A stretch of DNA of 64,000 nucleotides from Panopea generosa. Its lineage: Eukaryota; Mollusca; Bivalvia; Adapedonta; Hiatellidae. The stretch lies in the NCBI GenBank assembly GCA_029582155.1, contig CM055907.1:33353983-33417982 (forward strand), read 5' to 3'. Below the pieces are notes generated by a model. The model was not told the origin of the DNA. It did no database searches and was given only the letters and a program-made list of their open reading frames with translations. The position numbers and the translations under genes are program-made. Positions 1 to 64,000 of the stretch are shown piece after piece (within the stretch, counting starts at the first letter, position 1; each line of letters begins with the position of its first letter).

Positions 1-104
1 TAGTTGGGAAGGGCCGATTTTAATGTTGGATAACTTGTGGCCCAACCCTTTTGCTACTACATGTATATGAAAAGCAATAAAATATGTTTAAAGTAATGGT
101 CAAT

Positions 105-3100
105 AACGATATGTTTATTGTACGGTGTGATAAAGGCCAAGGTCGAGTATCTGGTTATTTAGTTTTGCTGAATAACTGAAATGTGTGGCTCTACCTACAC
201 TTGGAAATAAAGGCTAAGGTCGAGTATATGTTCAGTGTATGGTGTGATAAAGGTCAAGTACAATATGTTTATTGTACGGTGTGATAAAGGCCAAGGTCGA
301 GTATGAGTATATGTTCATTGTACGGTGTGATAAAGGCCAAGGTCGAGTATGAGTATATGTTCATTGTACGGTGTGATAAAGGCCAAGGTCGAGTATATGT
401 TCATTATCATATGTGATAAATGCCAAGGTCGAGTATATGTTCATTATCATATGTGATAAATGCCAAGGTCGAGTATATGTTCATTATCATATTTGATAAA
501 TGCCAAGGTCGAGTAAATGTTCATTATCATATGTGATAAATGCCAAGGTCGAGTATATGTTCATTGTACGATGTGATAAATGCCAAGGTCGAGTATATGT
601 TCATTGTACGATGTGATAAATACCAAGGTCGAGTATATGTTCATTATCATGTGTGATAAATGCCAAGGTCGAGTATATGTTCAGTGTACGGTGTCATTAA
701 GGCCAAGGTCGAGTATTTGTTCATTATACGGTGTGATAAAGGCCAAGGTCGAGTATCTGTTCATTGTATGGTGTGATCAAGGCCAAGGTCGGGTATATGT
801 TCATTGTACTGTGTTATAAAGGCCAAGGTCGAGTATCTATTTATTGTACGGTGTGATAAATGTCAAGGTCGGGTATATATTCATTGTACAGTATGATAAA
901 TGCCAAGGTCGAGTATATATTCATCGTACAGTATGATAAATGCCCAAGTCTAGAATATGTTCATTGTACTGTATAATAAAGGCCAAGGTCGAGTATCTAT
1001 TCAGTGTACGGTGTGATAAAGGCCAAGGTCGAGTATCTATTCATTGTACAGTAAGATAAATGCCAAAGTCGAGTATATGTTTATTGTACGGTGTGATAAA
1101 TGCCAAGGTCGAGTATATGTTCATTGTATGGTGTGATAAATGTCAAGGTCGAGTATATGTTCATTGTACTGTGTGATAAATCCTAAGGTCAAGTAAATGT
1201 TCATTGTACAGTGTGATAAAGGCCAAGTTTGAGTATCTATTCATTGTACTGTATGATAAATGCCAAAGTTAAGTATATGTTCATTGTACTGTGTAATAAA
1301 GGCCAAAGTCGTTATGTGTACTGTACTGTGACATAAAGGTCGAGGTCGAGTATTTGTTCATTGTACGGTGTGATAAAGGTCAAGGTTGAGTATATGTAAT
1401 TTGTACGGTGTGATAAAGGCCAAGGTCGAGTATATGTCCATTGTAAAATATGATAAATGCCAATGTCGAGTATATGTTCAGTGTACGGTATTACAAAGGC
1501 CAATATCAAGTATCTGTTCATTGGACGGTGTGATCAAGGCCAAGGTCGATATGTGTATTGTATTGTGATATAAAGGTCAAGGTCGAGTATTTGTTCATTG
1601 TACGGTGTGATAAAGGTCAAATTTGAGTATCTGTTATTTGTACGGTGTGATAAACGCCAAGGTCGAGTATATATTCTTTGTACTGTGACATAAAGGTCAA
1701 GGTCGAGTATCTGTTCATTTTACGGTGTGATAAAGGCCAATGTCGAGTATGTGTTCATTGAACGGTGACATAAAGGCCAAGGTCGAGTATCTGTTCATTG
1801 TACAGTGTGATAAAGGCCAAGGTCGAGTATCTGTTCATTGTACGGTGACTTAAAGGTCAAGGTCGAGTATCTGTCCATTGTTCGGTGTGATAAATGCCAA
1901 GGTCGAGCATATGTCCATTGTACGGTGAGGTAAAGTTCAAGGTCGAGTATCTGTCCATTGTACGATGTGATAAAGACCAAGGTCGAGTATATGTTCATTG
2001 TACAGTATGATATATGCCAAGGTCGAGTATATTTTCAGTGTACGGTGTGACAAAGGCCAATGTCATGTATCTGTTTATTGTACGGTGTGATAAAGGTCAA
2101 TGTCGATATGTGTATTGTACTGTGATATAAAGGTCGAGGTCGAGTATTTGTTCATTGTACAGTGTGATAAAGGTCAAGGTTGAGCATATGTTATTTGTAC
2201 GGTGTGATAAATGCCAAGGTCAAGTATTTGTTCATTGTACGGTGTTATAAATGCCAAGGTCGAGTATATGTTCATTGTACAGTATGATAAAGGCCCAGGT
2301 CGAGTATCTGTTCATTATACGGTGTGATAAAGGCTTAGGTCGAGTATTTGTTCATTGTACGGTGTTATAAAGGCCAAGGTCGAGTATCTGTTCATTGTAC
2401 GGTGTGATAAAGGCCAAGGTCGAGTATCTGTCCCTTGTACGGTGACATAAAGGTCAAGGTCGATTATCTGTCCATTGTACGATGTGATAAAGACCAAGGT
2501 CGACCAATGTTCATTGTACAGTATGATAAATGCCAATGTCAAGTATATGTTCATTGAACGGTGTTACAAAGGCCAATGTCAAGTATCTGTTCATTAGACG
2601 GTGTGATCAAGGCCAAAGTCTATATGTGTGTTGTACTGTGAACTAAAGGTCAAGGTCGAGTATTTGTTCATTGTACGGTGTGATAAAGGTCAAGGTTGAG
2701 TATATGTTATTTGTACGGTGTGATTATGGCCAAGGTCGAATATCTGTTCATTTTACGGTGACATAAATGTCAAGGTCGAGTATCTGTTCATTGTACGTTG
2801 TGATAAAGGCCAAGGTCGAGTATCTGTTCATTGTACGGTGTGATAAATGCCAAGGTCGAGTATCTGTTCATTGTACGGTGACATAAAGGTCAAGGTCGAG
2901 TATCTGTCCATTGTACGGTGTGATAAATGACAAGGTCGAGTATCTGTTCATTGTACGGTGACAAAAAGTTCAAGGTCGAGTATCTGTCAATTGTACGGTG
3001 TGATAAATGCTTAGGTCGAGTATTTGTTCATTGTACGGTGTTATAAAGGCCAAGGTCAAGTATCTGTTCATTGTACGGTGTGATAAAGGCCAAGGTCGAG

Positions 3101-4255
3101 TATCTGTCCCTTGTACGGTGACATAAAGGTCAAGGTCGAGTATCTGTCCATTGTACGATGTGATAAAGACCAAGGTCGACCAATGTTCATTGTACAGTAT
3201 GATAAATGCCAATGTCGAGTATATGTTCATTGAACGGTGTTACAAAGGCCAATGTCAAGTATCTGTTCATTGGACGGTGTGATCAAGGCCAAAGTCTACA
3301 TGTGTGTTGTACTGTGAACTAAAGGTCAAGGTCGAGTATTTGTTCATTGTACGGTGTGATAAAGGTCAAGGTTGAGTATATGTTATTTGTACGGTGTGAT
3401 TATGGCCAAGGTCGAATATCTGTTCATTTTACGGTGACATAAATGTCAAGGTCGAGTATCTGTTCATTGTACGTTGTGATAAAGGCCAAGGTCGAGTATC
3501 TGTTCATTGTACGGTGTGATAAATGCCAAGGTCGAGTATCTGTTCATTGTACGGTGACATAAAGGTCAAGGTCGAGTATCTGTCCATTGTACGGTGTGAT
3601 AAATGACAAGGTCGAGTATCTGTTCATTGTACGGTGACAAAAAGTTCAAGGTCGAGTATCTGTCCATTGTACGGTGTGATAAATGCTAAGGTCGAGTATC
3701 TGTCCATTGTACGGTGACATAAAGGTCAAGGTCGAGTATCTGTCCATTGTGCGGTGTGATAAATGACAAGGTCGAGTATCTGTCCATTGTACGGTGACAT
3801 AAAGGTCAAGGTCGAGTATCTGTCCATTGTGCGGTGTGATAAATGCCATGGTCGAGTATCTGTCCATTGTACGGTGACATAAAGGTCAAGGTCGAGTATC
3901 TGTCCATTGTACGTAGTGATAAAGACCAAGGTCGAGTATATGTCCATTGTACAGTATGGTAAATGCCATGGTCGTGTACATGTTCAGTGTATGGTGTGAC
4001 AAAGGCCAATGTCAAGTCGATATGTGTATTGTACTATGACATAAAGGTCAAGGTCGAGTATTAGTTCATTGTACGGTGTGATAAAGGTCAAGGTTGAGTA
4101 TATGTTATTTGTACGGTGTGATAAAGGTCAAGGTCGAATATCTGTTTATTGTACGGTTTGATAACGGCAAAGGTCGGTTACCTGTTAATTGTATGGTGTA
4201 ATAAAGACTATGTCGATTATATATTCATTGTACGGTTGTTTGGTGTGGGAAATAT
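105..4255. repeat. Minisatellite, 40-bp unit, about 100 copies
   Basis: A 40-bp unit with cores 'gccaaggtcgagtatatg' and 'ttcattgtacggtgtgat' repeats head to tail with about 5-20% divergence. The period is exact at 421 and 461. Units alternate between 'ggccaagg' and 'ggtcaagg' forms, and a block of about 676 bp is repeated at 2,320-3,670. Short open frames on both strands are products of the periodicity. No exon is seen next to it. Confidence 0.95.
2320..3671. repeat. Higher-order repeat, two copies of about 676 bp
   Basis: Marker variants recur at a constant offset: 'cttaggtcgagtatttg' at 2,334 and 3,010, and 'gacggtgtgatcaaggcc' at 2,597 and 3,273, both 676 bp apart. The two copies (about 2,320-2,995 and 2,996-3,671) are nearly identical, unlike neighbouring single units, so a block of about 17 units was duplicated recently. 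Confidence 0.85.
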
Positions 4256-5867
4256 CAAGGTGGAGTTGAAGGTCACGTGTAAACATTCTGAAACAAAGCA
4301 ATTGAATTATATGAGTCCCCAAAAAATGGAATTTACTCATCTCTCGTAATTACCATTAATTTAAATGTCGTTATTTAGCCATTTAAATAATATATATATT
4401 GTAGCGGTACCATTGTCCTTTAATGTTTGTCTTTTTTTGTTTGAATTGTGTGTCCTGAGCGGTATCGTACACACACATGTTCATTTCCTTGTATCTGCAT
4501 GTATCTAGTGTTAGTAGCAAGTGTATATGGACAGAAGAAAAAGTTGAATTTCAAAATATTATTTGAAAATTCTAATATGGAAAAATTAATGGATATGGTT
4601 AATACAACTGACAAAGCGCTTGCGGGAAGGAAGAATAGGCAAAATATAAACTTGTGCAGGAAAGGTTGTGTACTTAAGTACTCTACATGAGCAGGTGCTG
4701 CAGAGTAATTGCAAACATCATATTATATGAGCTGTGTATTTAGTATATATTGTTCAGATATTTTGCATTATTACATTATGTATTATTAATATACAATACT
4801 GATATTTTTAAATACTAGTAACATACTTTTTGGTGATAAGTTGCATGGTCGTGTTAGTTACACAACTGTACAATCGTAATGGTATTATTAATGTATATAT
4901 ATAAAATATGCATTATATAGTGTTACTTGATGAACCAGTACTTTACTTTTCATAATCAACATTTACTGGTATATAATGTATTACTTATTCGAATACTCAT
5001 TTAGGCAACAGGTGATCATGTGTTGATTTAACATGACATGGACAACCGGCCTTATATTTTTGGATAATATGCTTTCTAGTTATATTTTAAACTATTGCAT
5101 TATGTATTATTAAAATATGGTATAAATGTATCTTTAACACAATATTGATGTTTTTGATAACTGGTCATGCTTTCAAGTTATTGAGTGACTCAAAGATTAG
5201 TGTTGTTATAATAAAAGATGATACTATGTATGATTGGATAGTTTTTTAATTTACAACTGAAAAATCATAATAATATTTGTAGTATGAATTTGTTTATCTC
5301 ATTGGTATTGCGTTAAGTATGCATGTAGTGTTAATTTATGAAACGGTATTTATCTATTCATAATCAGTAAAAAGTTTACTGGTAATATACTTCACTACTT
5401 ATTCGAACACAAGTACTCATTGGGTGACCATGTCGTGATTTGACGCACCATTCGTGTATAAGATATATTGTTTTTTTGTTGACAATTGCAGTTTATAATA
5501 CTAATAATTGATATATAGTTTAGCAAACATATACGTTTAATGTTCAAAATGAAAGAACCACTCTAAATAAACTTTGATGAAAGTCATTATTACTAAATTT
5601 CAGTATCGAACATTATAATATTTTCTTCTTCTGGATTACAAACATTTGTATTAAGTGTTTGTTAAACTTTCCAAAAATTCTGTCAAAGTGTTGTATATAA
5701 CAGTGATATCTTTTATCTAATGGACATTGTTATAAGTTTGTCACATGTATACAGCACTGTATGTCGTATGCTGGAGTATGTGGCTTGTCCTCATAGACGC
5801 TAAGCCCTTTTGAATTTATTGAATAAAACAATCAAGCTCTCAATACGTGTCTGTATATAATATTGTT
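4256..5867. other. AT-rich intergenic sequence with a diverged duplication
   Basis: No gene is supported here. Segments near 4,900-5,040 and 5,300-5,450 resemble each other (shared 'ttcataatca', 'tttactggta', 'acttattcgaa', a 'ggtga.catg' block), which suggests an old tandem duplication with a period of roughly 400-430 bp. The rest is unremarkable AT-rich sequence. Confidence 0.5.
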
Positions 5868-5888
5868 TAACACACACACACACGCACA

Positions 5889-5947
<59 letters not shown>

Positions 5948-5948
5948 T
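5868..5948. repeat. (CA)n/(TA)n microsatellite
   Basis: A nearly pure CA dinucleotide run with two interruptions (cgcaca, aaacac) passes into a short TA run. Confidence 0.97.
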
Positions 5949-6109
5949 TACATGGCTTAGGAAATACATACATATTTCTGTTATTTTATATTAATAAACT
6001 GGTTGAAAACATGACTGAACAGTTTTCATTAATTACAAAACATACATGGATCGTGATTGTCATGTGATCAATATAGTTGTTATAGTCTTTCGAGCAGAAT
6101 GTTTAAACC

Positions 6110-6255
6110 CACTTGTTCCTCGTGGTTTATTGGTAAGTCAGGATCGGAGGTCCGATCTGCCATCACATTTGTGTGCTGTGTCCTTGAGCATTATACATTA
6201 CCCACATATGTTTAGAACTGGTTTTACTCAGAAAGACATCGATATTGTATAACTT
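6110..6255 (-). mobile_element. SINE-like dispersed repeat copy, minus strand
   Basis: Read on the minus strand it matches the copies at about 52,110-52,265 and 53,690-53,850: 'gtaaaaccag', 'ctaaacatatgtgggta', 'tgctcaaggaca'. Three copies in one window at different degrees of decay show a dispersed family. No tRNA-like head is evident in this copy. Confidence 0.6.
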
Positions 6256-6324
6256 ATACCAACCTGTTAACTATCCAACAGCTCTTGTAAACAGTAATTG
6301 CCTTAGTAAAAGTTTTCCATGGGT

Positions 6325-6545
6325 AGGAATCGCAGCGGTGGTTTAGTGGTAGAAATTTCAATTCGCTTGCGTAAGGTCATGGGGTTTGACCTCCGGTACG
6401 ATCATATCAAATACTTGAAAATGGTTATAAAAGTTTCTTCGCTTAGAACCCAGCACTTAGAGGATAGTTCTAGGTTTTGTCGGCCCAGTGTCATTATATG
6501 ACAGGTGGGACATCATACCATGTGTCTGCCGTTTGATACTCCAGT
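6325..6545 (+). mobile_element. tRNA-derived SINE relic
   Basis: The head resembles a tRNA gene. A box-A-like 'tggtttagtggtagaa' is followed about 45 bp later by a decayed box B 'gggtttgacctcc' (consensus GGTTCGANTCC). It is followed by a tail without tRNA folding. It lies upstream of the coding exon at 6,945, probably in an intron or the 5' flank. Confidence 0.55.
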
Positions 6546-6910
6546 GTGGAAAGCTAAAGAACACCGAGTTATGACCGTGCCATAGTTATAATGACTGAAA
6601 CAATCTTAAAAACGACGCTAAGTAGTTTAACAGTGAATAAACATATTGAACATTACACGGAATCGATGTCCTCTTCTGGATATTTGTTATCAGCACTCGT
6701 ATCCCATGTATTTATGCACTGACATTCATGTACTAGCGTTTTACTGAGTCGAGGTACATTAGTATTATGTTTAAACAGTTTATAATAATGTTTTATATAA
6801 TGTTGCGTGTTTCATATATCAGACGTTCACGTATTGTTACTTGTTTACTAGTTCGCATTGTTCCTTTGCAATTTTTCTAAACAAACCTGGATGTTATGAT
6901 ATTTAAAGAA

Positions 6911-6929
6911 ATATATCTTCTTGTTGTAG
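6911..6929 (+). promoter_or_regulatory. Likely 3' splice site before the repeat-protein exon
   Basis: A pyrimidine-rich run (atatatcttcttgttgtag) ends in TAG at 6,929. It implies an upstream non-coding exon that I could not identify in 5.9-6.9 kb. Confidence 0.6.
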
Positions 6930-6944
6930 ACGATCCAGAGCGAG

Positions 6945-7955
6945 ATGGCGCCGGGTGCTTACCTTAAAGAAGAAAGAAACTCGCAAGTTACTCCGAGAAG
7001 AGTACCTCCATATCCAGGTTTCGATTTCGAAGGAACTTATCAAGATGATTCTCCAGTACCACGTGTTAAACTTCAGGGAGAAGAGTACCTGGTGAGAAAC
7101 AGAGGCTCTATAGACAACTGGGCATTTCACGGTTGTGACAGAGAACCGTCACCACGACCAGAACCTAAATGCCCATCGCGGGAGTCATTGTCCAACTGGA
7201 CCCATGGTCGACACGGAACGATTAAACCATTGATAGACGGTATCGCAACGCCGCGGCCAGAAACTGCACCTCCTAGAATTAAATCGGAAGCAGAAGGAAT
7301 AGCAACTGTTAGCAAAGGTGGACGAATGTGTCGTCTTCTTACAAAATACGGTCAATTTGGACCGTCCCCAAGAGTAGCTCGTGTAAAACCAGAGGCCGAG
7401 GATACGGCGGAGGTCCATAAAGGAGATCGGATGAATAAACTGGTCCACAGTTACGGGAAACTACCACTGTCATCCCGAGGAGTACCTCGTGTTAAGGTAG
7501 AAGGTGAGGATAATGCCGATTTAGACAAAGGTAAACGAATGAGCGGACTGGTTCACTCTTATGGCAGGCTACCACAGTCAGCTAGAGCTGTCCCGAGAGT
7601 AAAAGACGAAGGATTTGACAATGCGGACCTTGATAAAGGCAAACGGATAAACCGACTGGTGCACAATTACGGAACTATGCCGCGTTCAGCTAGAGCAGTC
7701 CCTAGAGTGAAAAAAGAGGGTGAACCAAATGCTTCTTTAGATAAAGGACATAGAATGGATAGGCTAGTCCACAGCGCTCAAAGTCTGCCCAAATCCCCGA
7801 GAAACCCTCCCCGAGTAAAACACGTGGAGGCGAGAAACACCTGCCACAGAGGTAGGGGCAGTATGGGCAAATTGTTAAGAGATATGGGTAACAGGTCATG
7901 CATTTTCAAACCTGGTGTTAAGAAATCCTCTTATTTAAAAACAAGCATGATGTGA
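6945..7955 (+). CDS. Protein of 36-residue PRVK repeats, family not recognised
   Basis: A 336-codon open frame whose base composition is richer in G+C than its surroundings. PRVK-type tetrads occur at residues 39, 110 (PRIK), 145 (ARVK), 181, 217, 253 and 289; from 110 onward they are 35 or 36 residues apart. Each repeat has a KG/RG pair 14 residues after the tetrad and then RMxxLVHSYG-like residues. Residues 53-59 and 79-84 look like degenerate first repeats (GSIDNW, ESLSNW). The protein is basic and proline-rich, with no signal peptide or membrane segment. A good acceptor (TTCTTGTTGTAG) ends at 6,929, 15 bases before the ATG, so the coding exon probably follows a 5' UTR intron; the ATG has G at -3 and +4. 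ATTAAA at 7,989-7,994 is a likely poly(A) signal. Unlike the periodic frames elsewhere here, its repeats have diverged at synonymous and amino-acid positions while one frame stays open, so I take it as a real gene. Function unknown; a structural or cytoskeletal role is only a guess. Confidence 0.85.
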   Translation: MAPGAYLKEERNSQVTPRRVPPYPGFDFEGTYQDDSPVPRVKLQGEEYLVRNRGSIDNWAFHGCDREPSPRPEPKCPSRESLSNWTHGRHGTIKPLIDGIATPRPETAPPRIKSEAEGIATVSKGGRMCRLLTKYGQFGPSPRVARVKPEAEDTAEVHKGDRMNKLVHSYGKLPLSSRGVPRVKVEGEDNADLDKGKRMSGLVHSYGRLPQSARAVPRVKDEGFDNADLDKGKRINRLVHNYGTMPRSARAVPRVKKEGEPNASLDKGHRMDRLVHSAQSLPKSPRNPPRVKHVEARNTCHRGRGSMGKLLRDMGNRSCIFKPGVKKSSYLKTSMM

Positions 7956-7988
7956 TTAGATTCCTTTATCTACAATGTCTGGTGTACA

Positions 7989-7994
7989 ATTAAA
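7989..7994 (+). terminator. Candidate poly(A) signal ATTAAA
   Basis: ATTAAA lies 34 bases after the stop codon of the repeat-protein gene. It is a common variant hexamer; the cleavage site is not determined. Confidence 0.45.
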
Positions 7995-8129
7995 GTAAAT
8001 AGATGCAGTATTCCGTAAACAGTATTATGCTACTCTCAGTATTATTTGGCAGTGTTTTGTTAGTTTACCCTCGTCAGCAGTATATTTAGTATTTGTTCTT
8101 TTTAATATTATATGTGAATGTTTGTCATT

Positions 8130-8620
8130 TTAGCATGGTCAGCATTGTATGTTAATGATTGGTCAGTTCAGCATACTGGTAATATACTATATGTTAGCAA
8201 TAAGTCATTTCGGCATACTGTTTATATACTATAATGTAAGTGATTGGTCATTTCAGCATACTGTTTATATACTATTATGTAAATGATTGGTTATTTCAGC
8301 ATACTGTTTATATACTATAATGTAAGTGATTGGTCATTTCAACTTACTGGTAATATACTATATGTTAGCAATTAGTCATTTCGGCATACTTTTATATACT
8401 ATAATGTAAGTGATTGGTCATTTCAGCATACTATTTATATACTATAATGTAAGTGATTGGTCATTTCAACTTACTGGTAATATACTATATGTTAGCAATT
8501 AGTCATTTGAGCATACTTTTTATATACTATAATGTTAGTGATTGGTCATTTCAATATACTAGTGATTTACTATATGTTAGCGATTGGTGATTTCAGCAAA
8601 ATACATTATATTGGCCATTT
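8130..8620. repeat. Minisatellite, 43-bp unit, about 11 diverged copies
   Basis: The unit has 'gtcatttcagcatactg' followed by 'tatactataatgtaagtg'. It alternates with a variant carrying 'caacttactggtaatata'. Its 'tatgttag.gattggtca' part resembles the 56-bp array downstream, so the two are probably related. The sequence to 8,930 holds further decayed units. Confidence 0.85.
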
Positions 8621-8994
8621 TTTCATACTAGACTAGTAATATACTATATTTCATCATTTTAGCATGATATTTTATATGATGCTAGTGATTGGTCAGTTCA
8701 GCAAGATACATATATATTGGTAAGGGACTGTCATTTTGGCATACTAGACTAGTAATATACTATATGTTTGTGATTGGTTATTTGAGCCTGATACATTATG
8801 ATAGTGGTTGGTCATTTACCGTGGCAAGGATTATATGCTATACTTTACCATTATTACCATTATACGGTACTATTTGGTCAACAATATAAAACTATATTCA
8901 ATATTTTATGTGTCAATATTTTACTATGGTCAGCCCTAATTGTTTAAGTTTGATAATATTACCATGGCCGGTTAACATTATATTTTTTTCTAGG

Positions 8995-9085
8995 GTCACC
9001 CATGTGCAAGTGGTCTAAGGCGCCATCTCAAAATCACTAACCTCTCACCACTAAGGTCGTAGGTACAAGTGCCACTCATTCGAGT
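8995..9085 (+). mobile_element. Short tRNA-like (Leu/Ser-type) relic
   Basis: 'caagtggtctaaggcgcc' resembles the D-arm/box A of a class II tRNA, and 'ggtacaagtgcc' about 50 bp later resembles a decayed box B. It is too degenerate for a functional tRNA and is probably the head of a SINE copy. Confidence 0.4.
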
Positions 9086-9089
9086 CACT

Positions 9090-12000
9090 GCATTATATGT
9101 CAGTATTAAATGGTCAACATTATATATAAGTGTTCAATGGTAGGCATTATATCTTAGTGTTTGGTCATTTCACCAATATCAGCATTATATGTAAGTGTTT
9201 GGTCATGTCAATGTTATCAGCATTATATGTCAGTGTTGAATGGTCAACACTATATGTTAGTGTTTAATGGTCAAACTTATATGTTAGTGTTCAATGGTCA
9301 ACATTGAATATTAGTGTTTGTTCATGTCAACTTTATCAGCATCATATGTCAGTGTTTAATGGTCAACACTATATGTCAGTGTTGAATGGTCAACACTATA
9401 TGTCAGTGTTGAATGATCAACACTATATGTTAGTGTTTGGTCATATCAACATTGTATGTCAGTGTTGAATGGTCAACACTATATGTTAGTGTTTGATGGT
9501 CAACACTATATGTCAGTGTTGAATGGTCAACACTATATGTTAGTGTTTGATGGTAAACACTATTATGTCAGTGTTGAATGATCAACACTATATGTTAGTG
9601 TTTGATGGTAAACACTGTATGTCAGTGTTGAATGGTCAACACTATATGTTAGTGTTTGATGGTAAACATTATTATGTCAGTGTTGAATGATCAACACTAA
9701 ATGTTAGTGTTTGGTCATATCAACATTGTATGTCAGTGTTTAATGGTCAACACTATATGTTAGTGCTTGATGGTAAACACTATATGTCAGTGTTGAATTA
9801 TCAACACTATATGTGAGTGTTTGGTCATATCAACATTGTATGTCAGTGTTTGATGGTCAACACTATATGTTTGTGTTTAATTGTCAACACTATATGTTAG
9901 TGTTTGGTCATATCAACATTGTATGTCAGTGTTGAATGGTCAACACTATATGTCAGTGTTTAATTGTCAACACTATATGTTAGTGTTTGGTCATATCAAC
10001 ATTGTATGTCAGTGTTTAATGGTAAACACTATATGTTAGTGTTTGGTCATATCAACATTGTATGTCAGTGTTTGATGGTCAACATTATATGTTAGTGTTT
10101 GGTCATATCAACATTGTATGTCAGTGTTTGATGGTCAACATTATATGTTAGTGTTTGGTCATATCAACATTGTATGTCAGTGTTTAATGGTCAACACTAT
10201 ATGTTTGTGTTTGATCATATCAACATTGTATGTCAGTGTTTGATGGTCAACACTATATGTTTGTGTTTGATCATATCAACATTGTATGCCAGTGTTTAAT
10301 TGTCAACACTATATGTTAGTGTTTGGTCATATCAACATTGTATGTCAGTGTTTAATGGTCAACACTATATGTTAGTGTTTGGTCTTATCAACATTGTATG
10401 TCAGTGTTAAATCGTCAACAATATATGTTAGTGTTTGGTCATATCAACATTGTATGTCAACACTATATGTTAGTGTTTGGTCTTATCAACATTGTATGTC
10501 AGTGTTAAATCGTCAACAATATATGTTAGTGTTTGGTCATATCAACATTGTATGTCAGTGTTTAATGGTCAACACTATATGTTAGTGTTTGGTCATATCA
10601 ACATTGTATGTCAGTGTTTGATGGTCAACACTATATGTTTGTGTTTGATCATATCAACATTGTATGCCAGTGTTTAATTGTCAACACTATATGTTAGTGT
10701 TTGGTCATATCAACATTGTATGTCAGTGTTTAATGGTCAACACTATATGTTAGTGTTTGGTCTTATCAACATTGTATGTCAACACTATATGTTAGTGTTT
10801 GGTCATATCAACATTGTATGTCAGTGTTTAATCGTCAACACTATATGTTAGTGTTTGGTCATATCAACATTGTATGTCAGTGTTAAATGGTCAACACTAT
10901 ATGTTAGTGTTTGATCATATCAACATTGTATGTCAGTGTTTAATGGTCAACACTATATGTTAGTGTTTGGTCACATCAACATTGTATGTCAGTGTTGAAT
11001 GATCAACACTATATGTTAGTGTTTGGTCATATCAACATTGTATGTCAGTGTTTGATGGTCAACACTATATGTTTGTGTTTGATCATATCAACATTGTATG
11101 TCAGTGTTTGATGGTCAACACTATATGTTTGTGTTTGATCATATCAACATTGTATGCCAGTGTTTAATTGTCAACACTATATGTTAGTGTTTGGTCATAT
11201 CAACATTGTATGTCAGTGTTTAATGGTCAACACTATATGTTAGTGTTTGGTCTTATCAACATTGTATGTCAACACTATATGTTAGTGTTTGGTCATATCA
11301 ACATTGTATGTCAGTGTTTGATGGTCAACACTATATGTTTGTGTTTGATCATATCAACATTGTATGTCAGTGTTGAATGGTCAACACTATATGTTAGTGT
11401 TTGGTCATATCAACATTGTATGTCAGTGTTTGATGGTCAACACTATATGTAAGTGTTTAGTCATATCAACATTGTATGTCAGTGTTGAATGATCAACACT
11501 ATATGTTAGTGTTTGGTCATATCAACATTGTATGTCAGTGTTTAATCGTCAACAATATATGTTAGTGTTTGGTCATATCAACATTGTATGTCAGTGTTTA
11601 ATGGTCAACACTATATGTTAGTGTTTGGTCATATCAACATTGTATGTCAGTGTTTGATGGTCAACACTATATGTAAGTGTTTAGTCATATCAACATTGTA
11701 TGTCAGTGTTGAATGATCAACACTATATGTTAGTGTTTGGTCATGTCACCATTATCAACACTATATGTTAGTGTTTGGTCATATCAACATTGTATGTCAG
11801 TGTTTAATCGTCAACAATATATGTTAGTGTTTGGTCATATCAACATTGTATGTCAGTGTTGAATGATCAACACTATATGTTAGTGTTTGGTCTTATCAAC
11901 ATTGTATGTCAGTGTTGAATGGTCAACACTATATGTTAGTGTTTGGTCATATCAACATTGTATGTCAGTGTTGAATGGTCAACACTATATGTTAGTGTTT

Positions 12001-14905
12001 GGTCATATCAACATTGTATGTCAGTGTTTAATGGTCAACACTATATGTTTGTGTTTGGTCATATCAACATTGTATGTCAGTGTTTAATCGTCAACAATAT
12101 ATGTTAGTGTTTGGTCATATCAACATTGTATGTCAGTGTTTAATGGTCAACACTATATGTTAGTGTTTGGTCATATCAACATTGTATGTCAGTGTTTAAT
12201 GGTCAACAAAATATGTTAGTGTTTGGTCATATCAACATTGTATGTCAGTGTTTAATCGTCAACAATATATGTTAGTGTTTGGTCTAATCAACATTGTATG
12301 TCAGTGTTTGATGATCAACACTATATGTTAGTGTTTGGTCATATCAACATTGTATGTCAGTGTTTGATGGTCAACACTATATGTTAGTGTTTGGTCATAT
12401 CAACATTGTATGTCAGTGTTTGATGGTCAACACTATATGTTAGTGTTTGGTCATATCAACATTGTATGTCAGTGTTTAATCGTCAACAATATATGTTAGT
12501 GTTTGGTCTAATCAACATTGTATGTCAGTGTTTGATGATCAACACTATATGTTAGTGTTTGGTCATATCAACATTGTATGTCAGTGTTTGATGGTCAACA
12601 CTATATGTTTGTGTTTGATCATATCAACATTGTATGTCAGTGTTTGATGGTCAACACTATATGTTAGTGTTTGGTCATATCAACATTGTATGTCAACACT
12701 ATATGTTAGTGTTTGGTCATATCAACATTGTATGTCAACACTATATGTTAGTGTTTGGTCATATCAACATTGTATGTCAGTGTTTGATGGTCAACACTAT
12801 ATGTTAGTGTTTGGTCATATCAACATTGTATGTCAGTGTTTGATGGTCAACACTATATGTTTGTGTTTGATCATATCAACATTGTATGTCAGTGTTTGAT
12901 GGTCAACACTATATGTTAGTGTTTGGTCATATCAACATTGTATGTCAGTGTTTGATGGTCAACACTATATGTTTGTGTTTGATCATATCAACATTGTATG
13001 CCAGTGTTTAATTGTCAACACTATATGTTAGTGTTTGGTCATATTAACATTGTATGTTAGTGTTTGGTCATATCAACATTGTATGTCAGTGTTTAATGGT
13101 CAACACTATATGTTAGTGTTTGGTCATATCAACAGTGTATGTCAGTGTTTAATGGTCAACACTATATGTTAGTGTTTGGTCATATCAACATTGTATGTCA
13201 GTGTTTAATGGTCAACACTATATGTTAGTGTTTGGTCATATCAACATTGTATGTCAGTGTTGAATGGTCAACACTATATGTTAGTGTTTGGTCTAATCAA
13301 CATTGTATGTCAGTGTTTGATGATCAACACTATATGTTAGTGTTTGGTCATATTAACATTGTATGTTAGTGTTTAATGGTCAACACTATATGTTAGTGTT
13401 TGGTCATATCAACATTGTATGTCAGTGTTTAATGGTCAACACTATATGTTAGTGTTTGATCATATCAACATTGTATGTCAGTGTTTAATGGTCAACACTA
13501 TATGTTAGTGTTTGGTCATATCAACATTGTATGTCAGTGTTTAATGGTCAACACTATATGTTAGTGTTTGGTCATATCAACATTGTATGTCAGTGTTTAA
13601 TGGTCAACACTATATGTTAGTGTTTGGTCATATCAACATTGTATGTCAGTGTTGAATGATCAACACTATATGTTAGTGTTTGGTCATGTCACCATTATCA
13701 ACACTATATGTAAGTGTTTGGTCTTATCAACATTGTATGTCAGTGTTTAATGGTCAACACTATATGTTAGTGTTTGGTCATGTCACCATTATCAACACTA
13801 TATGTAAGTGTTTGGTCTTATCAACATTGTATGTCAGTGTTTAATGGTCAACACTATATGTTAGTGTTTGGTCATATCAACATTGTATGTCAGTGTTGAA
13901 TGATCAACACTATATGTTAGTGTTTGGTCATGTCACCATTATCAACACTATATGTTAGTGTTTGGTCATATCAACATTGTATGTCAGTGTTTAATGGTCA
14001 ACACTATATGTTAGTGTTTGGTCATATCAACATTGTATGTCAGTGTTTAATGGTCAACACTATATGTTAGTGTTTGGTCATATCAACATTGTATGTCAGT
14101 GTTGAATGATCAACACTATATGTTAGTGTTTGGTCATGTCACCATTATCAACACTATATGTAAGTGTTTGGTCTTATCAACATTGTATGTCAGTGTTTAA
14201 TGGTCAACACTATATGTTAGTGTTTGGTCATATCAACATTGTATGTCAGTGTTTGATGGTCAACAATATATGTTAGTGTTTGATGGTCAACACTATATGT
14301 CAGTGTTGAATGGTCAACACTATATGTTTGTGTTTGGTCATATCAACATTGTATGTCAGTGTTTAATCGTCAACAATATATGTTAGTGTTTGGTCATATC
14401 AACATTGTATGTCAGTGTTGAATGATCAACACTATATGTTAGTGTTTGGTCTTATCAACATTGTATGTCAACACTATATGTTAGTGTTTGGTCTTATCAA
14501 CATTGTATGTCAGTGTTTAATGATCAACACTATATGTTAGTGTTTGGTCATATCAACATTGTATGTCAGTGTTTAATGGTCAACACTATATGTTAGTGTT
14601 TGGTCATATCAACATTGTATGTCAGTGTTGAATGATCAACACTATATGTTAGTGTTTGGTCATTTCAACATTATATGTCAGTGTTGAATGATCAACACTA
14701 TATGTTAGTGTTTGTTCATATCAACATTGTATGTCAGTGTTAAATGGTCAACACTATATGTTTGTGTTTGGTCATGTCACCATTATCAGCAGTATTTGTT
14801 AGTGTTTTATGGTCAGCACTATATGTTTGTGTTTTGTCATGTCACCATTATCAGCAGAATATGTTAGTGTTTGATGGTCAACACTATGATATGTTAGTGT
14901 GGTCA
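9090..14905. repeat. Minisatellite, dimeric 56-bp unit, about 100 copies
   Basis: The 56-bp unit is a dimer of related halves: 'gtcaacactatatgttagtg' and 'atcaacattgtatgtcagtg'. Homogeneity rises from the left edge (about 9.1-9.5 kb, many variants) to the centre (10-14.5 kb, near identity). Block-level duplications are visible, for example the shortened unit 'tgtatgtcaacactatat' at about 10,455, 10,770, 11,265, 12,690 and 12,730. Plus-strand frames of 60-90 codons (STLYVSVWSYQH repeats) are products of the periodicity. Confidence 0.95.
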
Positions 14906-15640
14906 TTCCCACCTTAATTAAATCACCCTATTTCATACATATTTATAATATTCAAATGATTCAATGTCTCTCAATGGTGTGTTCTATGTAAAACAACAAT
15001 AAAAATGAGTAAAAACACACACTAGATCCTTTTGCATTATCCACCAAAAAAAGCCAGCCCAGTTACATTATAATTTTGGTGTATCCATGAACTATCTACG
15101 AGGCCTAATACCGAAAGATGAAGAAATTTTACGATACTTTCTGTCATTGAAGCAGCTAATCTGCTGACCAAAAAACACAAACAATTGATCCACATGTAAG
15201 ATTTAGTTTAATTTAGTTTAAACTAATTTATTTTACTTCGATTGTGAAACAAGTTATAACAACTTATATATATAAATCAGGCTCGAAGTGTAAGAGATCA
15301 GGTATAGGCTGTTATAAATATAATGAAAGTGATGGCAATTCACGAAAGAAAAATAATTCATAAATAAGTTGTTTATTTCTTTAAAAAAAAATAAAAAATC
15401 TCTAGTTACTTTAACTACAGGCACATAAAAGGATGACTGGGAGGTGTGTGTGTGTGTGTGTAGGGGAGGGGGGAGACTTAACACGATTCCCAATGTTTAG
15501 CATTGAACAGCGATGAAAATATTGTCCAGGAAGAGACAGAAGAAGGGATCATCAATATAACAAATACTGATGGCAAAACCAGAATTACAATAATAAAAGA
15601 CAATATACACATCAGTAGTAAGTAATATAGTAATAGAAAC
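14906..15640. other. Unique spacer, AT-rich, no gene seen
   Basis: Contains a (GT)n run at about 15,443-15,461. At about 15,215-15,300 ('ttttacttcgattgtgaaac' and then 'ctcgaagtgt') it holds a truncated 5' end of the dispersed family also found at 52.1 kb. No coding exon is supported. Confidence 0.5.
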
Positions 15641-16417
15641 ATGTCTGGAACATGTTTGGAACAAACACCGATCTGAAACTATTTGAATATCAGCTACATG
15701 TATACAATGACATACACATGTCTGGAACAAACACCTGAATGACATACACATGTCTGGAACAAACACCTGAATGACATACACATGTCTGGAACAAACACCT
15801 GAATGACATACACGATAATGTTTTGTGCATACAGTCAAACCTGCTTACTTGACAAAATGATCAGCAGTCATCTCTAGTAAGCAGCCCCATGTCTTAAGCT
15901 GATTTCCAGGCCTATGATTTCACAGCAAAATAAGCAACAATGTGTCTTAAAAAGTTGCTCAATTATTTACACATGTCTGAGAAAGCCTCTGTTAGAGCCA
16001 GTTATATAAATATATGAACACATCTAGGACAAATTAACATCTGTTTGAGACAGTTATATAAATATATAAATACATCTAGGACAAATTAACATCTGTTTGA
16101 GATAGTTTAAAACATATTCAGGACAAGCCCCTAAATGATATACTCATGTCTGCATCAATTATACAAAGATATACACATATTTAGGTCAGAACTATGTTTG
16201 AGTTAGTTCTATAATGATACCCTAGTCTCTGAAGATTGAGTAGGCCATGTGTGTATTATTTAGGTGCTTGTTCCAGACGTGTGTGTATCACTATATGCTT
16301 GATTCATTGTGCATATCATTTCTAAAGGTACATGTTTCAGACATGTGTATCACTGAATTAAGTAGAGGAATATCCCATACATGTGTATATCAGTTATGGC
16401 TTAGCTATCATTATATA
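15640..16417. repeat. Irregular edge of the 'tgggaca' repeat superfamily
   Basis: Four 32-bp copies ('gacatacacatgtctggaac') at 15,707-15,815 are followed by degenerate longer units and, from about 16,250, by units in the opposite orientation ('gtttcagacatgtgtatca'). It shares the 'acacatgtctgg.aca' core with the arrays to 23,245. Confidence 0.8.
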
Positions 16418-16520
16418 TGGGACATTCCTGTACTTAATTCAGTTATATAATGATAGATTAGCCATAACTGATATACACACATTCTACACATGTAATGTAT
16501 GGGACATTCCACTACTTGAT
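16354..16520. repeat. Inverted junction between repeat units
   Basis: The left arm (16,354-16,417) read on the minus strand matches the right arm starting at 16,443 ('tatataatgata', then 'ccataactgatatacaca'). The spacer is about 25 bp. To the left units point one way, to the right the other way. The right arm carries an extra 'acattctacacatgta'. Confidence 0.85.
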
Positions 16521-19500
16521 TCAGTTATATAATGATAGATAAGCCATAACTGATAGACACATATACACATGTATGGGACATTCCTCTACTTGATTCGGTT
16601 ATATAATGATACATAATCCATAACTGATATACACATATACACATGTATGGGACATTCCTCTACTTTATTCAGTCATATAATGATAGATAAGCCATAACTG
16701 ATATACACATGTATGGGACATTCCTCAACTTGATTCAATTATATAATTATAGATAAGCCATAACTGATATACACACATACTACACATGTTATGTATGGGA
16801 CATTCCTCTACTTGATTCAGTTATATAATGATAGATAAGCCACAACAGATATACACATGTATGGGACATTCCTGTACTTTATTCAGTCATATAATGATAG
16901 ATAAGCCATAACTGAAATACACATAAACACATGTATGGGACATTTCTCTACTTGATTCAGTTATATAATGATAGATAAGCCATAACTGAAATACACATAT
17001 ACACATGTATGGGACATTTTTCTACTTGATTCAGTTATATAGTGATAGATAAGCCATAACTGATATACACATGTATGGGAGATTTCTCTACTTGATTCAG
17101 TTACATAATGATATATATGCAATAACTGGTATACAAATATACACATGTATGGGACATTCCTCTACTTGATTCGGTTATATAATGATAGATATGCCACAAC
17201 TGATATACACATATACACATGTATGGGACATTTTTCTACTTGATTCAGTTATATAATGATAGATAAGCCACAACTGATATACACATATACACATGTATGG
17301 GACATTTTTCTACTTGATTCAGTTATATAATGATAGATAAGCCATAACTGATATACACATGTATGGGAGATTTCTCTGCTTGATTCAGTTACATAATGAT
17401 ATATATGCAATAACTGGTATACAAATATACACATGTATGGGACATTCCTCTACTTGATTCGGTTATATAATGATAGATATGCCACAACTGATATACACAT
17501 ATACACATGTATGCAACATTTCTCTACTTGATTCAGTTATATAATGATAGATATGCCATAACAGACATACACATATACACATGTATGGGACATTCCTCTA
17601 CTTAATTCGGTTAAATAATGATAGATAAGTCATAACTGATAGACACATGTATGGGACATTCCTCTACTTGATTCGGTTATATAATGATAGATAAGTCATA
17701 ACTGATAGACACATATACACATGTATGGAACATTCCCTTACTTGATTCGGTTATATAATGATAGATAAGCCACAACTGATATACACATATACACATGTAT
17801 GGGACATTCCTCTACTTGATTCAGTTATATAATGAAAGATAAGCCACAACTGATATACACATATACACATGTATGGGTACATTCCTCTACTTGATTCAGT
17901 TATATAATGATAGATAAGCCATAACTGATATACACATATACACATGTATGGGACATTCCTCTACTTGATTCGGTTATATAATGATAGATAAGTCATAACT
18001 GATAGACACATATACACATGTATGGAACATTCCCTTACTTGATTCGGTTATATAATGATAGATAAGCCACAACTAATAGACACATATATACATGTATGGG
18101 ACATTCCTCTACTTGATTCAGTTATATAATGATAGATAAGCCACAACTGATATAAACATATATACATGTATGGGACATTCCTCTACTTGATTCAGTTATA
18201 TAATGATAGATAAGCCATAACTGATAGACACATATACACATGTATGGGACATTCCTCTACTTGATTCGGTTATATAATGATAGATAAGCCATAACTGCTA
18301 GACACATATACATATGTATGGGACATTCCTCTACTTGATTCGGTTATATAATAATAGATAATCCATAACTGATATACACATATACACATGTATGGGACAT
18401 TCCTCTACTTGATTCGGTTATATAATGATAGATAAGTCATAACTGATAGACACATATACACATGTATGGAACATTCCCTTACTTGATTCGGTTATATAAT
18501 GATAGATAAGCCATAACTGATATACACATGTATGGGACATTCCTCTACTTGATTCAGTTATATAATGATAGATAAGCCACAACTAACAGACACATATACA
18601 CATGTATGGGACATTCCTCTACTTGATTCAGTTATATAATGATAGAAAATCCATAACTGATATACACATATATGGGACATTCCTCTACTTGATTCAGTTA
18701 TATTATGATAGATAAGTCACAACTGATAGACACATATACACATGTATAGGACATTCCCTTACTTGATTCGGTTATATAATGATAGATAAGCCACAACTGA
18801 TATACACATATACACATGTATGAAACATTCCTCTACTTGATTCAGTTATATAATGATAGATAAGCCACAACTGATATAAACATATATACATGTATGGGAC
18901 ATTCCTCTACTTGATTCAGTTATATAATGATAGATAAGCCACAACTGATATAAACATATATACATGTATGGGATATTCCTCTACTTGATTCAGTTATATA
19001 ATGATAGATAAGCCACAACTGATATACACATATGCACATATATGGGACAATCCTCTACTTGATTTAGTTATATAATGATAGATAAGCCAAAACTGATAGA
19101 CACATATACACATGTATGGGACATTCCTCTACTTGATTCGGTTATATAATGATACATAATCCATAACTGATATACACATATGCACATGTATGGGACATTC
19201 CTCTACTTGATTCAGTTATATAATGATAGATAAGCCATAACTGATATACACATATGCACATGTATGGGACATTCCTCTACTTGATTCAGTTATATAATGA
19301 TAGACAAGCCATAACTGATAGACACATATACACATGTATGGGACATTCCTCAACTTGATTCGGTTATATAATGATAGATAAGCCATAACTGATATACACA
19401 TATACACATGTATGGGACATTTTTCTACTTGATTCAGTTATATAATGATAGATAAGCCACAACTAATAGACACATATACACATGTATGGGACATTCCTCT

Positions 19501-21560
19501 ACTTGATTCAGTTATATAATGATAGATAAGCCACAACTGATATACACATATGCACATGTATGGGACATTCCTCTACTTGATTCGGTTATATAATGATAGA
19601 TAAGCCATAACTGATATACACATATACACATGTATGGGACATTCCTCTACTTGATTCAGTTATATAATGATAGATAAGTCATAACTGATAGACACATGTA
19701 CACATGTATGGGACATTTCTTTCCTTGATTCGGTTATATAATGATAGATAAGCCATAACTGATAGACAAATATATACATGTATGGGACATTTCTTTACTC
19801 AATTTGGTTATATAATGATACATAATCCATAACTGATATACACATATACACATGTATGGGACATTCCTCTACTTGATTCAGTTATATAATGATAGATAAG
19901 CCATAACTGATAGACACATATATACATGTATGGGACATTCCTCTACTTTATGCAGTTATATAATGATACATAATCCATAACTGATATACACATATATACA
20001 TGTATGGGACATTCCTCTACTTGATTCAGTTATATAACGATAGATAAGCCATATCTGATATACACATGTATGGGACATTCCTCTACTTGATTCAGTTATA
20101 TAATGATAGATAAGCCACAACTGATATAAACATATACACATGTATGGGACATTTTTCTACTTGATTCAGTTATATAATGATAGATAAGCCACAACTGATA
20201 TACACATATACACATGTATTGGACATTCCTCTACTTGATTCAGTTATATAATGATAGATAAGCCATAACTGATATACACATATACACATGTATGGGACAT
20301 TTTTCTACATGATTCAGTTATATGATGATAGATAAGCCACAACTGATATACACATATACACATGTATGGGACATTTTTCTACTTGATTCAGTTATATAAT
20401 GATAGATAAGCCACTACTGATATACACATATACACATGTATGGGACATTCCTCTACTTGATTCAGTTATATAATGATAGATAAGCCACAACTGATATACA
20501 CATATACACATGTATGGGACATTTCTCTACTTGATTCAGTTATATAATGATAGATAAGCCATAACTGATATACATATATACACATGTATGGGACATTTCT
20601 CTACTTGATTCAGTTATATAATGATAGATTAGCCATAACTGATAGACACATATACACATGTATGGGACATTTCTCTACTTGATTCAGTTATATAAAGATA
20701 GATAAGCCATAACTGTTATACAAACATACTACACATGTAATGTATGGGACATTCCTCAACTTGATTTGGTTATATAATGATAGATAATCATAATTGATAT
20801 ACACATATACACATGTATGGGACATTTCTCTACTTGATTACGTTATATAATGATAGATAAGCCACAACTGATATACACATATACACATGTATGGGACATT
20901 TTTCTACTTGATTCAGTTATATAATGATAGATAAGCCACAACTGATATACACATGTATGGGACATTCCTCTACTTGATTCAGTTATATAATGATAGATAA
21001 GCCACAACTGATATACACATATACACATGTATGGGTACATTCCTCTACTTGATTCAGTTATATAATGATAGATAAGCCATAACTGATATACACATATACA
21101 CATGTATGGGACATTTCTCTAGATTCAGTTATATAATGATAGATTAGCCACAACTGATATACACATATACACATATATGGGACATTTCTCTAGATTGAGT
21201 TATATGATGATAGATAAGCCACAACTAAATACACATATACACATGTATGGGACATTCCTCTACTTGATTCAGTTATATAATGATAGATAAACCATAACTG
21301 ATATACATATATACACATGTATGGGACATTTTTCTACTTGATTCAGTTATATAATGATAGATAAGCCACAACTGATATACACATATACACATGTATGGGA
21401 CATTTTTCTACTTGATTCAGTTATATAATGATAGATAAGCAACAACTGATATACACATATACACATGTATTGGACATTCCTCTATTTGATTCTGTTATAT
21501 AATGATAGATTAGCCATAACTGATAAACTGCATAATACACATGTACACATGTTTGGGACA
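16420..21560. repeat. Minisatellite, 74-bp unit, about 65-70 copies
   Basis: The unit includes 'ctacttgattcagttatata', 'gatagataagccataact' and 'acatgtatgggacatt'. A 62-bp form lacks one 'acacatatacac' segment. Variants (ttcggt/ttcagt, cca.aac) are mixed along the array, with block duplications such as 16,995-17,190 and 17,285-17,480. Minus-strand open frames of 60-86 codons come from the periodicity. Confidence 0.95.
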
Positions 21561-21799
21561 AACCTGTCAGCATAAATATTTTATTAACAAAATTCTGTTT
21601 GAGTTATTAATGTTATACATGTCTGGCACAAGATCATGCTTTAGTCAATTATATAATGACACATGTCTTGAATGAACACCTACTTGATTCAGTAAAATGT
21701 ATATAATGATATACACATTTCTGCGACAAGCCCCTGTTTGAACCATATATATGGTGGGGTAAGTCCTTAACTGTGACAAAATCCTATGTTTTAAACATT

Positions 21800-22790
21800 C
21801 AGTTATATATATTAATATACACATCTGGGACAAGACTGTACTTGGGTCAGATATATAATGACATACACACTTCTGGGACAAGACTTTACTTGGGTCAGAT
21901 ATATAATGACATACACATTTCTGGGACAAGACTGTACTTGGGTCAGATATATAATGACATACACACTTCTGGGACAAGAATGTACTTGGGTCAGATATAT
22001 AATGACATACACATTTCTGGGACAAGACTGTACTTGGGTCAGATATATAATGACATACACACTTCTGGGACAAGACTGTACTTGGGTCAGATATATAATG
22101 ACATACACACTTCTGGGACAAGACTGTACTTGGGTCAGATATATAATGACATACACATTTCTGGGACAAGACTGTACTTGGGTCAGATATATAATGACAT
22201 ACACACTTCTGGAACAAGACTGTACTTGGGTCAGATATATAATGACATACACACGTCTGGGACAAGACTGTACTTGGGTCAGATATATAATGACATACAC
22301 ACTTCTGGGACAAGACTGTACTTGGGTCAGATATATAATGACATACTCACTTCTGGGACAAGACTGTACTTGTGTCAGATATATAATGACATACACACTT
22401 CTGGGACAAGACTGTACTTGGGTCAGATATATAATGACATACACATGTCTGGGACAAGACTGTACTTGGGTCAGATATATAATGACATACACATTTCTGG
22501 GACAAGACTGTACTTGGGTCAGATATATAATGACATACACACTTCTGGGACAAGACTGTACTTGGGTCAGATATATAATGACATACACATTTCTGGGACA
22601 AGACTGTACTTGGGTCAGATATATAATGACATACACATTTCTGGGACAAGACTGTACTTGGGTCAGATATATAATAACATACACACGTCTGGGACAAGAC
22701 TGTACTTGGGTCAGATATATAATGACATACACACTTCTGGGACAAGACTGTACTTGGGTCAGTTATATGACATACACAGGTCTTGGACAA
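21800..22790. repeat. Minisatellite, 48-bp unit, about 20 near-identical copies
   Basis: The unit contains 'gggacaagactgtacttggg' and 'cagatatataatgacatac'. Because 48 is a multiple of 3 and the unit lacks stops in several frames, open frames of 348 and 325 codons on plus and 306 and 222 codons on minus run through the array. The encoded 16-residue repeats (such as SGTRLYLGQIYNDIHT) change only where the DNA unit changes. I do not call any of them a gene. Confidence 0.95.
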
Positions 22791-23245
22791 AACTGCACTT
22801 GTGTAGAGTGTACATTTAAGTATACCAATGTCTAGGACAAGATTGTACTTGTGTAGAGATTTTTACATTTAAGTATACCAATGTCTGGGACAAGACTGTA
22901 CTTGTGTAGAGATTTTTACATTAAAGTATACCAATGTCTGGGACATGACTGTACTTGTTTAGAGTTTTTTACATTTAAGTATACCAATGTCTGGGACAAG
23001 ACTGTACTTGTGTAGAGATTTTTACATTTAAGTATACCAATGTCTGGGACAAGACTGTACTTGTGTAGAGATTTTTACATTAAAGTATACCAATGTCTGG
23101 GACATGACTGTACTTTTACATTTAAGTATACCAATGTCTGGGACAAGACTGTACTTGTGTAGAGATTTTTACATTTAAGTATACCAATGTCTTGTCTGTG
23201 TAGAGTTTTTTACATTAAAGTATACCAATGTCCGGAGCCGCTTGT
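22791..23245. repeat. Minisatellite, 53-bp unit, about 9 copies
   Basis: The unit has 'accaatgtctgggacaagac' and 'gtgtagagatttttacat'. It shares 'tctgggacaagactgtactt' with the 48-bp array and is a sister form with a different second half. Confidence 0.93.
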
Positions 23246-23735
23246 TATGTTATACACATGTTATGTGTTTCAATCAAATAATTAATAATTGTCTTTTATG
23301 TTTTTGAGAAGTATAACAAAAAGAAATTGAAAGTTTTCATTGGTTTTATTCATTAAATCGTTAAATAACAGTACAAAAATATACAATAAACGCAGCAACC
23401 AATATCATTGAATTATAATAATGCCATTTCATGACTTCATAATATAAGTACATACATAAAATATACAATCATGTATATAGCACCCATCTGTTTGAGAGTG
23501 CCCCCTTGGAAAGAAATTTACAATGTGCTAATACATGCAAAATAAATATTTTACTACAATTTCCAAAGAGGTTCTCAATTTGATGTGAAAACATCTCTAA
23601 GTAAACATGAAACAAGTTGATTTATGAATTCTACAGTGGAAGACAGAAAAAATGGAGACTGTTTGTTTATGAAGTAAATGTATAAACAGACAAATACGAA
23701 TATCAAAGTATAAACAGCAGCTCAATATGAATAGG
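23246..23735. other. Unique AT-rich spacer, nothing recognised
   Basis: No exon, RNA gene or repeat is supported in this stretch. Confidence 0.5.
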
Positions 23736-24440
23736 GGAGTTTAAACATCAGTTCATTATGAGTAGGGGAGTAACAAGAGAGCATAAACTACAGCTGATTA
23801 CTGAAGTGTATACAAAAAAGCATAAATAACAGCTGATTACTGAAGTGTGTACAAGAGAGCATAAATAATAGCTGATAACTGAAGTGTGTACAAGAGAGCA
23901 TAAATAACAGCTGATAACTGAAGTGTGTACAAGAGAGCATACAAACATGTACAAGAGAGCATAAATAACAGCTGATTACTGAAGTGTATAAAAGACAGCA
24001 TAAATAACAGATGATTATTGAAGTGTACATGAGAGCATAAACAACAGCTGATTAATGTTATGCGTAAAAGAGAGCATAAACAACAGCTGATTAATGAAGT
24101 ATAGAAAACAGCATCAACAGCATTTGATTATTGAAGTGTAATCATATGAAGAGAGCATAAACAACATGTTATTAATGAAGTGTACAAGAGAGAGCATAAA
24201 CAGCAGCTGGTTAATGAAATGTGTACAAGAGAGCATAGACAGCAGCTGGTTAATGAAATGTGTACAAGAGAGCATAAACAGCAGCTGGTTAATGAAATGT
24301 GTACAAGAGAGCATAAACTGCAGCTGATTATTGTGATGTGTCGAGGAGAGCATAAACTGTAGCTGATTATTGTGATGTGTACAAGAGAGCATAGACAGCA
24401 GATTATTAATGTTGTATGTACAAGAGAGCATAAACAAATT
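23736..24440. repeat. Minisatellite, 37-39-bp unit, about 18 copies
   Basis: The unit has 'gtgtacaagagagcataaa' followed by 'cagctgattactgaa'. CAGCTG is present in most copies. The four copies at 24,190-24,310 are the most alike. Confidence 0.92.
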
Positions 24441-24699
24441 ACTGAGATAGTTCATTGTTTCAAATTTTGATTAAGTGTTGATTTTTTTCTAATATGCTGT
24501 AACTGCATTTCATCATTGTTTTATAAAGTATATTTCATCAAATATATCATAATATGAAAGAGAGCAACCCTGGCATATTTACTGAAATTGGTTCCCAAAC
24601 ACCTCTGACATAGACAACTGAAGAGGAACAAATGTGTAATGAGATGAATAGAAAATACCAAGAAAAATACCACATCCTTCCCTCTGGATCATTAAATTT

Positions 24700-25022
24700 A
24701 AAACTTGCAGGTACCTCATCAATTACAGCACCCAGTATGCATGTAAAACTTGCAGGTACCTCATCAATTACAGCACCCAGTATGCATGTAAAACTTGCAG
24801 GTACCTCATCAATTACAGCACCCGGTATGCATGTAAAACTTGCAGGTACCTCATCAATTACAGCACCAAGTATGCATGTAAAACTTGCAGGTACCTCATC
24901 AATTACAGCACCCAGTATGCATGTAAAACTTGCAGGTACCTCATCAATTACAGCACCCAGTATGCATGTAAAACTTGCAGGTACCTCATCAATTACAGCA
25001 CCCAGTATGCATGTAAAACTTT
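24700..25022. repeat. Minisatellite, 45-bp unit, 7 copies plus a partial
   Basis: The unit contains 'aacttgcaggtacctcatca' and 'acccagtatgcatgt'. Copies differ by only one or two bases. As 45 is a multiple of 3 both strands stay open (plus 130 codons; minus 211 codons at 24,547-25,182 with a 15-residue repeat). The non-repeat ends of the minus frame do not look like a known protein, so coding is not supported. Confidence 0.93.
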
Positions 25023-26480
25023 GATGAACACGTAGAATACCCTGTGATAAAGGAATGTCAACTTGACTTAAACTGGATAGGCATTGTCCAGTGAAGGTGA
25101 ACAAGAGGACCAATATGGCCCTCACTCGCTCATCTGACAGAGGAGATTGAGTAACACATACAAAAACATTGAACAAAACCAATGATGAGAGTATTGAACA
25201 AGATACTATGTATATTAAAGATGGATAGCATTAGGCAGAGATATCAAATCTGATACAATAAGCAATAAAGCTTCAAAATTTAGTGTAGAGTGTTGGCCGC
25301 TCATGCCAGAGGATGCAGGTGTCATCCCAGCCTCAACCTAATGGTCTAACAGAACATTCAGTACTAGTTCTACCCAGAAGACAGACTTGACAGTGTTTCA
25401 TTAAAGTCCTGAGCTTACTTCGCAGTCAAGCAACTAATCAAAGTATATATATATATAAAAAACTAATTAGAAGTTTAATGAAATAAAGCCCTATAGTATA
25501 AAAGTTTGATACATTTAGTTCCAGAATGATTCATGAAGTTTAGCCTAGAACTAACCAGATGCAACTAGGCCCATTGATATAAAACATTGATGCAAGTTGG
25601 CCCAATTATATTATCAAACTTTGATGCAAGTAGGTCCAATTATATCAAACTTTGATGCAAGTAGGTCCAATTATATCAAACTCTGATGCAAGTAGGCTCA
25701 ATTATATTATCAAACTCTGATGCAAGTAGGCCCAATTATATCAAACTCTGATGCAAGTAGATCCAATTATATCAAACTTTGATCCATTTAGGCCAAGTAT
25801 TATAATTTGCTCAATAAATAGATTAATCGAAGCAATGGATTATCCACTGGCGGCAAAACAGGGTAGAAAACAGTTATGATTCTATAATTGCTATAACATT
25901 GCTATATATTTATATTTAAAATGATATTAAAGTATAACAGATGTCTATTTCTAGAACACTACTGACAGACTATATCAAATGAAAGAGATGTAAAGTTGAA
26001 GTTTTACACCAATACCTGGCTACAACAAACAGTGAACAGTTGAAATTGTACACTCAACAATAATATGATATTTAAACCTCAAGTTACAATAACAATCATA
26101 AAATATGGGAACAAGTGAACATATACAAATACATGCAACAAGTCATTGGCACAAAGACATTGTGTAGTTCTCTCAAATATGGACGGACGTTACTAGTGTA
26201 GATAGGATCAACAGAATAACATATTTCCAGGAATATAGATGTGCTTCATCACCCAACCCTAACATACTTGCCAGCCAGTGGCATAGCTGCTTATAGGCAC
26301 AACAGGCAACAGATATATAATATTAGCAAAAATGAATCGTTAAATAAGCATTTTTATCTATTTCAATCTCAGCTTGGCCCACAAACCCTGCAACAGAGAG
26401 GCATTGGTCCTCTGGACCCCCAGTCCAGGCCTACAACCTATAAAAGGCCAGCTACGCCCCAGCCAACAAACATGTCCTTT
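25023..26480. other. Spacer with short repeats and dispersed-element relics
   Basis: Holds a 33-bp tandem repeat at 25,575-25,800 ('aactttgatgcaagtagg', about six copies). A decayed minus-strand segment at about 25,330-25,400 ('tctgggtagaactagtact' on the minus strand) is like the SINE-like family at 53.7 kb. At 26,255-26,470 ('ccagtggcatagctgctta', 'ggacccccagtccaggcc') there is what looks like a dispersed-element relic. No gene is supported. Confidence 0.45.
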
Positions 26481-29400
26481 ATGTCTATAATAATGGAGAT
26501 ATCTGCAGTGACATCAGTAGTCGAGCTGGCAGTCACATCATAATGGAAATATCTGCAGTGACAACAGTAGTCTAACTGGCACTCAGCCTCACATCATAAT
26601 GGAGATATCTGCAGTGACAACAGTAGGCGAGCTGGCAGTCACATCATAATGGAGATATCTGCACTGACAACAGTAGTTGAGCTGGCAGTCACACATAATG
26701 GAAATATCTGCAGTGACAACAGTAGTCGAGTTGGCACTCAGCCTCACATCATAATGGAGATATCTGCAGTGACAACAGTAGTCGAGTTGGCACTCAGCCA
26801 CACATCAAAATGGAGATATCTGCAGTGACAACAGTAGTCGAGCTGGCAGTAACACATAATGGTGATATCTGCAGTGACAACAGAAGTCGAGCTGGCAGTC
26901 ATATCATAATGGAAATATCTAAACTGACAACAGTAGTGGAGCTGGCACTCAGCCTCACATCATAATGGAGATATCTGCAGTGACAACAGTAGGTGAGCTG
27001 GCAGTCACATCATAATGGAGATATCTGCACTGACAACAGTAGTCTAGCTGGCAGTCACATCATAATGGAGATATCTGCACTGACAACAGTAGTCGAGCTG
27101 GCAGTCACATATAATGGAGATATCTGCAGTGACAACAGTAGTCTAGCTGGCAGTCACATCATAATGGAGATATCTGCAGTGACAACAGTAGGTGAGCTGG
27201 CAGTCACATCATAATGGAGATATCTGCACTGACAACAGTAGTCGAGCTGGCAGTCACATCATAACGGAGATATCTGCACTGACAACAGTAGCCAAGCTGG
27301 CAGTCACATCATAATGGAGATATCTGCAGTGACAACAGTAGTTGAGCTGGCAGTCACACATAATGGAGATATCTGCAGTGACAACAGTAGTCGAGTTGGC
27401 ATTCAGTCTCACATCATAATGGAGATATCTTCAGTGACAACAGTAGTCGAGTTGGCACTCAGCCTCACATCATAATGGAGATATCTGCAGTGAAAACAGT
27501 AGACGAGCTGGCAGTCACATTATAATGCAGATATCTGTAGTGACAACAGTAGTCAAGCTGGCCGTCTATCATAATGGAGATATCTTCAGTGACAAGAGTA
27601 GTCGAGCTTGCAGTCACATCATAATGGAGATATCTGCACTGACAACAGTAGTCGAGCTGGCAGTCATATCATAATGGAGATATCTGCAGCGACAACAGTA
27701 GTTGGGCTGGCTGTCACATCATAATAGAGATATCTGCAGTGACAACAGTAGTCGAGCTGGCAGTTGCATCATAATGGAGATATCTGCAGTGACAACAGTA
27801 GTTGAGCTGGCACTCAGCCTCACATCATAATGGAGATATCTGCAGTGACAACAGTAGTTGAGTTGGCAGTCACATCATAATGGAGATATCTGCAGTGACA
27901 ACAGTGTTCGAGCTGGCAGTCACATCATAATGGAGATATCTACAGTGACAACAGTAGTTGGACTGGCTGTCACATCATAATGGAAATATCTGCAGTGACA
28001 ATAGTAGTCAAGCTGGCAGTCACATCATAATGGAGATATCTGCAGTGACAACAGTAGTCAAGCTGGCAGTCACATCATAATGGAGATATCTGCAGTGACA
28101 ACAGTAGTCGGGCTGGCAGTCACATTATAATGGATATCTGCAGTGACAACAGTAGTCGAGCTGGCAGTCACATCATAATGGAGATATCTGCAGTGACAAC
28201 AGTAGCCGAGCTGGCAGTCATATCATAATGGAGATATCTGCATTGACAACAGTAGTCGAGATTGCAGTCGCATCATAATGGAAATATCTGCAGTGACAAC
28301 AGTAGTAGAGCTGGCAGTCGCATCATAATGGAGATATCTGCAGTGACAACAGTAGTCGATTTGGCAGTCATACATAATGAAAATATCTGCAGTGGCAACA
28401 GTAGTCTAGCTGGCAGTCACATCATAATGGAGATATCTGCAGTGATAACAGTAGCCAAGCTGGCAGTCACATCATAATGGAAATATCTGCAGTGACAACA
28501 GTAGCCAAGCTGGCAGTTGCATCATAATGGAAATATCTGCAGTGACAACAGTAGTCAAACTGGCAGTCACTTCATAATGGAGATATCTGCAGTGACAACA
28601 GAGGTCGAGCTGGCAGTCACATCATAATGGAGATATCTGCAGTGACAACAGTAGTCTAGCTGGCAGTCACATCATAATGGAGTCATCTGCAGTGACAACA
28701 GTAGCCGAGCTGGCAGTCATATCATAATGGAGATATCTGCAGCAACAACAGTAGTCGGGCTGGCAGTTTCATCATAATGGAGATATCTGCAAAGACAACA
28801 GTAGTTGGGGTGGCTGTCACATTATAATGGAAATATCTGCAGTGACAACAGTAGTCTAGCTGGCAGTCACATCACAATGGAGATATCTGCAGTGACAACA
28901 GTAGCCGAGTTGTTAGTCATATATAATGAAGTATCTGCAGTGACAACAGTAGTAGAGCTGGCAGTCATACATAATGGAGATATCTGCAGTGACAACAGTA
29001 GTCTGACTGGCAGTCGCAGCATAATAGAGATATCTGCAGTGACAACAGTAGTTGGGCTGGCCGTCACATTATAATGGAAATATCTGCAGTGACAACGGTA
29101 GCCAGGCTGGCAGTGACATCATAATAGATATATCTGCAGTGACAACGGTAGTCGTACTGGCAGTCGTATCATAATGGAGATTTCTGCAGTGACAACAGTA
29201 GTTGGGCTGGCAGTCAAATTATAATGGAGATATCTGCAGTGACAAAGGTAGCCAGGCTGGCAGTCGCATCATAATAGCGATATCTGCAGTGACAACGGTA
29301 GTCGGACTGGCAGTCACATCATAATGGAGATATCTGCAGCAACAACAGTAGTTGGGGTGGCTGTCACATTATAATGGAGATATCTGCAGTGACAACAGAA

Positions 29401-30935
29401 GTCTAGCTGGCAGTCACATCACAATGGAGATATCTGCAGTGACAACAGTAGCCGAGTTGGTAGTCATACATAATGAAAATATCTGCAGTGACAACAGTAG
29501 TCGAGCTGGCAGTCACACATAATGGAGATATCTGCAGTGACAACAGTAGTCAGACTGGCAGTCGCAGCATAATGGAGATATCTGCAGTGACAACAGTAGT
29601 TTGGCTGGCAGTCACATTAAAATGGAGATATCTGCAGCCACAACAGTAGCCAGGCTGGCAGTCGCATCATAAAAGAGATATCTGCAGTGACAACAGTAGT
29701 TCGGCTGGCAGTCGCATCATAATGGAGATATCTGTAGTGACAACGGTAGCCGAGCTGGAAGTCGCATCATAATGGAGATATCTGCAGTGACAACAGTAGT
29801 TGGGCTGGCAGTCACATTATAATGGAGATATCTGCAGCGACAACGGTAGCCAGACTGGTAGTCGCATCAAAATAGAGATATATGCAGTGACAACAGTAGT
29901 CGAGATTGCAGTCGCATCATAATGGAAATATCTGCAGCGATAATAGGAGTCGAGCTGGCAGACCCATCATAATGAAGATATCTGCAATGACAACAGTAGT
30001 CTAGCTGGCAGTCAGATCATAATGGAGCCAGCAGTCACATTATAATGGAGATATCTGGAGCGACAACAGTAGCTGAACTGGCAGTCACATTATAATGGAG
30101 ATATCTGCAGCAACAATGGTAGCCGAGCTGGCAGTCGCATCATAATGGAGATATCTGCAGCGACAACGACAGTAGAGCTGGCAGTCAAATCATAATGGAG
30201 ATATCTGCAGCAACAATGGTAGTCGAGCTGGCAGACCCATCATAATGAAGATATCTGCAATGACAACAGTAGTCTAGCTGGCAGTCACATCATAATGGAG
30301 CCGGCAGTCACATTATAATGGAGATATCTGGAGCGACAACAGTAGCCGAGCTGGCAGTCACATTATAATGGAGATATCTGCAGCGACAACAGTAGTCTAG
30401 CTGGCAATCACATCATAATGGAGATATCTGCAGTGACAACAGTAGTTGAGCTGACAGTCACATTATAACGGAGATATCTGCAGTGACAACAGTAGTTTAG
30501 CTGGCAGTCACATTATAATGGAGATATCTGCAGTGACAATAGTAGTCAAGTTGGCAGTCACACATAATGGAGATATCTGCAGTGACAACAGTAGTCGGGC
30601 TGGCAGTCACATCATAATGGAGACATCTGCAGTGACAACAGTAGTCGAGATGACAGTCAAACGTAATGGAGGTAATGGAGATATCTGCAGTGACAACAGT
30701 AGTCGAGCTGGCAGACACATTATAATGGAGATATCTGCAGTGACAACAGTAGTTGAGCTGGCAGTCACATTATAATGGAGATATCTGCAGTGACAACAGT
30801 AGTTGGGCTGGCAGTCACATCATAATGGATACATCTGCAATGACAACAGTAGCCGAGCTGGCAGTCACATCATAATGGAGATATCTGCAGTGACAACAAT
30901 AGTTGAGCTGGCAGTCACATCATATGGCTCCTGGC
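26480..30935. repeat. Minisatellite, 50-bp unit, about 88 copies
   Basis: The unit has 'catcataatggagatatctg', 'cagtgacaacagtagtcg' and 'agctggcagtca'. Nearly every copy contains GATATC and CTGCAG. Some units carry an extra 'cactcagcctcac' insertion, and a duplicated block with 'ggagccagcagtcac' occurs at about 30,020 and 30,300. Short frames on both strands come from the periodicity. Confidence 0.95.
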
Positions 30936-33900
30936 ATTATTTTACTTAAATACTTAACTATATTTTGACTGGTTATTCACATATTCCGTCATTAATATCA
31001 ATGAAAGCATATGCAAATGATGACTTTCAGACCAATTTTAATATTGAAATGAAACTATTCTCTTTGAAATATTCTCTTAAAGACAAACGTGGCAATTTTG
31101 ATAACTATGATTTATGTTTGCTCAACTTTAGAATAACCATGGAAATTTGAATTGTGGTAACAATGTTAAAATCATCATAGTACAACCATTATGTTTCTCA
31201 ACATTTGCGTTTGCTTTATCAATAACTATTTTATTTATTTACTGCTTCTAATAATAAAGTGAACTTGAAGTTATTTTTATTGCTAATGAAATGGTAAGGC
31301 TAAATAACTAGTTTTTGTATTTATTTTTGATTATATTATAAGATATATAGAACTGGGTTCTTGACGTATCAGGCAACATGCTATATAATAAGGTTTTGTG
31401 CACAATATCACTTAAACTATGTAATGATAACATCAATAATGAAAACCTCGACATTACACTGCATTCTTTTGACCACAAGTTGATTGAATGAACAACCAGA
31501 AATATAGATATTGACCTAGTTCCGGTACATATTGGCCTAGTTTTTTGTATAGGCCGAGTCCGTTTCAAATGAAGTCATAATTTTCCTCAATAACAAGGCC
31601 AATACGATGAAGTTAATTAAAAATATAATGTTAGTAATTAAATGGTTTCATATTGGCCGAGTTATTGGTTCAAGAATTGTCATATTGGCCCTTGCAAGGC
31701 TGTAGGCCACAGGCTAATATGACTGTCCGAGAACCAATAATTGGGACAATATGAAATCACTTAATCAATGACAATTTTACTAATTGACTGCTTTTAATAC
31801 TGGGTCAACTTTCAATTATTTTATTTATGCAAGTTTGTAAAATAAAAGTAGGTTAGACAAGTAGTTTTGTATTTTATTGTTGATTGTACATGAGATATAC
31901 AGAATTGGTTTCCGTTCTAGATGTGTAAGCTGGTAACAACATGCTCTGTATATAATAAGTGTCAGTGCACTTTAACATTATATGAATCTATACCGATTTT
32001 TTAATTAAAGATTGACATTAGGTTCAAACAACTGGAAGTAGTTGTATTGGCCCAGTTCCAGTTCATATTGGCCTTGTTTTTTTTCCGAATTGGCCGAGTT
32101 TGGTTCATATTGGCCGAGTTCACGTCATATGATGTGATAATTTCTCTCAATAACAAGGTCAATACAATAAAATTAATCATCACTGTCTGGTGTATCATTT
32201 TAACACTCACTGTGTCACATGACATCACATCATATTTTAAGTGGCATTTCCTTCCATAAAACTCAGCATGAATGGGGCTATTGATTCTTCTTATTGACTA
32301 TGGGAAAAATAAATGAAAGTATTTTTAAGAAGTTTTTATCAAAAATAAAAATCACTGTGATTGTTTATAAGTGATACCCCAGGAGACATCGCAAGCACCA
32401 CAACATTGTCAAACTCACAGGTATTGGTCACAAATAAACCTACAAATATAATTCCTTTATTATGTGACAGGATGTAGTAGGTATCGTGGGAAGTTCCATG
32501 TAGATACACACCAGTCCTCAAAGTTCACACTGCTTTCCAGTGATACAATCAAATCCTTTTATGTATTGTATTTATATGATTGTGTTGACATTCAAATCTT
32601 GTAAAAGTGAAGTTTCCCCTGACTAATAAGGAATGTCAGTTTTGAGTTGAAAGTATTTCTGGTGTTTTTCTGGGAAGAGGAACTTCGTCACCATGCAACC
32701 ATTGACATGGTGTCTGAGATCCATTGGCTATTGTTTCATAGTTAAGAAGTTATATAATATTAATTAATTGATTATGACCTGTGGCTAAACTGCATCTTTT
32801 ACTTTGTCTATCCCATGAATATAAGCAACAGACTAGTTTGTTGTTATTTCCTAGGGGTTTCCCACTAATATCTCCATTAAAAAACAAAGGACTTTTCCTT
32901 TCATAAAAAAAAATATGATGCCTTGTGGGGTTAAAGTTGAATTAAAATTTTATGCCTTGCTGGTACTTCTGTCTCTGAACAGAATTTTTTTCTTCAAGAC
33001 CGTTTTTCTTCTCGAAATTTTATACATTTTCTGCCCAGATATTTCTACCGATTGTATAAAAAACATAAAATTGTCCTTCCTCATGTACCGCAGCACCTTG
33101 ATTTCCAAAGACAATATCCCGCAGCATCTAGATTTCGGCGACTTATCTTTATCGCAGCAGAAACAGCAAGTCTTTTAAATTTACCTTGATTTGACTTGTT
33201 GTAACGATTGAAATACACAGCCTCTGGACATCAGGACCAAGTGTAATGTTACATGTGACTGCACAGTTGGACACTTATGTTGTTTATGTTAAGAGATTAC
33301 CTTCAATCAACTTTTTCATCTTAAACTGATTGATCTTTTTTGTTAAGACCGCCATAATATAATTACATCACCCGACAACAACATATGATTAAATTGGTTT
33401 GTTTGAAACAAAGTATAATTATCTACCCGCGGACTTCCCGAAAGGTGACAAAAACCTATTCTTGGTCGTGAATAAATTATTAACACAGAAATGTACGAGC
33501 TAATCAGATGTCGGAATACACTGGTAGCAGGCCACAACCCTGCCTACTTTATTATATTTATGCCGAGATGACGTGCAACAACGTTATCTAAAGTAAATTT
33601 CACAAATTATATATAAATATATACATATCAATCAATATTTGACGTATCAGATACGTTTACAAATACTCCACTAAGGATATGAATATACAAACGTGTATAA
33701 TATTAAATTCTGCAAAAATGCCAATTAAACTGTATGGCGGCATTACTATAATTGTATGGGTATCCCCACTGTTTGTCAGATGGAGTAAAACACTAATTTT
33801 TTGACACAAAAAGAAAACTAAGTAATACAAAGTCTATTGTGACAAAAAATCTAAATTGGGACATTCCGTCAGCAGTGAAAATAACATCCACATTCTCAGA

Positions 33901-33990
33901 TTTGTTAGAATCGTGGCTACACTTTGATGTAACATATATCTTGGGCCCTGGAAAATATGCACATTCAGATGGAATTGGACTGTGTTTTTT
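30936..33990. other. AT-rich region with duplicated and inverted elements, no gene supported
   Basis: Contains two related segments at about 31,290-31,620 and 31,850-32,175 (both with 'ttggcc' motifs and 'caataacaagg.caatac') and the inverted repeat at 31,645-31,756. Open frames at 32,340-32,521, 32,915-33,178 and 33,793-33,961 were looked at and not accepted as genes. Confidence 0.5.
31645..31756. repeat. Imperfect inverted repeat, arms about 45 bp
   Basis: The left arm at 31,645-31,690 ('gtttcatattggccgagtta', 'ttggttc', 'gtcatattggcc') pairs with 31,710-31,756 on the opposite strand with about ten mismatches; the loop is about 20 bp. It sits between the two copies of the 31.3/31.9-kb duplicated segment and may be the centre of a fold-back element. 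Confidence 0.7.
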
Positions 33991-33993
33991 TTT

Positions 33994-34068
33994 ATTCATT
34001 ATGAATTCCACTTAAATTTAAATAAAGATTCATTCTTTATTTAAATTAAAGTGGAATTCATAATGAAT
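33994..34068. repeat. Near-perfect 34-bp inverted repeat (hairpin)
   Basis: The arms 33,994-34,027 and 34,035-34,068 are reverse complements with one mismatch, separated by a 7-base loop 'attcatt'. Each arm holds 'gaattccactt' or its complement. Confidence 0.9.
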
Positions 34069-35739
34069 AATTTTAAATCAAAATACCGTTTTATTAAGAT
34101 TTTCAAAATTTCCCATGGTTGATTGTTAAGAAAGTTGTTTATACAAAGAATACGACTGCACTTTTGTGTCAAGGAATTTTTTAGATATATTCTATACAAG
34201 TCCTTGACAGTATGCAACAAGGTACTGAATTCATCAGTCAAGTTCCAACAACAGCAGACTTTCAGAAAGCAGGGGAATAATGGCATGTTGAGAAACTAAA
34301 TAGGGTGCTGTTTAGTTGATGTTCCTTGATGAGAAAAAAAAACGAAATGACATACATTTTAAAGGGTGCTATTTAAACTAAAAAATAACAATAAAAGTCA
34401 AATCAAATTTCTTTTTTGGTTTAGCAGCAATATTAAGTTCATAAATAATTTTAAATGGCACCATGTAAAGTTGAAAAAATGCATTTTTTTTATTTTAATT
34501 TAGACCCATGATTCAAAAATGAAAAAAAATCAGCAGAACACCTCCTCCTCACCCACGCCCTACACCTCATTCTTACCCCAGCATCTGAAAAAATACTGGG
34601 GAAAGGCAGGTATTTCTTAGTGGTCGTAAAAAAAATATAAATTGGACTGTGAAATTGTCTTTGGGCATCAATAACCAGATTGTTTGTCACAAGCCATGAT
34701 ACCCCCACCCCCCACCCCCAAAAATGTGCATTGATATATTTCGATGACGGTTTATTATAGTTGACTTCACTTTAAGCCATTATTTTTATATATTTCCTAC
34801 GAAGTCTGACAAGTGTTCAAATTTTTTAAAAAAAGATGTCTGACACTTTAAAGGAATATATGTACATTACACCGATGGAATTCCTTTTGTATCCTTCCAT
34901 CAAAAATGTCCAAGATACTCACTTAGTGAAATAACAAGTGTCATAATAATGTTTGTTTTACTGTCAGAGTGACGTCATCGGATATTGGCACAAGGTATTA
35001 GTGAAAGGGACAGCGTGTTCATTCTGTACATAAATTTAGGCATGTGTAGTTATAAAGATAACTCTCTTAATGGATTGTATCACTTTAATAGAAATTAATA
35101 TTTTAACAAATTAGTATACTGAAAATAAACATTTCAGAAGACAACCAGTTACAAACAAACACTAACCTTTAATTATTATGTTGTTTTTTTTCGTTTGTTA
35201 TCTATAGTGCCCCTTTATTTAATTCTAGACCTGTGGTAAATTGTGACGTAATCACTTGCACATCGGCATTAGTGTCAAAAGTGTTACGTCGGCGTACTTC
35301 AGAGAAAGTAGGCAAATGTCCAGACTAGTAACTTTGCAAGTGTTAAAATAAGAAAACACTAGAAAGGGGATTTTAGCCTATTTTTTTTTTTGATTTTGTG
35401 CATGGTGGTATTTTATCTAATCAAAATTTTATGCATGGTGGTGTATATCACAATTAAATTTTATGCTCGGTGGGTAAAAAAAATAAATGCTGTCCGATCC
35501 TCCCATTCATTTATTTCTGGAAAAGCCCTAATATAAATAAAGATTTCACTCGATTCTTCCATGAGGTATGCTTGTGAATAGAAAAATGATTTTTTTCATT
35601 TTTGGGTAGCTACCATATTTCTATGAAATGCCATTTTAACTACGGTGTGTTTATCCTTTACAAATAGTCTCCATTCTGGCACAAACTATAGCATATACTA
35701 TTTAACACATTACTGCAATACAATACGAAGCAGATAACA
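34069..35739. other. AT-rich sequence, probably 3' UTR and flank of the anosmin-like gene
   Basis: On the minus strand the part next to 35,740 would be the 3' UTR if the last exon is right. AATAAA on the minus strand lies at 35,510-35,515. Three 'atgcatggtgg'-like motifs lie at 35,398-35,475. No other exon is supported. Confidence 0.4.
35510..35515 (-). terminator. Candidate poly(A) signal AATAAA, minus strand
   Basis: The hexamer lies about 225 bases after the candidate stop codon at 35,740-35,742 of the anosmin-like gene. It is plausible by distance only. Confidence 0.35.
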
Positions 35740-35963
35740 TCAGGAACCCGTGATAAGTTTATACAAAAACAGAAATAAATAGTAAACAGTTTGATATATA
35801 TTTAGTTTTGGCGTGCTGGGAGTTTGTAAATTTGTAGATGATTTATTTTTAAAAACAGTTGCTATGGAGACAGGTACCATGTTGTTCCCTTCAACAGTAC
35901 TGACCTCTGGTGGCAGGAATACTGTAGATGATGACAGACTGTCCTCTACAGAATCTGGGGGCT
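35740..35963 (-). CDS. ANOS1: Anosmin-like gene, candidate last exon
   Basis: Minus strand. The acceptor AAATTTTCAG ends at 35,964 and the exon starts in the phase left by the 41.2-kb exon, giving E then PPDSVEDSLSSS and so on. If read to the stop at 35,742-35,740 it adds 73 residues after the junction codon: an acidic Ser/Thr-rich linker and then a hydrophobic stretch (residues about 56-70, YQTVYYLFLFLYKLI). A donor-like GAG/GTCAGT at 35,905/35,904 would instead make this a 59-bp internal exon; then the real C-terminus lies further left. Vertebrate anosmin-1 also has a short low-complexity tail after FN3-4 but no membrane segment, so the hydrophobic end may be intronic read-through. Phase match and position support the exon start; its end is uncertain. 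Confidence 0.5.
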
Positions 35964-35999
35964 CTGAAAATTTACAGTATATATTAAATATGTGAATAA

Positions 36000-36345
36000 A
36001 ATATAATCATATAATAAACATGTGAATATAATATAATAATCATGTAAATAAATATAATATAATAATCATGTCAATATAATACAATAATATAATAAACATG
36101 TGAACAGAACATATATATTAAATGTGTGAATGGAATATAATCATATAATAAATGTGTGAATAGAACATATATAATAAACATGAGAATAGAGCACATATAA
36201 TAAACATGTGAATAGAACACATATAAAAATATATGAATAAAATAAATATGTGAATACAGCACATATAATAAACACTGGAATAAAACAAATACAAGAAACA
36301 TGTGAATATAACATATACAAGAGACATGTGAATAAAAAATAGTAC
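36000..36345. repeat. AT-rich minisatellite next to the last-exon acceptor
   Basis: Units of about 20-26 bp built on 'catgtgaatataatataata' and 'gtgaatagaacacatataat' begin within about 30 bp of the acceptor at 35,964. On the minus strand the array is pyrimidine-rich but does not include the AG. Confidence 0.85.
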
Positions 36346-36429
36346 ATAGAGAATCTTATATCATAGAATTATTGACAAATCATGTTGCTGCAAACACTTT
36401 GTTCCATTGTGTTATGAAACGTTAGCCAA

Positions 36430-39400
36430 TACATAATAACTATTCCCTGTAACTGAATGTGGCCCAGTATTATTATACATAATAACTATTCCCTGTAACT
36501 GAATGTGGCCCAGTATTATTATACATAATAACTATTACCTGTTACTTAATGTGGCCCTGTATTATTATATTTAATAACTATTCCCTGTTGCAGAATGTGG
36601 CCCTGTATTATTATATTTAATAACTATTCCCTATTGCTGAATGTGGCCCTGTATTATTATACATAATAACTATTCCCTGTTACTGAATGTGGCCAAGTAT
36701 TATTATACATAATAACTATTACCTGTTGCTGAATGTTGCCCTGTATTATTATATTTAATAACTATTCCCTGTAACTGAATGTGGCCCAGTATTATTATAC
36801 ATAATAACTATTCCCTGTAACTGAATGTGGCCCAGTATTATTATACATAATAACTATCACCTGTTACTTAATGTGGCCCTGTATTATTTTATTTAATAAC
36901 TATTCCCTGTTGCAGAATGTGGCCCTGTATTATTATATTTAATAACTATTCCCTATTGCTGAATGTGGCCCTGTATTATTATATTTAATAACTATTCCCT
37001 ATTGCTGAATGTGGCCCTGTATTATGATACATAATAACTATTCCCTGTTACTGAATGTGGCCCAGTATTATTATACATAATAACTATTACCTGTTGCTGA
37101 ATGTGGCCCTGTATTATTATATTTAATAACTATTCCCTGTTACTGAATGTGGCCCTGTATTATTATATTTAATAACTATTCCCTGTTTCTAAATGTGGCC
37201 CTGTATTATAATATTTAATAACTATTCCCTGTTGCTGAATGTGGCCATGTATTATTTTATTTAATAACTATTCCCTGTTACTGAATGTGGCCCTGTATTA
37301 CTATATTTAATTACTATTCCCTGTTACTGAATGTGGACTGTATTATTATATTTAATAACTATTCCCTGTTTCTAAATGTGGCCCTGTATTATTATATTTA
37401 ATAACTATGAAAGTGGCCCTGTATTATTATATTTAATAAATATTCCCTGTTACTGAATGTGGCCATGTATTATTATATTTAATAACTATTACCTGTTGCT
37501 GAATGTGGCCCTGTATTATAATACACAATAACTATTACCTGTTACTGATTGTGGCCCTGTATTATTATATTTAATAACTATTCCCTGTTGCTGAATTTGG
37601 CCCCTTATTATAACACACAATAACTATTACGTGTTACTGAATGTGGCCCTGTATTATTATATTTAATAACTATTCCCTGTTACTAAATGTGGCCTTGTAT
37701 TATTATATTTAATAACTATTCCCTGTTACTGAATGTGGCCCTGTATTATTATATTTAATAACTATTCCCTGTTACTGAATGTGGCCCTGTATCATTATAT
37801 TTAATAACTTATACCTGTTACTGAATGTGACCCTGTATTATTATATTTAATAACTATTCCCTGTTGCTGAATGTGGCCCTGTATTATTATATTTAATAAC
37901 TATTCCCTGTTGCTGAATGTGGCCCTGTATTATTATATTTCATAACTTTCCCTGTTGCTGGATATGGCCCTGTATTATTATATTTAATAAATATTCCCTG
38001 TTATTGGATGTGGCCCAGTATTATTATATTTTGTAACTATTCCTGTTACTGAATGTGGCCAAGTATTATTATACACAATAACTATTACTTGTTACTGAAT
38101 GTGGCCCTGTATTATTATATTTCATAACTATTCCTTTTTGCTGAATGTGGCCCTGTATTATTATATTTAATAACTATTCCCTTTTGCTGAATGTGGCCCT
38201 GTATCATTATATTTCATAACTATTCCCTGTTGCTTAATGTTGCCCTGTATTATTATATTTCATACCTATTCCCTGTTACTGAATGTGGCCCAGTATTATT
38301 ATACACAATAACACTTACTTGTTACTGAATGTGGCCCTGTATTATTATATTTCATAACTATTCCCTGTTGCTGAATGTGGCCCTGTATTATTTTATTTCA
38401 TAACTATTCCCTTTTGCTGAATGTGGCCCTGTATCATTATATTTCATAACTATTCCCTGTTGCTGAATGTTGCCCTGTATTATTATATTTCATAACAATT
38501 CCCTGTTACTGAATGTGGCCCAGTATTATTATACACAATAATTATTACTTGTTACTGAATGTGGCCCTGTTTTATTATATTTCATAACTATTCCCTGTAA
38601 CTGAATGTGGCCCAGTATTATTATACATAAAAACTATTACCTGTTACTGAATGTGGCCCTGTATTATTATATTTCATAACTATTCCCTGTTACTGAATGT
38701 GGCCCAGTATTATTATACATAATAACTATTACCTGTTACTGAATGTGGCCCTGTATTATTATATTTAATAACTATTCCCTGTTACTGAATGTGGCCCTGT
38801 ATTATTATATTTCATAACTATTCCCTGTTACTGAAAGTGGCCCAGTATTATTATACATTATAACTATTACCTGTTACTGAATATGGCACTGTACTATTAT
38901 ATTTCATAACTATTCCCTGTTACTGAATGTGGCCAAGTATTATTATACACAATAACTATTACCTGTTACTGAATGTGGCCCTGTATTATTATATTTTATA
39001 ACTATTCCCTGTTACTGAATGTGGCCCTGTATTATTATATTTAATTACTATTCCCTATTGCTGAATGTGGCCCTGTATCATTATATTTCATAACTATTCC
39101 CTGTTACTGAATGTGGCCCTGTATTATTATATTTAATAACTATTACCTGTTACTGAATGTGGCCCTGTATTATTATATTTTGTAACTATTCCCTGTTACT
39201 GAATGTGGCCAAGTATTATTATACACAATAACTATTACTTGTTACTGAATGTGGCCCTGTATTATTATATTTCATAACTATACCCTTTTGCTGAATGTGG
39301 CCCTGTATCATTATATTTCATAACTATTCCCTGTTGCTGAATGTTGCCCTGTATTATTATATTTCATAACTATTCCCTGTTACTGAATGTGGCCCAGTAT

Positions 39401-40885
39401 TATTATACACAATAACTATTACCTGTTACTGAATGTGGCCCTGTATTATTATATTTCATAACTATTCCCTTTTGCTGAATGTGGCCCTGTATTATTATAT
39501 TTTAATAACTTTTCCCTGTTGCTGAATGTTGCCCTGTATTATTATATTTCATAACTATTCCCTGTTGCTGAATGTGGCCCTGTATCATTATATTTCATAA
39601 CTATTCCCTGTTGCTGAATGTTGCCCTGTATTATTATATTTCATAACTATTCCCTGTTATTGAATGTGGCCCTGTATTATTATACATAATAACTATTACG
39701 TGTTGCTGAATGTGGCCCTGTATAATTATATTTAATAACTATTCCCTGTTGCTGAATGTGGCCATGTATTATTATATTTCACAACTATTCCCTGTTACTG
39801 ATTGTGGCCCTGTATTATTATATTTAATAACTATTCCCTGTTGATGAATGTGGCCCTGTATAATTATATTTAATAACTATTCCCTGTTTCTGAATGTGGC
39901 CCTGTATTATTATATTAATTACTATTCCCTGTCACTGAATGTGGCCCTGTATTATTATATTTAATAACTATTCCCTGTTGCTGAATGTGGCCCTGTATTA
40001 TTATATTTAATAACTATTCCCTGTTGCTGAATTTGGCCCTGTATTATTATATTTAATAACTATTCCCTGTTGCTGAATGTGGCCCTATATAATTGTATTT
40101 AATAACTATTCCCTGTTGCTGAATGTGGCCCTGTATTATTATATTTAATAACTATTCCCTGTTACTGAAAGTGGCCCTGTATTATTTTATTAATAACTAT
40201 TCCTTGTTGCTGAATGTGGCCCTGTATTATTATATTTAATAACTATTCCCTGTTGCTGAATGTGGCCCTGTATTATTATATTTAATAACTATTCCCTGTT
40301 GCTGAATGTGGCCCTGTATTATTATATTTAATAACTATTCCCTGTTGCTGAATGTGGCCCTGTATTATTATATTTAATAACTATTCCCTGTTGCTGAATG
40401 TGGCCCTGTATTATTATATTAATAACTATTCCCTGTTGCTGAATGTGGCCCTGTATTATTATATTTAATAACTATTTCCTGTTGCTGAATGTGGCCCTGT
40501 ATTATTATATTTAATAACTATTCCCTGTTGCTGAATGTGGCCCTGTATTATTATATTTAATAACTATTCCCTGTTGCTGAATGTGGCCCAGTATTATTAT
40601 ATTTCATAACTATTCCCTGTTGCTGAATGTGGTCCTGTACTATTATATTTAATAACTATTCCCTGTTGCTGAATGTGGTCCTGTATTATTATATTTCGTA
40701 ACTATTCCCTGTTACTGATTGTGGCTCTGTATTACTATATTTAATAACTATTCCCTGTTGCTGAATGTGGCCCTGTATTATTATATTAATAACTATTCTC
40801 TGTTGCTGAATGTGGCCCTGTATTATTATATTTAATAACTATTCCCTGTTGCTGAATGTGGCCCTGTATTATTATATTTAATAAC
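36430..40885. repeat. Minisatellite, 46-bp unit, about 97 copies
   Basis: The unit has 'ctgttgctgaatgtggccct', 'gtattattatatttaat' and 'aactattcc'. Two subtypes ('atatttaataac' and 'atacataataac'/'atacacaataac') alternate in parts of the left two thirds, giving a 92-bp higher-order pattern; the right end (about 39.9-40.6 kb) is nearly homogeneous. It fills most of the intron between the 41.2-kb and 35.9-kb exons and runs without a break into a dispersed element at 40,886. Confidence 0.95.
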
Positions 40886-41055
40886 CATGTGAAGTTTCAT
40901 TTTAATTGGCCTAGTGGTTTCAGAGAAAGAGCTGCTAACAGACAACAGACGACAGACGTCAGACGACAGATGTCAGACGACAGACGACGGACGACAGACA
41001 ACGCGCCATGGCATAAGCACTTCTGGCCTTTGGCCAGTAGAGCTAAAAAACAACA
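40860..41055 (+). mobile_element. 3' part of a dispersed bivalve-type element
   Basis: 'aagtttcattttaattggcc', 'gtggtttcagagaaagag', a run of degenerate 'cagacgacagacg' heptamers, then 'cttctggcctttggccag' and 'agctaaaa'. From memory this layout recurs widely in bivalve genomes as the end of a non-autonomous element. The last 46-bp unit grades directly into it ('taataaccatgtgaag'). Confidence 0.6.
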
Positions 41056-41172
41056 CGTAGTACTGGTTCTATCCAAGAATCAGACTCGAGAGCAGTTCTG
41101 CACTTTCTTCACAATCCAGCTAAATAAATGAATACAAAATAAACCAAACTTTACAAGAGTAATTTCGATTAC

Positions 41173-41320
41173 CTGGATCTTTATCAGAGCCACAGGGAAG
41201 TATATGTGGTGTTAAAATTTCTATATAAGCTGGTTCACCGAGCCCGGCATTGGAGATTGCATAGATCCGGATAATGTATACTTCTGAGTGGCGTAGACTA
41301 TATATTGTGTAGGTGGTCAC
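41173..41320 (-). CDS. ANOS1: Anosmin-like gene, exon: end of FN3-4
   Basis: Minus strand; acceptor GCTACCAG to 41,321, donor G/GTAATC at 41,173/41,172; enters in phase 0, leaves in phase 1; 49 complete codons. It encodes the last strands of an FN3 domain: YSLRHSEVYIIRIYAISNAG has the conserved Y..R+.A.+..G pattern, followed by GEPAYIEILTP and a linker with one Cys (LPCGSDKDP). It resembles the final FN3 domain of anosmin-1 (a GEGPA..KTFRTPELP-like segment), after which only a short tail follows. The preceding exon in transcription order is at 42.8 kb. Confidence 0.85.
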
Positions 41321-41378
41321 CTGGTAGCAAACAAATGGCAAACTTTAGTTTTTATAGCATGTAACAATGTATACATAG

Positions 41379-41620
41379 AACTGGTTAGCTCAGTTGGTAG
41401 AGCGTCTGACTATTAATCGAGGGGTTGGGAGTTCGAATCTCCGCCCGGTCACAGACTCTGTAATGATTGATATAGGACATTACTTCTCATTGTCATTTGT
41501 TTGTCACCGCTGATTCAAGTGGAAAAGTAATTTGTTACTTTTGAGATTGTGTGCTCAAGTACTAGTTACCCTTCATTGATCCCAGGATGTAGAGGTTAAC
41601 TGATCATCTGTTAGTTAATG
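41379..41620 (+). mobile_element. tRNA-derived SINE
   Basis: A tRNA-like head with box A TAGCTCAGTTGG (41,386-41,397) and box B 'agttcgaatct' (41,430-41,440), and an anticodon-loop-like 'ctattaa' that would read ATT. The anticodon stem has mismatches and the 3' part continues into an unrelated tail ('gtggaaaagtaatttgttac'), so this is a SINE and not a working tRNA. It lies in the intron between the 42.8- and 41.2-kb exons. Confidence 0.8.
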
Positions 41621-41689
41621 CAGAAAACAAGCGATGACCAGTGTAAATCATGTCAGTTCAGGCAAACAGGTGTTTAAATCATTATGTGA

Positions 41690-42110
41690 AGCAAATAGAA
41701 GACAAACTTTAAAGGATTTGACATGAAGATTTAATAAGCAGTATGGTAAAAATTTATCAGCTAGGACTGTTAGAAGAAGATTGTTTGATAAGGCTTTTAA
41801 GAGGAGGCAGGTTCATAAGGCTACCACTATCAATAGGAATAAGAAAGAATGAAGTTTTGTAGGGACAAGAACAAGTGGACAGCTGTAGGAAATTGGAAAC
41901 AAATCATTTCAGTGATGGGCAAAGATGTGCAAGGGTAAAAAAAGTTTGGAGAAAGGAGAAAGGAAAAAGAGAAATATTTACCACAGTGCTACAGTGTCAA
42001 TATTCAGATTTTCAGCAAAAATCAGTGGTAAGTTTTATGTTTTGGGGCTGTATTTGCTACAATGGAGTAGGAACATTGACTGTGGTTGATGGGAACATGA
42101 ACAGTTGATA
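41690..42110 (+). pseudogene. Tc1/mariner-type transposase relic
   Basis: The plus strand encodes, over shifted frames, LSARTVRRRLFDKAFKRR (helix-turn-helix-like N-terminal domain, about 41,755-41,810) and later NWKQIIFSDGQ and a segment with VSFMFWGCICYNGVGTLTVV (about 42,030-42,090). These match the W..V.FSDE and SVM.WG.I...G.G.L patterns of Tc1-like transposases. Stops and at least one frameshift break it, and the terminal inverted repeats are not clear. It is inactive. Confidence 0.75.
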
Positions 42111-42745
42111 TAAGCAAAAAATCAGTTAATCATCAAATTTCATAATGTAACAACTATAAATGCATTAACATCCATAACAAAGGTGTATATGTCTATATTG
42201 AAAATTGCTATTTGTTTGCATATTACTGATGGTAAAATACTTTACAACAGTGAGGTCTAAGATATGTGGAAATTGTTCAGGTCTCACTACACAGTTGAAT
42301 TTTGTTCTTTGTTCTATATAAGATAAGGTCTAGGATTTCCATGGTAAAAAAAGATTTCAACATAGAATTTTTTTTCATAGCAGGAATGTAAACCTACATA
42401 AAAATGCACAATAACTGGTAGGTTGACCAGGTTGTTTTTTTTAAAAGAGGGTGCAGTGACACTCTGAGATTTTTTGAAAAAAGAAGTCCTCAAATGCTCA
42501 TAAATACATCCGTATGTTGAAATCCTGTAAAAGTCACTTTTTAACACCAGTGATGTCTTATTGCAGTATATGCTATACCAACTTTTGCTCTACTCATCTG
42601 CAGCAAGAAATCACAACTACATGTACTATGAACAATTTTGAAAATATTTCAAAACCAAATTACATAGGCCTTGTTTTTAAGCGTAAGAATCATGTTAACG
42701 TGAGAAAAAATGGGTGTGACTGTGTAGTGAGACGTTAATTCTAAC
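42111..42745. other. Intron sequence, nothing further recognised
   Basis: AT-rich sequence between the transposase relic and the 42.8-kb exon. No exon or RNA gene is supported. Confidence 0.5.
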
Positions 42746-42858
42746 CTTTTCAAGGCTAATCTCAATGGGTGTTTGTTTATGCACAGTTCCATCTGTGCTT
42801 CCTTCCTCCTCTTCCTCCTTAAAATCCTCAGTCACATCATATTTGATCCTGTAAGCAA
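42746..42858 (-). CDS. ANOS1: Anosmin-like gene, exon: middle of FN3-4
   Basis: Minus strand; acceptor TTTTTGTTACAG to 42,859, donor AAAAG/GTTAGA at 42,746/42,745; phase 1 in, 0 out; 37 complete codons. With the G left by the 46.5-kb exon it gives V then AYRIKYDVTEDFKEEEEEGS, the C and C' strands of the FN3 fold (PIxAYxIxY pattern), then an acidic loop of about 20 residues and TPIEISLEK leading to the next exon. The acidic loop is longer than in a typical FN3 domain. Its first 16-20 bases are copied in the adjoining 41-bp array. Confidence 0.85.
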
Positions 42859-44640
42859 CTGTAACAAAAACAATATTCCATACTTGATCCTGTAGGCAAC
42901 TGTAACAAAAACAATATTCCATACTTGATCCTGTAGGCAACTGTAACAAAAACAATATTCAGTACTTTATCCTGTAGGCAACTGCAACAAAGACAATATT
43001 CCATACTTGATTCTGTAGGCAACTGTAGCAAACAAAATATTCCATATTTAATCCTGTAGGCAACTGTAACAAAAACAATATTCCATACTTGATTCTGTAG
43101 GCAACTGTAACAAAAACAATATTCCATACTTGATTCTGTAGGCAACTGTAACAAACAAAATATTCCATACTTAATCCTGTAGGCAACTGTAACAAAAACA
43201 ATATTCCATACTTAATCCTGTAGGCAACTGTAACAAAAACAATATTCCATACTTGATCCTGTAAGCAACTGTAACAAAAACAATATTCCATACTTTATCC
43301 TGTAGGCAACTGTAACAAAAACAATATTCCATACTTGATTATGTAGGCAACTGTAACAAAAACAATATTCCATACTTGATTCTGTAGGCAACTGTAACAA
43401 AAACAATATTCCATACTTAATCCTGTAGGCAACTGTAACAAAAACAATATTCCATACTTGATTCTGTAGGCAACTGTAACAAAAACAATATTCCATACTT
43501 GATTCTGTAGGCAACTGTAACAAAAACAATATTCCATACTTAATCCTGTAGGCAACTGTAACAAAAACAATATTCCATACTTGATTCTGTAGGCAACTGT
43601 AACAAAAACAATATTCCATACTTTATCCTGTAGGCAACTGTAGCAAACAAAATAGTTCATACTTGATCCTGTAGGCAACTGTAACAAAAACAATATTCCA
43701 TACTTTATCCTGTAGGCAACTGTAACAAAAACAATATTCCATACTTGATTCTGTAGGCAACTGTAACAAAAACAATATTCCATACTTTATCCTGTAGGCA
43801 ACTGTAGCAAACAAAATAGTCCATACTTGATCCTGTAGGCAACTGTAACAAAAACAATATTCCATACTTTATCCTGTAGGCAACTGTAACAAAAACAATA
43901 TTCCATACTTGATTCTGTAGGCAACTGTAACAAAAACAATATTCCATACTTTATCCTGTAGGCAACTGTAGCAAACAAAATAGTCCATACTTGATCCTGT
44001 AGGCAACTGTAACAAAAACAATATTCCATACTTTATCCTGTAGGCAACTGTAACAAAAACAATATTCCATACTTGATTCTGTAGGCAACTGTAACAAAAA
44101 CAATATTCCATACTTTATCCTGTAGGCAACTGTAGCAAACAAAATAGTCCATACTTGATTCTGTAGGCAACCGTAGCAAACAAAAAAGTCCATACTTGAT
44201 CCTGTAGGCAACCGTAGTAAACAAAAAAGTCCATACTTGATTCTGTAGGCAACTGTAACAAACAAAAAAGTCCATACTTGATCCTGTAGGCAACCGTAGC
44301 AAACAAAAAAGTCCATACTTGATTCTGTAGGCAACTGTTACAGACAAAATAGTCCATACTTGATCCGGCAGGCAACTGTTACAAACAAAATATTCCATAC
44401 TTAATTCTGTAGACAACTGTTACAAACAAAATATTCCATATTTGATCTTGCAGGCAACTGTAGCTAACAAAATAGTCCATACCTGATCCTGTAGGCAACT
44501 GTAACAAACAAATATTCCATACTTGATCCTGATGGCAACTGAAATAAACCTGGGCATAATAGGTGATATCAGACTGATTGACAGACCAATAGTCCCCCAC
44601 CCAAAGAGTACCAGATAAGGAAGTAACAAAATATTCCATA
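42855..44640. repeat. 41-bp minisatellite made of the 42.8-kb exon's splice acceptor
   Basis: On the minus strand each unit reads TATTGTTTTTGTTACAG, then TTGCCTACAGGATCAA, then GTATGGAA. The first part is the pyrimidine tract and AG of the real acceptor; the second is the first 16 bases of the real exon with one change. About 43 copies, most nearly identical to 44,150 and more varied beyond. Minus-strand open frames of 80-160 codons carry AYRIKYG, the exon's own start followed by read-through. Confidence 0.95.
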
Positions 44641-45117
44641 CTCAATCAAGTAGAAAACTGAAACAAACAAAAATATCTAGTACCTGATCATGTTGAAACT
44701 TGAAACAAACATGACTAGAAGTGATAGATGATGGAAGATTTTAACTTGCTGATTGCTGATGCAATCTATTTTAATGGATCAGTGTTTTTATGTTTTTAAA
44801 TGCAACCCTAGAAAGGATCGTTTCAAGGTTTCAACAAAAGAGGTCATCTATTGCCTCTACCAACAACAACTTACCATGTAACCTCCAACAGCACACACCT
44901 TGGGAAAACACGCAAGGGAGATATAAACAACAAGGAAATAACCATCAGTAGCAAGCCCCCTTAGACATCAGGAAATCAACTTTGACTAAAACCAATGAAT
45001 CAACAAACTGACTTAGACAACATAATCAACATGGACAACATAATCAACATGGACAACATAATCAACATGGACATGTTAATTGTGTTATCCAGTCAATGGT
45101 GCACTGACTGACTTAAC
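44641..45117. other. Short spacer between two arrays
   Basis: Contains an 18-bp tandem repeat 'atggacaacataatcaac' (about three copies at 45,015-45,075). Nothing else is recognised. Confidence 0.5.
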
Positions 45118-46502
45118 CTCTCGATTTCTTTGTAAGTTTCTGATGGAAGATTATAATAGACACTGATTGGGGGACACAAACTGACATATAGGCTGATCTG
45201 ATGGGATGTCCTTGTAAGTTCCTGATGGCAGCTTATAATAGACACTGATTGGGGGACACAAACTGACATATAGGCTGATCTGACGGGATGTCCTTGTAAG
45301 TTCCTGATGGCAGCTTATAATAGACACTGATTGGGGGACACAAACTGACCTATAGGCTGATCTGACTGGATGTCCTCTTAAGTTCCTGATGGCAGCTTAT
45401 AATAGACACTGATTGGGGGACACAAACTGACCTATAGGCTGATCTGACTGGATGTCTTTGTAAGTTTCTAATAGCAGCTTATAACAGACACTGACTGGGG
45501 GACATTAACTGACCTATAGGCTGATCTGACTGGACATAATTGTAAGTTCCTGAAGGTAGCTTATAAAAGACACTGATTGGGGGACACAAACTAACCTATA
45601 AGCTGATCTGACTTTGGATGTCCTTGTAAGTTCCTGATTGCAGCTTATAATAGACACTGATTGGGGGACACAAACTGACCTATAGGCTGATCTGACTGGA
45701 TGTCCTCTTAGGTTCCTGATGGCAGCTTATAATAGACACTGATTGGGGGACACAAACTGACCTATAAGCTGATCTGACTGGATGTCTTTGTAAGTTTCTG
45801 ATGGCAGCTTATAACAGACACTGACTTGGGGACATTAACTGACCTATAGGCTGATCTGACTGGACATAATTGTAAGTTCCTGAAGGTAGCTTATAAAAGC
45901 CACTGATTGGGGGACACAAACTAACCTATAAGCTGATCTGACTTTTGATGTCCTTGTAAGTTCCTGATGGCAGCTTATAATAGAAACTGATTGGGGGACA
46001 CAAACTGACCTATAGGCTGATCTGACTGGATGTCCTCTTAAGTTCCTGATGGCAGCTTATAATAGACACTGATTGGGGGACACAAACTGACCTATAAGCT
46101 GATCTGACTGGATGTCTTTGTAAGTTCCTGAAGGCAGCTTATAACAGACACTGACTGGAGGACATTAACTGACCTATAGGCTGATCTGACTGGATGTAGT
46201 TGTAAGTTCCTGAAGGTAGCTTATAACAGACACTGATTGGGGGACACAAACTAACCTATCAGCTGATCTGACATTGGATGTCCGTGTAAGTTCCTTATTG
46301 CAGCTTATAATAGACACTGACTTGGGGACATAAACTGATCTATAGGCTGATCTGACTGGATGTCCGTTAAGTTCCTGAAGGTAGCTTATAATAGACACTG
46401 ACTGGGGGACACACTTACCTATAGGCTGATCTGACTTTGGATGTCTGTGTAAGTTCCTTATTGCAACTTATAATAGACACTGATTGGGGGATACACACTT
46501 AC
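45118..46502. repeat. 83-bp minisatellite carrying the 46.5-kb exon's end and donor
   Basis: About 17 copies of a unit with 'ctgacctataggctgatctg', 'gatgtccttgtaagttcctg', 'gcagcttataatagacac' and 'tgattgggggacacaaa'. On the minus strand the segment around 'CAGATCAGCCTATAG' followed by GTCAGT, GTTAGT or GTAAGT copies the last 20-25 bases of the exon and its donor. The two copies nearest the exon keep the 'ctgactttggatg' form and the GTAAGT donor of the exon itself. Confidence 0.93.
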
Positions 46503-46613
46503 CTATAGGCTGATCTGACTTTGGATGCTTCCAGGAAATATGGAGGTTTATGCTACAGTTGTTTGGGATGAATTGTGGGTCAACATTCCTCGGACTCTTT
46601 GGTACTTGTGGAA
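46503..46613 (-). CDS. ANOS1: Anosmin-like gene, exon: start of FN3-4
   Basis: Minus strand; acceptor AGTTTCAG to 46,614, donor ATAG/GTAAGT at 46,503/46,502; phase 1 in and out; 36 complete codons. It encodes PQVPKSPRNVDPQFIPNN and then CSINLHISWKHPKSDQPI: the proline-rich A strand and the B strand with the FN3 core tryptophan (residue 27 of the exon). The D/YQP(I/M) end before the exon junction matches the corresponding domain of anosmin-1. The next exon (42.8 kb) supplies the Y.I.Y strand. Confidence 0.85.
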
Positions 46614-46914
46614 CTGAAACAACAATAGTGTTATCACATGCAGGGATGAATTACTTCTAGAGAAAATTGACACATTTTAACATATAATATGATTAGTAAG
46701 GAGAGACCACACTTACAACTAATGTCAGCAATACAGTCTTCATCAGAAATGTTTACTGTTACACATTTTTAGGTTGAAACCCATAACAGAACTTTGGTAA
46801 TATTCTTAAGTTGGCTTCTTTAAAAAGAATCAAAAGGAGAGGCCACTAAATGGCCAATTAAATTTGAGGTCAGTAAACTCGCATGTTTATTATTTATTTA
46901 TTATTGTGGGTAAA
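46614..46914. other. Intron segment without recognised features
   Basis: Non-repetitive sequence between the 46.5-kb exon and the 75-bp array; nothing is recognised. Confidence 0.5.
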
Positions 46915-49900
46915 GGTTATGCCTTAAACACTCATCTTGCAGCTGTCAGGATATAGACCATTCTACTACCATACATTATTATGTGTAAAGGTTATGCCTT
47001 ATACACTCATTTTGCAGCTGTTAGGGTGTATCCCTTCTACAATCATACATTATTATGGGTAAAAGTTATGCCTTATACACTCATTTTGCAGCTGTCAGGG
47101 TGTATCCCTTCTACTACCATACATTATTATGGGTAAAGGTTATGCCTTATATACTCATCTAGCAGCTGTCAGGGTGTATCCCTTCTACAATCATACATTA
47201 TTCTGGGTAAAGGTTATGCATAATACACTCATCTTGCAGCTGTCAGGGTGTATCCCTTCTACTATCATACATTATTATGGGTAAAGGTTATGCCTTATAC
47301 ACTCATTTTGCAGCAGTCGGGGTATAGATCCTTCTACTACCATGCATTATTATGGGTAAAGGTTATGCCTTATACACTCATCTAGTAGCTGTCAGTGTGT
47401 AGACCCTTCTACTACCATGCATTATTATGGGTAAAGGTTATGCCTTATACACTCATCTAGCAGCTGTCAGTGTGTAGACCCTTCTACTACCATGAGTTAT
47501 TCTGGGTAAAGGTTATGCCTTATACACTCATCTAGCAGCTGTCAGTGTGTATCCCATTCTACTACCATACATTATTCTGGATAAAGGTTATGCCTTATAC
47601 ACTCATCTAGCAGCTGTCAGTGTGTATCCCATTCTACTACCATACATTATTCTGGATAAAGGTTATGCCTTATACACTCATCTAACAGCTGTCAGGGTGT
47701 ATCCCATTCTACTACCATACATTATTCTGGATAAAGGTTATGCCTTATACACTCATCTAGCTGCTGTCAGGGTGTATCCCCTTCTACTACCATACATTAT
47801 TTTTGGTAAAGGTAATGCCTTATAAACTCATCTTGCAGCTCTCAAGATGTATCCCCTTCTAATTATAGATTATTCTGTGTAAAGGTTATACTCTTAACAC
47901 TCATCTAGCAGCTGTCATGGTGTATCCCCTTCTACTACCATACATTATTCTGGGTAAAGGTTATGCCTTTTACACTCATCTTGCAGCTGTCAGGGTGTAT
48001 CCCCTTCTACAACCATACATTATTCTGGATAAAGGTTATACCTTTTACACTCAACTAGCAGCTGTCAGGGTGTATCCCCTTCTACAACCATACATTATTC
48101 TTGGTAAAGGTAATGCTTTATAAAGTCATCTTGCAGCTGTCAGGGTGTATCCCCTTCTACAACCGTACATTATTCTGGATAAAGGTAATGCCTTATACAC
48201 TCATCTTGCAGCTGTCAGGGTATAGACCCTTCTAATACCATACCTTATTCTGGGTAAAGGTTACGCCTCATACACTTATCTTGCAGCTATCAGGGTGTAT
48301 CCCTTCTTCTACCATACATTATTCTGGGTAAAGATTATGCCTTATACACTCATCTAGCAGCTGTCAGGGTTTAGACCCTTCTCTTATCATACATTATTCT
48401 GGGTAAAGGTTATGCATTATACACTCATCTTGCAGCTGTCAGGGTTTATTCCCTTCTACTACTATACATTATTCTGGGTAAAGGTTATGCGTTAAACACT
48501 CATCTAGCAGTTGTCAGGGTGTATTCCCTTCTACAACCATAATATATTATTCGTGGTAAAGGTTATGCCTTATACACTCATCTAGCAGCTGTCTGGGTAT
48601 AGACCATTCTACTACTATGCATTATTCTGGTAAAACGTTATGCTTTATACACTCATCTAGCAGCTGTCAGGGTGTATCCCCTTCTACTACCATACATTAT
48701 TCAGGGTAAAGGTTATGCCTTTTACACTCATCTACCAGCTGTCAGGGTGTATCCCTTTCTACAACCATACATAATTTTGGTAAAGGTTATGCCTTATACA
48801 CTCATCTAGCAGCTGTCAGGGTGTATCCCCTTCTACTACCATACATTATTCTGGGTAAAGGTTATACCTTATACACTCATCTTGCAGCTGTCAGGGTATA
48901 TCCCTTTATACTACCATACATTATTATTGGTTAAGGTTATGCCTTATACACTAATCTTGCAGCTGTCAGTGTGTATCGCCTTCTGCTACAATACATTATT
49001 CTGGGTAAAGGTTATGCCTTATACACTCATCTTGCAGCTGTCAGGGTATAACCACTTCTACAACCACACATTATTCTGGGTAAAGGTTATTCCTTATACA
49101 CTCATCTAGCAGCTGTCAAGGTTTATCCCCTTCTGCTACCATACATTATTCTGGGTAAAGGTTATGTCTTATACACTCATCTTGCAGCTGTCAGGTTAAA
49201 GACCCTTCTACAACCATACACTATTCTGGGTCAATGTTATGCCTTATACACTCATCTTGCAGCTGTCAGGGTGTATCCCTTTCTAATACCATACATTATT
49301 CTGGGTAAAGGTTATGCCTTATACACTCATCTAGCAGCTGTCAGTGTGTATCCCATTCTACTACCATACATTACTCTGGGTAGAGGTTATGCTTTATACA
49401 CTCATCTAGCAGCTGTCAGTGTGTATCCCCTTCTACTACCATACATTATTCTGGGTAGAGGTTATGCCTAATACACTCATCTAGCAGTTGTCAGGGTATA
49501 GACCCTTCTTCTACCATACATTATTCTGGGTAAATGTTATGCTTTATACACTCATCTAGCAGCTGTCAGGGTGTATCCTCTTCTACTACCATACATTATT
49601 CTGGGTAAAGGTTATGCCTTATACACTCATCTAGCAGCTGTCAGGGTATAGACCCTTCTACTACCATACATTATTCTGGGTAAAGGTTATGCCTTATACA
49701 CTCATGTAGCAGCTGTCAGGGTGTATCCTCTTCTACTACAATACATTATTCTGGGTAAAGGTTATGCCTTATACACTCATCTAGCAGCTGTCAGGGTGTA
49801 TCCTCTTCTACTACCATACATTATTCTGGGTAAAGATTATGCCATATACACTCATCTAGCAGCTGTCAGGATGTATCCTCTTCTACTACCATACATTATT

Positions 49901-51767
49901 CTGGGTAAAGGTTATGCCATATACACTCATCTAGCAGCTGTCAGGGTGTATCCTCTTCTACTATCATACATTATTCTTGGTAAAGGTAATGCCTTATACA
50001 CTCATCTAGCAGCTGTCTGGGTATAGACCCTTCTACAACCATACATTATTCTGGGTAAAGGTTATGCCTTATACACTCATCTAGCAGCTGTCAGGGTATA
50101 GACCCTTCTACTACCATACATTATTCTGGGTAAAGGTTATGCCTTATACACTCATCTAGCAGCTGTCAGGGTGTATCCTGTTCTACTACCATACATTATT
50201 CTGGGTAAAGATTATGCCTTATACACTCATCTAGCAGCTGTCAGGATGTATCCCATTCTACTACCATACATTATTCTGGGTAAAGATTATGCCTTTTATA
50301 CTCATCTAGCAGCTGTCAGGGTTTATTCGCTTCTACTACTATACATTATTCTGGGTAAAGGTTATGCGTTAAACACTCATCTAGCAGTTGTCAGGGTGTA
50401 TTCCATTATACAACCATATATTATTCTGGGTAAAGGTTATGCCTTATACACTCATCTAGCAGCTGTCTGGGTATAGACCATTCTACTACTATGCATTATT
50501 CTGGTAAAACTTTATGCCTTATACACTCTTCTAGCAGCTGTCAGGGTGTATCCCTTCTACTACCATACATTATTCTGGGTAAAGGTTATGCCTTGTACAC
50601 TCATCTACCAGCTGTCAGGGTGTATCCCTTTCTACTACCATACATAATTTTGGTAAAGGTTATGCCTTATACACTCATCTAGCAGCTGTCAGTGTGTAGA
50701 CCCTTCTACTACCATACATTATTCTGGGTAAAGGTTATGCTTTATACACTCATCTAGCAGCTGTCAGGGTGTATCCCCTTCCACTACCATACATTATTTT
50801 GGATAAAGGTTATGCCTTATACACTCATCTAGCAGTTGTCAGGGTGTATCCCCTTCTACTACCATACATTATTCTGGGTAAAGGTTATGCTTTATACACT
50901 CATCTAGCAGCTGTCAGGGTGTTTTCCCTTCTACAACCATACATTATTCTGGGTAAAGGTTATGCTTTATACACTCATTTACCAGCTGTCAGGGTGTGTT
51001 CCCTTCTACTACCATACATTATTTTGGGTAAAGGTTATGCCTTATACACTCATCTAGCAGCTGTCAGAGTGTATTCCCTTCTACAACCATACATTATTCT
51101 GGGTAAAGGTTATGCTTTATACACTCATTTACCAGCTGTCAGGGTGTGTTCCCTTCTACTACCATACATTATTTTGGATAAAGGTTATGCCTTATACACT
51201 CATCTAGCAGTTGTCAGGGTGTATCCCCTTCTACTACCATACATTATTCTGGGTAAAGGTTATGCTTTATACACTCATCTAGCAGCTGTCAGGGTGTTTT
51301 CCCTTCTACAACCATACATTATTCTGGGTAAAGGTTATGCTTTATACACTCATTTACCAGCTGTCAGGGTGTGTTCCCTTCTACTACCATACATTATTTT
51401 GGGTAAAGGTTATGCCTTATACACTCATCTAGCAGCTGTCAGGGTGTATTCCCTTCTACTACCATACATTATTTTGGGTAAAGGTTGTGCCTTATACACT
51501 CATTTAGCAGCTGTCAGAGTGTATTCCCTTCTACTACCATACATTATTTTAGGTAAAGGTTGTGCCTTATACACTCATCTAGCAGCTGTCAGAGTGTATT
51601 CCCTTCTACTACCATACATTATTTTGGGTAAAGGTTGTGCCTTATACACTCATTTACCAGCTGTCAGAGTGTATTCCCTTCTACTACCATACATTATTTT
51701 AGGTAAAGGTTGTGCCTTATACACTCATCTAGCAGCTGTCAGAGTGTATTCCCTATTACTACCATAC
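46915..51767. repeat. 74-75-bp minisatellite starting at the 51.8-kb exon's donor
   Basis: About 65 copies of a unit with 'cttctactaccatacattat', 'tctgggtaaaggttatgcct', 'tatacactcatctagcag' and 'ctgtcagggtgtatcc'. On the minus strand each unit contains GTATGGTAGTAGAAGGGA, the same bases as the first bases of the intron at 51,767 (GTATGGTAGTAATAGGGA). 75-bp units keep plus-strand frames open (up to 334 codons, 25-residue repeat); I regard these as artefacts. A block of five units (about 376 bp) is duplicated at 50.8-51.5 kb. Confidence 0.95.
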
Positions 51768-51942
51768 CTCTAGCTGGACACTCAGGCGGCAAGCTGTTAC
51801 TCTTCACGAGTATTTTCTGACATATTGGAGTCCTCAGTTTGACTGTGGAGGGTTTTCCCTGTACACCCCACTTTGTTACAGCACTCACACGGATAGTATA
51901 TTGACATTCGTACTGTAAATCATAAACTTCAAACCGAGTCAC
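51768..51942 (-). CDS. ANOS1: Anosmin-like gene, exon: end of FN3-3
   Basis: Minus strand; acceptor TTAATTTCAG to 51,943, donor AGAG/GTATGG at 51,768/51,767; phase 0 in, 1 out; 58 complete codons. FEVYDLQYECQYTIRVSAVT has the FN3 L.y...Y.+RV.AV pattern with a Cys in the F strand. It is followed by KLRTPICQKI and later PPECPAR. The spacing of these cysteines (Y-C-Q-Y, TP-x-C, then a Cys 16 residues on) is what I recall for the third FN3 domain of anosmin-1 (CKY, TPPC, GC) and is unusual for FN3 domains in general. This is the best single piece of evidence for the family. Confidence 0.88.
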
Positions 51943-52833
51943 CTGAAATTAAAAGACATGGATTCGTAGTTTTAAGATTTTGTTTTCAAATTTTTTTATA
52001 TATTAAAGTAGTTAAATTAGCAGACACATTTTTACTGCCTAGAAATTATCTATGAAGTATAAGTGTCTGACCTTAACCTCAATCAAGTTTTTATTCATTC
52101 AAACATATTCATTTTACTTCGATTGTGAAACAATTACTACAACTCAGACAAATCATGCTTGAATTTTCCTGGGTACAACCAGTACTAAGCATATGCTCAA
52201 AAGGTGTCTTGCTAAAGGACACCACACATAGCAATGGCAGAGGATCGTACCTACAACACTCTGATCATGGGTTCAGTGCTTTTCCTCTGTTATTTCAAAA
52301 TGTGTCAAGTGGTTTACAAGACATGGAGCGGAAACAAAGTTTCTGTATGTATTTCTGACCTTTAACCCTTAAGTGTATCTTAAATTTTTAGTTAAGGACC
52401 CGAGCCTTGCATGCAGCACATTGTCTGATTATGGTGAACACTTGTGCCATGTTTTTTCAAAATCTGTCAAGTGGTTTACAACAGCTGGAGCGGACACAAA
52501 TTTTTTTAACTTATTTCTGATCTTTAACTTCTAAGTATGATCTTGACCTTTGAGTTACGGACCCGAATCTTGCAGGCAACACATCTCTTATTATAGTGAA
52601 CATTTATGCCATGTTTTTTAAAATGTGTCAAGTGGTTTACAAGATATGGAATGGACACCAAAGATTTTGTACCTAATTTTTACCTTTAACTTTTAAGTGT
52701 GACCATGACCTTTGAGCTAGGGGTTGTCTGATTATGGTGAACATTTGTGCCATGTTACTTTAAGAATGAGAAAGTTATAGCTCAGACAAGATCGAAAAAA
52801 TGGTCATATAATAATGAACACATAATAACTTAC
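51943..52833. mobile_element. Intron with SINE-like and 'tgacctt' dispersed repeats
   Basis: 52,105-52,265 is a copy of the SINE-like family ('ttttacttcgattgtgaaac', 'gtacaaccagtactaagca', 'caatggcagagg'). 52,350-52,760 holds about two diverged copies of a repeat with 'tgaccatgacctttgagcta', 'atttgtgccatgtt' and 'caagtggtttacaaga'. No other exon is seen. Confidence 0.6.
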
Positions 52834-52931
52834 ATCTGAGGTTGCTGAATTAGATATTTTTTCTGCATAATCCTGGTCACATGAGTGGGGTGACCAGTAA
52901 ATCATGAAACTCTTTACGATCTCCAGGAAAT
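52834..52931 (-). CDS. ANOS1: Anosmin-like gene, exon: middle of FN3-3
   Basis: Minus strand; acceptor GTTTGTAG to 52,932, donor GAT/GTAAGT at 52,834/52,833; phase 1 in, 0 out; 32 complete codons. With the G from the 53.5-kb exon it starts D, FLEIVKSFMIYWSPHSCDQD. This is the C strand of the FN3 domain (Y.+YW.P) with a Cys seven residues after the Tyr, matching the W.P.AC pattern of the third anosmin FN3 domain. Too short for standard gene-finding cut-offs; accepted because of its phase and domain fit. Confidence 0.82.
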
Positions 52932-53523
52932 CTACAAACAGAGATTTATTCATTATAGCAGAACACACTCACCATATAGAATAACTACAATTTGTAAATA
53001 GCCATACACAATATATTTTACAATAAAATATAATATTTGGGATTGAAAAGTTGATAAATAAAAGTATACATAGAGTATTTTGCCACAGCTGACCCAGTGA
53101 GGCCAGTGAAGATAAAGACAAGAGGGCCAGTACACAGGACAAAACTTAGCCACATTCTGCCCTAGCTGTAGGAAAATAAAATATTTTGTAAAATTGAAAA
53201 GACTGGAGGTGAGTATATTTAAGTCCTGGTTTATGTTGTGGTATATCACTGGTGTGAAGGTAGTCTATCCAAGTCCTTGATGTCTCTCCAATCACGACTG
53301 TTCAACCCCCTGAAAAAGCATGATGGAACTCCATGCCTGTCCCACAGTCCATTGCTGTTTAACACTTACCAAACTGTAACTTCATTTAATTATCCCTGAA
53401 GCAACTGACCAATCAACATGTTCAAATCTCATTGCTATGTAACAGACCCAAACCTGAGTACTGGGTTGTATCTGGGTTGTATCTGGGTTGTATATAGTCT
53501 GGTGTGAGGTTACCTACCTTTAC

Positions 53524-53646
53524 CAACCTTCCATGTGAGCAGTGCCTTCAGTGAGCCTTTGTTAAAGTAGGGCAAATTATCCACCACTTCTAGTTTCTCC
53601 ACCTGAATAATTTCTGCATAAACGGATATCACAGATTCCTGATTGT
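53524..53646 (-). CDS. ANOS1: Anosmin-like gene, exon: start of FN3-3
   Basis: Minus strand; acceptor CTACTTGCAG to 53,647, donor GGTTG/GTAAAG at 53,524/53,523; phase 1 in and out; 40 complete codons. It encodes a linker (NQESVISVYAEIIQ), then VEKLEVVDNLPYF and GSLKALLTWKV. The order LEV, a Tyr/Phe-containing turn, G.L.A.+.W matches the start of the third FN3 domain of anosmin-1 as I remember it. A second donor GTAGGT lies exactly six bases further on; its use would insert Gly-Lys without changing frame. Confidence 0.85.
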
Positions 53647-53689
53647 CTGCAAGTAGATTAGAAATCTTGTATTTAATACAGATAGTATC

Positions 53690-53850
53690 CGATAATATTC
53701 ACTTCAAATGTTTTTGTTTGTGAAACAAATAAAGACAAATCACACTCAAAGTGTTTTTGGGTAGAACCAGCACTAAGCATATGTGGATACAGTGTCTTGC
53801 TCAAGAACACTACACACAGCCGCGGCGGTCTTTGGTCTGGTGCTCTGCTC
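53690..53850 (+). mobile_element. SINE-like dispersed repeat copy
   Basis: 'aagacaaatcacactcaaag', 'tgtttttgggtagaaccag', 'actaagcatatgtgga' and 'cttgctcaagaacac' match the copies at 52.1 and 6.1 kb. It lies in the intron before the 53.6-kb exon. Confidence 0.65.
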
Positions 53851-54919
53851 TGAACATACTCCACAATTCATATCAAATTATGATAATTATAATCAGCAGT
53901 CTTATTTTTTTATGAAGACCTTACCATAATACCTATGTAAAAATAAAACATTTATCCATGTAGCCATAGTTTGTCTGTTTATTCTTGGTCCACCTTTATG
54001 TTACTTCAAATTGTATCTTTGAGTTTTGGTTACTTCATGTTTTTAGCTACTGTCATTATTCAATATCTGATGTGATTGTTTTTGTTTCTTTATACAGATT
54101 CAGCTGCTTAAATTAATGTTAGCAGAATTGTACACAAGAGGAGCTTTTGTTGTTTATTGTAACCTGTATTTGGGCTACATAATTATAATAAATTTTGTAT
54201 TGCCCACTTTATCCTAATTTATCCTGAAACGTTTATTTATAGATAATATTATGAAACTAGCTAAATAAATCTCATTAGAATAAACGATTGCAACTATAAT
54301 GATATGAATTATATTGACAAATTATAAATTTACACATTTAAATCACCCCAAAATAAACTTATTCCCTCTCGCAGATAAACAATCCTAAAATATTAATTAT
54401 CAAGATCAAATAGGTTGACATTAATAATTAGGCATTACATATTTCATAACCGATAAGAATTACCTCTGCATACCAGATAAATAAGGACATCTGCCGATTT
54501 ACTGGTTTGATATAGAATTCATACACTTAACTAGTTCTCAGATGTAATTAATCAAGGCATTTCCTTAAATTGATCAATTAAATGTTTAGTGTCATTTTAT
54601 GCCATCGAGTGCTAATAGACGATCAGTTAACATAACCACTCCTTCCTGGAATCCTGACAGGTTAACCAGTAATCCAGCACACCCATCTCCACAAGTGTGG
54701 CCCCTGGATTGATAGCTGTTAATTTCAACTAATAGGCTTCACTCAAGAAATCTTTGATAATTTAGAATTTGGAACACAAACTGTTCTCATAATAATGTAC
54801 TTCATTAAGCAATCAGTAAAGTTGATCATACCCTCCTAACTTATATACAGTCATGTATACTTCTTTGCTGATGACACTGGAATTCAATGCAGATAAATGT
54901 GAAGTCATAAGAATAACAA

Positions 54920-55560
54920 CAAGAGCTGTCAGAGGGATAGCGTGCTCGACTATTCAAATATTTGTCAATCAAAGCAAATAAGAATTATCTAACTTACAAA
55001 ATTGACAAAATTGATTGGTTTTATAACTGCAATATCTTGTATGAAGTTTCAATCAAATACATGCAGTGACTGCTGAGTTATAAAATTTCTAAGTAAAACA
55101 AAGGCCCTAATTTGCAAAAAACATCTGGCAAGAGTTATCCTACTTGATTAGTTTAGTTGGTTTCATGATTACAAAGCAAGGACAATAATTTACATTATAT
55201 TTAAGCAAGAGTTATCTAACTCAGTTTTTGTAGTAGGGCTGATGACTAGAAAGACGTGTGTAAAGTTTCAATCAAATACATGTAATGGTTACTGAGATTT
55301 GGACTTCATGGTACTTGCATGCAAAACTTTAACCAGATTTTCTAAGTAAAACAAGGGCAATAATTTGCATTATATTCATTCACAAGTTATCTAACTGTAG
55401 TAGGGTTGATCACAAGGAAGACATGTGTAAAGTTTCAAGTCAATGCATGCAATGGTTACTGAGATACGGATTTGCATGCAAAATTTTAACAAAGGTGTGA
55501 TGCCGACGCTTGGGTGAGTACAACAGCTCTCTTTATTCTCTGAACAGTTGAGCTAAAACC
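54920..55560 (+). mobile_element. Non-autonomous dispersed element with inverted ends
   Basis: It starts 'caagagctgtcagaggga', 'gcgtgctcgactattc' and ends 'gtacaacagctctctttatt', 'tgaacagttgagctaaaa', so the ends are roughly inverted copies (agagctgt/acagctct; gctcgactattc/gaacagttgagc). Inside are repeats of 'caataatttgcatta' and 'tgtaaagtttcaa'. No coding capacity. Confidence 0.6.
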
Positions 55561-56159
55561 GAAAACCCATGTATGAATTACATAATACAGAACTTAAAAC
55601 AACAAAAATGCATTTTAACTTTTCAACACACACTGACAAATTGTAACATCAAATGCAAACAAAACTCTAAAACTTATAAATAAAACGAAACATACAAAAA
55701 ATAATAAAAAGATAAAAGAAACAGTCTACAACACTTATGTAAGACCACAGTTAGGATACTGCTCCTCTATGTGACACCCCGGCTATAGACACAAACATAC
55801 AAAAAGATTGACTTATTGATTGAATGTTTAGCGTCATTTTCATGCCATTGAGGACAGTTTTCTGGGATCCTGAAAGGTTAACCAATAGTCAAGCTCACCC
55901 CATTTCCGCAAGTAACTGATAAATTTCCCACTTGAATCAGTGGTGAGAGACAAATGATAATGAGACACCGACTGAGCTAATGGGGCTGGCAAAATAGAAA
56001 GAGTACAGACAGAGGGCAGCAGCCAGATATATATCAAATAATTGTGTTTTTACAAGTACCAAAATGTTTCAAATTGTAAACTGGCAAACCCTCCATCAAA
56101 GAAGAATAAATTAATCACTTATCTTGTTCTATAAAATATCACACAACCTGGTTACTCTA

Positions 56160-56474
56160 CACAGGTAAAAATGCCACTTATGTTTAACATATGTTTTGTC
56201 GAACATAACGTATGTTTTACATGCGTTTTGGTTAACAGACGTTTTAAAACATACGTTTAACATACGTAAAGAAACATATGATAATCAGAAACGTACGTTA
56301 AACATACGTTTACAGAAACATATGTTAAACGCATGTCCAGAAACGTATGTTAAACGCATGTCCAGAAACGTATGTTAAACGTGCGTGGTACTATTTATAT
56401 GTAAACGTATGTTTTGGCACGTACGTTTAACATACGTTTAACGTACGTTTACATGCGTGGCATTTTTACCTGTG
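56160..56474. mobile_element. 315-bp MITE with TA target duplication
   Basis: Perfect 18-bp terminal inverted repeats CACAGGTAAAAATGCCAC, extended by ATG two bases further in, are flanked on both sides by TA (56,158-56,159 and 56,475-56,476), as for Tc1/mariner-type insertions. The interior consists of ACGTA-rich, self-complementary motifs ('aaacgtatgttaaacg', 'catacgtttaacatacgt') and two copies of a 25-bp unit with 'cgtatgttaaacgcatgtcc'. No open frame. Confidence 0.88.
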
Positions 56475-57545
56475 TAGATCACTACCATCATAGTCAAATA
56501 AAAAATCTAAACTTTCATATTCCTTTTTTTCAACCCTCTTTTTCCCTAAAACAATCAGAAATTTGGAATAGCATCCCTTATTAATTGCATGTCCTGTTAA
56601 GGTCAGTACTGCCAGTACAGCTGGCCTGGCAACAGTAACATTTTAAACAAACCCTGTTTTCAATATTAGTAATGTAGTAAGTTGTTTTTAAATGAAAATA
56701 CATGTAAACTTTGTTATTTTTGAACCATATTTCATTCTTTATATTTATTTTTGCTGTTCCGACAGTGCCTCCCAGTAATAATCAGAAAGTGATTGTTGGG
56801 GGTACCATGTAGATGAAGATAGACAGAACGCTACCACCTTGATGTGCACTCCTCACAGATATTGATGTTTTGTGATTGTCAGATAGAAATAAACAAAGCA
56901 CTACAGTTAATCACATTAAAGGAAACATCTCTTACTTTATTTATGAAAATCCAACTTGTCATTTCAGAGTAACAGTGGATGCAAAATTAGATTTTTTTAC
57001 ATTTACTTTAAGTTGTAGAGGCCATCTTAGATTTCAAACAACCTAATTTTCCTTACAGTCCAATAAGATAGAACGACTTGTTATAATTACAACATTCTTG
57101 TAAAATCCGATGATAAACAAACTAGTAGGTTTGAAAGAGCTGAACTCACAAACAATAGTAAGCAGACAGAGATAGACAAAAGCAGAGTGGCCAGAGGTCT
57201 GCTGATCTTTCATCAATAGAGTTATTAATTACAAGGGCTTCAAAAGAATATCCAGCTATATTTCTATATAAACAGCACTTACAGTTTTTGTTTATCTTAA
57301 ATGAAAAAAAAATGTTATTCAATATAAAACTTATAAAATCATTAAATGTTTGCATAATTCAATAGTAATTTACTTAATGTATGAAATCCAAGGAAAAAAT
57401 CAAGGATTAGAAAAAATAAAAATTGTTATAATTTAATTATTGACTTAGTCAATGTTTAATTCATGTTTGAGATTGTATTAGTTACCAAGGTAACAAAAAT
57501 CTATTAGTACTGGAAACATTAATAAATCCCATGCCTTGTGATTAC

Positions 57546-57602
57546 CTTCCATTGCTCTATCATCTACAAGTGTAGCAAACAATCCTTCTATATCATTAGT
57601 AT
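57546..57602 (-). CDS. ANOS1: Anosmin-like gene, short linker exon between FN3-2 and FN3-3
   Basis: Minus strand; acceptor GCCTATTTTAG to 57,603, donor GGAAG/GTAATC at 57,546/57,545; phase 1 in and out; 18 complete codons. It encodes an acidic linker, TNDIEGLFATLVDDRAME. A linker region also separates these two domains in vertebrate anosmin-1, though there it is basic. The call rests on splice signals, phase and position between the domain exons. Being symmetric (phase 1-1, 57 bp), it could be skipped without changing the frame. Confidence 0.62.
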
Positions 57603-58437
57603 CTAAAATAGGCAAATGTCAGAACATGCACTGGTGAACAATGCACTTATACAACTGATATTGCATGAAATATGAAATCTACTTCAAACTTATCGTTAGT
57701 CTACATTGAAAATGTCGAACTTACATTTTGGGTATTTTCGGGAATTTACTTTAAAATGTGCAGTTGTTTATATATTAAACAATAAAGTTAATATCCAATC
57801 AGAACAAGTGATTTTTACCATATGAACAGGTGTAAAATGCTGAACAACATTTTTTTACTAAAATGCCGAAGTAGTTAAAAAATGTTCAGAACTATTTTCA
57901 TAAAAAAGCACATTAAAACTGCATAGAGTGCTCTGCTGTAAAAAATGAATACAATGTATTGTTGGAATACTTTTATTTTTTTTAAATACAAGTTATTAGG
58001 TCTGTAATTATCAAAATATTAGACAATTATATTTTTGTTCCATCTGTAAAGTTTGTATTTTTCTAGTTCGCCACTCTGAATGGAAACCAACATTATATGT
58101 TTGAACGGGGACACTCAAAATCCCCATGACTCAAAAATGGCCTAGTCGTCAAAAATCCCCTTGACAGATAATAGGGTGGTCAAAATCCCCAAGGTCAAAA
58201 CAGAGGGGTATTCAAAATCCCCTCAATGGGAAGTAAACATCTCCTTCTTGTAGATATATTACAACAACAAAGATGCCCATGCCAGAGTCATGACAATAAC
58301 TCTAAATTAATAGTTGATAAAAACCTATGTTTTCCATCAAACTATACATATACAATGTTACCTAATTTTAGAAACCCTTCAAATATATTTTTACAATATT
58401 ATTATTGTGATGTTTAATTGTTGGAATATGAGATTAC
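57603..58437. other. Intron with a short spaced-repeat patch
   Basis: At 58,110-58,230 the motif 'tcaaaatcccc' (or with one change) occurs about five times at irregular 20-35-bp intervals. The rest is AT-rich and no exon is seen. Confidence 0.5.
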
Positions 58438-58528
58438 CTTGATGTCCTGGCGGAGCATAGGTGGTTATGTATTTGGATACTTTATTGCTCTGAAGTTGTC
58501 TATTACCATGCTGTATGATTGCCTTTAT
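58438..58528 (-). CDS. ANOS1: Anosmin-like gene, exon: end of FN3-2
   Basis: Minus strand; acceptor ATTTTTGCAG to 58,529, donor CAAG/GTAATC at 58,438/58,437; phase 0 in, 1 out; 30 complete codons. Joined to the exon at 59.9 kb it continues YHIQ with IKAIIQHGNRQLQSNKVSKY and then ITTYAPPG: the F and G strands of an FN3 domain. The RxLxxxKV stretch before a T-rich strand end resembles the second FN3 domain of anosmin-1. Confidence 0.83.
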
Positions 58529-58599
58529 CTGCAAAAATGTATGCAACATGATTAGAGGCATCAAAACTACCATATTCCCCCATATAAACGCTCTCAAAC

Positions 58600-59830
58600 A
58601 GACTCAAAGTGTTGTCATACAAACTCAAAGTGTGACCTTGACCTTTCAGTACAGGTCTGGGTCGTACATGCGACACATTGCTATGTCATCATGATGAATT
58701 GAGCCAAGCTAAAGATAAAGTTACAGACCAAACACAAAATCTCACACACACTCAAAGTGTTGCAAAACAAACTCAAAGTGTATACTTGACCTTTGAGGTA
58801 CGGGTCTGGGTCTCACGTGCGACATGTCGTCATGTCATCATGATGAATTGAGCCAAGTAAAAGACAAAGCTACAGACCAGACACAAAACATCAAACAAAA
58901 TGAAAGTGTGACCTTGACCTTAATCATGTCATGTTGGTCAAGTAAGCCAAGTGTTTTTGAAATGCATCAATGTATGACTGGACACGAAATCTCACACAGA
59001 CTCAAAGTGTTGAAAAATAAACTCAAAGTGTGACCTTGACTTTTGAGATACGGGTGGGAGTCTTACGCGCAACAGGACGTCATGTCATGCTGATGAATTG
59101 AGTGAAGTGTTTTTGAAATCTCATACAGACTGAAAGTGTCGTCAAACAAAGTTAAATTGTGACATTGACCACTGAAGTGGAGTCTGGATGTTATGCATGA
59201 CACGTCGTCATATTATGTTGATCATTAGTAACAAGTATTTATAAAATCCATCTATGCATGACAAAGTTGCAGGCCAGACACCAAATCTCACACAGACTCA
59301 AAGTTTTGTCAAATAAACTCAAAGTGTGACCTTGACCTTTGAGGTAAAGATGTGGGTCTTATGCATGACATGTTGTCATGCTGATGAATTGAGCCAAGTG
59401 TTTTTGAAATTTAACTATAGGTGACAAAGTTACAGACTAGACAGGAAATACAAACAAACAAGTGTCATCAAGCAATGTTAAATTGTGACCTTCACCTTTG
59501 AAGTGGGAGTCTGGGTGTTACACACGACATCTCATCATGTTATGTTGATCAATTGTAGCCGGTATTTATAATCCATCTTTGCATGACAAAGTTACAGGCT
59601 GGACATGAAATCTCACACAGACTCAGGTGTGATCTTGACCTTTGAGGTACGGGTGTGGGTCTTACTCGCGACACATCATCATGTTATGTTGATCATTTGT
59701 AGCAAGTATTACCAAAATCCATCTATGCATGACAAAGTTATAGACAGGACACGAAATATAGGCAATACACGAAATACCAGACGGACTGACGGACACTGCG
59801 ATTACTATATGCCACCACAAAAATTTGGGA
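58600..59830. repeat. Tandemly arranged copies of the 'tgaccttgacctttga' dispersed repeat
   Basis: About six to seven diverged copies of a roughly 180-200-bp sequence: 'cacacagactcaaagtgt', 'gtgaccttgacctttgaggt', 'acgggtctgggtct', 'cgacacgtcgtcatg', 'catgacaaagttacag'. The last ends in 'cagacggactgacggac' and 'gggggataaaaaa', a tail I associate with bivalve dispersed elements. It fills the intron between the 59.9- and 58.5-kb exons. Confidence 0.8.
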
Positions 59831-59877
59831 GTGGGGGATAAAAAAAAGTCAAGCTGTCAGATGGTAATGGTTGGTAC

Positions 59878-59934
59878 CTGTATGTGATAGGTGGTCCCTG
59901 GCTTCAACTTCTTCAACTTGAACTCATGAACATG
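59878..59934 (-). CDS. ANOS1: Anosmin-like gene, exon: E-F part of FN3-2
   Basis: Minus strand; acceptor TCCATTTACAG to 59,935, donor CAG/GTACCA at 59,878/59,877; phase 0 in and out; 19 codons, HVHEFKLKKLKPGTTYHIQ. This is the typical FN3 signature L..L.P.T.Y.+Q around the E-F turn. The exon is only 57 bp and has no start or stop of its own; frame and domain position place it between the 61.0- and 58.5-kb exons. Confidence 0.83.
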
Positions 59935-60976
59935 CTGTAAATGGATAAGAACTAATGGTTAGAATGTAAGGTATCCATTTCATCCAGGGTCAGTTTTATA
60001 AGACCAGTATTACGTCTCGCACATCAAATGATTGTGCACTGTTCTACATTACAGAGAAATGCACTTCCGAAACACTGAGCACATTACCAATGGTTGGAAA
60101 AATGCCTTGTTTCTATAGAATGACAGTCCTCTGTTGCTCCAAATATGCAGAATAAAAGCATGGGGTTGACCAGATTGCTTTTTCCCAATTTCCATGGTTT
60201 GATTGCACCCTTCATTTTTGACAATTCTGCCCATTTTTGGTAAAATATCACTATGCATCTTTAAACTGTTATATTTTCATCCAACAGTACCCAATGTCAT
60301 CCATACTTGGCAAAAATCATGAAAATGTTCCAATGTTCTCATATACACAAAGAAATTTCATTTTATGCGTTTTCAACAAAAATAATGCCCAAATGATTTA
60401 CATGGTTCTAATTTCTTGGCTGTAAGAATTTTTCTACAGCCGTGTAAGGGAGGTAATTCTTAAGTAAGACCTCTTTTTTACACTGGTGAAAATTTGATAC
60501 ACATGGGTTAACACGACCTCTGACAATGACTCGATACTTTATGTAATGAAACAAATGGAAGAATAAATGCAGTAACCATATTTAAACTTAATCAATGCAC
60601 TAAATTAAATATTTAAATTTCATTTTTATTGATAAATAGTAACACAAAAACCACATGAGACATAAAATATTGGATATTAAACTTATAACTTAGGAAAATA
60701 AAAATAAATCCCCCAGGAAAATTAATGATTTAACAGTATACACAAATCATGTGAAAAAGTTCTATCTAATATCATCAAGTGATCCAACATTAATAGTTAA
60801 CAGCTGTAGTAGCATTAGTCAGTGCCACGGAGTTATTTAATATACCTATATAATTTTTTATACAAGCACTAGATAAATTCAATCAGCTCACTTTAAACCA
60901 AGTGCTGGAATTAAAAACATGTAATCAGAAAGGAACAACAATTTTGGCAAATTAGTTTTTGGGCACATGTACTTAC
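59935..60976. other. Intron, AT-rich, nothing recognised
   Basis: No exon or repeat family is supported here. Confidence 0.5.
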
Positions 60977-61054
60977 GCCTGGAATATTCTTCTCCAGTAC
61001 CGGGATTCTGACCAGCACTGGACTGATGCTAGACAGACGCTCACTATAAGTTAT
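60977..61054 (-). CDS. ANOS1: Anosmin-like gene, exon: C-C' part of FN3-2
   Basis: Minus strand; acceptor TTCAATTTCAG to 61,055, donor AGGC/GTAAGT at 60,977/60,976; phase 0 in and out; 26 codons. ITYSERLSSISPVLVRIPVL then EKNIPG continues the WKYV end of the 63.7-kb exon (Y.V.YS, FN3 strand C) and leads into HVHEF. Its acceptor is copied in the adjoining 31-bp array. Confidence 0.8.
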
Positions 61055-61790
61055 CTGAAATTGAACAAAATCACACAAAACTAGTGAAATCTGACAGAAT
61101 CACACAAAACTATCCTGAAATTGGACAGAATCACACAAAACTGTACTGAAATTGGACAGAATCATACAAAACTAGTAAAATCTGACAGAATCACAAAAAA
61201 ACTGTACTGAAATTGGACATAACCACACAAAACTGCACTGAAACTGGACAAAATCACACAAAACTACTGAAATTGGCAGAATCACACAAACTGCACTAAA
61301 ATTGGACGAAATCACACATAACTGTACTGAAATTGGACAAAACCACACAAAACTGCACTGAAATTGGACAAAATCACACAAAACTGTACTGAAATTGGAC
61401 AGAATCACACAAAACTGCACTGAAATTGGACAAAATCACACAAAACTGTACTGAAATTGGACAAAACCACACAAAACTGCACTGAAATTGGACAATATCA
61501 CACAAAACTGTACTGTAATTGAACCAAACCACACAAAACTGCACTGAAATTGGACAAAATCACACAAAACTGTACTGAAATTGGACAGAATCACACAAAA
61601 CTGTGCTAAAATTGGACAAAATCACACAAAACTGTACTGTAATTGAACAAAATCTCACAAAACTATACTGAAATTGGACAGAATCACACAAAAATGTACT
61701 GAAATTGGACAGAATCTCACAAAACTATACTGAAATCAGACAGAATCACACAAAACTGTACTAAAATTGAAATTGGACAGAATACACAAC
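61055..61790. repeat. 31-bp minisatellite containing the 61.0-kb exon's acceptor
   Basis: About 23 copies of a unit with 'ctgaaattggacaaaatcac' and 'acaaaactgta'. On the minus strand each contains TGTGATTTTGTCCAATTTCAG-like sequence, differing by about one base from the true acceptor at 61,055 (TGTTCAATTTCAG). The array begins at the exon border. Confidence 0.93.
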
Positions 61791-62714
61791 ACTCTACTTG
61801 AGGAATGAATATTTCTTGTTGACTGTTCATGAGAACAATTACATGTTACTCATATCTCTTCAACAGTGCACACACAATTATAATCCATTTCTAGCTTAAA
61901 CACATATCTATAGCATTAATGCACCCAGTACATACTGACATTTAAAAATGATCTAACACCTTCAAATGGGTTTTTATTGGTTGATAACTTAGGTGTGAGT
62001 TAGCTTGTGGAACAGTAAAGATCATGTCTCTGGTGCTGCTTCTTTGTGCTGATTTCATATCAATCTGACTGACATTCATAGCATTATAACCAAATTTCAG
62101 TGAACTGCCTGTGGATGTGGCACGTTTTGGATCAATAACTCTGTGGACACAACTCCTTCCATAGTTTTAACCTGATTAAATTGTCTGAAACTGTGCCTGT
62201 GGTCTTAACATTCTAGTTAATGACTTTTGATGGAGTTATAGCCCTTTGTTCTTTTAACTTAGATTTTATGTGATACTTTGGAACAACAACCTTGTAGACT
62301 CCTTCCACAATTTTAACCCAATTCAAATGAAACTTGCTGTATAGCAAGTACATGGTTGGAATATGTGCCTGTAGTATTAGAGTTTTGCCTAACTTTTTCG
62401 ATGGAGTTATGACCCTTTGTTCTTTTAACTTAGATTTTAAGTGATACTTTGGTCCAATAACCTTGCAGACTCCTTCCACAATTTTACCCAATTCAAATGA
62501 AACATGCTGTATAGCATATGTATATGGTCAGAATACGTGCCTGTGATATTAGAGTTTTGACTAACTTTTTGATGAAGATATGGCCCTTTGTTCTTTTAAT
62601 TTAGATTTTAGTGATACTTTGGACCAACAACCTTGCGGACATATCTCCTCTCACAGTTTTAACCTATTTCAAATGAAACTTGGTTTGAAAAGTAGTTTTA
62701 AATGTGACTGTGAT
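61791..62714. repeat. Tandem copies of a roughly 190-bp dispersed repeat
   Basis: Three to four diverged copies with 'gatggagttatagccctttg', 'ttcttttaacttagatttta', 'tgatactttggaccaaca' and 'caaatgaaacttgctgta', continuing after the 33-bp array at 63,310-63,560. A common type of dispersed repeat in bivalves, from memory. No exon is seen. Confidence 0.75.
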
Positions 62715-63310
62715 ATTAGTGTTCTGATTTAAATATGTACCTGTGATATTAGTGTTCTGGTTTAAATATGTGCCTGTGATATTAGTGATCTGGTTTAAAT
62801 ATGTGCCTGTGATATTAGTGTCCTGGTTTAAAAATGTACCTGTGATATTAGTGTTCTGGTTTAAATATGTGCCTGTGATATTAGTGTTCTGGTTTAAATA
62901 TTTCCTGTGAGATGTGTGTGTATGGTTTAAATATGTGCCTGTGATATTAGTGTTCTGGTTTAAATATGTGCCTGTGATATTAGTGTTCTGGTTTAAATAT
63001 GTGCCTGTGATATTAGTGTTCTGGTTTAAATATGTGCCTGTGATATTAGTGTTCTGGTTTAAATATTTCCTGTGATATTAGTGTTCTGGTTTAAATATGT
63101 GCCTGTGATATTAGTGTTCTGGTTTAAATATGTGCCTGTGATATTAGTGTTCTGGTTTAAATATGTGCCTGTGATATTAGTGTTCTGGTTTAAATATTTC
63201 CTGTAATATTATTGTTCTGGTTTAAATATGTGCCTGTGATATTAGTGTTCTGGTTTAAATATTTCCTGTGATATTAGTGTTCTGGTTTAAATATGTGCCT
63301 GTGATATTAG
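62715..63310. repeat. 33-bp minisatellite, about 17 copies
   Basis: The unit has 'gttctggtttaaatatgtgc' and 'ctgtgatattagt'. It corresponds to an internal piece of the flanking 190-bp repeat ('aatatgtgcctgtagtatta' at about 62,360), so it expanded from within that element. Some units lack 'tgtg' ('aaatatttcctgtgatatt'). Confidence 0.93.
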
Positions 63311-63566
63311 AGTTTTGACTAACTTAATTTTGATGAGGTTATAGCCCTTTGATTTTTTAATTTAGAATTTAAGTGATACTTTGGACCAGCAACCTTGCAG
63401 ACACATCTCCTCCCACAGTTTTAACCCAATACAAATCTTTTAATTCAGTTATGGCCCTTGGTTATTTAAACTTAATTTTTGCATTGCACTTTGGAGCAAC
63501 AACCATGCAGATGCAACTCCTCTGACAGTTTTAAGCCAATTCAAATGAAACTTGCTGTACAGCAGG

Positions 63567-63625
63567 TGGGTCCTCTGTGGTCGAGTGGGAGATGACACTT
63601 TTGGAACACTCCTAGTATATCATGG
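63567..63625 (+). mobile_element. Truncated tRNA-like (Ser-type) SINE head
   Basis: 'tctgtggtcgagtgggaga' resembles the D-arm/box A of a class II tRNA. No box B follows in the expected place, so it is a truncated relic at best. Confidence 0.3.
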
Positions 63626-63676
63626 ACAATGTACAGTGTATTAGAATATAAAATCACAATGAATATGAATACATAC

Positions 63677-63804
63677 AACATATTTCCAAATCGGCATATC
63701 AGAGTATTTTGGAGGCTGCCAATGTATGGTGATATCCACCTGACCTTTACGCAATGTTGTCACACCCTTCGTAATATTCTGCGGAGGAAATGGGTTCTGA
63801 ACAC
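63677..63804 (-). CDS. ANOS1: Anosmin-like gene, exon: start of FN3-2
   Basis: Minus strand; acceptor TTATTTTGTAG to 63,805, donor TATGTT/GTATGT at 63,677/63,676; phase 1 in, 0 out; 42 complete codons. It encodes VQNPFPPQNITKGVTTL, then QVDITIHWQPP and the C strand PIWKYV. A proline-rich start with an N..(T/S) segment, then V.I.W..P, is the classic FN3 opening and resembles the second domain of anosmin-1 (P-P-N-L, VTVTIVWDLP-like). QNIT is a potential N-glycosylation site. The preceding exon should lie at higher coordinates; I could not identify it with confidence. Confidence 0.82.
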
Positions 63805-64000
63805 CTACAAAATAAACAGACCTTTTACAGCTGCTCCAAACTGAGTAGAGTTGCTATAAATAGATGTACTTACCAGAACAGCTATCCACTATTGTTTCAT
63901 ATACAGTTGTTAGTCACTTTGCCTATTGTCTAAATTTCAAATGCTGAGAGAAATGGAGGCTTTTTACGATGGAATTTTTTATTAAAAAATTACAGCTAAT
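63805..64000. other. Intron or flank at the right edge
   Basis: A donor-like G/GTAAGT at 63,874/63,873 (minus) ends in the right phase (phase 1) for the 63.8-kb exon, but stops close by in every frame leave room for a micro-exon at most. Confidence 0.3.

Follow-up and report, generated by a model that had tools for sequence, protein, structure and literature searches.

Four tandem-repeat arrays in the introns of one bivalve gene begin at exon borders, each repeating the native splice signal. The gene is anosmin-1-like and lies on the minus strand of the window analysed here, a stretch of 64,000 nucleotides from the Panopea generosa genome; arrays make up 57% of this window. The four are 'mirage'-type minisatellites, a kind already known from amphioxus, with the provisos that the 75-bp array strictly falls outside the type, sharing 0 nt with its exon and coinciding with the splice site, and that exon sharing is doubtful for the 31-bp array.

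Amphioxus mirages are described as tandem repeats that span exon-intron boundaries (PMC3087553, PMC3902484). They are reported from Adh3, the globins BflGb6 and BflGb9 and troponin C, with PGBD5 likened to them, and they lie at 5' and 3' boundaries with units of 10-160 bp; RT-PCR is said to suggest that splicing is undisturbed (PMC3087553). Instability in length and in somatic tissue has been reported for Adh3 of amphioxus (cited in PMC3087553). The earlier note on this stretch of DNA had held that no named system fits, but these do. The clam arrays agree with the published descriptions in having units (31-82 bp) that span or touch a boundary on the 5' or 3' side, splice signals in interior copies and concerted evolution of copies (PMC3087553, PMC3902484). 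Exon and intron share one unit in the 82-bp array, with 18 exon nt, and in the 41-bp array, with 21; interior AG or GT signals occur in most copies of all four, and copy turnover is seen through the 82- and 41-bp arrays. The differences lie in the animal (a bivalve as opposed to a cephalochordate), in copy number (17-65 here, in one haplotype, compared with the 3 and 6 given for two BflGb6 haplotypes) and in density, given that the clam has four in one gene and some of its introns are nearly all array. The literature searched, which leaves most subscription papers outside, yielded no mirage from a mollusc.

The 12 exons of the gene in the window form a single open frame and all lie on the minus strand. 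Frame, splice sites and homologues together define the most 5' of them (63677..63804, with an FN3 part, ...DMPIWKYV), those at 59878-59934, 58438-58528, 57546-57602 (missing from some homologues), 53518-53646 and 52834-52931, and the exon at 41173..41320 (VTTYTIYSLRHSEVY...); the introns in the exon stretch 52834..59934 are without long minisatellites. Frame, splice sites and homologues likewise define three exons that adjoin arrays. The first (60977..61054) has the acceptor caatttcag/ATAACT (a slash marks the splice border), which is the final copy of the 31-bp array; the second (51768..51942) ends in CCAGCTAGAG/gtatgg, its donor GT being the start of the 75-bp array; and the third (46503..46613) ends in ...AGTCAGATCAGCCTATAG/gtaagt, with its final 18 nt inside the 82-bp unit. 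Frame and homologues define the exon at 42746..42858, which starts at tttttgttacag/TTGCTTACAGGATCAAATATG and has its initial 21 nt inside the 41-bp unit, and the frame defines the last coding exon (35740..35963, EPPDSVED...LITGS, stop at 35740-35742).

The 42.8-kb acceptor, tttttgttacag/TTGCTTACAGG with the exon end at 42,858, was set by homologues, which read PI-DSYLVTY where this gene has PI-VAYRIKYDVT. It lies 10 nt upstream of a rejected acceptor, ...gcttacag/GATC, with which the frame is broken if the strong donor ATAG/GTAAGT at 46,503 is used; placing the acceptor upstream opens the frame. Also rejected were a donor 4 nt downstream at 46.5 kb (GGTAA/gtgtgt), which keeps the frame but leaves a two-residue gap against the homologues, and an additional exon between those at 46.5 and 42.8 kb (VNQSDITYYAQ, roughly 44.55-44.60 kb), for which the phase, judged by reading, does not fit and the homologues have no room. 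The two-residue gap vanishes with the 42,858 acceptor in the alignment of 10 homologues. Gap counts were taken from the final alignment of the corrected protein with all 10 homologues (the first alignment took in nine of the 10), whereas the homologue searches had used the spliced protein with GK where the corrected one has VAYR. In this alignment the borders at the array junctions match clam homologues: the 61.05-kb junction is gap-free in 8/8 covering homologues, the 46.5/42.86-kb junction in 9/9 and the 51.77-kb junction in 8/9, the exception being a Dreissena protein (P0006) with one additional residue.

All four border arrays were delimited with TRF and read on the minus strand. The 31-bp array (61055..61769, 23.3 copies) consists of units that repeat the acceptor at their end (CAATTTCAG); a wrap-around alignment runs from 61017 to 61798, that is, weakly into the exon, and exon sharing is doubtful here, the shared stretch of 21 nt starting only 17 nt into the exon (P = 0.028). 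The 75-bp array (46900..51767, 65 copies) begins precisely at the donor GT (51,768) and occupies its intron except for 286 bp; exon sequence was looked for in its unit and none was found (P = 0.48). Such an exact end at an exon edge would be rare for a random segment and speaks against a neutral view. The 82-bp array (45123..46520, 17.0 copies) has a unit made of exon tail, donor and intron that carries AG/GT and holds 18 exon nt, all identical (0/2000 shuffles), and the unit of the 41-bp array (42838..44548, 41.8 copies) joins intron end, acceptor and exon head, with 19 of its 21 exon nt identical (0/2000 shuffles). The earlier note had described these four arrays as adjoining exons and carrying the gene's own splice sites, namely the donor at 51.8 kb, donor plus exon tail at 46.5 kb, acceptor plus exon head at 42.8 kb and the acceptor at 61.0 kb, in mutually unrelated units; TRF arrays, frame and homologues bear out the placement and the splice sites, and the units do look unrelated by TRF consensus. 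A fifth array it had placed about 30 bp from the acceptor at 35,963 is indeed close by, but starts (35,979) 15 nt upstream of this last acceptor; it is AT-rich, with a unit of ~26 bp that lacks the splice site (35979..36337, minus strand, TRF). Overall, the earlier observation is confirmed and its interpretation is partly supported.

On the neutral view, which is the most likely one, the arrays go back to ordinary tandem duplications across splice junctions, tolerated since a working copy remains beside the exon. The introns would have been short apart from the arrays, and tandem duplications of 31-82 bp would have arisen there, some of the duplicated segments crossing or touching a splice junction. 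A junction-crossing duplication would be tolerated because the exon-adjacent copy keeps the original junction while the remaining copies turn into intron, which fits the earlier suggestion that duplication is tolerated at exon borders. Unequal exchange, slippage or conversion may then have brought about growth to 17-65 copies, like that of other arrays in the window. Higher-order periods are as expected under unequal exchange, and they are seen as a four-unit (330-bp) period in the 82-bp array (TRF periods 82 and 330, and lag identities) and as two- and four-unit periods in the 41-bp array (lag identities), in which identical copies recur. The lag identities of the 75- and 31-bp arrays give no clear signal of copy turnover.

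Border placement exceeds chance moderately. Among the seven larger arrays in the gene, four are border arrays, one is the AT-rich array 15 nt off and two are mid-intron without exon contact and serve as internal controls (TRF, no strand assigned): a 46-bp minisatellite of 97 copies (36434..40885) and a 33-bp minisatellite of 19 copies (62695..63314). If each array is collapsed to one unit, 0.96 border matches are expected among the seven and P(>=4) is ~0.006, in a post hoc test on a single gene picked because it showed the pattern. The earlier view that chance can hardly explain the placement is right only at present intron lengths (P ~1e-5); with collapsed arrays it weakens to the ~0.006 of this post hoc test. 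The collapsed null gives P = 0.0006 with arrays allowed in any intron of the gene, P = 0.0005 with introns twice as long and P = 0.05 with introns half as long. A random unit would often touch a border because the three array-filled introns have little other sequence (286, 574 and 398 bp); outside its array the fourth array-bearing intron has 1287 bp, and the seven array-free introns have 586-3899 bp.

Left out of the count of seven were the same arrays under other periods and repeats within the gene that were short or of low copy number: 162 bp x 2.6 at 52288, 171 bp x 2.6 at 62225, 149 bp x 2.1 and 21 bp x 1.9 at 58592-58594, 25 bp x 3.8 at 56286, 18 bp x 3.2 and 9 bp x 5.7 at 45016-45018, and units of 7-14 bp. 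By coordinates none of these lies on a splice site, the nearest (53493) coming within 24 nt of the 53517 donor, and adding them would dilute the four of seven to four of more. Arrays at 1-35 kb were excluded as controls; the best homologues of the sole identifiable gene there (6930-7955) cover 99% of it in one ORF. In Pfam searches of 10 other ORFs (nine from 1-35 kb and one at 41.9 kb) none reached the curated cut-off and three had weak matches (E 0.01-0.09). Among 25 of the 81 inverted-repeat pairs, none was tied to array borders.

Four border arrays against 0.96 expected also count against a neutral view, so a border preference has to be weighed. Tandem duplication might be seeded preferentially at exon-intron borders, through R-loops, stalled replication at transcribed junctions or repair templated by splicing intermediates, with border arrays over-represented genome-wide; R-loops and replication slippage are the seeds that the earlier note had put forward. 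We consider this unlikely, although it is favoured by the low P even under the collapsed-intron null, by the array that starts precisely at a donor GT and by the like anatomy described for several amphioxus genes (PMC3087553, PMC3902484), given that the evidence is a single gene chosen post hoc, that its 46- and 33-bp arrays ignore borders and that P rises to 0.05 with shorter introns. Equally unlikely is the broader proposition that minisatellites of the clam (and amphioxus) arise preferentially at splice junctions, via some mechanism linked with transcription or splicing, in which case introns would lengthen outward from exon edges by tandem amplification.

Splice-site copies in the array interiors are largely intact. 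The GT is retained in 57 of 65 copies of the 75-bp array (real donor included), the AG in 38 of 41 scored copies of the 41-bp array (real acceptor included) and in 23 of 25 scored positions of the 31-bp array (real acceptor and one exon position included), and the site of the 82-bp array in 16 of 17 copies, from reading the listed strings. As a further observation against a neutral view, intact GT or AG is thus the state of most interior copies. The splice columns are not conserved above other columns of the unit, ranking in the top 27-51% of circular windows. U1 pairing equal to that of the real donor was found at 0/64 interior sites of the 75-bp array and at 1/16 of the 82-bp array (where the scored stretch starts one base early and includes the whole site). 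Interior sites, found by motif and taken at their real positions, gave an early stop before the normal end in 106/106 cases (16 + 46 + 8 + 36 at the four borders), and splicing would hence use the exon-proximal copy only. Undisturbed splicing of the mRNA would be in keeping with the homologues of relatives and with the one open frame. In the human IFI6 (6-16) minisatellite the unit likewise includes a splice donor, but there the several donors are said to give alternative mRNAs, whereas the interior sites here would break the frame.

A function in splicing, in which the donor and acceptor copies would govern the choice or pace of splicing or permit stepwise intron removal, appears improbable. 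Retention of GT or AG in most copies of all four arrays would suit it, as would the C. elegans intronic minisatellite CeRep25B, which is linked to complex alternative splicing (PMC4039745), but splice columns no more conserved than their neighbours, interior donors all but one of which are weaker than the real donors, and the uniform early stops all argue against it. CeRep25B resembles the clam arrays as a minisatellite associated with splicing; it is described by motifs as over-represented near alternative splicing regions, and the abstract makes no mention of a unit built from the gene's own splice site (PMC4039745).

Slightly less probable still is intron gain or renewal, by which the array-filled introns would be products of duplicating a segment with a splice signal. 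The AG/GT in the 82-bp unit is in its favour, and there is precedent in the intron gained from tandem duplication in potato RdRp (PMC4974935) and in the proposal of intron gain for amphioxus mirages (PMC3087553). However, the homologues miss no residues at the array junctions (one protein has one extra at 51.77 kb), so the duplications can equally sit in old introns. The AGGT model shares with the clam arrays a duplication that crosses an intron-exon boundary and so copies splice signals, but there one duplication gives a new intron, whereas here there are many copies and no sign of a new intron. Misread borders or mis-assembled arrays are scarcely credible: one acceptor was initially placed 10 nt off and array copy number is hard to assemble, but the frame stays open across the joined exons, the array junctions match the homologues, and copies are mostly distinct in the 75-bp (60/65), 82-bp (17/17) and 31-bp (22/25) arrays, with 23/42 distinct in the 41-bp array.

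If these findings hold up, mirages would not be peculiar to lancelets, and would occur in larger form in a different animal group. Introns would be able to gain kilobases without a shift of the splice site, here by four mirages of up to 65 copies. The clam gene would lend itself to tests of how one site is chosen by the spliceosome among dozens of near-identical ones, and also of intron gain via tandem duplication.

Four minisatellite arrays of the minus-strand anosmin-1-like gene abut exon borders and carry the gene's own splice sites, a pattern that the earlier note had claimed and that is real: array anatomy, reading frame and homologues agree. The 31-bp units (acceptor 61,054) terminate in the acceptor CAATTTCAG, and the 75-bp array (donor 51,768; 65 copies) opens directly with the donor GT. 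The 82-bp unit (donor 46,503; 17 copies) contains the exon tail AGTCAGATCAGCCTATAG and the donor, and the 41-bp unit (acceptor 42,858; about 42 copies) reads ...TTTTTGTTACAG|TTGCCTACAGGATCAAGTATG. In a shuffled-exon test, none of 2000 shuffles matched the real exon for either the 82-bp or the 41-bp unit, so exon sequence is beyond doubt part of both; it is doubtful in the 31-bp unit (P = 0.028) and absent from the 75-bp unit (P = 0.48).

The four borders were called from the reading frame and the alignment of homologues. At 42.8 kb the most obvious acceptor, cttacag|GATC, was rejected: joined to the exon that ends at 46,503, it breaks the frame, and a model built on it has two residues fewer than the homologues (first alignment; the stretch is covered by 8 of 9). 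The acceptor ttgttacag|TTGCTTACAGG, 10 nt upstream, yields PI-VAYRIKYDVT and, together with the strong donor ATAG|GTAAGT, leaves the frame open; the corrected 46.5/42.8-kb junction aligns without gaps in all nine homologues covering it. The 51.77-kb junction is gap-free in eight of nine homologues, the Dreissena protein having one additional residue. Overall, the 12 exons (63,804 to 35,740, minus strand) form a single open frame with a terminal stop. Pfam matched fn3 in three stretches of the spliced protein, and the top solved-structure match is Anosmin 1 (1zlg, E 2.5e-20). Ten homologous proteins were detected by search, six with the source name anosmin-1-like or KALM-like (Mercenaria, Dreissena, two each from Mya and Ruditapes), one hypothetical protein from Mactra and three unnamed, and identity is 50-60% over the full query. 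The N-terminal part of the gene probably lies outside the window, because the homologues are approximately 300 residues longer there in the alignment and this part was not found here. A 57-nt exon (57546-57602, minus strand) aligns without a counterpart in some clam homologues and is possibly an alternative cassette exon, judging from the alignment.

Long minisatellite arrays, including 40-bp x 101, 74-bp x 69, 50-bp x 88 and 46-bp x 97, make up approximately 57% of the whole window; within the gene span their share is 50%. Both figures were computed from 17 hand-picked tandem-repeat rows, and judged from this window alone, the density seems unusually high. Within an anosmin intron, a Tc1/mariner-like transposase fragment was recognized by eye on the plus strand (MFWGCICYNGVGTLTVVDGN; 41863-42108), for which Pfam gave no matches above the cut-off. 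A tRNA-Asn-like intronic sequence (ARAGORN; 41379-41452, plus strand) probably represents the head of a SINE derived from a tRNA. A MITE-like element at 56156-56478 carries 28-nt terminal inverted repeats, which are 93% complementary, with ACGTATGTTTAAC-type repeats between them. The neighbouring gene is a 341-aa ORF (6930-7955, plus strand) with protein repeats seen by eye; it is conserved in bivalves and gastropods, with 83 homologues that are uncharacterised by the names displayed and an identity of 74-75%. This value and the 50-60% of the anosmin-1-like protein suggest a host clam that is kin to the named genera without belonging to any of them.

How surprising the placement appears depends on the null, in which we counted the seven larger arrays within the gene. 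With present intron lengths, 0.17 border matches are expected and the probability of at least four is about 1e-5, which agrees with the earlier statement that the pattern is hard to put down to chance. In three of the introns, however, non-array sequence amounts to only 286 bp (46.6-51.8 kb), 574 bp (42.9-46.5 kb) and 398 bp (36.0-41.2 kb). The statement is weaker when every array is reduced to one unit and dropped randomly within its intron: 0.96 matches are then expected, with P = 0.0057 for at least four and 0.050 for at least three. For at least four, halving the introns in this collapsed null gives 0.054 and doubling them 0.0005; the value is 0.0006 when arrays are free to land in any of the gene's introns. 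All computed P values exaggerate the surprise because the gene was selected, post hoc, for displaying the pattern. We consider it unlikely that minisatellites are seeded preferentially at exon-intron borders.

If the interior splice-site copies, those within the arrays and away from the exon, were functional, they should exceed the rest of the unit in conservation. They are hardly better conserved (splice site versus rest: 0.938 versus 0.932 for 75 bp, 0.948 versus 0.932 for 82 bp, 0.931 versus 0.903 for 31 bp and 0.976 versus 0.934 for 41 bp), and in none of the four arrays does the splice site fall within the top quarter of circular windows by conservation. In the two donor arrays the interior donors are weaker on average than the real one: their mean U1 pairing is -3.1 kcal/mol in the 75-bp array and -6.0 kcal/mol in the 82-bp array, compared with -7.7 and -11.6 kcal/mol for the real donors. 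Used at their real positions, all 106 motif-found interior sites would lead to a stop ahead of the normal residue 468. The stop falls at 42-103 for the 16 sites of the 31-bp acceptor, at 279 for the 46 of the 75-bp donor, at 318 for the 8 of the 82-bp donor and at 318-448 for the 36 of the 41-bp acceptor. Although GT or AG is still present in most interior copies, which counts against a lack of function, we read the copies, on sequence grounds, as tolerated by-products.

The earlier note knew of no named system that fits, but a name exists: 'mirage' minisatellites, which cross exon-intron borders in amphioxus. One report adds troponin C to the amphioxus mirages and compares PGBD5 (PMC3902484), and another describes an intron that arose by duplication spanning an intron-exon border (PMC4974935). 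Under a strict reading of the anatomical definition, two of the four clam arrays are mirages; the 75-bp array coincides with the splice site, and the 31-bp array is a doubtful case. Copy numbers in the clam are above the 3 and 6 given for the amphioxus BflGb6 mirage (PMC3087553). No report of mirages in molluscs was found in the literature searched and, as far as we can tell from it, the clam arrays are mirages in a phylum new for them.
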